A stretch of DNA of 64,000 bases from the NCBI GenBank assembly GCA_037576215.1, contig JBANDB010000009.1, positions 1,736,001-1,800,000 of the forward strand. The letters are read 5' to 3'. Shown here in pieces: positions 1-64,000 of this stretch (position 1 is its first letter; each line of letters starts with the position of its first letter). Under the pieces are notes generated by a model that searched no databases, was not told the origin of the DNA, and was given only the letters and a program-made list of their open reading frames with translations. Made by a program: the position numbers and the translations under genes. This DNA comes from Armillaria gallica (Eukaryota > Basidiomycota > Agaricomycetes > Agaricales > Physalacriaceae).

Positions 1-933
1 AGCTTGTTATTTCGGGATGACCAAATGTTTTCTTCGAAGGCTATTTTACCCCAATCATCCTTTCCGGCATGGGGTTCAGCTTGTCTGAATCTTTGCTATT
101 GTCAGCACCTCCGATAGTCTTCGCGGTATAACATTTCCATTGCTTATACGTTCTTCTCACGCTAAGCGTTCTTTGTGTTAGGCTGTGTGCTCCTTCATCT
201 TTGCCTGGATATCGGACAAGGCAGGCCGTAGGGCCATTTTTATCGTCATGCAGAGTCTTCTGAACGTAGTTGGTCTCTTGCTGACTGGCTATGCCAATGG
301 TCAGGCAGCACGATACATTGGTTCCGTTACTTTCCCGTCTCTGCTTTGCTACGACTAATTGACATTTGTAACAGGCATATTTTTGTTCTCTGCAGGTTCC
401 TCAGGTTGTATGTCTGCTGTCATTTCCTACGTAAGTCATGATATGGATCTCTTGATACTTGATCTGAATGTCCCGCTCTCTGGCTAGAACGCGAACAATA
501 TCGCTGGACAAACAAAGGTGCCTAGATTTCCACTTCAGTGTTTACGGTCTCACGTTTTTGCTATGGCTTAGCGATCCGTCTGTTCCGCGCTTATCGTTTC
601 CTTCGGAGGCATTGGCGGGATTTTAGGAACCACAGTGTCGGTAAACTGCTACTGTATCGTATAACCTATCTGATATCACCGTGATGACAGATTCCGACAA
701 CAGGATTACCCAAGGTGAAAGCTTTCTCCACTCTACTAATAGAATTAGTGTCTGACACCGAAGTCGCAATTCTCTGCAGATACATCCCGGGAACATGGGC
801 AACAGTTGGAGCGCAGTTTTTGATGTTGACACTTTTAGCGCTTACCACAGCAACATATGCCCACCGCAACAAGCAGTCGGTTGCGCGCGGTGATATTCTG
901 GAGGGACGACCCGGTTTCCGATACATTCTATAA
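1..933 (+). CDS. MFS permease, Dal5/allantoate (anion:cation symporter) family, 3' part
   Basis: This is the C-terminal half of a multi-exon transporter cut by the left window edge. The exons read in order as a membrane segment ending in LSAPPIVFA, then CSFIFAWISDKAGRRAIF (the cytoplasmic loop with the D-K-x-G-R-R MFS signature), GYANGQAARYIG, FLFSAGSSGCMSAVISY, NANNIAGQTK, ALIVSFGGIGGILGTTV, FRQQDYPRYIPGTWA and a hydrophilic tail ending GRPGFRYIL and a stop at 931-933. At least six short introns (about 50-60 bp) separate these pieces, and all joins can be made in frame, so the gene looks intact. The N-A-N-N-x-x-G-Q and F-x-x-x-D-x-P-x-Y-x-P-G motifs are typical of fungal Dal5-like permeases for allantoate, vitamins or other organic anions. 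It should sit in the plasma membrane. The substrate cannot be told from sequence. Confidence 0.8.
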
Positions 934-2141
934 ATTTTGGAAACTGACTGCTCGTCCAAAAAAATGTTTCGACGTATAATCACCATGTGATAAGATGTAT
1001 ATTAGAGGCAATCGATAATTAAATTCTCTGATGACGGGTGTGCTTAAACCCGATGCAGTACGACTTCTCAAGGGTTTATAAACTAAGAGGCATGTGTTCA
1101 CGGTGAATGCTAGACGGGTCACACTTAAGCCAGTGCCTTGCTTCGCTCACACAAACATCTATGCATGCGCTTTTCTTTCCTGCACAGATCGTTATCCAAA
1201 ATAACGTCCCCGCATCCCTTTTAATGATATCCCTCCACTCGGGTCATGGGAACAATTGACTAGTTCTGACGTGTCCTACAAAAACGTTTCGAAGCCCAGG
1301 GCGACACTAAAGTTTAAACGTGGAATGGTTTTGGGGGACATCGAGAAGTCAAACTTTATCATAGCTAGTGCCTCTGTGGGATTCGGTCGCGTTCTCATGT
1401 TTACCGAATCCTGTTTGGTACCCCAAGTTGCCCCGGCATAAGTGACGGTGTTATGAAATTTTTGGGGATCTGAAACCTAAAGGAAAGAGTGATGTCAGAT
1501 ATCGTACCGTGCAACTAGTACAACCACTAATAAGGACGTACTCCACGCAAATCACCAAATCCCGAAGTTATTCCGACACCAAGTCAAGGTCTTGGAATAT
1601 GGTTGACACCGCTGACGCATAGAAACCGTGTTGAACGCGATTCTCGGATGCTTCTCAAGACCCACGTACCCTGTCTCATGGGAAGTGGACATACTTCAGA
1701 ACTCCCTTGTTGAGAAATCGGTGTCGGGGGGGATACAGCATCAGGTCCAAGAAAATATTTAAATGTCATAAACCATGCTAAACTGCGACGGTATCATTCA
1801 CAGGGTGGAAGGTAGAGATCGCCTTGATGTATTGGAGGCTTTGTAGGGTCAACCTGGAAGTCTGATTAGGACGGCCTTCGATGGAAATCATATCCAAGGA
1901 CAAGGGTAGCCGGGAAAGAATCATAGGGCGTCTCTTTATTCCTTCTGTGCCGCTGCGGGCTGTATCGATATCGCGGGCCATAGCCGGCCCAGTGACAGAG
2001 CATCAAGATGAACATGACTCAGAATACACACAAGTAACGCTGTCAGGCAAGCTTAGGCTGAGAGTTATATATTTTTAGTGACGGTACCTCCTGCTAAGCA
2101 GTTCATAGTTGTACCGCAACAAAGGTAGATCAAGACGCACA
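934..2141. other. Intergenic, no gene recognised
   Basis: This 1.2 kb stretch separates the convergent MFS permease and thioesterase genes. Only short open frames (60-70 codons) occur on either strand. None has recognisable motifs or splice-linked continuation. Confidence 0.5.
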
Positions 2142-2728
2142 CTACAGATTCGATCGCAGCGCATCGTAATAGAGCATTCTCAGACCTTTTTCTAAGCCTT
2201 TTTGTCCGCTTATCGGGGCGCTCTTCCGTGATTTTGACTCAACAAAAACGTGTGTATAGCCACCGACCGCGGCTGGATGTGGCTTGGATTCCTCGAAAAT
2301 ACCAACCTCATACGCGACGGAGCTCCGTCCCATACTGTTGACCCGAAGACCAAGCTCCAGTACTTGGGGGAAGGAGAGCGGGGAAAAGAACTAGAAGCAC
2401 GGTATGTTGAGACGTCAATGATACTAGGCAGCAGGCAGCAACAAACCTGGCAAGCCGAAGATACAACAAGCCCAATAAGAGGAGATTCCGCGGGGTTGAT
2501 ACCACAGCGATTGATGAGGTAGTCGTTGATTATGGAGTCAAAGAGGTGGTAATATACCGAGTTGTTGATGTGAGAATACTGGTCATTGTCGCTCCTGCAG
2601 TAAGACATTTAGATATTACAAACTTCTGTGTCAACCGCTAACACGCACCATCGAGTCCTATACGTCAAGAAGTAAACATAATCTGATTTCTTTCTGTTCT
2701 TAAGGGATTCATTAAGATTCGACGACAT
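2142..2728 (-). CDS. Hotdog-fold acyl-CoA thioesterase (4HBT family)
   Basis: Three exons (2728-2649, 2594-2447, 2390-2142) join in frame to a 158-residue protein with ATG at 2728. Introns are 54 and 56 bp with consensus ends. The core TRWSDNDQYSHINNSVYYH holds the Asp-x-x-x-H-x-N-N-x-x-Y-Y catalytic loop of 4-hydroxybenzoyl-CoA thioesterase-like hotdog enzymes. It is followed by INDYLI, IGLVVSSACQ, FFSPLSFPQVLELGLRV and SSVAYEVGIFEE, the beta strands of the sheet, and finally GGYTHVFV. The length matches small fungal members of the family. Such enzymes hydrolyse acyl-CoA thioesters; the natural acyl group is unknown. No clear targeting signal is seen. The gene stands alone, tail-to-tail with the MFS permease. 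Confidence 0.88.
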
Positions 2729-3860
2729 TTCTGTGAGGACGACAACACTGCAGGTCCAATCCTGTACTTTGTAGCCAGTGACTCTGATATTATCACTGAT
2801 AGTGAGGAGTAATGCAGGACTGACTGAATATCACTCGTCGCGTCTTGGGATGAACACCGCACAAACACCGACATCGACGGAGCAAGGAATGGAAATCCGG
2901 GCCGGAATGCTCCGGCCGTTTCTTCCAGTTCTTCCACAAGCTTTGTCTATGTATACTGCTATCTGGTGCCAGTGAACTGGCTCCTGTCAACCAACTTGGC
3001 GACAAACAACTGGTATCTACCTGCTCTCAACTAAACTGACGAGGCTGCAGTGAAAATACAATCAATGGCACGTGGACACATATTAGGTGCACATTTCGCT
3101 GAACGGCGAAGCGTCTTGTACCGAGCCAGCAATCGCTTGGTGACTGCTCAGCCCTAGAGTATCTGCAGGGTTTGATATTGTTTGTATATGGTTGAGGGAA
3201 TCCAAGGCAGCATCTTACGACGGTGAGCATTGCAATATGCGTACGAACCTTCTTCTTGCTCAGGTAGTCGTCTGACTACCTATATCTCAGGAAACTGTTT
3301 ACTTCTACAGCCTAGGTTTACGGAGTCGTCATTGAGGATGCCAGTAAAGATTCGTGAGCGCATCTCTATATTTCTGTTGCAAGTAACTACTGACTGCTAG
3401 TTAAGTGCAGATACCGCCACGGCTAAAAGATCTGATACTGATAGCCCATCGACATTGCGTTCGTCCGACTCCGATGTCTGCACGGTCCTTGTTCGGAAAG
3501 ACCGTGCACTACATGATGACTGAACATTGTCGATTCGAAGTTGCTCTCCCCATAGACGACCAATGTGGATTCACTTCATCTGAGTTGTCTCAATCACACG
3601 AGCGACATGTTCCGTGCGGGTCTATACTTCATGTATTCGCCTTCGACCTCCCTCCGCCTTATCACTATGACTCTGCTTTGTGGAATGCGTCTTGTCAATC
3701 ACACTCCATTCCACGGTCGATGCAAGATCGGCGGGTATATTACCAATCACAGTTCTGGAAAACCACCTTATGCATCTGTATCAAGGACCACTACTGTAGT
3801 TTCTTGTTCGGGCCTCTCGCTGGCCAAAGCATCGCTCCAGTGCCGATGTCAGTGGGAAGT
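2729..3860. other. No recognisable gene; possible 5' part of relic C
   Basis: Between the thioesterase start and the first clear homology of relic C (about 3870) there are overlapping open frames on the plus strand. The longest begins at 3405. None resembles a known family. By analogy with genes A, B and D, the first exon of relic C would start near 3650. No N-terminal hydrophobic segment or TATA-ATG spacing like theirs was found, so any 5' end has decayed or been replaced. Confidence 0.35.
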
Positions 3861-3869
3861 GGGAAGCAC

Positions 3870-5275
3870 CACCTTTCCTCGCGGATCACACTGGCTGACA
3901 CTCCCGCTCTAGGTGTGGTCACCAACATCGTCGAAATCATCGTAGACGGCATCATTCCAGACGCAAAGGATGTCGTATCCCTTGTCGAGCCGGCAATGTT
4001 CACGCCGACTGCGACGACAGACATCCAGAGTCCGTCTAATCACCAAATCGTCCCAAGTCGTGCGGTTGCACCCTGGGAACGGTGACAGTGATAGTGGTGT
4101 CAGCAATCATCGTACTACTGGTGGTCTCTGTGTTGGTGATCAGATGAACGTCTCGGTCATCGGGTGGTCCCTTTGCTGCCTCTATTCCGGTATTTCGCTA
4201 ACCATCCTCCCTCGTTAAGGCTCGCTCAAATTCTTGGGATGGTTTCTTCGACCTGCCTGCCCATCTATTTCTCTTGGGAATGACCATCGCTTGTGGTCTC
4301 TTCGTAGTGCAAGACCTCGACTCCAATGAACCTCTCTCCACCCTCAACCTCGTCTTGCCTCAAGACTGCTTCCTCCACCGGATCAATGACACAGTTTGGA
4401 CGATGGTAAGGATTTGATCCGGTGGAGGAAGCAGTCTTGAGACAAGGTTATGGAGACAGATACAGATATGCCCATGGTGGATCACGCGATCCTCAGTCTG
4501 TACGACACGATCCCTGAGCAGAACTCGATAACGCGGATGCTTATTGAGGACATGGTGTTGGAGTATGATGCTTCGAATTTCATCGGTTCCGCAATTCTCA
4601 GCGGTGAGCCTGGATGTAAGTACCATGCCGAATATGTGTACCACGGTCACTTACTCTCGCGTTTTCAGGATTTACGGGCAATAGCACACGCAATGTTGTT
4701 CCCATCTGTTGATAATCTCGCCCAGGTCATCAAATTCAAGAAATCGCCCCAAGCAGTGAGCTTCTGATTGCTTTCTATGACGAATGCGGTATGGCTTGTA
4801 GACAACGACCCTTTCATCGTTGTTGTTATCCGGAACGGAGCTTCGGCCTGTTTCCCTGAAAGGCGCTCCACTTCGAGCTCGCCTCGAGTCCTGTTCTCGA
4901 GCGCCAATACTGGCGCCGAATACCTGTCAAGCGCGGATGAGACATTAGTGAGCACCTTCCGCTGCTCCCTGCTGCACCTGCTAACAATTCATGTTATGTA
5001 GATCTATGGGCCGCTCTCCATTTGCATTCCTGCAGAACCCTGTCCTACGGCTGGTTCTTTTTCTCAGCCCTGTCCTTTGACGATCATGAGGTCGAGGATT
5101 CATTTCGGACGACGGCAGGGGTATCTATAGTCCTCGCCATTCCGCATTCCAGTAGCCTCCTGGCGGAGCAGGACTTCTGTTTCCCCAGGCTGATTGCACT
5201 GGCGCACTGTCCCCGTCCTGGGTCTAGACTAGTGCTCGCAATCCAACCAGCCAAAAGAAATTCTAGGCATTTACT
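3870..5275 (+). pseudogene. Relic C: decayed copy of the gene A/B family
   Basis: The stretch VVTNIVEIIVDGIIPDAKDV followed by VVSLVEPAMFTPTATT (about 3915-4020) aligns without gaps to gene B residues VVTDTVDTIVETVAPGPKEI and SSVEPVSFTSTA. A second match, LVKARSNSWDGFF (about 4212-4250), aligns with B's LVARSNPWDRFF and is again followed by a hydrophobic segment. These matches lie in different frames: the first frame stops at 4083-4085 and a hydrophobic stretch at 4085-4145 lies in another frame. At least two frame breaks are therefore needed. A large inverted repeat spans the end of the presumed first exon. Later open frames to about 5275 may be remnants of the small downstream exons but could not be aligned. 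The relic is followed by the same 3' flank as A and B. Confidence 0.6.
4354..4446. repeat. Inverted repeat, perfect 28-bp arms
   Basis: Arms at 4359-4386 and 4414-4441 are exact reverse complements with a 27-nt loop. After one mismatched pair the complementarity continues for four more bases (4354-4357 and 4443-4446). It spans the predicted end of the first exon of relic C and a GTAAGG donor-like site at 4406. Such a perfect hairpin is unexpected in coding sequence. Confidence 0.9.
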
Positions 5276-5990
5276 ACGTTGCCGCGTTGGGATCTAGGGG
5301 ACGATCAGCGGTACATCGCGGCCGACGGACTTCGTGTATGTAGCTGAAATCGGAGGGGGACTGTTTCGCTGATGGGATCATTAGTCCTTCTATCCCTTGC
5401 TGAATGACGAACCCTGGAGATAAGGGTGGTTCACCGGTCATCGCCGTTCTCTGAGGGGCCTCTGAGGAAACTCCGACTGCCAACGGGTAGTCGACGAGCT
5501 CTGTTCCCCTGTATCCCATTCCTTCGGTACATGACAGATTATTGCATCCTTCGACATCCTCGTCGACATCTGCGTCTTCCCAGTTTTTCAGTCTCGCCAT
5601 CATCATTGACACGGATGCTCATCGCTTCCGAATCCTCTGAACTTCATCTTTGTTTTCAACGTGCATATTTCTCTGTCAACATCATGCACTCCTTTGGTCC
5701 GTTATTATCCATCTCTGTTATTCCTATGCTTTTGGACTGCCATATCTATTGGTGTTTAACTTCAGCTTATCATCATCACCTTTCATAACTTCACTACCCA
5801 TATCCCCCATTTCTTTTGATTCCTTAGATTTCAGGCTCTGGGTCAAAATTATGTTCTCATGAATTTGCATATCTCTTGTTCAAGGACATCCTACCATTGT
5901 TACTACTTAACATCCCTCTATCCCATTTCTCTTCACATTTCTTGGATTTTCTTTGGGTGTCTATACATTATGTAGGCTCTTGGAACTTCT
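5275..5990 (+). repeat. Family 3' flank, copy behind relic C
   Basis: The sequence beginning GCCGCGTTGGGATCTAGG at about 5279 matches the segments downstream of gene A (from about 17431) and gene B (from about 54425 on the minus strand). Shared landmarks are the GACGATC-GCGGT block, the GGGTAGTCGACGAG block (near 5484), the ATCCTTCGACATCCTCGTCG block (near 5545) and a pyrimidine-rich tail with TGCATATTTCTC (near 5660). The tail runs to about 5960, where TTGGATTTTCTTTGGGTG again matches A and B. No long open frame is conserved, so it behaves as non-coding flank rather than an exon. Confidence 0.75.
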
Positions 5991-6945
5991 ACCAACTTGT
6001 GAATTGCAGTAGGTGGCTGCATTGGGTTCGATTGAATGCTTAGCACTGAGCCTCGAGTAAGTACTTAAACATTCATCATTTCCTGCCTTCACCTGGCTCA
6101 ATGGCCTGGAGTGATACTGGTGAGCTTTTTGATGATATTTGAGCATTACCTGACAGTCATCCCATACTACATGCAATAATAATGGATGAGCTGTAGAATC
6201 TGAACACTTAGTGGCATCGTTGAAGCCCAGGCTCTGCTTGGAATCAGATTTCAGGATTTCAAGACACTCCATCAAGGATGGATGCCTTTGTATACATGCA
6301 ATCAGTAGGATGCCAACAAGTATGGTTTTACATACCTTCATTGACTGTTGGACATTTCATCTTTGGGGATTGAGATTGTCATGTAGTTTTTGGAACCCTT
6401 CTGTGAATGAACAGGTGCATTATAGACTTCAGGGAACAATCATGGAAAGGGAGGCCCTATGATCCTGGAACTACCACTCTTTGTTTTTTGCAAGGAAAGA
6501 CATTCAATTTATTGTGTGTGTCAGAGCTGGTGAGATGGAACTTGTATGACAGAGAGCTATCACACACATTTACTTCTCAATACCATTACTAAAAGAAGGG
6601 ACAGTTCCAACCTATATGTCACCATTAAGGAGCTCTTGTAATGATTACAGTTAACTATCTCACAATGCATATGATCAGGAGTGGATCATGCTGCTTTGCT
6701 CTCATACCCTCTATGATTTGTGTGTCCCAATCATATGCATTGTGAGGTAGTTAACTGTATATTGAGCCAACAAGTATTGGATTCTTGTCTTATCTGGAGA
6801 GCTTTCTTGTCTAATCAGCCTGCTTGATTACATGTTCACTCAACTTCCAGGTTCTCAGTCTGAGGAAGCTAAGGAAAGGAAGTGCTTAGTGTGGCTTGGA
6901 GATTCTATTCGGTATATATAAACCTCGATGTCTAAGGCCACCTAA
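5990..6945. other. AT-rich tract without recognisable gene
   Basis: This tract is visibly richer in A and T than its surroundings. It carries a minus-strand open frame of 126 codons (5961-6341) with no recognised motif. It ends shortly before the tRNA gene and contains the inverted repeat at 6647-6758. It may be a degraded mobile element, but no transposase, reverse transcriptase or terminal repeat was recognised. Confidence 0.4.
6647..6758. repeat. Inverted repeat, 29-bp arms (MITE-like)
   Basis: Arms at 6647-6675 and 6730-6758 are reverse complements with a single mismatch and enclose a 54-nt spacer. The whole element is 112 bp and lies in AT-rich DNA about 190 bp upstream of a tRNA gene. 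No clear target-site duplication is visible at its borders. Confidence 0.85.
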
Positions 6946-7067
6946 GCTGGGATGGCCGAGTCGTTAAGGCGAGTGATTTGAATTTCTTACGTAATCACGC
7001 GGTTATTACGTAATCCTCAAATATCACTTGGTGTTTCACCGCGTAGGTTCAAATCCTGCTTCCAGCG
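6946..7067 (+). tRNA. tRNA-Ser (UGA), with intron
   Basis: The acceptor stem GCTGGGA pairs with TTCCAGC, with discriminator G at 7067. The D-arm region TGGCCGAGTCGTTAAGGC is typical of serine tRNAs. The anticodon stem AGTGA/TCACT encloses TT-TGA-A, giving anticodon UGA. A long variable arm (GGTG-TTTC-ACC) marks a type II tRNA. The T arm is GTAGG-TTCAAAT-CCTGC. An intron of about 40 nt follows position 37 and contains TTACGTAAT twice. CCA is not encoded, as expected for a nuclear tRNA. Confidence 0.93.
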
Positions 7068-7069
7068 TC

Positions 7070-7078
7070 TTTTTTTTT
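7070..7078 (+). terminator. RNA polymerase III terminator
   Basis: A run of T residues (TTTTTTTTT, after GTC) begins three bases after the tRNA 3' end, as expected for Pol III termination. Confidence 0.8.
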
Positions 7079-7438
7079 CTTCTATTTTTGCTTGTTCCTG
7101 GAAGGCTCTAGATGTGCCTTTTCGAGTCTTCGGATCCTCGACCCTGACTGGTGGTCACTGGGCCGAGTACGAGACTTGGAGCCTGATGCACCTAGGCATT
7201 TCTTAACAAAGGCGGACCGGAAGCCGTATTGATTTTAGGATTGTGTTCAGGAGCTTCTACTCGGCCATCGTTTTCTTTACGTTTTGGTATTCCGTCATTG
7301 TTTCGGACATTACATGTCTTCCTGATACCCCGCATCCAGTAAAGGAAATCAAGGGCCGGGAGCGTAACTTACTATCCCGGCCCTGACTTTCTTCAATGAA
7401 TACCAACAAGTCCAAACATCTCTTTCTTTCCGCCCACC

Positions 7439-8082
7439 ATGACCGAGTACGATTTCAGTCCAGCTGCGATTCACCAATTCGAAGAAAAGCAGCGCAGCAT
7501 ACACAGATGGGTCAGCGAGACCAAAAAACATTCCCCATCTAATCCGTTTGTCCCGGAGCTCCCTCAGCGGGCACAGACATTCAATGTCGTGCGACCACCA
7601 CCACCGGAGCGACGGGTATCATCGTCTTCATCGCGTCCTACATCGAGTTCCCGACCGAAACACACTAGATCGAGAACAGAAGCATATGCCCCAAAGTCTT
7701 CTCATAGTCATTCCCGACAGCGACAACAACCTTTACGGTCCACCACAACCCCCGTGTACCCCACGCGACCCCCAGTTTACCAGCAACAGTCGATGCCGCA
7801 GTACCCGGCTAACTATTACTATATGCATCCCCAGAGGGGTCAGATGACAACAGTACGTCTTCTTCTCTGTTACCCCAGGCCACTCACCGTTAATTCTTAC
7901 AGACACCCTACCAGCCCCAGCAACCCCAATACCCGTATCCTGTCCAGCCATACTCCGCTCCTCCAAAGAAGGGCGTTTTCTCCCGACTTGTAAACTTTGT
8001 GAGCGGAAAAACCCCCAATTCTCCTCCCACTCGCCAGCCAAGCCGGCATTCGAACAAGAAGAGGCGAGGGTATACCTACTAG
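7439..8082 (+). CDS. Small basic Ser/Pro/Gln-rich protein, unknown
   Basis: Two exons (7439-7852 and 7903-8082) with a 50-bp intron give 197 residues. The ATG follows CCCACC. After MTEYDFSPAAIHQFEEKQRS, which may be a short helix, the protein is low-complexity: PPPPERR and SSSSSRPTSSSRP, then a Tyr/Gln/Pro-rich stretch (QYPANYYYMHP, PYQPQQPQYPYPVQPY). The C-terminus is basic and contains KKGVFSRLVNFVSGK and ends KKRRGYTY. It is probably disordered, and its helical ends could bind a membrane or a partner protein. I do not recognise a family. The splice join keeps frame and composition, which supports a real gene. Confidence 0.6.
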
Positions 8083-9407
8083 TAGGTACCACAGTCTTTG
8101 GTTCACGATCGTCGTGATCGATCGTTCTCTCTTGCAGAACCGCCTTTTCGCCGCCATATTGACATTCATTACTGCCGCGAATGTGTGAACTCCACACCGT
8201 AATCCATCACGAAGCCAAAACGACTTTCATAATATCGCATGCACACGACTCTACGTACACAGTTTACGATTCACGCCATCGTCACGGAGGATATACCCAC
8301 TCATCATGATATACTCGTAGACTTTTACCAGTTTTAATGCGATATGTTTACATCACTGAGGATTTTTATCGAGGGGCACGTTACACAATCTTTCGCGCCC
8401 CCTCCACGCTGACTATTGCGTCATAGATCTGAGCGAGGCCCTGTGACCTTGTCCAGGGCAACGCGTGGTTGCAACGTTTCGTGTCACCACACCGACTACA
8501 GTAGCGCGTAGTGCCGTTGTGGCTGGATCGATGAAACACGCATCTCAGGCCTCAGGAGCCAGACACGCCTCGAGGCTTGCTACAACTACTGGGAAAATCT
8601 TGAACCATGACTAGAGCTCTCTCTTGGCCCCATGTACCAACTTTGAGCTGCGGCCGGACTTTGGAAGGGTCTGGCACTCCCACGATTTCAGATCATCCCT
8701 GACAATTGTAACATCCGGAGAGAATAAGGAATCCTCAAATCATTCCGTTACCGGTCTTCATTTTTGGCACCACCGCACCACCCGAACTCCACGATGGTAT
8801 GGGGATCGCGTTATTTTGGGGGTGATTGTGATGAAGGTGAGTCAGGAAGAGCAAGCTTTTGTGTTGAGCTCTCATGCGGGTCATAAGATGCGGAGACGTA
8901 TCCTGATTATCTCCATGCATTCGCAATGTTTCATTGGCTAAAAGACGTGATCTGGCTTCGCGAGGCGCCTCAAAAATCAGGATCCTTGAGGTCCGAAACC
9001 CAATATCCTTCTAACGGGGCTCATTCATTACAGGTCGACCGAAACTGATCAACGCCGTCCAGCAAAAATCACAACATCGATTAGCTTCTAACGGATGTAA
9101 GTGATTCATTTCTTCCAGACGCCTGTCGTTTAAGGTCATAAATCCAATTGCCTGTATAGCAATGACAAGTCCGCGTGCCACTTCTTCCGACGCGAACCTT
9201 TTGTCGACGTCATAGAAATAGCCATAAACAGTGATGAATTTCTTCACAGTATACAAGTACAGAAACGGAGGTAAAGGCTTGTGAACGCAGTCAACTACAT
9301 GAAGAAGATGCCTTGGATCGTAAGTATCGTGTAACTAAAGGAGAAGGATGCTCAGCAAACGTGTGTGTGAGCGCGCATCATCTATCCCCTACATATCAAT
9401 CGATAAT
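8083..9407. other. Intergenic, no gene recognised
   Basis: This region lies between two convergent genes. The short open frames (up to 105 codons, for example 8624-8941) carry no recognised motifs and no splice-linked continuation. A small palindrome-rich spot (GATCGTCGTGATCGATCG) lies near 8107. Confidence 0.4.
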
Positions 9408-10787
9408 CTAGTCAACACGGGTCTCCGTGGGTAGCTTTTCAGTATCATTCGCCCGTCGAGAAAAGTCCGAGCTGAAAAGATACCATCCGTTGGTGGTGGG
9501 AGGATCAACACGAACGCCAGCTGATACATCTGATATTGACTCCGTATCGATGTCAGAATCGACATCGGAGAACATGTCAAAGTCGGAGGCCACTCGACTA
9601 GTACTGAATGAGGAAGAAAAATCAAGGGTCGGAAGGATGAACGATCCAGTTGGTTCTTCAAATTGAGGAGGCCTCTCCATTTGATCCTCATACTCTCCTG
9701 ATATGCCCGAGAGAATGGAAGAGGTATCAGAAAATGCGTCGTCATCGTCCTCTTCCGGTATCGTTCGCAATTCTTCCAGCGCGCACCACCCGCTTCCACT
9801 TTCCCCGATGATACTCCTTACTTCCGCTTTAGTCCAGCCGACAAACTCGACTTTGAGAATGGTGCAGGCACCATTGGCGTCGGCGCGGGTAGCGTACGCA
9901 GAGCATTGTACGCCCCGCTCCCAGACATTCGCCGCGTCAAGTCGGTGGAATAGGGACGAAACTCGCAAAGAATGAAGTTCGTGAGAGGTATGAATGGACG
10001 CCAGCTTCGGTAATGGAAGGAGTGATTGATGAGAGGGCGTATCTGGAGGGAGAGGGGTACGCTCAGTAGGGGTAGGTGCGAGGGGGATAAGGAGAGAAGT
10101 TGTAATTCCGTTGCTTGGAGGAGCGGGGAAGTAGTGCTCGATCTCGGCATCGACAGTAGGTTCTGAAGTAGGGGCAGAAGGCAAGACAATGTTGTTCTCC
10201 TTAACCTTCAAGGAGAGCTTTCCCCCGGCTTTCTTCTTGTCGTGCTTGATAGACTTCTTCATTGCCTCCCTTTCCTTCCTCATCTTAATCTCCCAGTCGA
10301 CCTCGCAGAACGCACGACCTGTTACAGGTACGTTCTGTGCAAAGTTTTCAAACAGAACACGGCCTGAGGAAAAGTTCCTTGCTGTCCCGAGACCGACTTG
10401 AGTGACGGTTCGAGGTACAACCGGGCCGCGGGGGATAAAGTGGTGCTGCAGAGGTCTAGCTAGAGTGTATCGAACAGAGTGCGACATGCGCTGCTGAATA
10501 GATGGAATGCGCCCCGGTAGTCCTCCATGGATAGACTGAGCCACTGACGACGCTCGACGAACACCTAATCCTGGTGCAGTAAGATGACCATAGAATCGGG
10601 ATGCAATTTGTTTGGCGGTGGATAGTATTCGCCGCGCTGCATTTCCAGTAGACGAGGTGCCGGCAGGTAACAAGCTTGGGTGCGCAGAAACATGAATGGA
10701 TCTAGTTGCCGCCGTCCGTATTTTTGGAACGACGAAGGCGGAGATATCGCGGGTTGCAGCCCGCGCTCCGTGAGACGCTATCTGCAT
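9408..10787 (-). CDS. Unrecognised 459-residue protein, possibly mitochondrial
   Basis: This is one uninterrupted open frame of 459 codons, unusual in this intron-rich neighbourhood. The N-terminus (MQIASHGARAATRDISAFVV) and the following 130 residues are rich in Arg, Ser and Ala and nearly free of acidic residues, as in mitochondrial targeting sequences. A lysine-rich segment follows (KMRKEREAMKKSIKHDKKK, residues about 185-205), then a proline-rich linker. A folded-looking middle (about 270-345) contains HELHSLRVSSLFHRLD and FVGWTKAEVRSIIG. The C-terminal 110 residues are acidic and Ser-rich (EEDDDDAFSDTSS, DSDIDTES). I do not recognise a family. An ATG upstream near 10920 is followed quickly by a stop, so 10787 is the likely start. 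Confidence 0.7.
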   Translation of the reverse strand: MQIASHGARAATRDISAFVVPKIRTAATRSIHVSAHPSLLPAGTSSTGNAARRILSTAKQIASRFYGHLTAPGLGVRRASSVAQSIHGGLPGRIPSIQQRMSHSVRYTLARPLQHHFIPRGPVVPRTVTQVGLGTARNFSSGRVLFENFAQNVPVTGRAFCEVDWEIKMRKEREAMKKSIKHDKKKAGGKLSLKVKENNIVLPSAPTSEPTVDAEIEHYFPAPPSNGITTSLLIPLAPTPTERTPLPPDTPSHQSLLPLPKLASIHTSHELHSLRVSSLFHRLDAANVWERGVQCSAYATRADANGACTILKVEFVGWTKAEVRSIIGESGSGWCALEELRTIPEEDDDDAFSDTSSILSGISGEYEDQMERPPQFEEPTGSFILPTLDFSSSFSTSRVASDFDMFSDVDSDIDTESISDVSAGVRVDPPTTNGWYLFSSDFSRRANDTEKLPTETRVD

Positions 10788-11640
10788 CTCTGCAAAGTTG
10801 AGCGACGCGTTTCAGTAAGGATTATGCTCGACGATGGCAAGAGGAGGTGGTGGTCTAGAGCCAAGGTGCTGTTCCAGGAGCGCCGCCGACTGCGCGTCAG
10901 TGGTGGCTGTACTTCGGCATGACACATAAGTCTGACGTGAGCTCTTTTACGAAGCACGATCGCTCCTTAGATCCATCATGATCGCAGCTTAAACTGAAAA
11001 TCGTTTTCGCACTCCCAGATACTTAGCCGCTTGAATACTGCCATCCATCACGGTGGCGCCGTGAGTAGCGGCATTTCGAAGGTCGTCATCACCTTGCATC
11101 AACAAGCGTGTTATGACCAACTCCGCACTCGAAGGATTGTATGATGAAGTTCATGGCGAAATCTTCTTCGACATGTACAGGATTGAGTCAGACTTCACCA
11201 TCATCAAGATCAACCAAGACGCCACATACTACTACATGTTCAACCTCGGGGTTCACATGTTCCTCGAATTCACCGATCCATTTTCGGACACACCAGGCCT
11301 TCATGGAACGGGTCAGTAGATGGGTTAAGGAAGACGCACAGATGAAATCAGTGACCCCATTTGAGTCTATGGGTATCAATCCGGAGTGAAAGACGTCGTA
11401 GACCTGGAGAAAGAGTGAGACCCCGGACGAGGACTTGGATGCTATCATCGCTAGTCGACTTTTTAGATCATCAGCTAGTTGCGCGCTCTCAGTGTGCTCG
11501 AAATATATATACGGAGCTTGGCGAGCTCCTTTCGTTGATCATTGAAGGAGTGTATATTGAACTTTGGTACCGTAAAAAGCGGGTAAGTAAAGCCCTCTGG
11601 GGCCGGGTTAAGCTTGGGTTAAGCCGTGTCACCCGAACAG
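10788..11640. other. No clear gene; possible exon fragment at 11113-11390
   Basis: A short plus-strand piece, LYDEVHGEIFFDMYRIESDF (11134-11193), then a frame change to WVKEDAQMKSVTPFESMGI (about 11320), reads like part of a folded protein. It lacks a consistent frame, so it may be a decayed gene end. Nothing else in the stretch is recognisable. Confidence 0.25.
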
Positions 11641-12400
11641 GGCCTCAGTAACAAGTAGATACATAGCTAGCAGGCGCAGCCTGGGACTCATAAGTCTGTA
11701 CCCTGTATCGGATGGTTTCTATCATGCTTTCAAGATCACGCACTCGAGCCTCTTCCGCCAGATATGCCTGAGTGCATTGGCATAATCTTCTCGTGATCAA
11801 GCTCACCTGCTGCAAACGAGTCTACTTCGTTAGCCATAGTTTTTCCCGCGCCTTGATCTTCTCTGGGGACTCCACCGACGGATCTATCATCGATTCCACA
11901 TGCTCCGCTACGGAATACAAGCCCTGGTATCCGGCTTGCGGTGACTTGCGTACCTGCGCTTGCGTCTCCAGCTGGAGAACCACCCAAACCGTAAATACAT
12001 ACCGAAAGGACTGAGTGAAGACGAGGTGGTGCCCCGGAGTGTTCCCGTCGGCGATCTGGAGGAGCAGAAGGTGTTCCAGGGTAACGCATCTCTGCGAATG
12101 CCGGAGGTCCATCGTCATAAGGACATGAAACGATACAGCATGAGAGTATCTGATGCCCGCGAAGAAGAACCCGCAGTGAAAACCAGTCGAGAGGTCGAGC
12201 CTCCTTATTCTCGTGAGTCGTGCAGCAGGTAGTCCATTCGTGTTCAGGAGAAACAGCGCTGGGAGGTGATAGGGTCGTCGAGACAGATGACTTCATATCA
12301 GTAAATGGTATTCCATCTGTATAGATCCTATCCACATCAGCAGGTGACTCGTTCCGGTGTGGAGGACTGTCCTTCAACCGGTCTACCATGAGGTATGTGG
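11640..12400 (-). CDS. Possible multi-exon gene, unknown product
   Basis: Two overlapping minus-strand frames show protein-like stretches. An upstream part reads TDMKSSVSTTLSPPSAVSPE (about 12300). A middle part contains GYQGLYSVAEHVESMIDPSV (about 11930-11870) and EKIKAREKLWLTK. After a GTGAGC...TCAG junction at about 11810-11765 comes a helical segment, AYLAEEARVRDLESMIETIR. The last piece has the heptad pattern of a coiled coil and ends at a stop near 11650. Because the frame changes must be splice junctions that I cannot fix with certainty, exon limits are provisional. No family is recognised. Confidence 0.3.
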
Positions 12401-12589
12401 CTCTCGCCCAGCTTCCCGTATCGTCACGACGAGAAACTTATGTTCCGGCGAACTAGCCAGGTCAAGGCAACGGTATTCAACTTGCTCGGCGAAGATATCT
12501 CCGAAGCACCTCCTGATAAAGTCGGTACGACGACTGCAGGCCTTGAGAAAATATGAGCAATACTTTAGACACAGAACTCTGTTAGTAGA

Positions 12590-13215
12590 ACTTCATCGTC
12601 TCCTGAGGCCTTCTCCGGAAACTTCCCCCGTCGGCAAGGTTCTTCGGGTGCCCTTCCAGGTCGAACGCGACAGTCGCCCAGAGTTCTGTCCGGACTTCAC
12701 AGGGATTGGCCATAGGTTTGGCGCCGACTTGGTATTTCGTGCCTTCCCGATGGAGTCGTGATGGCGCAGAGCAGTGGAGAGGGCGGTCATCTAAGAGTGA
12801 CATTATAGGATCTATAGGCAGTGAGTAATGAGCAAAGAAATGACAAGACGGCTCACCCAAGGTGCTAAGTACACAGCGTTGAGCTACCGGACGAGTTCCT
12901 CGGAGAAAGTAACGAACTGTTTAGCTGCCTCGTTAGGTATCTATAGACGAAACACATTTTTGCAGGAGCTGATGGCAGCATATACTCGATATTTGTGGGA
13001 CGCCTCGGCAAGTGGGAGAACCGCAAACGTAAGCTCGGCGAGGTCCGGCTGGGGTTTATAATACAGGAATTTGAACAAAAGTTCAAGTGTCCTGGACGAT
13101 TCAGGAAGGGGACCATCTTGAAAGGGGATGTGAGAATTGAGGGGGAGATTGATGCCATATAGCCATATACTCGTCCGACCGTCGACGGCATCCACTTTCG
13201 GACGTGTCGGCATCT
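12590..13215 (-). CDS. BTB/POZ-domain protein, partial or decayed
   Basis: The minus-strand frame 13213-12941 reads LPESSRTLELLFKFLYYKPQ, then PDLAELTFAVLPLAEASHKY and RVYAAISSCKN. This is the second half of a BTB/POZ domain as found in large basidiomycete families. The LLxFLY...QPDL...F..L..LAEAxxKYxVYxAxxxC pattern is diagnostic. An intron may follow SSCKN (GTGTTTC...AACAG), but the next frame soon meets a stop. A further piece (12860-12582, with ELWATVAFDLEG) lies in another frame. The first half of the BTB domain is not recognisable upstream. The gene is either truncated and decayed or split by introns I could not place. BTB domains mediate dimerisation and often cullin-3 adaptor function. 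Confidence 0.5.
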
Positions 13216-13439
13216 GGGAATGAGACTATGGGCAGATTAGACTCTGTTGGTGCCAAACGACGGCGCACTTATACCTGGGCGAGTTCGTGGCTGGTGAAGG
13301 ACCGGGCATCAAGGTTCAAGTTGCCGGATGTGTGGCACAGCCACTGTGTTTTTCTTTCCGCGACGCTCACTTGGCTGGTGCTTCGCCCATCGTAACCGGA
13401 AAAGCAATGCTATGTTCGTATTAAACTGTTTCTCTCTTT

Positions 13440-14648
13440 CCTCCTGGGCGGCCGCTGTGCTTAGGTCCACGGGAACTCGGCATGAGTACGCCTTTTTTCA
13501 CGGGTGGCACCCAGAAATGCTCAGTACTAGTCAATACATCAACGAAGGCCTGGTGGGAACCTTTCGCGTCTCCGTGGCGCCAATACTTGGGGACCGAAGC
13601 GACCTCCTCGCGTCCTTCCTTCGTCGAAATCGCGTCTTTGTACTTAACCAGAGAAATTCTTCAGAATCAGACATCGATGCTGCAACACTACGGGTAAAAT
13701 ATTGGAAATTTCAGACAGAGGTAAGCGTACTTTCCAATATACCTTCCCAAAAGCATCCTGTTTCTCGTATCCACCTCATAGGTCTAATTATCGAGGTTAT
13801 CATGTACAAGGACGGATCTGGGTGAATCGATTGCCTATGGTACGGCCTTGAACCTTTTTCATGGGTCGTCGATATACGAACCCATGATATTGTCGCGGTG
13901 ATTGAAAAGATTCTTACCGATCCATGGCCTCCTGGTGTCAATATGGTAAGGCGGGATCGGAGAAAGAGACGAAGATCGAGCATCTCGAGATCCGAGGATA
14001 TGTTGAATAGGCTATCAGGTGGAAAGACTATGAAGGCTGAAGATGGGCGGCCTACCCTGGGGAATCTTCTGCGGCTGCTGCAGTCTTTGAAGGGTTTGAT
14101 GGAAAGATTGAGCTGGGACATGGAGAGAAGCGGATGTTTCTGTTAAGATCTCTTTTCCAATGCCACGTCACAGAATCCGCATGGTAAGCGTGTACGATAG
14201 CGTGTCTTGTAAATATTCTAAGTCTTCAATTCTTTTCAGGAATATCACAATTGGGAATATGGACACTAGCTATCAGAGGCAAACCGCCAAGCCCTCGAGC
14301 CAGACATGACGAGGGCTATCCTTGACGAAGATTGGCAATATTTCATATAGTAAGCGGATCTCTAGTATTTATATTCCTTTTTTCATGCGACTGATTTAAG
14401 CCAGTTGAAAAACCTTCTGAACGACGATAACTTTACGACCGCTTACACGAGGTATCCCTGAAATTAAGTGCGACCCTCGACAGTAGGATGTCAATCAGGT
14501 ATCGATGGGATGCTGACCATCCTCCCCGTAGATGGCGAACATGCTGCCTAGTCGTATCCGGGTCATCGACCTGACGCCTAGGAGAACATTCTTCCAGTTT
14601 TACAAGCACGCCTTGGCTCGATTTCAGGAAGTGATCGAAACATTGTGA
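13440..14648 (+). CDS. Possible multi-exon gene or gene remnants, unknown
   Basis: Plus-strand pieces separated by intron-like gaps are RREILQ-like sequence around 13650, SNYRGYHVQGRIWVNRLP (about 13782), HDIVAVIEKILTDPWPPGVN (about 13882-13940), MTRAILDEDWQYFI (about 14306-14347), QLKNLLNDDNFTTAYTR (about 14402-14451) and PSRIRVIDLTPRRTFFQFYK (about 14546-14605), ending ARFQEVIETL and a stop at 14648. Each reads like conserved protein, and some are bordered by GT and AG. The frames do not all join, so I cannot decide between one intact gene and a decayed one. No family is recognised. Confidence 0.3.
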
Positions 14649-14765
14649 GATCTAAATCGTCTCGAATACATGAGTAACACGCTTAATACGCGTCCGTCTT
14701 TCAAGGGTTCCATTCCGACCTACTCGTCCATCTCCCGCCTTTCATCACATTTCTTCTCTGCAATC

Positions 14766-14845
14766 TAGGACGCGTGAAACCCTTCGACGCGTCGGTCATG
14801 GAGCAGTCAACGATCGAGGAAAGATCGGGGGGTATATAACCAGCT
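14766..14845 (+). promoter_or_regulatory. Gene A promoter block with TATA box
   Basis: TATATAA lies at 14833-14839, about 60 bp before the ATG. The surrounding sequence (CCCTTCGACGCG, then GTCAACGATCGAGG and AAGATCGG, then GGTATATAACCA) is nearly the same as the block in front of gene B at 57068-57130 on the other strand. Conservation outside the coding region suggests a shared promoter. Confidence 0.8.
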
Positions 14846-14894
14846 ATGAATCGGGAAATCCAACTTTCCTTCATCTTGAACCCATACCACCACC

Positions 14895-17368
14895 ATGTTA
14901 CTCAGCCTCACAGCTTTCATACTTAAAACCGTTATAGTTGCTTGGTTCTCAGCGTCGGTTAGCGACCTGTTACCCACCACCGACATCAGTTGGAGGTGGC
15001 TGGACACCGTCATGACTGACGTCGGATTACTTGAGCCCAATCCCACCTCGACGGAAATCAGCGATGTTTTCATCCAAGGCGTGGCCATCGTCGCCGATCC
15101 CAGTGCATCGCAGCCTATCCACCTGGTCACGGTCCTGACGGCGGATAGCCCAGCGAACGAAGCCGACGACATGGACGTCCACGCAGAAGATACTCCTCCC
15201 CAAGGTATCATCTGGCAGCTTCTCGAACCCACAGTCGCTGTCGTCAAAGTGACACCCGCAGCAACGACGCCCGTGGACGACGCGCTGACGCTGGTTTCTG
15301 TCCATCCTCAACCGACGCGGTTTCCTGCCAGTCTCAGCCGAGTCGGCTCTCGCCTTTGGTCGTCTTCCTTCGTTGGTTCAATTGCACCGGTATCGCTCTT
15401 CACCACCGTCCTCGCCGTCTTGGTAGGCGTTGCTATAGGTTTCTTCGCCCGGAGTGTTTCCGTTTCCGCCGGCTGGGACAATCTCCCCACTCTCGTCGTC
15501 GAAGTTTGCGGCCCCTCTGAAACGGTCACATCCTGTGTCATCGATTCCCTCGTCTCAAGCACGGTGGAAGCGGATTCGGAAGGCCAAACTAGACAGGGCG
15601 AGGTAGTCTTGGACGATATCCCAGTATCTGAACAAGCGGAGCATGGCGGAAACCTCGAGGTGAGTTTCGTATATTATTTTGCAGACCATATTTCCTCATT
15701 GTTCTAGCTGCAGGCAACGGACAATACGGCATCAATCCCGTCCGGAGACATTCCATTCAGCGGTGCCGTTCGGCCCTTGAGGACGTCCGTCGGCGTTCAA
15801 TCTACGTCGGAGGTACGCGAGGTTAAGGTGATTATGGCTATTTGAAGCCTTTGATGCAGCAACTAACATCGCGTATCTCAAAGGACGCTTCCGTATCATG
15901 TGAGCCGGTCTCAAGGACGTCTGTTGGGATCCAGTGTTCATTGGCGATTGATGAAGAAACGGTCAGGATGCCCATGCACACCTTTGGTGCAGCGACTGAC
16001 ATTGCGCGTCTCATAGGACAAATTCGTTCCTAGCGAGAGTCGGGGTAGTCTTTATGCCACAGCCACGGAGGGAAATTCACCATCGCAGGTGATGGACAAT
16101 TCAGACGTCTTTTCGGTCCCAACAGTTAACAGCCAATTCGTAAGTGCACCACAGAATACATCTATGGCGGTCACTGAGCTGCGTGTTTTCAGAATATATA
16201 CACGATGGCTGAGACAATTTCGTTCCCGTCGGTTGACGATCTGGCGAACGTAACCGAGTTCGAGCGGTTGCGTCAAGACGTCCGAGGATTTGGTTATGAA
16301 TCAGAGGTCCATGGGGTAAGTTTTTTGAACTTCTTTCGGGGATGAGTATACTAACGTGCTACGACTTACAGAGCATGGCACCATCCCTGCCTGCGACGGA
16401 GCTAGGAGTATCGCCCTCGACCTCGACCCCGGCTTCGCCAAGACCAGTTAGGGCCAAACCCCTCGAATATTTCCGTGAGTGTTGGGGGGCGGATACCAAA
16501 GTGAGTGCCGATACGAAGCACGTCTATATTCACGAATGCTTACCATTCAATTTCTAGCATGTGTGGGCGCGTGAATTTTGGTATCGTATGCTGAGGAGGA
16601 ACTCATCAAGGTTGTGTATGACACCATGTTTCCCCTTGACGAGGCTGCTACCGACGAGGACAAGTACGAGATGGAGCTGGGCGAAGGACTAGTGAGCCTT
16701 GTCAATTACTTTCTGTGGTGTCCCTGCTGACAGTGAATGTTGTGTAGGTACGCATATCTGCATTGCGTCTGTCGGAGCACGCGACGAATCCCATCCTGCG
16801 GCTTCCGTATAACGCTCCTTCAGAGGATGCTGACCACAAGGATTCCTTATTCATGTCGACGGAGGCCAATCCTACCATCCAGACGGGAGTGTCTTCGGCA
16901 GCCTCAATTGGCGTTCGCTCCCCTCCTCCGTTCGTGCGCCCATCAAACCCCCAGTCACGGTTCTTGGAATCGTCTTCCGAGGCATCGGTGGCCGCGCCTA
17001 CTATCCGCAAGGGTCTCGCTTCGCCATCGAAGACCCCGGCCGCTTGCAGGAGAAGGCCAGCATTGGCCCAGATCAACAATACTCCCCGCGGTGTCCTAAC
17101 CACGCCATCTCGGACCCCGGTGAAGGCTGGACGAGCTCAAGGAGTTCTGACCGGTGTCCCCACACCGCCTCCCTCTGTGCGACCAAAGCTGGCTAAACAT
17201 GGGAGTCGTTTCCCTCTCATCGCGCCGACAACGCGCCTCAAGGATGAAAGCGACTCCCCTACCCGTCCAGCACGCCGTTCTGTGAGTCTTCATTTCACTG
17301 CTGTATTTTCGCACTTCTGATTTTGTTCTCAGCCTCCTCCTTCCAAGTTCCCTCGATGGAGAGGCTAA
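14895..17368 (+). CDS. Gene A: membrane protein with basic Ser/Pro tail, unrecognised family
   Basis: Exon 1 (14895-15659, 255 codons) starts with a hydrophobic segment, LLSLTAFILKTVIVAWFSA, then a long polar region. A second hydrophobic segment (FTTVLAVLVGVAIGFFA) lies near residues 175-192. About eight small exons follow, all joined by short introns. Exon 2 is 15714-15812, exon 3 is 15884-15961 and exon 4 starts at 16017. Later pieces include FPSVDDLANVTEFERLRQDV, PLEYFRECWGADTK and ELIKVVYDTMFPLDEAATDE. The last large exon (from about 16748) is disordered and basic, with TIRKGLASPSKTP, TPSRTPVKAGRAQGV, GSRFPLIAPTTRLKDESDSP and PARRS. A final exon adds PPPSKFPRWRG and a stop at 17366-17368. 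Most junctions keep frame, so the gene appears intact; the exon 5 junctions are less certain. The tail matches gene B closely. The basic S/P repeats resemble phosphorylatable or nucleic-acid/microtubule-binding tails, but function is unknown. Confidence 0.75.
15779..16019 (+). repeat. Tandem exon-intron duplication inside gene A
   Basis: Two copies of about 107 bp (15779-15886 and 15914-16019) each hold the 3' part of a small exon and the following intron. The exon part AGGACGTCCGTCGGCGTTCA matches AGGACGTCTGTTGGGATCCA. The intron end CCTTTGATGCAGCAACTAAC matches CCTTTGGTGCAGCGACTGAC and continues to a similar acceptor and GAC. The encoded repeats are RTSVGVQS and RTSVGIQC. Confidence 0.8.
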
Positions 17369-17429
17369 ATCGATACTTTAGTGAACGCACGGAGATGACG
17401 AGGATGTCGGTCACACACACCTACTACGT

Positions 17430-18400
17430 CGCCGCGTTGGGACCCAAGGGACGATCGGCGGTGCATTGGAGCCGACGGGCTCTGGTGCATGCGGCTGGTC
17501 ATTGGGGGAGGACTGGTTCGCTGACGAGCTTGCCGGTCCTTCCTCTATCCCTGGTAGATGAGGAACATTGGAGACGGTGGTGGTCGACGGGCCATCACCG
17601 TTCTCTGATGGACCTCGGAGGGACCGTTGACTTCCGACGGGTAGTCGACGAGTTCTGTTCCCCTATACCCTTTCCCTTCGCGTGCACGACAGACTATTAC
17701 ATCCTTCGACATCCTCGTTGTCTCCAGCGTCTCCTCGGTTTTCAGTTTCGCATCGTCATCATCGGTATTGGTTCACGGTTAGGACATCCGCGCGGCATAG
17801 CTCTCGGTCGACATTCGATCCTCCCCAGCCTATATCATTATTCTTATTTATTGCATTTCTACCCCGTATACCCTTTTCTCTTCTGTCTTCTGTCTTCTGT
17901 CTTTCTTTTTCCTCCACCATATCACAGCCTATACCTCGTCAATTTGCATATTTCTCCCTCGAGGTTAGCCTACCATCATCACATTCCTATACATATATTT
18001 CTTCGGGATTTTCTTGTCTTCTCTCTTCGGTCCTCTCGGTCTTTCCGATCTTCTCTTCCTCTCTTCCTTGAAACATATCACAGCCTGTACCTCGTCAATT
18101 TGCATATTTCTCCTTCGAGGTCAGCCTACCATCATCACATTCCTATACATATATTTCTTCGGGATTTTCTTGTCTTCTCTCTTCGGTCCTCTCGGTCTTT
18201 CCGATCTTATCTTCCTCTTTTCCTTGAAACATATCACAGCCTATACCTCGCCAACTTGCATATTTCTTCTTCGAGGTCAGCCTATCACTATGACATTCTT
18301 TATACCCATATTTCCTCGTGATCTTTGGATTTTCTTTTGGTCGTTATTTCGGGCTATTGCGAATATTATCTTTCTTTTTGTCCGCAATTGTGTGATAAGT
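17430..18400 (+). repeat. Family 3' flank, copy behind gene A
   Basis: Starting about 60 bp after the stop codon, roughly 1 kb matches the downstream region of gene B (54425-53690, minus strand) and in part that of relic C (5275-5990). It includes GCCGCGTTGGGA, GACGGGCCATCACCGTTCTC and the ATCCTTCGACATCCTCGTTG block. A pyrimidine-rich tail then ends with GCGAATATTATCTTTCTTTT near 18360-18380. Open frames across it are pyrimidine-rich artefacts. Confidence 0.8.
17918..18390 (+). repeat. 156-bp tandem repeat, three copies (last partial)
   Basis: Copies begin at 17918, 18074 and 18230 with CATATCACAGCCTRTACCTC and are spaced exactly 156 bp. The first two are nearly identical; the third diverges after about 90 bp. 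Gene B's flank has only one copy of this unit. Confidence 0.9.
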
Positions 18401-18765
18401 TCAAACGCGTTCGGATTTCATCCAAGACTAACTTCAAGTTTGAGCATTTCGGCATTTGTTCAAGTCATTTAGTACATTCCTTCAACCTTGTTGAACTGCG
18501 GCTCCGTCGTCATCCTTAGCAACATCAGCTGCCGAAGGATAAGCACGGCTCGCACAGCACCGAAAGCATGTTCGACACTCGTACAGTTCGCACAGAGTCG
18601 GAGACAGATATGGAACGAATTGAGAGTGCAGAATCCACTGGCGGCGCAGTTTGAGACACCAACCCACTGCCACGTTGAGAATCTTTTGAAAACGAAATGT
18701 GTAGTAGCGATAGGCAGTACAAGAATGGCAAACCATTACAGCAGTGAGTATACAGCAACGCAAGA

Positions 18766-19059
18766 TCATTGGCAGAAAGCAACAACACAATAGATAGTGA
18801 TGAATATCACGAAAGCAGATGATAGCAACGATCTGGAGAGAGGGAACAAAGTAAAAGAAGAAGACTTGGACTGCATTAGCAGAACGGGTATGGCAATCCA
18901 TTTCACCATCCTCTCAAGCCCACGCACTGACACCCAAGCCTCTGATTGCTGGAGAGCAGCTTCTGCTTGACGGCGACCTTTAGCCTCAAGACGAGCATCT
19001 TCATGAAGTATGTACATTATCTTGTCAAGAAAACTGCTAGGCTCTGCCAGTGATTCCAC
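18766..19059 (-). CDS. Possible tail-anchored small protein or 3' exon
   Basis: The frame reads SFLDKIMYILHEDARLEAKG and RRQAEAALQQSEAW, an amphipathic helix. It then ends in a hydrophobic segment, SSAFVIFITIYCVVAFC, just before the stop. That is the layout of a tail-anchored membrane protein. There is no ATG at the beginning; the frame opens after TCATAG, so this is probably a last exon whose upstream exons I could not identify. No family is recognised. Confidence 0.3.
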   Translation of the reverse strand: MESLAEPSSFLDKIMYILHEDARLEAKGRRQAEAALQQSEAWVSVRGLERMVKWIAIPVLLMQSKSSSFTLFPLSRSLLSSAFVIFITIYCVVAFCQ

Positions 19060-20337
19060 CCTATGATGAAGAGAGAAATTGATGGACGGCGTCTTCGCTA
19101 AAATTCAATTTTCAGTCGCGATTGGAGTCGAATGGAAGGTTATGTACGTTCTGCGCTTGGCGGCGCAATACAAACGCAAAGGGAAAAAACAAGTTCTCAA
19201 CGGATGACCGGACCGATCGTCCGACTTTTCTTTCACAATGATGATGTTCACATCTTCCTGCATCCCAGCTACGACTCGTTTACTGGCGATTACATCCTTT
19301 CTCACGATTATTCTTCCTGTAACGTTCAAATTATTCGGCCCCGCTGACGACCAAATTCGTACATATACTAGAATATATCTCTTGAATTCTCTTCACGTCG
19401 CACGACTCTTAGGCGTCTCAGTAGAACCTACGCCTGCGTTGATTGACGATCAATGATTCCTCGCCTATCTACGCTCGCCCTCGTGTGCGAACAGGAAGAA
19501 AGAAGACTGCCTACCCGTGTTGGGAGGCATCTCGTGGGTCCTATCTCCAGTATTAAAAAACTGAGTTTCTTCTCAATTTACCTCGAAGGCTATTACATGC
19601 TTGGTCGATAATGTGGCGCCAGACATAAGATACTATGACTCTGAGAGCAGGGCGTCCATCATGTTGCGGTGCCGCTATGATAAATTGTCTGCACCGGCGA
19701 GCTCTGTTCTACGCAGCTAGTCACTAGAGCAGGACTGTTTGACTGGCAGACAACTTGGAGCTGGTGTGTAGACTGGCAACATCGTTCCTCGGCTGAGCGG
19801 TCAACTGGACAGGCAGTTCAGCGTATACTGTTCTGCTTCTGTCATACTTCCTTCTCAAGCAAATCTATCTTGTTGGATTCTTGGTCGCCTCCTGTCTCTC
19901 CCCGTTTCTCGGTCACCTTCATCAATGCGTTACGTCGGTCATTCGCGCGTTTGTCGCTTCCACCCCCCAAAAACTCTTTCTCATTGTTTGCCTCTCTGAC
20001 TTTTTTCATCGTAACTACTTAACCTGCATATGTTTCTTCTCTTGATCGTCACTGAACAATCGTATTATAACCTGCATCCCGTCTCTTCGCTTTCAAACAC
20101 TTCATTTCATAATAGAAGACCGGCGCTGGCAATGCGTTCTCTTTCTCTTAACCTGATTCCAGTACTGTCGTTACGGTTGTACCTCTGGCAGTTGTGAATA
20201 TATCTGACATGTCGGCTTCTATCATTCTCTTAGTTTCCAGAAAGCTTAGCGCGATTGGGAGACTCTCGATGAGTTTGACGGTTTGAATTAGATATACAAG
20301 TTACACTGAATTTTCGATGTGCAGCGGTATTTACTAT
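19060..20337. other. Intergenic, no gene recognised
   Basis: Short open frames only. The part from about 19840 to 20130 is pyrimidine-rich on the plus strand. No repeat family or RNA gene was recognised. Confidence 0.4.
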
Positions 20338-21713
20338 CTATTTCTTCGGCATAGTGGCAGCATCCTTTTCTGCAGCCCTATTTACCTCCTTGTCGTGAAC
20401 AACGATTTCCTTCATCTCTTCTGCAAATTGCCTTGCGGATTCTTCGATCTCCTTGCTCAGTATTGTCATATCACTACCGGCTTCGACTGTAGCGATGCCG
20501 CTGTACCACATACGCTGCTGCGCAAGTCCTTGTTCGATCATCGCCTACACAAGGATTCAGGCTATATTGATCGCGGAGGAGAGATGTTCCGTACCTGGAC
20601 ACCGTTGATAACATGCCAACCGGTAGCTTCAGCGATTTGGAGCATGGGCGTCCGGCGTGGCTTGTACTAGCAGAATAATCGATCACCACGGACCAAAACT
20701 GCGAGGAGAAAACCTACTGGCATTTCCAGGAATATTCGTTTTATGGGTAAAGGAAGACCAGACTCGGCAGAAGGTTGTTTGTAAGGAATAGTCGACGCCG
20801 CCATGACAGTTGTATATACCATGCGTTCTGCGTAGGTGACAGGCGCGATGGCAGCTATGGAAACCGAGGGTGAGATTGGATTCTTTCTGGTAACAATGGC
20901 TGACATACGGATAGCACCAACAGCCATCAAGAGGGTGCAAGCGTCCGGGCCGACGAGGTACTTCTCTACATCATCCGGATTCTTGAGGTGAATCAACCCT
21001 CCCTTCTTAGAAAGATGGGGCATCGCTTCCATAACAACGCGCACTTCCTCTGGGTCCCGGTTAATCAAAAAAACTGGACTCAGTCCCAGTAAAGTAAGGG
21101 CATGTGCAGCAGATCGCGTCGTCGCTCCTCCTCCTATGACAAGACCAGCACCTTTGGCAGACGGTGAGAAGGATGACTGTGAAGAGAGCTCTTTCCCGGG
21201 ATGTTGATCACGAAGAGCGTTGAGCAACGCGTTTCGCACACCGAGGACTAAGAAAAGTGAGCCTTTATAGCGCTGTGGTCAGATAGGGACATACTGTCGG
21301 TATTCTGCCCGACGAACTTGAACCCGTTCTCAGTTCGGACCTTCACTATCGTGTTGCACGCGTCTGTAACCTGAGTCTCGGGTGATACTTCGTCTAGATA
21401 GGGTATAATAGCTGCCTTGTTGGGCATCGTTACTCTGTATTTCTTTCCAGATCAGAACTCGTTATATGGATAAAAAGTGCCCGACGTACGCGCATCCACC
21501 AAACTCGTCGCTCTTGATGAACTCCAGTACATCGTCTGTTATTTTTGACGTCGGCCACAGTTCGTATCTGTTGCCCGAATTCAAGGCGTCAAAGCAGGTA
21601 TTATGCAGACCGGGGGCAGACGAGTGAGCAATGGGATATCCGAATAGAGGGAATCTCTTGTTCTGGGGTGCAACTGGGGGGGCCATTGCGGAGACAGTAG
21701 CTGGGGTATGCAA
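20338..21713 (-). CDS. Quinate/shikimate dehydrogenase
   Basis: The N-terminal exon has FPLFGYPIAHSSAPGLHNTC, the substrate-binding S-x-S/P-x-x-H-N signature of shikimate dehydrogenases. Then come VTMPNKAAIIPYLDE (the catalytic-lysine loop), TDACNTIVKV, FVGQNTDSIGVRNALL, GLVIGGGATTRSAAHALTLL (nucleotide-binding GGGATTRS), LSPVFLINRDPEEV, and after a late intron RRTPMLQIAEATGWHVINGV and MIEQGLAQQRMW. This is the fungal QutB/catabolic type, acting on quinate or shikimate with NAD(P) to give 3-dehydroquinate or 3-dehydroshikimate. The C-terminus carries an extra acidic helical tail. ATG at 21713 is used; a second ATG ten codons later (MAPPVAP) could also be the start. It lies next to dioxygenase and dehydroquinase genes on the same strand. 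Confidence 0.9.
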
Positions 21714-22086
21714 TGCGGGGAACGTTTCATTTTATATGTCGGAGGAAAGTTTCTGCAGTCCAGGAGAGATTAGGAGACAAACGGGGAATCGGACCAAAAG
21801 CCGGGTTTGCCTTTCTTGGTCGTAGTTTAGACTCAGTTCATTTGTTCCTTTCTGCCGTGCGCAGGCGTATGTATACAACCAATCAAGTTAGCAATAGTTA
21901 ACACGTCTTCACAACTATTGAGCCAGTCACCCGGCAACGTCAAATCGACAACGAGCATATGTACGACACCCTTGGCACGAATCCCCAGTTTCTTCACAGC
22001 AGTCCACAGCTAATATATACCGTTACATTCGTTTGCACAACGCAATCTGTCCAGCTAGGCGGGCTACCGTCCACCTCGCAATAGTA

Positions 22087-23490
22087 TCAAGCCTCAGGTT
22101 TCGGCTTGATGAGGTCCTCCTCCCTGACAAGCACAAAGTCTCGCTCAAGTTCAAGGTGCGGCTTTTCTTCTTTGAAACCACGAGCGAGGGTAAGAGACGT
22201 GTCTGTGATCAGCTTCGGGTCCTGCAGATTGGTATTTTAGGTGTATATTCAATTCCGGTATAAATCAGACCCACCACTATGAGGGACTTCCTGACGGCAA
22301 ACGCACTGTCAACCTCCAAGTATTGATCACCCGTGAAGTACAGCTGAGTGATGAGTTCCTTGTAATTGGGTGCCTGTACAAGACATAATTTCAGCCATGA
22401 TGAGAATTACCGGACAATAGGACTTACGTTAATCTTGAAATGAAGATGTGCTGGTCTGTACTTCACAGAGCCAAGAGCATCAAGCAGATCTTCAGCAGGT
22501 CCACCCACATTGAAAGGGTAAGCCAATGGCCTATGTTACCGTCCGAGTCAGCAAGAGATAACTTAACGAAAAAGAACTGACTCTATGGCTCTGAATGCAA
22601 ATGAACCGTCCTCTTCGGTCGTGAAGCGTCCTCGGCAATCAGGTTTATCATTGTAGTCCGGATACTACGAGCTTCGTCAGCACACAATCTGTTTGCCATG
22701 ACAAGTAGGTCCTTACCTCCTTATCGTAAACCCCGTGTTTATCCGCCTCCCAAACATCCATCACCGCGCCAGCGATAGGGTTTCCTTGGACGTCCAAGAT
22801 ACGTCCGGACATATACAGGTAGTCACCTTTTCCTTCCGAGGCGATGGAATCGCCTTTCTTCACTATTGCAGAAAGTCAGCCGCGGTAATCCAGAAGCAGT
22901 CTAATTTCAAACCCACATATCTGAGTAGTCTCGGTATAGAGGGGACCCAAAATCGCTGGCTCCGTCGCGTTAGGAGGCTTGTCGTTGTTCACCAAATCAA
23001 CGAGGGCCGACACGCCAAAAATATCAGACATGATCATGATATCTACCCATGTGTGGGTTAGCAAATCACCTCCAACTCTCGCTGCTGAATACATGCTGCT
23101 CACATCGATCCTCTTGACGGAATCTGTCCAGAAAATCAATTGAGGCCCTGAAATAAATTCAGTATCGAATATTGCGTGGATGGTACAACATACTTCCACT
23201 CCTCATGAGTCAAAGACGTCTCTCGGACGAAATTGTGGACATGATCTATCTAAGTAGATATTCACGTCGGTTTTGTTATAAATAGTTGTCGAAGACACTA
23301 ACCAAGTGCTTGAAGAGGAACTTCATCCTTTCGTTAGGGCCTGTCCCGCGTCGTAAGGTTAGAAACGGCGCTCATACGGACTATAAGGAAACTCACAGTT
23401 GGAAAAACTGAGATGAACCATCTCTGTAATGGCTTGGACCTCGTCGAGCGAAGAGGTTTTCTCAGCAGTCTGCGCAGGGGTAACGATCAT
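22087..23490 (-). CDS. Intradiol ring-cleavage dioxygenase (hydroxyquinol/catechol 1,2-dioxygenase type)
   Basis: Exons carry, in order, MIVTPAQTAEKTSSLDEVQA (start at 23490), DIFGVSALVDLVNNDKPPNA, TEPAILGPLY, GDYLYMSGRILDVQGNPIAG, AVMDVWEADKHGVYD, CRGRFTTEEDGSFAFRA, PLAYPFNVGGPAEDLLDALG, KYRPAHLHFKI and LITQLYFTGDQYL. The end reads LVREEDLIKPKPEA before the stop at 22087-22089. The Fe(III) ligands of the family are visible: Tyr in GVYD, Tyr in PLAYPF and the two His in RPAHLHF. The enzyme opens catechol, or more likely hydroxyquinol, between the two hydroxyls, feeding the 3-oxoadipate route. Eight or so short introns interrupt it. Its place between quinate dehydrogenase and dehydroquinase suggests use in quinate-derived aromatic breakdown. 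Confidence 0.9.
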
Positions 23491-23949
23491 GGTTGTTTCG
23501 AGGCGAGGATAACAAGAACAGGCAGATAGCATTCATTTTAAAGGTCATCTGTTGCGCCGTGGCAACTAACTCAAAGATATTGGGGCGGTGCCTGTGCAGA
23601 GCGGCAAGGCAAGTAGCCGCACTAGAGCAGAAGACTTACTAAGTTTATACTGGGCAGCCGATAGTGCGTGAGTGAAATGGACAATTTTTAGCCCACATTG
23701 TACACGAACTGTCGGTAATAATATAACAACCATACCTAATTGGTGGAGAAGAAGCTTGCAGAACCACCCAACCACGCGATCAGAACAGATGATTGGCATC
23801 TCGACTCTGGAGCCGGGTATAGTGGACGTCCAAGCTGTCCATCCTCAAATCCTGCTTGCATAGTCGATGAATAAGATGACTGGTTTCGAGGATGAATGAA
23901 TGTACATTGTAATCAGCATTAGTTTATATCTTCCTACCGTACTTCTACT

Positions 23950-24519
23950 TTATTTCTTCTCCGTTTTACCGAACTTCGGGCTCGTGGCGACGAAATCAAT
24001 AGCGTACTCTGAGAATATTATTAGTGCTAGGATGGAAGGGGAACCGAAGGTATACCATATCCCTTAACGCCAAAGCCGACAATAATGGCTTCCGCCTTGT
24101 CCGAAAAGTATGAATGATGCCTGAACGGTTCTCGCGAATGCACGTTCGTTACGTGGAGTTCAATAAATGGTATTGAAACGCCAAGGAGCGCGTCGCGGAC
24201 CACCACCGATGTATGAGTAAGACCACCTTGGAACGAATCAGACTACTAGGATATAATACAAAGAACTGGCTGACGACCCACCTGGATTGATGATGATCCC
24301 ATCAACACCCTCATCTCTTGCCTGGTGGATCCTATCCACAATAGCGCCCTCGTGATTGCTCTGGAAATCGTAGAGTGTCGCGTCGTGTTTGTCCGCTATG
24401 GCCTTCGTATTCAACACCACATCGGCAAGGGTGTCGAACCCATAGATATGAGGCTCACGGGTGCCCAAAAGGTTGAGGTTGGGCCCGTTGATGAGCAGAA
24501 TGGTGCGGCTTGACGACAT
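23950..24519 (-). CDS. Catabolic type II 3-dehydroquinate dehydratase
   Basis: The start [20 protein letters not shown] contains the type II signature [12 protein letters not shown]. Further markers are [11 protein letters not shown] (catalytic Tyr), [18 protein letters not shown] (S-N-H-E-G), GIIINPGG, and after one intron [35 protein letters not shown] and GFGVKGYAYAIDFV. All catalytic residues (the first-loop Arg, Tyr, the two His) are present. It converts 3-dehydroquinate to 3-dehydroshikimate reversibly. In fungi, type II enzymes serve quinate use, because the biosynthetic activity sits in the AROM protein. This fits its position beside quinate dehydrogenase. The stop is at 23950-23952. 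Confidence 0.93.
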
Positions 24520-24834
24520 GGGGGTTCCTGTACCGCTTTCCCCATCTATGTATGGAGAAGGGTGGGGAAATAAGAACGTGGGAAACGGCTTCTACTTCGG
24601 CATCGGACCTCCGTGTGACGATCGGAGACCAAATATCGGATTTGATTTAATCCTTCAATCGGACCGGTGGAGAGAATTTGTTCCGAACTAATTCCGGAAG
24701 TTTTCCTCTCTCCCGATCCATGGTAATCCCATGGGCACCCAAGTCCTGGGCCATTAAAAATAACAGGTAAAGATGACTTCGACGTTAATAACCATTTCTA
24801 AAGAATTTTAGCGCCAGTTTGATTTCTCTAGAAT

Positions 24835-25535
24835 CTACGAAATCTGGTTGAATCCAACACTGCTAGAGATGTTGAGGGAGGCGCTGCCTATGGCCAAGTC
24901 TCGCATTAGCTGACGGGCAGCACAAGCCGGTAGTGGCACCTTTGGGCCAAGCCAGAGCCGCCATTGCTCCACGACGTAGAATGGTGCATCCAAAGTCTTT
25001 GCTTGTCCCACGCTCTCCATGAATGATCTTCTCCTTGGCGTCGGCGAATCCGCTTGCTAACATCTCCGCGATGACCTGCTTGGCCTTCTCAGGATCCCTG
25101 TTCACCAAATACACCGCTGAACAGTCCAAATAGCCCAATAACGCGGATATAGCAGCGGCGCAGCCCCTCCAGGCCCGATGACCATCCCAGGAGATTCCTA
25201 CCCGTCTCAGACACCTCTTCCAGAGCGTCACGTATGCCTACACTGTGTAGTAGGTCAGTGAGCTCGTGCTCGTGAAACAGACCATTCGACCTGACTCGGT
25301 ATTAGATCCGACAAGTTTTTGTCGGTTGTCACAGTAATGGTATTGACGGCGCCCACAACCTGAACAGGGTCGTCGATACTGTCTACTCGAAGTGTGTACA
25401 TTTACACGGAAGGCCGACGGATTCAGTGACGAAAGTATGAACGTACGAACCGACCGAGTGTATAATTGGGTATCCAAATAGATGAAGTTGGCGAGGTTTC
25501 TGCGTGTCAGGATGAGTGATGTATAGGTGTGCCAT
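24835..25535 (-). pseudogene. Decayed second shikimate/quinate dehydrogenase
   Basis: A good start at 25535 gives KPRQLHLFGYPIIHSVG, the N-terminal substrate-binding motif. The next homologous piece is VNVHTLRVDSIDDPVQVVGA followed by VNTITVTTDKNLSDLI. About 60 residues normally found between the two are missing. Later pieces (RDALEEV, LDCSAVYLVNRDPEKAKQVI, then AEMLASGFADAKEK) need frame changes, and the GGGATTRS nucleotide loop is destroyed. The last part (24835-25000) does not match the usual C-terminal helix. This is a paralogue of the dehydrogenase at 20338-21713 that has lost function by deletion and frameshift. It lies head-to-head with the SnoaL-like gene, so its promoter may still matter. 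Confidence 0.75.
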
Positions 25536-25817
25536 TTGCCGAGGATAGTCTGATGCAGACAGATATCGTAGATGCTCGGTTCGAGTCGAAGACTGGATAA
25601 TTTGGTGACGGAATGACGCGCATGTTCAAAGGATGAAAAGAGGGGTGCGCGGGGATGCCGATTTGAACACGGTTGCGCAACCGGTGTTTATCCGCTCTCA
25701 GATCGGACGGTCAATAGAGCAGCTACTACAGGCTGTGAGAGTTTGCTGCGATAACTATATAAGCATCGGACCGTCGTCTCTCACCATGATACCCCAAACC
25801 ACATCAGAGTTCGAATC

Positions 25818-26666
25818 ATGCCCGACCTTCATTCCCTACCCGCCGGAACACGTCCTGACCATACAATACGCAACAATGGGCCGGATGATCTGGCACTGGA
25901 ACGATTCAAGCTTAGGGAACTTGCCGAAGGGTGGCCTATGTACCGGTGCGTATCTTCGACTATTTGATCGTAGTTCGTGTTTTGACTCGCGCCACAGCGA
26001 CGCTCGGGAATGGACAAATTTCCGCTCGTTATTCCATCCCGGTGCTTTCGTCTATACTACATGGACAGGCCGCACGCCTATCGAAGACTTCATCAAGGCG
26101 TCGCAGGATGGGATGGATAAGGGTGCGAGCATCATGCATCGCATTCACGGTTCTTCCGTGGACCTTGCCGGCACGCGAGCAGTTGTAAAAATGAAGGCCA
26201 CGATCACTCAGCGATTTGAGTTACCTCCCAATGGGTGCGAGCTTTTCCTATCTCTTGTCATGTGTACAACACTGACGCGGCCTTCTCAGCGCGTTGGTGG
26301 ATGCGGAATCCGATTGTCGGTCAGTAAAGCCTTCTCCACATCATATCAGAGCGCAGCTGACAGCGCTATTTTAGTTTTTGTATGTTCTTCGAAAAGGATA
26401 CCTCTGGGAAGTGGGGGGCACTCTACGTTAGGCATTTCTATGAGAAGGATAAGCTGATTGCTGTTGACCCACGCCACATACCCGAGATCGATGATGAGAA
26501 ACTGAACGTTTTTCCGGTTGGATATCGATACTTGGCCTATTGCCAAGAGGCTTGTATGTCAGGGATTAAGGTCAAGAGGGACATGCCAGGCGCGCGGGGT
26601 GAGGAGCATGACCAATTGCTGAGGCAGGTGAAAGACTGGCTAGACGGAAAGAAAATGGAAGTGTAA
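25818..26666 (+). CDS. SnoaL-like (NTF2-fold) protein
   Basis: The start [20 protein letters not shown] (25818) joins through a 51-bp intron (GTGCGT...CACAG, ending near 25990) to [69 protein letters not shown] and, after further introns, [20 protein letters not shown]. The pattern W-x-x-x-x-x-L-F-x-x-x-A, then a conserved M-H-x-x-H/I-G and a final sheet, is that of SnoaL_4/SnoaL-like proteins. The C-terminal part is charged and ends LDGKKMEV. Proteins of this fold include scytalone dehydratase, polyketide cyclases and many of unknown function. In this cluster it could act as a dehydratase on a quinate-derived ring, but that is inference from position only. Confidence 0.7.
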
Positions 26667-27986
26667 CATTTGTAGATTGATCTATCGATCATATTTCACG
26701 TCTACCGCTTGCAACGGCTGAAGATAGTGTGACTCTGGGTTTCATCCCCGGGAGTCGTATGGCTGAATTGATGAATGTCCCTTGCAGTAGTCATGAGATC
26801 GAGGAACCGACAGGAACCTATAATAGGTCTTGTTCTCCCTTGTCCCATGACCACCCCACACACCCCATTCCGAGGAAAAACTCAAAGCGCGGATCGTATC
26901 GTCATTTTTATTTTTGGTTGGGGCACACTGCTAGGGTGTCTTTCCTGAACTGGGAACGACCTCAGCTGGTACTAACCTGATAATTGAGCTCGCCTACTGC
27001 TGCTAGTTCATTTCGATTGACACCAAATGTCAGATTCTGCAATGAAACACTGTGGCTTGTGCTTATAGACATGGTCTGTGACGTTCGATGACGCCTGTGG
27101 ATGCACTATCAAAAATCTCTGGAGATCGGACGGAAGAATGTTTGGAATTCAAATAACACATACTCAAATATGTTGCGGCTCCGTGGGCAAGAGATTTTCT
27201 TTCTCAGGGAAAGGAACTCGAGGGGCGGGCACATACAGCTTGAACAACGTCGCGCACGGACTCCTAGATATCCAACCCCATGACCTTTGCTCGCCTTGAA
27301 GAAATATAAAACCCTGATGAGGAAGTAGGTTGGCCTTCCTTCTACTTTCCGGCCCATTTTTTGCTGCGAGGAAGATCTTGGTTAAGGGAACAGAACCTCG
27401 CGGTCATGATGCGTTTCTGCTGTTTGGTCCTGCAGTGGCGCTGGTTCTGGAGCAAAAAAAAGCATCCTGGTGACCGCGCTCGTTTCTCTGGCCCTCACCG
27501 CAGCTAAATCATTTTCACCAGGTCGTAACCCAGACATTCCGAGTCCATTCTCGACAACTTCCGCGGGGTTCTATACGACGGTTACATCAGCGGCGCCACA
27601 CCGGACTTGAACTCTTCCGTGATCGACACTGCTAAAAGGTTTTACCATTAATGGCACCTTAACGGCCTTAATCCTAGGCAGAAATACGATAGCTCATGGT
27701 CCCATTGGTTCCCTGGTGCGTCGGGGGGATGTGTATTTCATTGCTGTAACAATAACCGAGGTCCGATAGGCCGTCTCTGACATCAATGAAGGTCCTCCAA
27801 TCACATCGCCTTCTGTTGGGAAAAACCGTCTCCCGTTTCTACTTCTCAAATTCATCATCGACCCCACCCCCGGCTTTGCGGGGTGCGTAACACGTGGAGA
27901 GCATCAGTCAGCTACAAAAAGCAACGACGGCCGAGTCACTGTGTTTTTTTTTTCATCCCACCTTCTCCGCTTCGCATTCCTCAGTT
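26667..27986. other. Intergenic, upstream region of permease
   Basis: This 1.3 kb holds no recognised gene; open frames are at most 83 codons. It is the probable promoter region of the quinate-type permease, whose ATG is at 27987. A T-run precedes a splice-acceptor-like site shortly before that ATG. Confidence 0.4.
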
Positions 27987-30206
27987 ATGGCCAGGCTCGC
28001 TCGCGTCGAAGACAGACCAACCCCGCCAGAGGTATACTCCTGGCGAGTGTATGTCAATGCACTGATTGCTACCTTCGCGGCCATTATGATTGGGTTGGTC
28101 TTTGTCCCGTTTTCTCTGGTAACATTGAATTTGACATTTTTTTCTCTAGATATGACTCGGCCTTCATTGGAACATCCATATCGTTAACCTCATTCAAAAC
28201 GGAGTTCGACCTCCTTGATAAGTCGACGACCGAACTGAACCTGATTTCCGCCAACATTGTCTCTATGTATCAAGCAGGGTATGTCAGACTTCATCGGACT
28301 ATTTCTCCGAAGTTCTGACTTTTTTTTCCCCTCTAGGTGCTTTTTCGGCGCTATCTTCGGTTATCCTATTGGCTACTTTTATGGACGCAAATTTGGATTG
28401 ATGATCGCCGGCGCGGTCTTCTGTGTCGGTGCGGCCCTGCAAGTTGCTGCGTCGTAAGTGTAACCCTCCTCGCTCATCCACTGCAGTGCTCACCGATGTA
28501 TCATACAGATCTCACACCGGACTTGGAATTATGTACGCTGGACGAGTCATTGTCGGTCTAGCTATTGGTGTGGCATCTAATCTGGCGGTACCTATCTCGC
28601 CGCAGAACGTATCGAATATTGTCTTACAACAATCTTTTCAGCCTATCTATGTGGCCGAAATATCTCCTCCTGCTATTCGCGGACGTCTTGTCGGTTTGTA
28701 TGAGATGTGTTGGCAAATTGGAGGTGTTATTGGTACGTTTCGATCATTTGAAGCTGTATCACTGTAGCTTTAATCCAATTCCGACAGGTTTCTGGATTAA
28801 TTATGGTGTCACGGAGCACGTTGCTCCAAGCCACAAGCAATGGATCATTGCGTTTGCCGTGCAGCTCATTGTAAGTCGTCTATGCTCCAAAGCCGTGTAC
28901 GAGCTAAATTCTCCCGATAGCCCGGAGGGTTGCTGTTGATTGGGACTCCCTTGATGACTGAGTCGCCTCGCTTCCTCGTCACTCGCGATCGCAATGGGCA
29001 GGCGTTAAGAAATCTTAGCTATCTACGCAATCTCCCTCACGACGCACCCTACATCGTCCAAGAGTTCAGCGAGATCGAAGCAGCAGTTGCACATGAACGA
29101 AGTCTGGCTGGAGCAGGGTTCTTCGGACCAGTTAGGACCGTAATGGCGGACATGAAGTTGATCCAGCGACTTCTCCTTGGAATCAGTCTGTTTGCATGGC
29201 AGAACGCCACCGGTATCAACGCAATCAACTATTATTCGTACGTGTCTGTTATTACTGCATGAAACTTTGCGCTGACTCTATTTCGTACCAGTCCGACCAT
29301 CTTCAAGTCCATCGGAGTTACTGGATCAAGTACCTCGCTTCTGACCACTGGTGTCTATGGTCTCAGTACGTCCTTATCGTTTATTTTCATGCTTCATTTT
29401 GACTCCGAATTACAGTTAAACTTGTCTGTGCCATGATCTGGTTGCTCTACCTCGTTGACCAGTGGGGCCGCCGTATTCTGCTGATGATCGGTTCCGCGGG
29501 TGGTGCGGTGTGCATGTACTATATCGGAGCGTATATTGCTGTCGCCGACCCAGAATCGAGTTCGACACATACTGTTGATGCTGGAGGAAAAAGTGCCGGT
29601 AAGACAGGTTCCTCCATTAACGAGTTTACGCCTCATTCTTTCTCTCCAGTTGCCTTCTTTTACCTTTGGACTATCTTCTATTCTCCAAGCTGGAACGGCA
29701 CTCCTTGGGTTGTTGGTGCTGAAATCTTCCCCCAACATGTCCGCACATTCACTCAAGCTTGCATGGCTGCAGGGAATTGGTTGTTTGCGTGAGTGTTATA
29801 TTCGCCACGTAAACAAGAGAAATGTTTACGCATATCATTAGTTTCCTCATTGCCCGATTCACCCCTCAAATGTTCACTTCGATGAGCTACGGCGTGTACC
29901 TTTTCTTTGCGAGCTTGATGGTAATATCCATCTTCTATGTTTTCGTAAGTACCCTTCTATTCCGCTGTCTGGCTTGTCGGACTGACAGCACCGTAGTTCC
30001 TCCTACCCGAGACGAAGCAGGTGCCTCTCGAACGTATGGATGAACTATTCGCATCTGATGTCAAAGCTTGGAACGCCCACGCAATTGTCACCGGGCGTAT
30101 GAAAGATCACTACCACGACGCGGAGCAAGGAAAAGTACTCCGGGACCGATCCCCGGAATTGAAGAGCGAGGAGGAGCAGGTAGAAAGGGTAGAGTTCTCA
30201 AACTGA
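27987..30206 (+). CDS. Quinate permease (MFS sugar-porter family)
   Basis: The start MARLARVEDRPTPPEVYSWR leads into twelve predicted membrane segments over about eight short introns. Family marks are YDSAFIGTSISLTSF, GYPIGYFYGRKFGLMIAGAV (the G-R-K loop), MYAGRVIVGLAIGVASNLAP with IYVAEISPPAIRGRLVG (R-G-R), MTESPRFLV (P-E-S-P-R like), FAWQNATGINAINYYSPTIF, LVDQWGRRILLMIGSAGG and LLPETKQVPLERMDELF (P-E-T-K). The segments around TGINAINYYSP and the long C-terminal tail resemble fungal quinate permeases (QutD/Qa-y). It brings quinate across the plasma membrane. Its nearness to quinate dehydrogenase and dehydroquinase supports that substrate over a sugar. Confidence 0.85.
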
Positions 30207-31144
30207 TCATATCACATCCATCTCAATCTTCCCGTCTAATGACTTCAAATGTAGTATTACATATCATTATTGTAAAATAAACCACCCGCACTCTCCACTT
30301 TTTTTCGACGTAGAACGCGAAGACGGATATAAATTTAGCGTGTGGCTCAAGTATAACCTTACTTCGCACGGCGAGTATCGTAGTACTAGTCATCATTGAG
30401 ACCCTCAGTAAATCTTCTAGGTTGTCTTCTTTCAACGGTGATCGCTGGTCGGTATACTTAGAGCGACTCTAAATTTGCTTCGGATCCTATAATAGCCAAT
30501 TCCCAAGCATGTTCACGCATAGAATCGCTGAATTGACATAAGAAATCAGGAAGAAGCGACAAGTGCGCAGCCAGTGCCCAAACTTCCGCCGATAGGTTTG
30601 AAGCCTTGCTATGAGGGGCAGTCCTCAGTAAGTCTAAGCAGAGACAAACGCGACGACGACATACTTTTTGGTGGGATGAGGGGCTTTGGGGAGTGCTTAC
30701 TAGTCAAAAACTTCGGTTCCTTAAAGATAAATAAACTCTGCAGAGAGCCGCAGCATGAACTGCGACATTTTGGTCGCAGTATACTTAATAACAACGAGAA
30801 GGCCGAGCTCGGAAGATATCCATGAACTATCTTTTGAACACCCTGTACTGGATGAACCTGGTGGTCCATTGTGCACTGTTATGATAATAAGTGACTTCAT
30901 ACGCCGACATTCAACCGAGCCTTACAGTATTGAGAAATTGTAAGGGTGTACCCATAAAACAAGTTGTTTGAAATATTGGGGCGGCAAAAAATCGTACTTA
31001 TTAGTGTAGTATGGATAGTAAAAGATGAGTGTGCTTCGGCCTTTGCCGAGTACACGTATGTCACAAAGGCTAACGTCACGGCCTTACTTGCTTTCTGACG
31101 ACGACGTCTACCTACCACACCGCCGCCCTTCCTCGCCCTTTCTG
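30207..31144. other. Intergenic, between permease and POL1
   Basis: No gene recognised; open frames are under 90 codons. It holds the permease 3' region and the upstream region of DNA polymerase alpha. An upstream in-frame ATG at 31025 would add 40 residues to POL1 but is less likely than 31145. Confidence 0.45.
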
Positions 31145-34100
31145 ATGTCGTCGCGCGGCAAAAAGTCCAAACTAGAGGCTCTGGCTGAGCTGAAACGTGC
31201 CAGGGCAGGTGGAGCGCGTAAATTAAAGGTGAGCCAATTCCTCGACCTCAATACAGACGCGTCGAACACCAAACACTAACAGGAAGAAGACGTTCAAATT
31301 TACGACGAGGTATCAGAAGACCAATACAACAAGATTGTCAAAGGGCGCTTACAGAGAGACGATTTTGTTGTCGATGATGGCGTAGATGGTTACATGGACA
31401 ATGGCATGGACGACTGGGCAGAAGCGGAGGCGTACGACTCGGACGAGGACATGGAGCTGGACAAAAAAGGTGCGTGGACTGCTTGGCGCTTAATGTTTCG
31501 CGTTTGACGCGTGTCTGTACAGCGAAAAAGAAATCGTCCAAGCCGGATACCAAGAAACCCAAAGCTAGACCTCGGCCACCATCACCGACCCCCATTGCAC
31601 CAACAATCAGCGCGTACCGGCCGAAGGTCTCGAAGGATGACGAGGACAGTTTTATGGCTTCTCTTTTGGGGGACATAGACGCGGAGCCTATCCCTGCCAT
31701 TTCAAAATCGCGGAAACGCAAGACATCTCCTTCATATGACTATGATAACGACTCTTCTCCCGTACCCTATCGTAACCACACTTCCTACACCGACACTTCC
31801 TCAGACGGTCCCATGGATAGCCCTTTCCCTGATACGCCCAGCGACGACCTCATTTTTAGTCCCAAGAAAAAAGTCAAAACCGACGTCGTAGGAATGACAC
31901 CGGCCACTCAACGTCTTTCCCGGATAAACATGAAGACGGACTCAGACTTCGACGTTCCAGATGATTTCGACTTCGATATGGATGCATTTGATCAAATGGA
32001 CGATGACCTTGATGACCTCAAGCCGGTCAAGAAAGAGCCCGTAGTTGCATCCCTACCGAAGAAAGGGGAAGCAGATGCCCTACCGTCGTGGCTTTCGGTT
32101 TACGACTCCCTTGCCGTTGCCGAAGCTGACACGCTGGGTCCTCTGGAGTCTTCGTCATCCGCCGCCAGCAGCAGCAAAATCGCCGCCTTGGAACCAGATG
32201 GCTCCTTGCGTTTCTTCTGGATCGACTACCTTGAACACGAAGGGAAATTATACTTCGTCGGAAAGCTGAAAGACAAGACCACGGGTATGTGGGTGTCTTG
32301 CTGTGTCACGGTTGAAGGCGTGGAACGCAATCTCTTCGTTCTACCACGAGATAAACGTGTAGAAGTTGACGACGAAAACAACATGTATGAGACCGACGAA
32401 GTTCCTTCGCTGCCGGATGTATACCGGGATTTCGATGCGATTCGAAAGAAGGTCAGTATCAAGAGTTTCAAAGGCAAGTTTGTCAAACGAAAATACGCGT
32501 TTGGTGAGACGGACGTTCCTAGAGAGGAGCGTCAGTGGATGAAAGTGGTATATGGTTTTGATCGTAGGTCTCTTTCATCGTCCCAAGTTCTATCAAATGC
32601 TCAACAAAAGTGTTAGAACCACAACTTTCGAACACGCTCAACAGTCCCAACATTTCCAAGATCTTTGGGACCAATACTACTGCTTTCGAGCTCCTTGTAC
32701 TAAAGAGAAAGATCATGGGTCCTTGCTGGCTTCAAATCAAGAACCCAAAGATCGATAATCAAGGGGTGAGTGTATTTTCCCTTTCATTCTTTGATCTTGC
32801 ATCTTATGCATGCTTACAGATATCCTGGTGCAAACTAGAAGTTACAATATCAGACCCAAAGGACTTCAATCCCTTCTCAGACTCTGACCCCAGCGCGCCG
32901 AAGGAGACTCCACCATTGACAGTCATGAGCTTGAGCGTTCGAACGATTGTGAATCATACCGAAAATATGAGGGAAATTGTCTGCGCGACTGCGAGGATAT
33001 GGCATAACAGTCAGTCTTCTCCTTTTTCAATGATTCTTTACTGAGGCAAGGAACAGTGGCTATCGATGACCCGAAACCGCCGGAGCAGCTGCCATGTACC
33101 GTTCAAACTTTTGTGCGCCCTCTCGATCGTTTCCCGCCAAATTTCGAAACTCGGGCAAAGGCAAATGGCAAAGGTCATATGTCGACTGCGAAAAACGAAC
33201 GCATGCTTCTCAGCAGTCTGTTAGGTATACACATTCACCCCCGGAAAAATGCTCTTTGTTGACATGCTCGTTCTCATAGTGGCACTGCATAAAGCTGACC
33301 CCGATGTTATTGTTGGTCACGAGTTTTTGGGTTCTTCCTTAGATGTCCTTTTACATCGTATGAAAGGTCTAAAGGTTGATCACTGGTCCAGATTGGGACG
33401 ATTTAGGCGATCCAAATGGCCTAACATCGGGAAACAAGGGTCGAACATCAAGTTCCTTTCCGGACGTATGCTTTGTGATCTCGCCAGTGACGGCGCAAAG
33501 GTATATCAATAGCTCTTTGGCTACCTAATCTTTCTAAGCAGTGTGTTTGTAGAGCATGATCGCTTCAACGACTTGGTCTCTCACTGAAATGTGTAAAACG
33601 CACCTGAAAAGTGACCGGCAAGACATCGATCCAGACGACACTGCGAGCTACCTTGACAGTACCGTCAGCGGTCCCGAGAGACTCATGACCTTCGTTCAGC
33701 ACTGCGAACTGGACGCGCATTACCATATGGCCATTGCCTCCAAAGTGCAGATCCTGCCTTTAACAAAGCAACTGACTAACCTCGCGGGAAATTCTTGGTA
33801 TGCTCGCCGTCATCTTTAACTCCGTCGTTTTCTCACACCGCTCGCAGGAACAAGACTCTGAACGGGGGACGTGCCGAACGTAATGAGTACATTCTGTTGC
33901 ACGAGTTCCATAGGCTCAAGTACATATGTCCCGACAAATCTTGGGGGAAGAAGAGCAAGCCTGAGAAGAAATCCGAGAACGAGGACGCCGACGGGGACGG
34001 AAAACCTACGAAATCGAAGAGAGACAAGTACAAGGGTGGTTTGGTCTTCGAACCAAAGCGTGGCCTTTGGGATAAGTTCATCCTGGTCATGGACTTCAAT

Positions 34101-36370
34101 TCCTTGTATCCCAGTATCATTCAAGAGTACAACATCGATTTCACTACTGTTGATTCGATCGATAACGAGCACGAGGTTTGCTTAACTTTTCTTTATCTCA
34201 TGTTCTGACTAATTTGCACTCGACGTAGAACGAGGAAGAGCATATCCTTGAGCCACCTGGTTCTTCGGTGTCGCAGGGTGTTCTCCCTCGTCTCATTGCT
34301 ACCCTTGTTAACAGACGGCGCCAAGTCAAATCTCTCATGAAGGACAAAACGGCGACACCTGCGCAGCTGCTCCAGGTAACATAGTTTCTGTGCATTGATT
34401 TACTATCTCATTCTGATCCTTTTGTTGTTAGTATGATATCAAACAGCAAGCGCTCAAGCTTACAGCCAACAGTATGTACGGCTGTCTAGGCTTCGAGTAT
34501 TCAAGGTTCTACGCTCGACCTTTGGCCGCTTTAACAACGTTCAAGGGACGAGAAATTCTGACGCATACGAAGGAATTGGCAGAAAGCATGCAGCTTGATG
34601 TCAGTCTTTGATTCGTTCTTTTCCTTTTGCTTAATTACTCAAACGACGCTCAGGTTGTTTACGGTGATACTGATTCGGTCTTTGTAAACTCTAACGTCAC
34701 CGAACTGCCGGAAGCCCTGAAGATTGCCGCTGAATTCAAGAAGGCCGTTAACGATCGGTACAAGCTGTTGGAAATCGACTTGGATGGCATATTCCAGCGA
34801 CTGCTGCTTTTGCAAAAGAAGAAGTATGCTGCTATTAAGGTCGAGGATGGTGCTAGGACGTCGACGGAAGTGAAGGGTCTCGATATGAAACGTCGAGAGT
34901 ATTGTGCACTTTCGAAGAACGTTTCACAGTAAGTGATGTCATTTTCTGCTGACCATCCTCAAGCTCATGGTTATTTTAGGTATGTATTGGAACAGATTCT
35001 GTCCGGAGAATCTACCGAAGTCGTGGTGGAACAGATACATGAATATTTGACAACCATAGGGAAGAATGTCAACGAGGGCAAGGTCAAACTCGATGACTTT
35101 ATCGTTTTTAAGGTTCGTGCTATATCTTTTTCACATGAAGTGCCTCTAATCAGTACTTAACAGCGGCTCGGTAAAAATCCGGAAGAATACCCGAAGGTTC
35201 ATGGGCTGCCACATGTTCAGGTTGCTATGAAAATGAAGGCGAGGGGTGGGTCGGCGAGGGCAGGAGACGTAATCCCTTACATTTTCTGTCTCGCTGAAGG
35301 GGAGGAGTCGGCGAAGACTGGCCAGGCAGATCGCGCCAGGCATCCTGACGAACTTCGAAAGACAGGATCGGAGTTCAAGATAGGTAAGTTGTGGGTGCAG
35401 TGAAGCCGACATTTTTGCTGACATGTCCAGATTATCAATATTATCTTTCCCAGCAGATTCTTCCCCCCATCGAACGACTATGTGATCCTATCGAAGGGAC
35501 AGATCGAACACGTTTGGCGGAGTGCCTCGGTAAGTTTATTTTCTTCGCCTGATACAAACGATGCTTACTAGCTATCAGGCCTGGATCCTTCGCGCTATCG
35601 AACTGCTATTTCTAGCAGCTTCTCAGAGGAGCGCGCATTCGCCTCCTTGGATTCACGGATATCAGATACAGAGCGGTTCAAGGACGCCACCCCCTTCATT
35701 GTGCGATGTCCTGCCTGTAGAGGAGAACTGGCTTTCGCTCCGCTCAATGATCGCGAAGTACGTATGATGATTATAACACTGTCCAGCTACTAATGGAGCA
35801 TTTAGTCGTCGATCGTTCATCCTCATGGTACTGCGTGCCTCAGTCCCGCTTGTCAGAAATCCATACCTTCAGGAAGTCTCCAGCTACAACTTGAAGTCCA
35901 GATTAGGGGTCACATCTCGACATATTACGAAGGCTGGACCGTGTGCGATGATACTACTTGTGGTAATCGGACACGCATGATGGGAGTATATGGTCGAAGG
36001 TGTCTCAAACAGGATTGCCGAGGATCAGTCGCTTTCGAGGTTCGTTGTCGTCGTATAGACCACTTGCTAGCATTAACGGCATTCCCAGTATTCCGATGCC
36101 CAGCTATACGATCAACTTCGCTACTTCTCCTCCCTTTTCGATGGAGAGCGTGCCATCAAAGCCGCGACGGGAACGAGCGCTGAAGGTATGCAATGTTCAC
36201 TGACTTTGGTATTGCCAAGCTTATCATCTGTTACAGAGGAGGTTTCTGTTCTTGTTTCGCAACAGGCGGTCCTTTTGAGGACATTGTCGGGTGTTGTGGA
36301 TAAATACTTAGATCAATGTGGCCGTCGGTGGGTGGAAATGGGTACGTTGTTTTCTATGATGAAGATATAG
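31145..36370 (+). CDS. POL1: DNA polymerase alpha catalytic subunit
   Basis: This is a B-family polymerase of roughly 1,400 residues in about 18 exons. The start [20 protein letters not shown] is the conserved Pol alpha N-terminal helix, followed by acidic [20 protein letters not shown] and a long disordered linker. The catalytic motifs are intact: DFNSLYPSI (motif A, about 34093), KLTANSMYG (motif B, about 34458-34484) and YGDTDSVFV (motif C, 34661-34687). After these come [17 protein letters not shown], the C-terminal CPAC, CLSPAC, CDDTTCG and CLKQDC cysteine pairs (two zinc-binding modules that contact the B subunit) and [12 protein letters not shown]. As expected for Pol alpha, the exonuclease-like domain shows no intact catalytic set. 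It extends RNA-DNA primers from primase at replication start. The ATG at 31145 fits the family; one at 31025 is in frame. Confidence 0.95.
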
Positions 36371-37068
36371 GTCTTCCCATACTCGGAGTACTCCGTTTGT
36401 CGTATTTAAGGATATATCATGTTGTAGTTTTAGCATCGTTCTGCTGGTTCTCATTTAAATGGTAATCTTCACTGGTTTAAGATGTGGTATTGACATCCAG
36501 AGCCGGATATTGGTTAAGTAGTATGTAGTACCCGCGATAAACCTGAAAGTTGATGTCAGGAAGACCCGAACTCCAGCCAGCCAGTAGACATGGAATGACG
36601 TGAATGCAAAGACTTCAGGGTATCTCAGACATAGCTTTGCGCTGTTCTGTTGTAAATTATTACAGACTTACTCCGCTCCTTAAATAAATCTATAGTATAA
36701 TCTCTGAGGAGTACACAGTTCCAGGACCTGCATCGACACCTTCCGCGTGGCACTGAAGCGTGTGCACATGATAATGCAGGAAACAGGGTAAGTATGGTGC
36801 GTCGCCGACTATCGACAGCCTGGAGAATGCTTTTGAAGGAAGAACAGAGTTCGTTCAAGATGACAGAGTACGGTCGGTCCAGTTCCCCGCCAGTACCTAG
36901 CGGACTGATATATCGACGACTGTAAATTACCATTGATGTATCACTACAACGTGTAACCTACAAAGTCTGATATATCAATACGTCGGGTACCCTTGATTGT
37001 CTATACAAATTTATAATTGCTCTAAAATGTAGTCATCTAACATATGCATGGATATTCTTACGGTATGG
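36371..37068. other. Intergenic, between convergent genes
   Basis: This is AT-rich 3' space between POL1 (+) and the DHA1 transporter (-). No coding signal is recognised. Confidence 0.5.
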
Positions 37069-39442
37069 CTATTGTTCACCGTTCATGACCATACTAGAAA
37101 ACTTGCTGTGTCTTCGAATGGAAGGTCCGTAGAAGAACAGTATCTGAAAAATATTATCAGCGCCAAATACATCAGGAAGCGAGACCACGCACAAAGGGTA
37201 TAGGAATCATGACAGCAGCTATGCACGCAAACAACGTGCTTGCCCATGTATATCCCAATTTGCCATACATCTGTGTCGTAAAAAGCGGGAATGCCATCGC
37301 TGCAAGGTTTCCTGAAGGAAAGAGCTCAGCGACATGCAGAAAGATGAAAGATAAACGGGAGTTACGACAAAGACTCTGACCAGCGAGTGCAGACGAGGCG
37401 AATGGACCATAACTAACAGCCGAGTCACGATGAAACCGGCATACAAATAAACGGAACGTACGTGTCCGCGAGGTATGTGAATACGGCCAGGAAGACTATG
37501 AATATCGCCCACATGAATATCTAATCTAATTTAGTCAAAGGACGGATCTTGAGAAGGGCGACCATACCGTGATACCAATCGCAGGTGCAATCCACGGCAC
37601 GAACGTGAATGAAGTCCATGCGTAGAGGAACATGCCGGCAGGTAGCATGACAGCTCCAGCGCAGGCCATATACAATCGAGCTTCAGGACCTCTGCGTGGG
37701 AAATTTTTACTGTCGAACTACACGTAAACGCGGTGAATGAAATCAAAAAAGACCAAAGCTTACCGGTACAAGTTCTCTTGAAGGATGTTTGACAGATAGC
37801 CAAGCAAGCTTCCGACACTAAGAATGGTCAGGACACGTACAAGTGCTCGGAGGAATAACTCACACCATGACGGCAAATGCGGTACCCAACAGACCATCGT
37901 TGAAGTTGTGCAAGTCCCTGAATATAAAGGGGATTGACCTAAAGCGAGGGTCAGCAATGTGAACTGAACGCGGCAGACAAACCTACTCGACCAGAGCGTA
38001 TACTACACCCCAGCAGAATCCAATCCAAACCTAATCGCATTGTCAGTGAAAATAAAACATGAAACGGGAAATCCATAATTACACTGAAACTTGCCACGAC
38101 GGGCTCCGTTAGCATGAGGACTAAAAGTCTTTGTTTAATCAACGGACACAGAAAATGAATGAAAACTCACCGATTGGACGTGTGATTGATATGAATATTA
38201 GCGTACCCAAACTTGTCCGCTCATCTTCAACGCGTGCTCGATATCGGTTATCGCCCGTCTCCTTCCGTATCTTTTTTGCAAGACGCGTGAGAAGGATCGA
38301 TGAGCGCGTCTCTTTCATGATGAGGGGGAACAATGCGATGTATATTCCACATATCCTTCACAAAACATATTTTAGCGCGCAATCACACCATCATGTTGGA
38401 AGGCAGGTCACTCACATCATTTGGATCCATTGAATCCACTTCCATTCCAGCCGCTGGTTCATTTCAATCCACCCGGCCATCATAGGTCCCACACCTGTGC
38501 CGCCGATAGCCGCTACAGTGAAGATGGTCATGGGAAGACCTCGCCTGAAAATGAGCGTGCACGATCAGAACCAGCGATTGCAAAGATAGGGAGTAGCGCT
38601 TACTCTTCAGGGACCCAGATGTCCGCAATGGTTCCACCTACCATGGTAGTCCACGTCGAGCTAAAGCTGCCTTGCAGAAAGCGGGCGATGATCACAGTTT
38701 GGATGTTCTTTGCCCTAAAGATAAATTTGTCAATAGATACAAAGGACGGAAACACGACGGGCTCACAAGGCTACCATAATGTACATGATGAAGAAACCCC
38801 CTGCAGACACGATGTACAATGGCTGTCGGCCGAACTCTTCGCTGAACGCAGCGGTGAAGATTGGAACGATACCGAACCCGAGTGTATACGTGCTCAGTCC
38901 AATGGTTGCTTGGAACCGTGTACAGTTGAGGTCCCGCGTCATTGAGTCAAATCCTAGATTGTACCCAGCTGCTGTGGAGGCTAAGAAATGATTAGCTGGA
39001 GTTTCAATAGCGACGAAAACGCCGTACCAGCAAGGAGAGTCGAAAAACTTGACAATACAGTGATCGCCCATTTTCTTCGTCGCGAGAAATTAATGGGATT
39101 TCGACGATCGCCTATCTCAAATTCGACCTAGCCATGTCTATAAGCAAAAACTTCGCGAGATGGAGAGCGTTGACATACGTATAGTGGCTTGACACAGTCA
39201 GATTGCTTCTCTACGTCAGATGAGGTACAGCCCTGTGTTGGATGTACTAGCTGACTGAACTGGCGCGATCGAGGATCGTCGGGGCCATCAGAGGCGGGTA
39301 ATATTGTTGCCGAGCTGAGTCGGGGGTCAAGACTGGCCTCGTTGGCATCCTTGAGGAATTTGACGGCGGGTCCCTTAGGGTGCTCTGGGACATTCAATGT
39401 AGGACCGCTGCTATGAGAAGATTCTCTACTGCAGGGATGCAT
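37069..39442 (-). CDS. MFS exporter, DHA1 family (polyamine/multidrug type)
   Basis: The start MHPCSRESSHSSGPTLNVPE opens a hydrophilic N-terminal region of about 120 residues. EIGDRRNPINFSRREKW follows, the usual junction to TM1 in fungal DHA1 proteins (normally D-P-x-N-P-x-N-W). Next come YNLGFDSMTRDLNCTRFQAT, FSEEFGRQPLYIVSAGGFFI (loop 2-3 G-R motif), ARFLQGSFSSTWTTMVGGTI, RGLPMTIFTVAAIGGTGVGP and WIEMNQRLEWKWIQWIQMM (W-R-W-x-x-W), ETRSSILLTRLAKKIRKETG and the second six segments. A last intron joins IPIPF to FFYGPSIRRHSKFSSM, with the stop at 37069-37071. About ten introns are needed. Family members export polyamines or drugs at the plasma membrane. The substrate here is unknown. Confidence 0.85.
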
Positions 39443-41030
39443 TGTCGAAAGAGGTATTGCACCAAGGTAGACGCTTGACGGCAGGGTTTTAAGGCTTTCA
39501 CCTGGAGTCCCGTTGTTCTTGACTCATTTTCCCCCTCCCAAACATCTTCTTGAAAGTACTATTGTGGGAATTTGTGGGCGAAAGTTGAAGCATACTCCGT
39601 GCTAACGACGGTATCACCCGCCGACGCCGTTGTTTTACTAAAGACATCACTGCGGCCATCCCAGAAATCACTTATCTCTGCTCTTCTCCTTGCTCCCTGA
39701 TGAACAGCTGTGGTTTTTACTCAGGGTACATGTATCGGACATAGTAGTAGATGGTTTACTCGCCAATTTATACATGGTATCTTGACAAATTACAATAACG
39801 TACCTGCGTATGCGGCACCATTAGCATTATAGGCAGATAGTACTGCGATACAAGATTGATTACACTCACGTACGTATCTAAGTCCCTACGAAGTTTTTAC
39901 GAAGTCATCCAATTCCGTGAGATGCCCTCAGTCCGGACTCCGACTCGGATGTTCCCATCAGGGGTTCTTACTGGGAACAGGCGTCGGCAGGGGAAATGAA
40001 TGAGGTAGTGGCTCGAACGAATGTGGATTCTAGGTGGATACGTAGATGGTTGCGGTGCAAAGGTAATGATCGGTACGCGCGCATAGCCGTTGGCCCGGTG
40101 GCTGTGAAACAGTTCTTCGGCCTTGTCCGGCTATCTTTCTAGACTACTCGTCCCGCACGCTCGCAGTCGAGGTCCTCAAGGACTCAGATGGGCAGAACGA
40201 CGGCGACCTGCAGACCCTCACGACCAACGTTTATGCCGTTACTGTCGAGCAGACGCGGAGGACGAAACTTATTGTATTGCAGCGGATGCTACGACCTGGA
40301 AGAATTATGATCCTGGCAGTTCTTCCATAAAATCTTCCATATTACTCCCGACGCACTGACCTTGTCCCTACAATCCGCACAACGGTGCGAGCCTTCGTAC
40401 CTTGTGCCGGTGCACACGCCACACCGTACATCTCAGGATTGGTTCGCACCGTGTCTGGACGAGAGGTCGATAATTGATCAATAAACTCCGATGCATAGGA
40501 TTCGAAGCTCAAGGTGCTATTGGACGCTTGTCTCGGAAAAAGCAGGGAAAACAGGGTAGATACTCACGATGCAGCAAGAAGACGAACCGTTGCATCCTGT
40601 TGTGGACTCAAACGTTGAACGTTGAACATTGACAAGTGAAAATTTTTGAGGCTAATAATAGATCCAGAGTCGCGACCCTGGTTGATGATCGATATGATGA
40701 GAGCTTGATGCTAAATACATTGAACGTCGCAAAAAATTTAATTCGATGGGAGTCAGCAACGTTCGTTGGCTTGAATAACATGTTTCTTCTGTAGAAAATT
40801 TGTCGGTCATGGTTTGAGAATCGGCTTCGTAGCTGGGAATCGATGTATGTGCTTGCTCCGTTCGGATAGGTCACTATAACCGAAGTGTAGACCTGCATCT
40901 TATTGTACTTACTTTAGAGTCACACCTTTGGCACTAGTTCTGAGAGGCTGCACCCAGCGGGGGATACGCTGCATCCTGAGCTTGGTCTTAAGAGTGTTAG
41001 TTGCTGTAGCACGAACTCTGCTTAGTTTCC
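39443..41030. other. Intergenic with a possible retroelement scrap
   Basis: The only protein-like piece is at 40123-40300 (+): VPHARSRGPQGLRWAERRRP followed by RLCRYCRADAEDET. The R-L-C-R-x-C-x-x-x-x-E-D-E pattern is seen at the C-terminal zinc-binding end of fungal reverse-transcriptase-related proteins. No polymerase part is near, so it would be a small relic. The remainder has no recognised gene. Confidence 0.3.
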
Positions 41031-41033
41031 TTC

Positions 41034-42290
41034 TCAAAGATATAATGAAAACCGGAATAGCATCTTCCCTCCCTCCTTAAGATACGTGGTGACATATGTC
41101 CCGTCCTTACTATCGCTTTGGGACCCAGTTTTATACGCTACCTCACTCCCTGCCATGGTTCTTTGTTTATTTTCTGAGTAACTGAAGCGGGCGCTCTGGA
41201 TACAGGCTGTCACGTCGAGCCGGCGACAAAGCACTGCCTTCTGATTTTGAACTTGAAGTTTGCGTGAACATTGTCCCTTGAAGAACTGAACGGCAACCGC
41301 CTATTTAAACGCTTGACTACCCTGAGAAGGCGAAAAAACGGTAGGGTAACAGGTTGATGGGAAATAGCCGCATAACAGAATAAAGTGAATGGATGTCGTA
41401 AATATTATCGTACAGTTGCATATGGTCTTCGTTATCCAAGAACGAATGCGTAAACTGATGGGGACTGTATACCTCTTATACGTCATGGTCGCGTCGGGTA
41501 GCCTGAAAGCCTCGGAAAATCGCCAAAGAATGGTTAAAGCAACCAATATCCCAAAGTGATATCTGAACTGAGTGCATCTAAACGTGTGAATACGCACCAT
41601 TCTATCTAACAGAAAGCCGCAAGTGCATTGAGTTTGCCACAATAAACAAACACATCCCGAGTCTTGCGAGAGTACGTGAGACCTCGAAAGTGTATACTGC
41701 ACGGCAAATAACTCACTCGCCGTTCAAAACTCCGAGGATTTGGATTACGGCGGCTGAAGTGGTCCAGATAACTGGTGTGAGGAAAAGGTTGGGGGCGTAA
41801 TTACGAGTATGTACATGGCAGTGAACGCACATGGCACATACAATATGACATGAGATACAACGCTAATGAGCACTGATTCTGTGGCGGAATCCAAGACTAG
41901 AACCATGTAGTAGACTGTGCAGAACGTTGAGGCGAACGGGACATATCGGACACGGCCTCTTTAGCATACTCCGTTCTGATGTCAATGCTTATGGGTCAAC
42001 CGCGCGGATAGTGGGAACTGTGAGAATATAGGAACAATGTCTGCAGCGTCGAAGAGATCTGTTCACTGTGATAGTTCCGATAATTCCGAACAGAATGAGG
42101 GGCGCGTTCGTGGGTGCGCAGAACCGAGAAGCTGTCAACGCACTCGGACGACCCCGGTCGTACGTGCGAATGGAGTGCTATCTCAAAGGTGCTACTGTGG
42201 ATATGTTGTTTGTCGTAGAAAAAGAGGAGTAGATGGAGTAGGGTAATAGAAAACGTCAGACTTTTATGAAGGCAAGCGGCGACCAACTTT
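41034..42290 (-). CDS. Possible multi-pass membrane protein, unresolved
   Basis: On the minus strand several hydrophobic stretches occur in order: LTFSITLLHLLLFFY (about 42260), APLILFGIIGTITV (about 42100), VYYMVLVLDSATESVLISVV (about 41900), FLTPVIWTTSAAVIQILGVL (about 41780-41720), FGILVALTILWRFSEAF (about 41550) and IIFTTSIHFILLCGYF (about 41380). A polar tail AYKTGSQSDSKDGTYVTTYL (about 41140-41080) follows. The order suggests a protein with six or seven membrane spans interrupted by introns, like the many seven-span proteins of mushrooms. I could not join the exons in frame. It may be decayed. Confidence 0.3.
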
Positions 42291-42803
42291 CATGACGTCC
42301 ACAGGATCCTCATTCTTCGGAAAGAATCGGGGACTCCAGATAATAGCCTAGTTCAGACAGATTTTGGCCAAATTGACGATACAACCCTGGCCAAAAGTTC
42401 AGGAAATCCACCGGCATGCGATTTTTCGACAGAAACTTGATTCTTTAGAATGTTCGACACGCCAAAGAGGGTATAGACAAGAATTGGGCCGGTCTTATCC
42501 GAGGTTCTGAGTCCTTACACGTGACTATATATCAACACGGTCATGAGATTCGTGAGATTCAGAATTTTGGTCGCACATCTCTTTCCTTCTCATTCTTATC
42601 TTCTTCCATCGAGGAAACCACGGCAGTCAACTCGAGGAAACGATGACTCTAGTTCGGACCCTGACGGAGAGTCTGGAATGCCAGAGTAACTTGACAATCA
42701 AATATCTCCTCGGGCCGCCGCAGGAACACCGTAAAAATACTTCTGATACTATAGTTAAAATAGCATCATGATCAGCCTCATTCACTATCCAAGCTCACCC
42801 ACC

Positions 42804-45103
42804 ATGACCTCCTCGAAGACACAGTACCATGTCTCTCTTCGCGGCGATGCGATACTCACCAGTTCCAGATGGAACAAGGGTACTGCCTTCTCCATGGCTG
42901 AGCGCAAGGCCTTTGGTCTCACTGGACGATTGCCGAACCGCGTCAATACTCTCGACGAGCAATGTGAACGCGCTTACGACCAATTGCAGGCTCGCGATTC
43001 ACCCATACGCAAAAATTGCTATTTGCAGAGCTTGAAGAACCAGAACTGGGTGCTTTACTTTGCTTTGTTATCGAGGCATGTCCGCGAACTGGTACCCATT
43101 ATCTATACACCGACCGAGGTGAGTGATCCAGACTTGCATACTAGCGGGCTTGCCACGTCGTTGAGTCGATACGCGGGAGTAGCGACGACTGGGTCTTGTT
43201 TGGTCACCAATATCACCCACACAACCAGCAGTTTCTTCAGGGAGCGTCAAAGACGCGTCTATCCTTCTGCTTTCGGTGAACTCAGGGCATGCAGACCAGT
43301 TCTACACAACTCTCATTTTACACAGCTTGCAGCACCGATCACGCGTCGCGTTCGCGCTGGCTAACCGCGATGGTGGCAAGCCCATACGCAGACAACTGAC
43401 ATTTCTCTGACAGGCTGATGCGATCGCCAGCTACTCCCGTCTCTTCCGGAGGAGCGAGGGATTATATCTGACTTTACCTGATCAAGACACTATGGAGCAA
43501 GACTTTCTTGAACAGGTCAAAGGCCGAAGCATCGATCTTATTGTGTGCTCCGACGCGGAGCAGATTCTCGGCATTGGTGATCAAGGAGTCGGGGTATGCT
43601 TTACACCTGCTTGCTATATCATTGGGCTGATTTTGTTGCAGGGAATCGGAGTATGTGTTAATTTTGAGACACAGTTCAGACCATAGGATTTATCTGCTTT
43701 GCAGATTTCTGCCGCCAAAGCGGTTATATACACGTGTGTCGGTTTCCAAAATTAAACAGTGGATAGCGACTGATTATGATATTAGACTCATCGGAGGCAT
43801 CGACCCTTCCAGAGTTCTTGCCGTTACGCTTGACGTCGGGACTAACAACGAGGATCTTCTCAATGACAAACTCTATGTCGTAAGTATACTGTTACCAAAC
43901 GCCAGCGATAACTAACTCTGATTTTAGGGCTGGTCCAACAAACGTATCCGTGGAGAACAATATGACCAATTTATCGACAAGTTCCTTCAACTTGTTCGAA
44001 AGCACTTACCTCATTGTCTAGTCCACTTCGAGGACTTTGGCGTGACGAATGCTCAACGCATCCTAGCACGCTATCGGGACACTCACCCAGTTTTCAATGA
44101 TGATATGTAAGAGGCTCGAGCAACTGATGTTGTTGTTGTTGACCTTGTGTCTATTTAGCCAAGGAACCGGCGCAGTCACACTCTCTTGCGTCATGTCTGC
44201 CATTGGCGTAACGAAGACCAAGCTCTCTGATCAGCGATTCATCGTCTACGGAGCAGGCTCCGCCGGATTGGGCATCACGAAACAGCTGCGTGACGCCATG
44301 GTTGCTACAGACGGTATTCCAGAAGAAGAGGCCGACACCAAGTTCTGGCTCATTGACAAACACGGACTTATCAGACAAAGCACACCTGATGTTCGAGAGG
44401 ACCTTCGCGCGTTCATTCGATCGGACGAGGAGTGGTCGTCGTTCACTGGCAAGGTCAGCCTCTTGGATGTAGTCAAGCAAGTAAAACCGACGGTGCTGAT
44501 TGGGTGCTCGACTCATGCGGGTGGGTTCACGGAGGAGGTCGTGAAAACGATGGCGGCACACTGTGAGAGGCCGATCATCTTCCCTCTGTCGAACCCGTGC
44601 CGATTGGTTGAGGTCAAACCGAGCGACGCTAATGAGTGGACGAGAGGGAAGGCGTTGTTGGCCACGGGTAGTCCATTCCCTCCAGCTAAGATGCCGAATG
44701 GGAAGGATTATGTCATTGCTGAGTGTAACAGTATGTCGGTGTTCTTGTTTCGTCTCTCTTTAGATTGATGATCCTCCTAGATGCACTGATCTATCCCGGG
44801 CTTGGATTTGGTGCTATGCTCTGCCAGGCTCGTAAGATGACAGACACGATGATTATCGCGGGGGCGCGCCGACTGGCAGAATTGTCCCCAGCATTGGAAG
44901 ATCCAGATAACGCGCTTCTGCCAGACTTTGAGGATGCGCCTCAGGTGAACTTTGAGGTAGCCGTTGCTGTTGCTGAGCAGGGGATCGAAGAGGGGAGTGC
45001 GGGTGTAGACTGGCCGAAGGAGGAAGTGCGAGCCCAGGCGAAGGCGCAGTTGTGGGAGCCTGTATATGCGGAGTACACGTATGACCCGCACGGAGAAGCT
45101 TAG
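42804..45103 (+). CDS. Malic enzyme (NAD-dependent type)
   Basis: The N-terminal exon has [40 protein letters not shown] (Y-T-P-T-E, malate-binding) and, after a 295-bp intron (43119-43413), [20 protein letters not shown]. Then come [17 protein letters not shown] (E-x-I-L-G-x-G-D-x-G), [36 protein letters not shown] (F-E-D-F metal ligands), [27 protein letters not shown] (G-A-G-S-A-G dinucleotide loop), [40 protein letters not shown] and a closing [20 protein letters not shown]. All catalytic residues appear present. It decarboxylates malate to pyruvate, making NAD(P)H. An ATG 36 bases upstream (42768) would add 12 residues. No obvious mitochondrial presequence is seen. Confidence 0.93.
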
Positions 45104-45723
45104 ACAAGGGTTCAAGTTGGTATTTCAACGTACACTGTTGGCATTTGATAACCGGGTTGTTCTTAGAATAGATATATAGAGCCGATCAGGCACTCCTCTC
45201 CCCTCACCGTCGTCGTGTAGAACAAGATAATATTCGCAAGAATCCGAACTAAAGACCGAATGAAAATCCAAAGACCCGAGGAGATATGGGTAAGTATAGA
45301 AATGTATTGTGGCGCTGTTTTCAACAGCGTCTCCTTAAGGCAGCAATCATTCACATTTATTCCATGTCCTTTACCTGCGAAGAATGTCGTCGTATAACCG
45401 CATGCCGTCATTCTGTCGGTGTTCTTGTCGGTACCGGAAGACATCGCCATATTTCTGGAGAATGTTGGATTATCGCGAAGACGCCAACCTCAGACAGCCA
45501 AGGCATGCCCGGGTCTTTTACGGATACGTGGGCATCGAAAGGCAATTCATCTGCAGAGTCACAGTACGCGGTCTCTGTCCCTGTCGAAGAAAGAATACGA
45601 GCGAATACAGGCCCGACATACCTAATGGTCCGACATCTATTCCGACTGCCTATGGCCGTACGGCATCGTCACGTACGTTTAACTGCAACATGAATATTTT
45701 GAACGTGGCGGGGTCTCCTTGGC
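45104..45723. other. Intergenic containing a solo family flank fragment
   Basis: Apart from the dispersed-repeat fragment at 45222-45308 nothing is recognised. Plus-strand open frames (for example 45286-45693) run through that repeat and look like chance frames. Confidence 0.4.
45222..45308 (-). repeat. Solo fragment of the gene A/B/C 3' flank
   Basis: Read on the minus strand it gives CCCATATCTCCTCGGGTCTT, TGGATTTTCATTCGGTCTTT and TGCGAATATTATCTTGTT. This matches the distal end of the flanks behind gene A (18305-18385) and gene B (53810-53735). No family gene lies next to it; it sits about 120 bp after the malic enzyme stop codon. Confidence 0.75.
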
Positions 45724-47374
45724 ATGCTACTCTCATTCCTTCTCCAGTTCATACCGCTCGTCTCTGCCGCAGTGCTCTATCAGAGACAGCAAGTGAACGA
45801 AAACCCCACTGTTGGAGGGGATCCTTATAATGGCTGGCAAACACTCCCTCAAGTCACTGACGCTACCCTGTATCCTGATTGGGCCATTAATCAAAGGAGC
45901 GGCGCCAAAATCGTTCGTCTTTCTGTTCACCCGCACCTCTTTTTGTTGGAATGACGATGCCTTTTCCAGCCTGTCTACCAAACAAAAGGCCTCAAGGACT
46001 CCGATATCAAAAGAGCGGTTATAGTTTTGTCTGGAAAAGTAAGTGATGCTTCACGTTGAAACCAAGGAAAATAGTCATTACGTCCCTAGAACCGCGACTG
46101 CTGGTACTGTAAGTTATCGCCGGATCACTGATGCTAGTGCGCTTCCAAGACATCTTGCCGTAGATTGGAATGCCATGAATAACGCACTCTACAATGCTTC
46201 GTATCACGACCCAGGGATCAGACGGGAGGACATATCCATCATTGCGCCATGCTTTTTTACTGAAGCAGACAGCAAATCGGGTGCTGTTACGGACGATACC
46301 CTTCTGTGGAGGATGACGACCTGGATCGACGGCAAAGCTAATGTTTCCCCGGGTTACCTCAAAGTCAGCAGCTTCGATATCCTCGATGCTCTAGTGTCGT
46401 ACTACATGGACACAACGACGTTCCCAAATCTCAAAGTGAGCTTTCTCACTTCGTTTTACCCGTCATTAGCAACTTGTATTAGACCGTGGTCATTGGAGGA
46501 CATTCAGCGGGCGGTCAGATGGCCCAACGATATGCAATGCTCCGAAAATCGACGGAGGACGACGACCGTCTGCATTTTTGGGTTGGTGAGGCATCGGTCT
46601 TCCATAGAGTGGTTGGATTTAACAGAAGACGCATTTTCAGCTAATCCAGGATCGCTATGTTGGTTGACAGAAGATCGCCCGAGACCGGATAACTCCTGTT
46701 CTAACACCGACCAATATAAGTATGGACTGGGCGGTGAATTTCCTGCCTACGCGACATCGGAGACAAGTAGATTGGGAAGAAACGGCTTGGTTTCTAGGTA
46801 TAACGGACGCAATATGCATTATGCATGGGGGACGGTAAGGTTTTCAGTCGTCGATTGTGATTGTATAGAGCTGATCGATCTCGTCTGCATGGAGTTAGGC
46901 GGACAACGGTTCTGGAGATACTTCGTGCAAAGCATTCGTAAGTCCCTGGCTTTCACATTTTAGTTCTTCAACACATTATCATAAACAGACGCAAGGACGC
47001 ACTCATCTGGAGAGGGGAAGAAACTTCGTCTCCATGCTCGAGGATCTACCGGGAGGTATACCGACTCTTACAACGGTTGATTGGATAGAGGGTGTTTCTC
47101 ACTCGAATGAGGAGATGATGAGTAGTGCCGCTGGGATAGACAAGGTAGCGTATCTTGACGTGCCTTTCGCATTATTGCGCGAACTAACCTGAAGATGAAG
47201 TTATTTCGATATGCATCATCCAACTCCACAGCTCCGAGCGGATCAGCTAGTGCGCCAGGAGTATACCCGACCCCTGGTTCGCCGAAGACAAGTGGTGCAA
47301 GTCGTTCGCACACATTATCATTGTTTCTGCTTGTTCTCCCGCTCTGTACAATTTTCTTCTTGGTTCGGTCATGA
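45724..47374 (+). CDS. Secreted alpha/beta hydrolase, probably GPI-anchored
   Basis: A signal peptide MLLSFLLQFIPLVSAAVLYQ is followed by GWQTLPQVTDATLYPDWAIN. Later exons give VYQTKGLKDSDIKRAVIVLS with GKNRDCWY, ISIIAPCFFTEADSKSGAVT, LLWRMTTWIDGKANVSPGYL, SSFDILDALVSYYMDTTTFP, then TVVIGGHSAGGQMAQRYAML (about 46484-46545; G-H-S-A-G nucleophile elbow), NPGSLCWLTEDRPRPDNSC and GGEFPAYATSETSRLGRNGL. A His-containing segment, SMLEDLPGGIPTLTTVDWIE with GVSHSNEEMMSSAAG, follows. The C-terminus SPKTSGASRSHTLSLFLLVL plus PLCTIFFLVRS has the layout of a GPI attachment signal: small residues, spacer, hydrophobic end. About eight short introns. It should act on the cell surface as an esterase or lipase-like enzyme; the substrate is unknown. 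Confidence 0.75.
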
Positions 47375-49800
47375 AAACGGTAACAAGATTTATGGATACT
47401 TACTTTCTATGCCCGAAGCATTGACGTGGCAAATTTTCAAACGTGTTTTGTTCGTGTTTCAATGATGTTGTCATCCAAAAAAAAAAAAAGACAGAAAAGA
47501 CGTGCTTTCTGGATCAACGAAAGACGACATCAACCATGAGTCAGGCCAAGGTTGCGAATAACTTAACACCAGGTAATGAGTCAGGTCGTCAACGTTACAT
47601 GATACCGTGTTTTGCTGGAGAGTACGCAGAATCGTGTCTCTTCCGAAAGTCCAAGGAGGGCTTGGCGTTCAACGCTGCGTGAAGCCACAAATATGTTCCC
47701 ACATAGGTTCGGCTACGTGGCGCCATAGCTACAAAGAGGTACCATGATATTCGAGAAGTCACAAAGATTCGGTTTGATGGTGTCTAGCAATGCAAGCAGC
47801 GGCTGGCCCACCACGTTATGACAGTTTGAAGTCAAGTCGAAGGGCTCCGGTAAATGCCGTACCTTTTCTTCTGTTTACCATCAACCATGATGACAACGAG
47901 TAGACCGTACCAGCCTTCGTCATCGTATTCCTTGCAGCGTTCATCGCCGCTTGAAGCACTGTGCAGACGTCAGAAAATATCACAGCCAGTCAGGCATCCA
48001 CCAGCTCATTCCTCGAGCAGCTCCAGATTGAATCCCTAGTTCACTTATCCTACGCAGAATCCTTAGAGCTCATCCAGTAATCACCTAACGACGCCCTCAA
48101 GACAGCAATAGCACCACCCGGACCATCATCTCACCCCTTGCTCGCCACTTTTTAAAAGTCATTTCTCTCGTGACTCTACAGCGACAAGGACATCGAAAGA
48201 TGACAGTTCGTACCTAGACCTTCCAGGTGATTCGCCGCAGGCATATCACGACGATTATCACTACTACGACGAGCAGAATATCTACTCGGCTGTTCGCGAC
48301 TCACAAGAATCTCCACCTCGCCTCACAAGCACTTAGCAAATGACTATGTTGTCGGCGACGGCGACGAAGTATACGACGCCTATACTGTGGGTACACTGCG
48401 GGTACACACTGCCCCATCCCGACCGCTTTCGTCTCGCCAGTGCCAGACGAACCCATTTGCCCCGTAGGCAAAGCTCCCATCCTTCGCTCTGCAGTAACCA
48501 ACAATTACTCAAGACCCGTCCGCCCTACCCTCCTCGGAAGAGTCTCCAGCTGGGCTGGAAGACCGGAAACGAAGGGTCCTCGAACGGAACGGACGGAGCA
48601 ATCATTCAAATATTCATCGCCTACTTCAAGCTCGTCCTTCGCCTGCACCGCCATCACCTCGGTACATCGATTTCTTATCTTTACCTTCAAAGCGCTAGGT
48701 GTTCACCTCACCTTACCGCATTTCGATATTGTGGTCGGGTATCGTTGGAGTGGGCGTGGATCGCTACTAGTCGAGTCTCCGTTGATGGGTACTGCTACAA
48801 AGCGCCCGACTTCTCTGCCGGTCAATCACCAGTATTTTTCCGGGGAGCACAAGTCATTCCTCTTCGAGATTTGGATCGAGTTCATCGTGCCCCTCCTCTC
48901 TTTGTCTCCTCTGCTTCACTGAGCCTTTTCTTCCCTGTCCGTGTCCTGCTCCCGTTCCCGTGTTTGCGTGCCCAGTGTGTTCCCGATTCCCGTGCATTGT
49001 TGTTTCTGTGTTTGTGTTTCTGTGTTCCCGTGTCCCCGTGTCTTGATCTCGCGTCCGTGCATTGCGCTTGCTATCTCGTCCCGTTCGTCTCATGGGCCCG
49101 AGCACTATGCCTCTCACCCTACATGGTCGGCATCTTCGTGTCGACGTACCGAGGGCATTCCAGTCATTTAGCGACTGAATTCTTCGTATGCCCCGCTCTG
49201 AGTATCAAGTACGACTAATGTCGGAAAATGCAGTTATGATTCCAGGTTCATACAATGCACTTGCAGAAAATGCGCCTTGAGGGGCTAATATGGAGAGCAG
49301 GACCCTGAACGCGTTCCCTAGAGGTAAGTAACATTCATAGATTACGGCAGTTCCTCCTCTGAAAGCTAGAATTTAGTGAACATGGACAGCCTTAAAAGTG
49401 CATCACAATGTTAGTACGCCCAGGTGCCAGACGCCGACAGAGCCGAGCAGGAAATCGACATCATCTCCGCTGCTGCGAGTCTAAGCATTGTGTGTTAGGA
49501 GCTCCGTGTGTGAGGAGAAGGAAATTTTACCCTGATCACTGTCGAAAACCAACCAGAGTCCGTACTACGCGTGCATTACCTACCTAATACAATACGCTAC
49601 GGTACCGAACGAGCGCTGGGTCTCACTGATGTAGTCACGTCCCCGCAAGATACGGCATCTCAGCACTGGCGTCAACGTCGTGAGCAACATTCTTACTATC
49701 ACATTTACTTTGATGGTAGCGATCGGACTTTGGCGTGGACTGTGACAGAGGGTACGCTTTGCGCCCGAATATTGCTTCCAAACACTCATATATTTTTCAG
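47375..49800. other. No intact gene resolved; possible decayed gene at 47850-49240
   Basis: Plus-strand pieces with protein-like composition are FLEQLQIESLVHLSYAESLE (about 47995-48080), DDSSYLDLPGDSPQAYHDDY with HYYDEQNIYSAVRDSQESPP (about 48200-48330) and VGKAPILRSAVTNNYSRPVR (about 48464-48525). They lie in different frames with stops between. The stretch 48925-49045 is a low-complexity run of GTGTTCCCGTGTCC-like words. A 13-base A run stands at 47481. Either a gene has decayed here or the exons are too short to join by eye. No family is recognised. Confidence 0.3.
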
Positions 49801-49808
49801 CATGCTAG

Positions 49809-50876
49809 ATGTTGATTCTTTCTCCCATGTCCCTCCACTCTGAGCTGTATGACCAAATCATCGACCACCTCGCCAACGACCACCTTTCACTGCGGTCTTG
49901 CTCACTCACTTCACGCGCCCTCCTACCTCGTAGCCAATATCATCTTTTCAAACACATTACGCTGTTCCCGCCTACCCCACATTACGAGGCTCGCCGCTTT
50001 CCCGTCAGCAAGGCTTACCTCGTCCGGAGCCTAACAATATATGAGAGACGAACGCCTAGCGGAGTTCGGAGGACTGACGTGTGGGCAAGGAACGTGCTTC
50101 CAGCACTCCTGCCCTTGTTTGTCTCGTTGTACTCGGTCAAGCTCTCAGGAACGATGTATCTCGATGTGAAGGATCGGATAAGAATGGGCGTTGAAAACTT
50201 GTTGGGCCGAATGACGAGCCTGACATTGGATGATGCATATTTCAGCAGTCTCGGAGAACTTGGCACCTTCTTCGCCTGTCTCCCCCGACTTAAGAGACTT
50301 GGGCTGGGGGTCGTTACTGTTGGAGGAACGGAAGGTATCTTGTGCGATGAAGAAGGTGTGCTGTGTCCTGAGTTGGAAGAACTCAAGGTCGGAACGAGGC
50401 ATCTTCGGGCACGATGGATGCATCGTTTGTTCAACGCAATGTCTCTCAAAAATCTCCTGACACTGGAATATCCACTAACGACGAAGGGGGATTGGTGGAT
50501 GCCGAGTGTCGAAACGATGCTTAAGATGGCCCCAACCCTTGAGAGGGCCATACTCGTTGATTGGAGGGGTGCGCTCGCGAATATCGTCGACGTTCCTGAT
50601 TTAAGGCGTCTACGTGCTGTTACGGTATTTGTCCCGCTGGAGAAAACCGGCGAATGCGAAATCCGTAACGGACACACGAGAGTGGATAACATCATTATGA
50701 GGGTGGCAGTGCTGGACTGGATAGCCAGAATGCTCGATACGGGGATGTGCTTGGAAGATGTTACATTGATTGTACGGGGAAAGGACACGTCGGGGGATGA
50801 GCGCCTTAGAGAGGCTTGGCGTAAACTTATGGATAGGCCAGGTGTCACTGTTCGAGTCAACCGAGCAGGTGCATAA
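49809..50876 (+). CDS. F-box-like / leucine-rich protein
   Basis: This single 355-codon frame has no intron. The N-terminus MSLHSELYDQIIDHLANDHL with SLRSCSLTSRALLPRSQYHL and FKHITL (from the second ATG at 49827) is the F-box-like pattern common in mushroom fungi: L-P-x-E-L-x-x-x-I-I-D-x-L, then S-C-S-L-x-S/C-R, then PRSQxHLFxxI. The rest has spaced leucine-rich segments (MTSLTLDDAYFSSLGELGTF, LPRLKRLGLGVVTVGG, CPELEELKVGTRHL, LKNLLTLEYPL, LERAILVDWRGALA) consistent with degenerate LRRs. It ends GVTVRVNRAGA. Such proteins are probably SCF ubiquitin-ligase adaptors, and the families expand strongly in Agaricomycetes. Start 49809 or 49827. Confidence 0.78.
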   Translation: MLILSPMSLHSELYDQIIDHLANDHLSLRSCSLTSRALLPRSQYHLFKHITLFPPTPHYEARRFPVSKAYLVRSLTIYERRTPSGVRRTDVWARNVLPALLPLFVSLYSVKLSGTMYLDVKDRIRMGVENLLGRMTSLTLDDAYFSSLGELGTFFACLPRLKRLGLGVVTVGGTEGILCDEEGVLCPELEELKVGTRHLRARWMHRLFNAMSLKNLLTLEYPLTTKGDWWMPSVETMLKMAPTLERAILVDWRGALANIVDVPDLRRLRAVTVFVPLEKTGECEIRNGHTRVDNIIMRVAVLDWIARMLDTGMCLEDVTLIVRGKDTSGDERLREAWRKLMDRPGVTVRVNRAGA

Positions 50877-51113
50877 TACCGGTCTGTACTTCTGAAGCTC
50901 TAGAGATGACCAAAATTAAAACGATTCCCAGCTAGGCCTTTCACGAATGCCCTCTGTCGTGCCGGAGGAGCGTCGATACCAAATGTGATTTTAACTACAA
51001 GAACAGACAATTCTGATGGCGACAACAGTGTCATCATTTGCAGCAATACTAGTACAATTTTAATCGGACATAACAACTAGTTCATACACCCAACAAGCTT
51101 ACGTTTCTGCGAA

Positions 51114-52977
51114 TCACTGATCTACCGTCATCTGGTCAGTATTCCAAACCCATGGATCCTCAAACGGCTTTTCTTCAAATTTGAGCGAGATCTTCCATGG
51201 GATCGGGAAGCCTTCCACTGGTTTTCCATTTTCGTCATAAATCTCCCAGATTGCCATAGTACCGGACCCATCATTTGCTCCATGCCGCAGCCCATAGGTC
51301 CCGGGCTTAAGAGCGCTCTTGTGTACTGCATTGATTGGGTTGAATGGAAGTGCGGGGGGCTGATCAGTCATGTCGCTCTGATTGGAGAAGGTGTACGCAA
51401 TGTGACTCAATACGACGTAGTCGTCGGTTGGCCCAAATCCGCGCCAAATCCTCGTGTAGGTCATACCGCCGGAGTAGGGGAAGTCAACAAAATCTCTGTA
51501 TGTTTCCCACCGCGTGACGGGTACAAGGACACCGGGGACGAGAGCTTTAACGGGCACACCGTCGGGCCAATCAATGATCAGGTTCTGGGAGACAGTGAAT
51601 TGCTGTGAAAGACCAACATATCCATCACCGACTGTGACCGTCGTACCAGAGTCAAAGACGCGACATTTATCCATGAGATTTTGACTTACCTCCGTAGCTA
51701 AATGTGTAAAATATAACAGGATCCGGCTTACCTTCACGGTAATCCGTTGTGATGAAAGACGCAACACGCGGGTTCGACTTTGCAAAGCGTGCACGAAGAT
51801 AAGGGCCAGGAATCATTAAGCTGGTAGAATAGTTTTTGCAGTACGTCGCGTACGCTTCCTTTAATTCATCCTGACGCGCCTTTGTCGAGGCGAGTTGGTA
51901 CAGAGCAGTGAACGCAGGGGTACCCCCGAATTCGACGAAGCTAATGTGTGAAGTTAGAGCGTCAAATGAAAACAACACGGAAGCAAAGAACTCACGCAGG
52001 ATAGTCTTTCACAGAGTCGGCCCAGGCGTCGATGTTATTGAGGAAGTTCTGGTTGCCGTACTTGGAATCGCCACCCTCAGTGAGCACTCTATAAGTACTA
52101 GACTCCTGGAAGCTGTTGATGGTATCTTGATATTTAAGCTGCTCCGAGGCAGACAAACTGCCCATGAAAAACTTGACAGAAACCTGCGCAGCAATTTCGA
52201 TGGATTCGTCGGCGCTGTATTGTGTCGTATCGGTAGTACAAGTGAAAGCAGCGCGTCCACCGATGATCAGATTGCTGACAAGGTGAGTTCCATATTGTGC
52301 GTAGATTAGCTCCGGATCAGCGTTGTCCAGTATGTTCACGAAAGCAGGGCGGAGATACATTTGCAGCTCGAGTGGCGGAGGAAGGGACATCGTATAGAGT
52401 GTGACCTCATGCATGACTCGGGTGAATGCGTTGGCCATGTTATTCGTTTCACTCTGGCTGAAATCGACAGAGACGGACCCGCTAAAAAATGGCCACTCGG
52501 TTCCGAGCTTTTTGACGCATTGTCAGTATCATGCAATGCAGAATGCAGAACTAGGCTTTACCTCAGTGCGGCTGGACAATGCACGCGAGTAGTCATCTGC
52601 AGACTTTCCAAAGGTCGAATTGAATTCGGTCCTGCTGACAGGATGATAGTTCACCATGTCAGGAACGCCCCAAACCTTGTCACCAAATGTAACATCGTGG
52701 AAGGGTACTGCGGATATTGGTCAATGTTGCACACATAGCAGCTAGTGTGAATTTTACAGTTGGACCAATCGACAACGACTTGCATGCTGATACAAGTAGA
52801 TTAACGAGTGTCGTCAACATCTAGCGCGATATCCTACCAGGATCGTGCGTCTGCATAGAGGCCATTCAGCACGTTATATGTCGCCCCAAGAGACGGCAGA
52901 GAGGGAATAGCATTAGCCGGTATGTCTCGTGGGTCCATAGTGAACCGTGGTAAGGATGATTTAAGATTTGTCGACAT
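51114..52977 (-). CDS. MACPF-domain protein with Vps62-like C-terminus
   Basis: Starting at 52977 and reading leftward, several exons separated by short introns encode a MACPF/perforin-like region. The family signature Y-G-T-H followed seven residues later by G-G lies at about 52305-52260. The segment after it is rich in alternating polar residues, as in the membrane-inserting helices of the fold. After an intron near 51990 and another near 51690, the C-terminal third (51650-51114) has the Y-V-G-L-S, W-P-D-G-V-P-V and I-W-R-G-F/P-x-x-x-Y-V-x-L-S motifs of Vps62/DUF946-type beta domains. No signal peptide is visible. Proteins of this build assemble into membrane pores or act as regulatory pore-fold proteins. 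Whether this one is active, and on which membranes, cannot be told. No aegerolysin partner gene is found in the window. Confidence 0.8.
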
Positions 52978-53690
52978 TTTTTGAGCTGCGCAGGGGGGGT
53001 GAGGTAGGGGATGTAGTATGCGCCTTTGACGAGTGGAAGTTACTGCTATTACTTATAGTCCGCACGACGCTCTTTCTGCCAGACCAACACGAGGATAATT
53101 TCTTTCAATAGTACGCATTCTACACCTCGGTGAAGCGACAGCTATCATGGTCAGTTGCCAGACCCCATGAAGTCCAAAGGCACCTGCTTTCAATTGTACG
53201 AATACTTTACCTCTGTAAAGCGGCTGCTATCATGGTCAGCTATGGTCAGCTGCTCGAACGATGAGAAGGGACCAACGTAAAGGATGCGTTCTATTACTCA
53301 CATACAGATTGGCTCGGAGCCCCAGTCCACCGGAAGAAGCTCTAACCAGAGTCTGAGAGCAAAACGCAGTTGTGTGCTCGATGACGGGGATGTAGAGAGT
53401 AGTTCGACACTTCAACGCTCTGCCCGTATTACTGCATTCGTGTGGGATGGACAATAGACATTAATCTTGAATGGTACTTAGGGTAATGTGACAGCTATCA
53501 TGGTCAGCTGCCAGACCCCAAGAACTGCAAGTCGGACACTGTCTTTCAATAGTACGAGTACTTCATTTCGGTGAAGTGACAGCTATCATAGTCAGCTGCT
53601 CGAACGATGAGAAGGGACCAACGTGAAGGATGCGTTCTATTACTCGCATTATAACCCAACGGTGAATTATGCTAGGGCCGTGAAAATTTG
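52978..53690. repeat. Direct repeats of about 165 bp upstream of MACPF gene
   Basis: Sequence from about 53139 (GACAGCTATCATGGTCAGTT, GCCAGACCCCATGAAG... to GAAGGGACCAACGTAAAGGA, TGCGTTCTATTACTC) recurs from about 53490 with small changes. A third partial copy starts near 53095 (TTTCTTTCAATAGTACG). Each full copy contains two CAGCTATCATGGTCAGCT-type palindromic words. No coding frame is conserved between copies. Confidence 0.75.
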
Positions 53691-54430
53691 AATCGGTCTT
53701 GAAAACATTCAACTTAGCAGACGAAGTTCAGGACAAAAAAGAAAGATAATATTCCCAAGAACCCTAGTTAAAGACCAAAAGAAATTCCAGAGATGCGGCA
53801 TGCAGAACAGATATGGGTATAGGAATATGATGATGATAGGCTGACCTCGAAGGAGAAATATGCAAGTAGGCGAGGTATAGGCTGTGATATGCACGGGAAA
53901 AAGAAAGAGAGAAGACCGAAAAGACGAAAAAGGCCCAAGAGAAAAGGGTATACGGGGTAGAAAGTGATAAATAGGAATAATGTTATAGGCTGGACGGGGA
54001 TAGAATGATAGGCTGAGAGAGGATAAAATGTCGACGGAGAGATATGCACGTCATGAATAAAGATGAGCACAGGCGCGGTGGTCCGGGTCGAGAAGCCAAT
54101 GACGAGTAACGAGACAGAAAACCGAGGAGACGCAGAAGACGACAAGGGTGTCGAAGGATGTGATAGTCTGTTGTGCATGCGAAGGGATTTACGGCACAGA
54201 CCCGTCAACTACCCGTCGGCAGTCGACGGTCCCTCCGAGGTCCCTCAGAGAACGGTGATGGCCCGTCGACCACCCCCGTCTGCAAGGTTCCTCATCTGCC
54301 AGGGATAGAGGAAGGACCGGTAAGCTCGTCAGCGAACCAGTCCTTCCTCAATGACCAGCCGCATGCACTAGAACCCGTCGGCCCCGATGCACCGCTGATC
54401 GACCCTCAGATCCTAACGCGGCAACGGAGT
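53690..54430 (-). repeat. Family 3' flank, copy behind gene B
   Basis: Read on the minus strand this matches the gene A flank at 17430-18400 from GCCGCGTTAGGATCTGAGGG through the ATCCTTCGACACCCTTGTCG block and the CATATCACAGCCTATACCTC unit to GGGAATATTATCTTTC. It has only one copy of the 156-bp unit that is in three copies behind gene A. Confidence 0.8.
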
Positions 54431-54503
54431 AGTTTGTTTAGTGGACATCCTTGTCGTCTCCGTGCGCTATTTGGCTTTTCTTTCTGGTCGGTTTATCAAT
54501 CAA

Positions 54504-57021
54504 TTAGACTATGAACAACCAAGCTGAGAATTATGTTAGTACCATGAAAGATACAATGGAATGAATGAAGGCCTACACCCTGACAACGCCGTGCTCGACT
54601 TGCAGGAGAGCCGCTTTCTTCCTCCGGGCGCGTTCTCGGCGCCCGCACTGGGAAACGGCTGGGAGTGTGGTGTTTCGGCTGGGACGACCGCGAGGAGGTA
54701 CACTCCAGCCGTCTTGGTTGTCCAGTTCGGACCGGCGAAGGCACACCCTTCCTAATAGGAAGGGCAGCTGCACGAGCCGGTGTTCGGAATGAACCGTCCT
54801 CTACGGAGTGACCTGAGGATGTCGAGCGCAAAACAGGGTTTGACGGTCGTGGAGGAAAGGTGCGAACCATGCCCTACAGAGCATTAAATGTCAGTAGGCA
54901 ATTCTCAATACTCAACAGACAATGCTCACCTCTGCGTGATGTCCCAATCGGCGCGGAGATAGACTTTTCTCCTTCTGCTTCTGCGTTTTCAACGCAGGAG
55001 GAGAAGAACGAAGGCTCTTGGGGTGTACAGACGGGGAGGGTTGGACCGAGGTTTTGATTCGAGGCGCGCGCTTGCCAGGACAGACAGGGTTGCGCAAAGG
55101 AGACGGACGGGCAGTCACAGGTGTGTGCCCTTCCTGAAGAGGGTGAACAAGTGAAGCCTTCCTTCGCCGAGACGCTATGGGAATGGGGGAAGGCGACGAC
55201 GCGGGGGCGACAGCAGTCTGTGACTGGGCGTCATCGTCAACAACCGCCTGCTCAGATGAGGAGCCCGAGGTAGCTAAACAGGGAACGGGATCAAAGGAAT
55301 AGGACGCCGAAGCGTGCATTAAGGACATGTTCTATGTGGCATTGAACGTCAATTACGCGATTCAATATAATCAAAAGATCGCACTCACCCCGTCTTCAAC
55401 AACCTCGGCATCGACCGCTTGCTGCAAGGCGTAAAAGCCATCAATGCGGACAGGAACGTAGGTCTCCGGTAGTGAGAGTAAGTAGTTCCCAGTCTCAGAG
55501 TGCTGAAAATATGGCAATGAGTAATCATGCCTATCGGGACGTTCTGTATTGCTCACCCCGCTTGAGAAGAGACTAGGTTGAGGACCTTCCAACTCTACCG
55601 TGCCTTGCCTAACAACTGTCCCAGTGCGTGCCAGCGAAGCCACATCCAAGTCGGAAATGGCGGGCCGAATACCTAGTGCAGACATGCGAGTCACCTGTAC
55701 GACATGAACAATCAGGAGGTGTATCCAAATAATATGTCGACCGTGCTCACCTCGGCCTGGCTATCGTTGACCGAGTCTTCCGCGAGTATGGTCCTAGAAA
55801 CTGCTTGAGACACTCCCTCAATGACGCTTTCTTCTCCATCATTGTTTACAGATGAGAAGAAGGCCATAGAGGCGAAGGCCCGTAAGTTCTGAAAACACAA
55901 AACTTATGATGAACGGTTATACGCAAATTCCGTGTGGCACTTACATCAAGGCTTTCCGATAAGCTGACTGTAGAGGGTGTAGAACCCGTGGCGCCATGGT
56001 TGAAAACCACGTCCTCGACTGCCAACGATATTTCCTACGAATATGTTGGATGAGCTTGGGCATCAAAGGCGCAATTGACTATGCTTACCGTTTCCCAACA
56101 GATATACAACTTCGATTCGATGGATTTCCTGATGATAGTCTGAAGACGTTCGTTTCCATACGCGACATTGTCGGATGCCGTATCGCTTGTCAACTGAAGG
56201 CAAACTTCTGAGAAACCGAAAGCTAGAAAACGGTATATGGGACTCACCTGACGATCCAAACCCGGTGATGAATCTGCGCCTTGCTCTTCTTGATTTGTCG
56301 TGGGCACGTTCGCCTCTGAGACCTCGTCCTGAAACAGCAGTCTCCACACAAGGGAAACTACTCCTACGACTTCTTCGACCGCGGCTTCTTCACGCATGGC
56401 GCGGAAGAGTAGGAGGAGGAAGTCGAGGACAGTAGGAGGGACGCCAGAATCGAGATTAAGGAGGACCGGGACGCTCATGGCTACCGCTAATCCCAGGAAG
56501 ACAAGGATGACCAGCTTGTCGAAGAAGCGATCCCAAGGATTTGAGCGAGCGACGAGAAAAGGTGTTTGTCGTGGTGCAAAGGCGATGGAAGTGCCAGATG
56601 GCAGAGGTGTCTGTCTGATAGCAGTTACCATTCCTAGGGTCGATGCGACTCGCACGACCTTGGGAACGGTTTTGACGCTGGGCGAGGTACCGACGACCGA
56701 CAGCGCAGTCGATGTGAACGATACCGGCTCAACGGAAGATTGGATTTCCTTCGGGCCTGGGGCGACGGTCTCCACGATAGTGTCAACCGTGTCTGTGACC
56801 ACCCAGGCCAGAGTGTCGTCCAGAACTTCGGACTTCAAGGCAACGTCGATGGTGTCGATATGAGCAACGACACCAAAGGCGAGGGCATCTTCCTGGAAGG
56901 AAGGCCCTTCCAACCACAGGCTGCTCAGGCTGATGGCAGAGTTGGGCCGGAACGCATTGAAAACCGCGGTGATGAAGAGGGAGACGAGAGTAGCGAAAGG
57001 GATACCCAAACAGTAGACCAT
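54504..57021 (-). CDS. Gene B: paralogue of gene A
   Basis: Exon 1 (57021-56248, 258 codons, phase-0 end) begins with MVYCLGIPFATLVSLFITAV, a hydrophobic helix. It has a polar middle (VVTDTVDTIVETVAPGPKEI) and a second hydrophobic block, KLVILVFLGLAVAMSVPVLL, then VLDFLLLLFRAM. Small exons follow: VCLQLTSDTASDNVAYGNER, NLRAFASMAFFSSVNNDGEE and RMSALGIRPAISDLDVASLA, then HSETGNYLLSLPETYVPVRI. The large basic disordered part has GHTPVTARPSPLRNPVCPGK, LPIRKGVPSPVRTG, then SRFPVRAPRTRPEEESGSPA with RARRS. The last exon ends WLFIV and a stop at 54504-54506. The tail aligns with gene A (SRFPLIAPTTRLKDESDSP...ARRS). Most junctions hold frame, so the gene looks intact. Function is unknown; the membrane helices plus a phosphorylatable basic tail suggest a membrane-bound scaffold, by inference only. 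Confidence 0.73.
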
Positions 57022-57067
57022 GGTGATGGTCCTTGGTAATGATGTAATAGGTTGGATTCCTCGATCC

Positions 57068-57130
57068 GTGGTTGGTTATATACCCACCGATCTTCCCTCG
57101 ATCGTTGACCGGTGCGTGACTGGCGCGTCG
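57068..57130 (-). promoter_or_regulatory. Gene B promoter block with TATA box
   Basis: On the minus strand: CCTTCGACGCGCCAGTCACG, CACCGGTCAACGATCGAGGG, AAGATCGGTGGGTATATAAC. The TATA box (57082-57076) is about 60 bp before the ATG. It matches the gene A block at 14766-14845 nearly base for base. Confidence 0.8.
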
Positions 57131-58378
57131 AAGGTGAACACGCGTCCTATAGAGCAGAATAGCAATACGACATAGAGCGGGTAGTTGGATCTGAACACTT
57201 GAAAGATAGACACGCGCTGAACATGTAATTGGGACGACTCAAAAATGACGACGTTACGCTTCACGCTTGAAGCCCGGCCGGCCCAGACATGTTAGGGTCG
57301 ATATACTCGGTTAGCGCGTTCGCTTGTCTATGGTGGACAATGAACTAGATGAATCGTAGGACGCGACAACAATCAAAACTAATGTCCTTGTCAACGCTGT
57401 GGTGTCGACAGTCCACAAGCCTCTTCGAAGATATGTCGCCCCAAGTCGAAGAAAGATACGGCCACATCTTCTCCGTATGCAGATGGCCTTTCTAGGTTAT
57501 TGGTATCCTTTCGCACTATAGCAAGAGACCACGAGACTGAATGTCCAGGCCCACCAAGATAGTTCCGACGTGTCTGCAAGCTTATCCAGGCGTGACACAG
57601 ATACAGCATGGAAAAGGAGCACTGTAGAGACGTCCGAGAGCCTGAATACTACCAATGCAGGGAACAACGGGCCATTAGCAAAAGCATTGGTACACATGCC
57701 TTGACGCTCACCGGTCACCTTCCGAGTGGCTTCCGTATGTTTACCATCTACATTGTTCTTTCTATGCCTGCAGATATTCCAAAACTTTACGATGGAACGA
57801 TCTGTAGATGCGGTATACGACTCGGAGTTAGACGTTCAGTAAGCGTCAAATCGGAGGTACACAGAGTTTGCCTGTGATGTACGTTAGTTCCAAAAATTCA
57901 CAGTCAAGGCTACATAGAAATACTCACAACATTCATCAATAACCAACCGGTTTGATAAAGCGTTACAGAAACGACTGGAGAGTACTAGTACCAAACTAGT
58001 ACACACTGTCCACACTGTAGGTCGTAGTAGCAGTAGTAGTAGTAGTAGTAGAAGTCGCACTGGCAAGCGGTCCCTAAAATCAGTAACAAATTCTTGGGCA
58101 TTTCTGAGTTTGAAATCTACCCAAATATAGATTTTCCCTGGACTTTTAGTCAGCAAAGACTTCTTCACGGCGCACGCTCACGTTGGCAGGCTGGAAGTGC
58201 GCTAAAGCTCTCAAGGACAATCTTAATGGTCACTCTACAAATAAATTTCTTTCTGACATGCGATTTTGGCTGCAGAAAGATGTCTAAAGGTCTTGTCGAT
58301 CTACGTCTACCACCTTGCTACTTCTAGGCGCGCTCGTCATTTATCTGGCTCGATGACATGTCCGAATCAAGCTGCCAG

Positions 58379-58385
58379 TATATAT
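58379..58385 (+). promoter_or_regulatory. Gene D TATA box
   Basis: TATATAT lies about 60 bp before the ATG at 58439, the same spacing as in genes A and B. The leader CCATCTTGACTTCTCACCAC followed by CACCATG resembles gene A's TCATCTTGAACCCATACCAC followed by CACCATG. Confidence 0.6.
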
Positions 58386-58438
58386 CGAGATATACGAAAC
58401 CAAACAAACTCGTTCCATCTTGACTTCTCACCACCACC

Positions 58439-59769
58439 ATGAGTTTCCTTGCCACGGCGATAACAATGTTCTTCAATCCTGTGGACGCAATCTTAGGGTC
58501 GCCAGAATTGGATTGGCCGGAAACCGTCTTCGATGCCCTGCTTGCATCAACAAGACCTCCCCCGTTGTTCCTTACTCGAGCGAATCTCACCATTGTCCCC
58601 ATAGGAGCTTTCATATGTTTGCTCGTCACCCCCATGGTCCCTTCTGCTCATATGATATCGAGACTTGGGCGGACCTGTTTTTCTCTTGCCTACTCGCCCT
58701 TCGTCGCTACTCGCCTATTCATCAAACACGCCGATCCCTTCACGGTCTGCCTCGCCACCCTCCTTTTTGGAATGTCCCTGGGTTGTACGCTGGACTTCCT
58801 GTTTGCGTTAATCAACACGAACCACATCGTCCTATGCTCCACATTTGATATTCTATCTCCCGCCTTGCTCTCATATATCAAGCCTTACTGTAGCATAAGA
58901 GTTGTGATCTTTCTCGCCCTCTTCTCTATTGGACTGTACCTTCAGCGAAGCAAGCAGACCAATCCTGTCGAAAAGAACAAGGGCGATGTCCCTTCGGAAC
59001 GCATTCCTGCAAGCGATGGTGATGCTGGCGCGGCTTCCAACGTCGAGGTGACGTCATGTTTGCAGTCTACCATTGGAACTCATGCACATTTCCCTCCTCA
59101 GAAGACCTTGCCGGCCGTCACTCTGCCATTTCCGACCAAAAGTGAGGCTATTTCACAACGCACAAATCCCGATTGTGAAGATGTAGAGGTTAGAACCATT
59201 ACTTTACTGCTTTCCGGGATCTACTGATCATACGTCACCACTAAGGCGTCATTTCTGACTTTCCTATTGCCTCATCTTCAATCCGTCCTTATCACTGGGC
59301 CCGTCGTTCTCTCATCATACACAACCGACGTGGCACAGGTCTTCCACGATGAGATCGTGGATACTGGCTCTCTGGGTGAACATGCTGAGGCAAGCGCGAC
59401 ACAACAATAGCTCGCAATCTATTGAACGATCTTGTCTAGAAATCTATCGTGCCAAGCTGTCGTCGATGCCTGTCTGGTCATCGACAAGCCACCGATCACT
59501 CCGAACACATTGCGACTAATATCGAACAGTCCCAGGATGATCACCTAGTTGAAACTTCACCTACGCCATCAGGTTCGCCATCGTTTCTCGAGCTTACAGA
59601 CTCGCCTTCCCTGGTCACCGGCTCCGAGAAAGCTCACACTGCTACTGCAACCAAGAGTCCTGTGTTTCTGGGCCATTGCGTATGAGGATGCATATTAGAC
59701 AGGACTCTCACGATTGAGAACAGAGGCTCCAGTATCAATCGACATCCTCAGACTTCGCGCAAGACGTAG
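58439..59769 (+). CDS. Gene D: probable divergent member of the gene A/B family
   Basis: Exon 1 (58439-59188) is 250 codons and ends at a phase-0 donor, like A (255) and B (258). It starts MSFLATAITMFFNPVDAILG and has hydrophobic segments LTIVPIGAFICLLVTPMV, VCLATLLFGMSLGCTLDFLF and IRVVIFLALFSIGLYL, then a polar stretch with KNKGDVPSERIPASDGDAGA. Small exons follow (SFLTFLLPHLQSVLITGPVV; VFHDEIVDTGSLGEHAE; IVPSCRRCLSGHRQATDHSE to SPSFLELTDSPSLVTGSEKA). The last piece, RGSSINRHPQTSRKT, depends on an uncertain acceptor (ATTGAG), so the 3' end is provisional. Protein similarity to A and B is weak; the link rests on exon size, promoter spacing and leader. No known domain is recognised. Confidence 0.55.
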
Positions 59770-60728
59770 TCGCCTATCAATCCGATCCTCATGCAATACT
59801 ATCATTTTCTATCGAGAGCGTAGAGACCAAGCGCAGAAGAAGGTATTACCGATCTGTCGTTCACGTTGTTTTACTATAACGAGGTTAATTCATAGACGAC
59901 TCGGTACTTCCCCGACTCATTCTAAAGGAGAATAACCCTCGGACGCCCGCCCCTCCACATCCGTTTCTCTACAATCTGCATCAATCTCACCGTCACCTTC
60001 ACCAAATTTGTTCACATTGCTGCATTACAACGATATCCCTCCAATAGTACGCCCGATATCGTTACATCCTGGTGCTTAGATCTTAGAGCAATCATACACT
60101 TGCATACATAACCACATAATGTTTTTTTGTCAATATATCTCAATTTGTTCTTGTTGGATTTCGACGAGCGTTAAAAACCCAAGCGGACAGCACCTGTCAG
60201 CAAGGCCGCGTCTCTTCTCAAACGGCTCCATCATGCTCGATGCTTGACCAGAAGTCTTTCTACCGCGATAGCCACTGAGGAAACAGTGAAGAATGACTTC
60301 CGTGACGTCTGGTCGGGTGTGGAGAGGTTGTCGGAGGCATCGGTGCTGTTGTCCGAGGAGCTGTATCTTGCAACGGATGTTGAGGTTGACCAGGATATTT
60401 TAGAGTGCCCCTCATAGATGATTATCTGTACAAGCTCTGGAGTAAATGTAGTCATGACCAAAATAGTAGTCGCTTAGGTAAAGAGGCCCATGTACAGAAC
60501 ACGATCGGTCGCAACTCGCTACCCATGATAGCTCTGCTTCCGCGCCTGATTCAGAAATGATAGCGCACCAAACGAAGCCAACGACTAACCAAGATTAAGG
60601 AAGGTGAATAAAGTTGAAGTTATACTAGATTATACATTATATTGATAATTGAAGCTGCGCGTTTTTCTACTGTGGACGGACTTAAAGCCATCGGTTATCA
60701 CAACGAAGTGATCACTGCAAGACCGAGA
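59770..60728. other. Intergenic; small minus-strand frame at 60231-60461
   Basis: A 76-codon minus-strand frame beginning MTTFTPELVQIIIYEGHSKI (second ATG) and Ser/Thr-rich afterwards could be a small gene or exon but has no recognised features. The rest, including possible further exons of gene D to about 60100, is unresolved. The family 3' flank seen behind A, B and C is not found here. Confidence 0.3.
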
Positions 60729-62754
60729 TCATGACAGTTCATTGGGAATCTTTTTGAAGACACTCCGTGAAACACCGTCGTCTTGGAGCTCAAGATGCCT
60801 TTCCAAACGATAGTGTCCCCATTTTGGGAGTAACTTGACCCAGAAGATCCAGTATACCCCTCCAACAGCGAAGACACCGACCGAAATTACGACGTGCAGC
60901 CAGTACGGTAAGCTCTCATATACGCTTTGGCCCGGCGCAGGAGGTACGAGAGGCGCGAATGTGAGGAAGAGGTTGGAGAGGAAGAAGAACAGAACCACAG
61001 GCCATGTCGCGCGGAACGGTGGCCGCCAGTCGCCTCCCCAAGGACTGTAGAGGAAGAGCAAACCACCGCTGATAAAGGCATTGATTATGGCTAATGGATA
61101 TGACACCACTGAACAACGCGAGGTTAGCAGGAAAGCAAAGGTTCAGGTTACATGGAGTAAAACGTACTGTTAAGCACGAGATTATATGCATCACCCGGCG
61201 GAGGTGCTAATATGATGATTATAGTGACCAGCCATTGCAGACCGAGACCAGTTGCGGGTGCGTTAAAGGGCTTGTTTGATGCCCAGAATTTAGAGAAGGG
61301 TAAAACTCCAATTCGGCCGAGTTCCTGATTGACTGAAGGAAGCGTGAGCGTCAAATGTCTCAAGATCCAGACTACGACACATACTTCGTCCTTGACTGAA
61401 TAGAACAGCCATGACGTTCCCAAGCGCACTCAGGGCAACGAACACGTTTAATGCTTTCTCTGCTTTTATTCCAAACATGTTGCGGAAGTAAAGAGCACTA
61501 CATAATAAATTAAGCACGGAGTACACTTCCAGCAAAATGACACCTACGCGACTGTTTGACCAGACGAAAGGATATCCTCCTTGGCAACGGCGGCGAAGTA
61601 GGCGATATTGACCAGGATGTACACGACCGAAACGGATGCTATGGCAAGGGGCCCAGCAATCTTTAATGTTCGAACAGGGTTCTTGACTTCAGACAATGCG
61701 TAATTCACGTTCGAGTAGCCGATAAACGACCTAGTGCGCATTATGAGTAATCCCACAGACAACGGAAAGAAGAAAGATTACCAAATAACATTATAAAGAC
61801 CTGTTACAAAAGCGTTTGCATTGCTCTCAGTGCCATCGAAAGCATTCCTGAAATTATGGGGCTTTTCGTCCTCTGGTAGTTTGATGTGGCCTGCAAGAGC
61901 AGCGAAACCCGAGAAGGTGATCAAAAGCAAGATGACAATCTTGAAAACGCCAAGAGCGTTTTGAAGACGGAGGCCCCATTTAAGGAAACAGCTGTGGATA
62001 ATGAGCGCAAACGTAACACAGGCGATACCAATGCCGCGCTGGTTCCACCGGGTCACATCCTTTCCAGCGGCAAGGAGAATATCTGAAGATCATCCGATTA
62101 TGAATAACTCCACCGGTCGTGAGAATTGCACTGACATTGTCCGAAAACAACAGAGTTTCCTGCTGGCCAAGGCATTGAGGCGGCATAAGCTGCGTACAAA
62201 GCAACTGCGAGGTATCGTGGCCTTTGATAGATGTAACTTAGATACGTGAGCTCTCCGCCTGATCGTGGTAGGCCAGTGCCGAATTCGACATATACGGCAA
62301 GACCTGAGGCGGCGATGATACCACCAATCACCCACATGAACAATGCCAGACCAACTGATCCGGAACTCGAAAGAATAGTCGAAGGTGTCGCGAAGATACT
62401 GTCATTGTGGTGTGAGTCTACTATTATGATGACGGACGGAGCGAGAGTGGTAGCATACCCGGTACCAATGATGCGATTAAAAATGAGAAATACGGCGGAC
62501 CATAGGCCAATTGTTCGCCTTTCCGGGGGAACATCGTCGAAAGTTTCCCCATCACGCCCTGAAAAAAAAAAATTAGAAGAAATCCATCGAAGAAAAAGAA
62601 GGTACGTACCGGTACTGTCATCCCTCGTCAAAGCAGCGCCAGCGAGTGGATCATGGATTTCTTCTTCTTTGGGCGCATGCTTCACAATGATGGAGCTCTT
62701 GAGACTACTATGGGACGGACGGCTCCCCAGAGGCTGTTTAGCATCGCTGGCCAT
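60729..62754 (-). CDS. Amino acid permease, high-affinity methionine permease type (APC superfamily)
   Basis: The start MASDAKQPLGSRPSHSSLKS precedes a polar N-terminus with ETFDDVPPERRTIGLWSAVF, then LIFNRIIGTGIFATPSTILS (G-x-G-I-F substrate-binding break in TM1), GSVGLALFMWVIGGIIAASG, VYVEFGTGLPRSGGE (L-P-R-S-G-G), YLSYIYQRPRYLAVALYAAY, FKIVILLLITFSGFAALAGH, NAFVTGLYNVIW, SFIGYSNVNYALSEVKNPVR, TLKIAGPLAIASVSVVYILV, SALGNVMAVLFSQGR, NQELGRIGVLPFSKFWAS and two further spans. The order and the E-V-K-N-P-V-R-T-L-K loop match fungal MUP1-like permeases. About ten introns. The stop is at 60729-60731. It imports amino acids across the plasma membrane; methionine is the best guess but not proven. 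An ATG 39 bases upstream exists. Confidence 0.87.
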
Positions 62755-64000
62755 TTGAGACTTGAGAAGTGTGGTGTAACAGCCATCGAACAATTTTTTA
62801 TGTACTAAGAAGCGAAGTACGCGCTATTCCACGCGTCGATTGCGTGATCGCGAATCATAGTCTGGCCGATTGAGCCCGACTGGCGCGAAGGATCATTATA
62901 TGGGCTGAACGCATGGTCAGTGCTTGAGGCCATGTGGCGGACGGAGGCAACTAACGGGGAGCGAGTCTGGGCTACGTACGGCTCAACCTTCGGAGCTTAG
63001 TTTGCTAATGCGGGACATGATGGCGCGATTTTGATGGTATTGACCGGCTCGGAACATGATGCATATGGCTGCATAATAGTGGCTTGGGGACTTGGCAAAT
63101 AAGATGGAGCAAGGCGATGAAACACCCAATACGAGCTGGCGGTAAAGCTACACGTAGATGCTCCCGCGAACTTCGTTTCCTTGCGTTTGATAAAAGCGGT
63201 CATACGGTTTCACACTTACTGCTCCACTCATTTCCTGATGCTGTTCTTGCGTAAATCTATCACAGAAAATTTTCAATTTCGATTTGGCGCTGAGCCGGAG
63301 ACTACAGGAAATACTCTTACCCTGAATTTTCCGCAGAGGTCCAAGGGGGAACTTTCGATTAAACGTACATGAAATGCGAGACCTGGAATAGTCGCCGGCC
63401 GAGGGCATTGGTAGAGAAGCCAGAGCATTACTCACATCCCGCAGGGAACAATGCCGTGTTTCGAAGTCGATGCATATTACGGATAAAGATGCCCGTATTT
63501 ACCAAGTCGTTCACTGCAGTTGATCGCAAGTCGTGCATAGTTCTGGACTTTTTCGATTCGACGCGTCGCGTGAGTGTGACAAGTGTTCGTGATCTGCTGC
63601 CCGTGATCTGTCAGATTTGTGACCAGCGTGTTGGCTGAGAATTGCACCCATAAGGATAAACATCTCACCAAATTACTCGGTTACATAGGTTTACATGTGC
63701 GAGAGAACATGGTACCGGCACCTGTCCAAAGATCAGGCGCTGGCATTCGATTGTGCCGATGCTCGGACTGTATAACTCACAGTGAGAAGGTCATGTTCTG
63801 ACATCCCGAATGGACATGTCTTCTCTTGGCAATTTGTGTGATGGTTTTGACAATGTGTAACAGCAGGTGATACAGGACGATCCAGGACGATCCTGAGACT
63901 CTGGGAACCTGCTAAAATCACCTGCAAGAAATATTTGAACGACTTGAAACAAAACTTATACACCTGATCATTTTCCGGTAGTATTTCGCAAATTCGGTCC
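62755..64000. other. Intergenic to window end, no gene recognised
   Basis: Open frames reach only 95 codons (63148-63435, minus), without known motifs. The region may hold the start of a gene beyond the window. Confidence 0.4.

Follow-up and report, generated by a model that had tools for sequence, protein, structure and literature searches.

Behind the genes of a clustered family of putative membrane proteins in Armillaria, fungi known for very large clones, lies a conserved non-coding element of about 230 bases that is predicted to fold, in the sense strand, into four hairpins. Judging from their common exon phases, tail motifs and flanking DNA, genes A and B and relic C of the 64-kb stretch of DNA analysed here (the window) are members of this unnamed multi-copy family. 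We favour, at a probability of roughly 0.6, the reading that the element is a shared 3′ untranslated region (UTR) element giving the family's transcripts a common post-transcriptional control while leaving the coding part freer to diverge; a single RNA handle may thus serve to control copies whose proteins differ widely. If this holds, the cluster would provide an example, from a basidiomycete, of a fast-diverging gene family whose copies have a conserved, structured 3′ RNA in common, and a ready test of whether cells handle all the transcripts of such a family through multivalent loop–loop or loop–protein contacts. The cluster is also of note in itself, as a recombining group of orphan membrane-protein genes in Armillaria.

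Family copies arise through local duplication and swap parts, and most of them bear a common upstream block and a common structured RNA after the stop codon. In the proposed working, this RNA of four mostly GACG-tipped hairpins would sit in the 3′ UTR of the mature mRNA and act in cis, where multivalent contact between the hairpins and a putative binding partner would set the placement, stability or translation of the family transcripts. The earlier note on this DNA had recognised a gene family, and missed both the structured 3′ element and the cluster members outside the window.

The gene cluster and its members

Searches of the 86-Mb genome scored the best candidates only and thus give minimum counts: no fewer than 12 A-type and 3 B-type loci lie inside 0.51 Mb of contig C9, one further family fragment lies on contig C5, and the genome total is at least 15 family loci. 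Three members (A, B and C) fall within the window, where four copies within 56 kb had been counted by including gene D. The picture of a duplicating, partly decaying multi-copy family with no known domain is borne out by the copy search and by a Pfam scan in which no scanned family sequence scored above the cut-off. 'Undescribed', as the family had been called, is apt in the sense that its named relatives are titled only hypothetical, uncharacterized, transmembrane or membrane-associated protein. Every named relative found in the protein database searches, one of which scored just 7996 candidates with the most common words, is from Armillaria. The coding frame reads open in B and in three A-type copies (c1513, c1519 and c1704) and is broken in A, A2, c1540, c1675 and B2.

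The tail pattern proposed for A and B (SRFP..AP.TR...ES.SP...ARR and IRKG..SP) was found in exon 8 of both genes. A search within the window matched the tails at 41% over 83 residues (E about 1e-4), and because the corresponding DNA match (74% over 872 bases, E 3e-153) continues from the tail into the 3′ region, chance low complexity is ruled out as the source of the likeness. The 5′ flanks of A and B are 73% identical over 172 bases in the DNA comparison, and 150 bases of flank are 83–96% identical among the five A-type copies compared. Exon 1 of B alone has no detectable relation to an A-type profile (probability 0.8%, profile comparison); B is placed in the family by its flanks, its tail, the phases of its exons and the 3′ element. 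A second B-type copy, B2 at C9:1836761, has a first exon 75% identical to that of B. Relic C lies before the start given for the family in the earlier note, although the 56-kb span named there implies it. Assigned to the family by ordered DNA pieces only, it does align with B at the second hydrophobic segment, with matches running in order through the 5′ flank, exon 1, that stretch, an internal exon and the 3′ region.

The first exons of A and B have the positions, lengths and phase-0 GT donors previously ascribed to them (Table 1). The nine-exon, all-phase-0 plan of A keeps its GT/AG borders in all eight aligned copies and matches A. gallica gene models; A. gallica P0010 and copy c1519 have the same length (732 amino acids) and are 91% identical over it. 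Exon 7 of A carries a frame-breaking length difference against all seven aligned paralogues. Exons 2 and 3 of A are alike, forming an internal repeat. Gene D has the 250-codon first exon that had been claimed; its membership of the family is not supported, since at E 0.01 its DNA matches none of A, B and C, and its hhalign probability against the A-type profile, which is shallow (Neff 2.0), is 0.1%. D divergently adjoins B. The genome search found no relatives of D other than pieces of one broken copy, D2, which adjoins B2.

Table 1. Features of the window (positions counted from its first base)
Feature	Position	Strand	Remarks
Relic C, decayed B-like copy	3605..5682	+	pieces from the 5′ flank (about 3605-3821), exon 1 (3891-4357), an internal exon (4546-4753) and the 3′ region (5272-5682)
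Element copy of relic C	5272..5500	+	fold lost (z 0.0); 71-76% identity to the nine copies set against it
Gene A, conserved 5′ flank	14727..14894	+	TATA-like GGGTATATAACC; common to B (57022-57189) and C
Gene A, exon 1	14895..15659	+	255 codons, phase 0 donor; relatives P0001-P0009
Gene A, exons 2-6	15714-15827, 15884-15961, 16017-16139, 16193-16315, 16372-16500	+	all phase 0; splice sites kept in 8/8 aligned copies
Gene A, exon 7	16558..16691	+	frame lost; compared with 7/7 aligned paralogues
Gene A, exon 8	16748..17281	+	basic Ser/Pro tail
Gene A, exon 9 with stop	17333..17368	+	ends PPPSKFPRWRG; near-identical end in A. gallica P0010
Structured RNA element after gene A	17421..17655	+	four hairpins with GACG tetraloops (predicted); tips CCGACGGG/TCGACGGG at 17472, 17584, 17634; CTGACGAG in second hairpin
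Second conserved 3′ block of A	17893..18298	+	156-base tandem unit
Second conserved 3′ block of B	53800..53902	-	single
Structured RNA element after gene B	54198..54432	-	90% identical to that of A over 233 bases; z -6.5
Gene B, exons	57021-56248, 56193-56089, 56034-55945, 55888-55751, 55694-55557, 55502-55389, 55331-54930, 54873-about 54580	-	first exon 258 codons, GT donor phase 0; last end uncertain, without a clear last donor
Gene D (separate membrane-protein gene, family membership not supported), exon 1	58439..59188	+	

Divergent proteins that exchange parts

The family, which has to date been met in Armillaria alone, encodes membrane-anchored and probably mostly disordered proteins. For these we infer an N-terminus resembling a signal, an amphipathic helix beside one or two transmembrane helices, and a long Ser/Pro-rich basic tail. 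In exon 1 of A, an N-terminal hydrophobic segment is followed by a region that would lie outside and then by a transmembrane segment. Structure prediction from a 32-row alignment of the family yielded no folded ectodomain (mean pLDDT 34.7). DUF6535 (PF20153), likewise a protein family of unknown function whose members have hydrophobic segments, was considered for copy c1519 and rejected at 12 bits against a cut-off of 23.9 bits (E 0.19).

The fast divergence attributed to the family is real for the first exon between types, but copies also swap parts and have a conserved non-coding 3′ element in common. The N-terminal part is the most divergent between types, A and c1704 sharing 35% amino acid identity over the first 150 codons with dN 0.63. 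Positive selection via dN > dS is unsupported, as dN lies below dS in 48 of the 49 values computed; only the last part of exon 1, between A and A2, goes the other way (0.040 versus 0.037). A comparison of 16 database proteins with 4 copies from this genome showed that A2 and c1704 share 94% of the tail domain and are 39% identical over the first 150 codons, and that A. ostoyae P0016 joins an MFPC-type first exon to a tail domain closest to MLLS-type genes. Copies thus do exchange parts.

Such proteins might form a surface or endomembrane family for self/non-self recognition, act as selfish killers of the wtf kind, or serve as ordinary wall or stress sensors with a disordered outer part. We consider these roles unlikely: the N-terminal divergence between types, the clustering, the pseudogenes and the lack of relatives seen beyond Armillaria speak for them, but dN below dS in all but one of the values, the low pLDDT, the Pfam scan and the location of the cluster speak against. 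A position at a pheromone-receptor locus was rejected, since the 19 genome matches to STE3 pheromone receptors (PF02076), which we take to be MAT-B, lie on C1, C2 and C5 and none on C9.

VSG genes of trypanosomes have common conserved 3′ ends in a multi-copy variable family. By description only, the Armillaria genes likewise join variable coding sequence to a common conserved 3′ end, but the family has no known switching or single-copy expression. Genes of the wtf family encode membrane proteins and include many pseudogenes. As spore killers of Schizosaccharomyces they too are a multi-copy fungal gene family (PMC5478263); the likeness is again one of description, the Armillaria family differs in having no Pfam match above the cut-off, and drive would here be hypothetical.

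A conserved non-coding element past the stop codon

The element begins about 50 bases past the stop codon in A and is 86–91% identical between B and A-type copies, unlike the first exon of B, which no longer aligns with A-type ones. DNA matches to it occur at 13 places in 86 Mb, all within C9:1.326–1.893 Mb, unlike a dispersed retroelement, a comparison confined to the DNA of the element as distinct from retroelement genes. Judged by position, 12 of these places have a family gene or its relic immediately upstream; at the thirteenth (c1892) there is no recognisable family gene within 2.45 kb. A coding explanation is rejected by variability that is even across codon positions (0.074, 0.080 and 0.078) and by stops that, even in the frame with the fewest interruptions, occur in 5 of 10 copies, including the open genes c1704 and c1519. 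The A. solidipes gene model P0014 reads into the element region in one frame, which is stopped in 5 of 10 copies here, two of them open A-type genes. At the Rfam gathering score the element has no match and the whole window yields only a tRNA; by E-value, two sub-threshold hits (E 2.2 and 3.8) lie beside the element on the minus strand at 17721–17766.

Conservation might also stem from exchange itself, the element being a DNA-level homology island for gene conversion with an incidental fold. Copies do exchange parts, as in A2/c1704 and A. ostoyae P0016; however, conservation has an abrupt edge (between B and A, 0.90 in 17421–17653 and 0.68 over the next 137 bases), and conversion alone does not predict a fold that is far stronger on the sense strand, is rich in G-U and poor in C-A cells, and shows some double changes, which makes this account very unlikely.

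Predicted fold, strand and loop tips

Against 200 shuffles, the element folds at z −7.2 in A, −6.5 in B, −4.7 in c1892 and −7.5 in c1328. With 100 shuffles, 11 of 12 copies gave z −4.5 to −9.4 in the sense versus −1.1 to −5.0 in the antisense direction, the antisense of B2 also folding well (z −5.0). Among 150-base segments over 14500–18649, z fell below −2.7 only in two at 17400–17649, on the sense strand. The consensus energy of 11 copies is −112 sense and −51 antisense, and sense consensus cells comprise 172 G-U versus 11 C-A. The 12-row RNA alignment leaves out c1693, whose element is partial, and relic C is excluded from the RNA model, the main consensus-cell tallies and the tip comparison; model hits on the source sequences are by construction, those on c1693 (L040), relic C and a remnant at L037 being the only independent ones.

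In a shuffle test that leaves in the kinship of related, non-independent copies, applied to a structure derived from the same sequences, the 12 rows held 13 double-changed cells, where shuffles gave 4.7 and none of 500 reached 13, and 9 double-changed pairs, where shuffles gave 3.7 (1 of 500 as high), confined to 9 of the 84 pairs, while the number of pair types was not above shuffles (46 versus 44.2; 115 of 500 as high). Covariation of the element's pairs, as read from this alignment, is modest. In copies with open genes, fewer pairs are broken than simulated random substitutions predict (counts this low in a fraction of 0.016–0.046 of simulations): such substitutions would break 3.3 pairs in c1513, 4.1 in c1519, 3.7 in c1704 and 7.2 in B, where 0, 1, 1 and 3 are broken.

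Broken-frame copies (A, A2, c1540, c1675 and B2) still fold well, and the element therefore does not simply die with the protein. This might point to an independent, trans-acting non-coding RNA gene behind the family genes, for which coding-dead copies would still be useful. Frame-broken A keeps all 84 pairs (0 broken versus 2.9 expected), and z is −5.5 to −8.3 for the folds of A2, c1540 and c1675, in line with such a gene. In these last three, however, pairs survive no better than under random substitution (fractions 0.40, 0.27 and 0.27, respectively), the fold of relic C is lost, and the third hairpin of gene-less c1892 is hit by a deletion. We give this reading little credence.

GACG tips the first to fourth hairpins in 12, 9, 10 and 10 of 12 copies, respectively. 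The 286 kb of DNA examined contain 103 tetraloop hairpins of at least 9 bp, and the 18 with GACG all lie in element copies, which are mutually related. Tips are changed in 4 of 176 cells versus 41 of 547 other unpaired cells, an extra conservation that is suggestive only, random column sets being as low in 8–10% of draws. Duplicated-gene clusters are typical small-RNA targets, and several GU-containing stems of about 10–23 pairs in a row, near-identical across many copies, could be a precursor for Dicer-type cutting, small RNAs of one copy silencing or tuning others. Yet the tips are nearly constant too, if not significantly so against random column sets, and equal GACG tips are not known to be required for dicing; a small-RNA precursor seems to us distinctly improbable.

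With its almost uniform tips, the row of hairpins is similar to a motif of RNA contact in retroviruses. The GACG tetraloop is reported in retroviral packaging and dimerisation signals, as in SL-C and SL-D of MuLV (PMC516450, PMC5874298), a pair of neighbouring GACG-capped stem-loops likewise placed in a non-coding part of the sense RNA; the element has the two or more neighbouring GACG-capped hairpins that characterise such a signal. It differs in belonging to fungal nuclear genes, past the stop codon, with four hairpins and in this cluster only, and the likeness is likely convergent. By analogy, the hairpins could be a cellular counterpart of the kissing signal, in which the C-G of a tip would pair with tips of sister transcripts in a hypothetical loop–loop contact and mRNAs of different copies would assemble to be moved, translated or silenced together; we rate this too as rather improbable. 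Candidate structured RNAs of fungi, reported as 15 motifs (PMC5640933) and 17 RNAs (PMC8216456, a set drawn from Ascomycota genomes), are likewise structured and conserved and some are UTR-linked; a word search of the main text of both papers returned neither GACG nor Armillaria.

In the predicted fold the fourth hairpin competes with a closing stem. Farther downstream, the second conserved 3′ block of A holds two full copies of its 156-base unit, which are 92% alike, together with a third copy for which the match covers 94 bases.

Gene structure and divergence of an Armillaria gene cluster

The earlier note's proposal of a multi-copy family of membrane proteins describes something real, but its centre lies elsewhere than was proposed: the gene cluster is an Armillaria orphan, and what its copies have in common is an RNA fold at the 3′ side no less than a protein. 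In gene A, all nine exons are joined in phase 0, and the internal GT/AG borders are present in all eight aligned copies. Under the same exon model the copy c1519 encodes 732 residues, exactly as many as A. gallica P0010, a protein that was annotated independently.

Coordinates of gene A, the 3′ elements and other features (window positions unless a contig is named)
Feature	Position	Remark
Gene A exon 1	14895-15659	
Gene A exon 2	15714-15827	
Gene A exon 3	15884-15961	
Gene A exon 4	16017-16139	
Gene A exon 5	16193-16315	
Gene A exon 6	16372-16500	
Gene A exon 7	16558-16691	
Gene A exon 8	16748-17281	
Gene A exon 9	17333-17368	
A element	17421-17655 (+)	
B element	54198-54432 (-)	
D2	C9:1834154-1834865	divergent pair with B2, same layout as D/B
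B2	C9:1836761-1837495	divergent pair with D2
C5 fragment	C5:502745-502915	57 residues, 84% identical to B exon 1
Exon-like open frames	51114-52522 (-)	two, adjoining B
MACPF/perforin frame	51992-52522 (-)	E 3.5e-10
Direct repeats	53093-53649	49-66 bases, downstream of B
tRNA match	6946-7067 (+)	122 bases

Searching the 86-Mb assembly (28 contigs; window at C9:1736001-1800000) with exon 1 of A gave 22 matches, which group into at least 12 loci within the 1.328-1.752 Mb interval of C9, and exon 1 of B recovered B, B2 (75%, 1.837 Mb), relic C and one fragment on C5, by these searches the sole family piece off C9. The multi-copy claim stands for these loci and is not supported for D, the fourth candidate. 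Eight A-type copies could be aligned from end to end: c1513, c1519 and c1704 read open over their whole length, a stop interrupts exon 1 of A2, and A, c1540, c1675 and c1693 carry frame breaks. B reads open as far as the end of its last exon, which is uncertain, and B2 changes frame in the seventh. Exons 2 and 3 of gene A resemble each other, and in A. novae-zelandiae P0020 a comparable unit, some 25 residues long, is repeated further.

Nearly all values (48 of 49) gave dN below dS. Divergence between types is greatest in the first exon, and that of B yielded no alignment to the A-type profile. Identity between A and c1704 is 35% over codons 1-150, 52% over what is left of exon 1, 72% in exons 2-6 and 85% in exon 8. 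A2 and c1704 are 94% identical in the tail domain and 39% identical in codons 1-150, a disparity in sequence indicating that family copies swap parts. Introns (15660-17332 in gene A) differ less from copy to copy than synonymous sites do (for A and c1704, JC 0.15 against dS 0.59 in exons 2-6).

Every named protein relative is from Armillaria, a few matches carrying no name; by section, c1519 is 90-97% identical to A. gallica P0010 and c1513 91-100% to P0011, which suggests that the window derives from an Armillaria near A. gallica. Two first-exon types, MFPC... and MLLS/MLFV..., occur in this genome and also in A. solidipes, A. ostoyae and A. novae-zelandiae, where the former type reads MFPY in A. 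novae-zelandiae. The earlier note recognised no known domain, and a Pfam scan of five sequences (whole c1519, exon 1 of each of A, B and D, and A exon 8) likewise gave no match above the cut-off. AlphaFold2 (32 sequences) gave low-confidence models (mean pLDDT 34.7) in which the N-terminus and the membrane segments are helical, as are an amphipathic stretch and part of the tail (~497-560).

A conserved structured element 3′ of the genes

Downstream of the stop codon, a 233-base stretch of B is 86-91% identical to eight A-type copies (90% to A), and over the next 137 bases A/B identity falls to 68%. In the distant copy c1328, exons 5, 7 and 8 match at only 30-57% and the 233 bases at 88-92% against the eight other non-relic copies. 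Codon positions within the element are equally variable, and its most open frame contains stops in 5 of 10 copies. A DNA search placed the element at no fewer than 13 genome positions, all within this cluster; by coordinates 12 of 13 lie 3′ of a family gene or its relic, and the thirteenth, c1892, has no recognizable family gene in the preceding 2.45 kb. The truncated copies c1564 and c1711 gave no match in this whole-genome search, and c1662 retains an element remnant only. A second 3′ block is 88% identical between A and B (17820-17990); in A it is a tandem array of a 156-base unit (17893-18298), which B has once (53800-53902).

The predicted RNAs of the A and B elements fold at -133 and -128 kcal/mol (z -7.2 and -6.5). 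With 100 shuffles per copy, 11 of 12 copies reached z -4.5 to -9.4 in sense and -1.1 to -5.0 in antisense (-5.0 being B2); relic C gave +0.5 and +0.2. Across 14500-18649, 150-base sliding windows reached z -4.5 and -6.5 over the element alone, on the sense strand (antisense, -0.9 and -2.7). The 11-copy consensus comprises 84 pairs at an energy of -112 kcal/mol (antisense, -51), and its 172 G-U cells against 11 C-A cells indicate the sense strand.

We rate the fold energy as strong and the covariation as modest, because the controls leave relatedness in and the tested structure derives from the same sequences. In the 12-row alignment 96.2% of cells pair (95.1 in shuffles), falling to 35-50% when partners are shifted by 1-3 columns; both-side changes affect 9 pairs, where shuffles average 3.7, as well as 13 cells, where they average 4.7. 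Pair types, at 46 against 44.2, are not above shuffles.

Possible selection on the RNA, and its GACG tips

Broken pairs were compared with random substitutions matched in number and transition share, a test biased towards structure because the structure derives from the same sequences, a bias that does not touch the energy z-scores. Fewer pairs than expected are broken in the open copies c1513, c1519, c1704 and B, with 0, 1, 1 and 3 (expected 3.3, 4.1, 3.7 and 7.2), in c1328, with 2 (5.5), and in the frame-broken A and B2, with 0 and 4 (2.9 and 9.7). A2, c1540 and c1675 do not differ from random (4, 1 and 3 against 5.0, 2.3 and 4.5); c1892, with 5 broken pairs where 8.3 were expected (fraction 0.08), and relic C, with 14 where 19.3 were expected (fraction 0.06), are intermediate. 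This pattern partly fits an element that is of use alongside its gene; A and B2 depart from it, perhaps because their frames broke recently or because their RNA still serves a purpose. We favour, at a probability of roughly 0.6, an element that would lie in the 3′ UTR and act in cis; small-RNA production, a trans-acting RNA and an island of DNA homology each seem less probable.

A GACG tetraloop caps the four predicted hairpins, H1 in all 12 copies, H2 in 9, and H3 and H4 in 10 each; H4 could alternatively join the closure of the whole fold. Across 286 kb, 18 of 103 tetraloop hairpins with at least 9 pairs carry GACG, all 18 in element copies. The window contains 11 instances of YCGACGGG where 3.5 are expected, six of them in the A and B elements. 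Tips changed in 4 of 176 cells against 41 of 547 at other unpaired columns, a low rate equalled by 8-10% of random column sets. The papers found on GACG tetraloops are, by their titles, nearly all retroviral; two reviews describe such tips in packaging and dimerization of gamma- and other retroviral RNAs, with loop-loop contact in SL-C/SL-D (PMC516450, PMC5874298). The likeness to the element's tips may serve as a lead and carries no claim of membership.

D and other neighbours

The earlier note had counted D as a divergent member, which is not supported, DNA and profile comparison detecting no similarity to the family. D2, a broken relative of D, adjoins B2 as D adjoins B; this recurrence of the same divergent pair suggests that the two were probably duplicated together, and D looks like a neighbour copied along with B rather than a family member. 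Two exon-like open frames also adjoin B, one bearing a MACPF/perforin domain, and local direct repeats lie downstream of B. Elsewhere in the window, the length of a tRNA match makes an intron probable.
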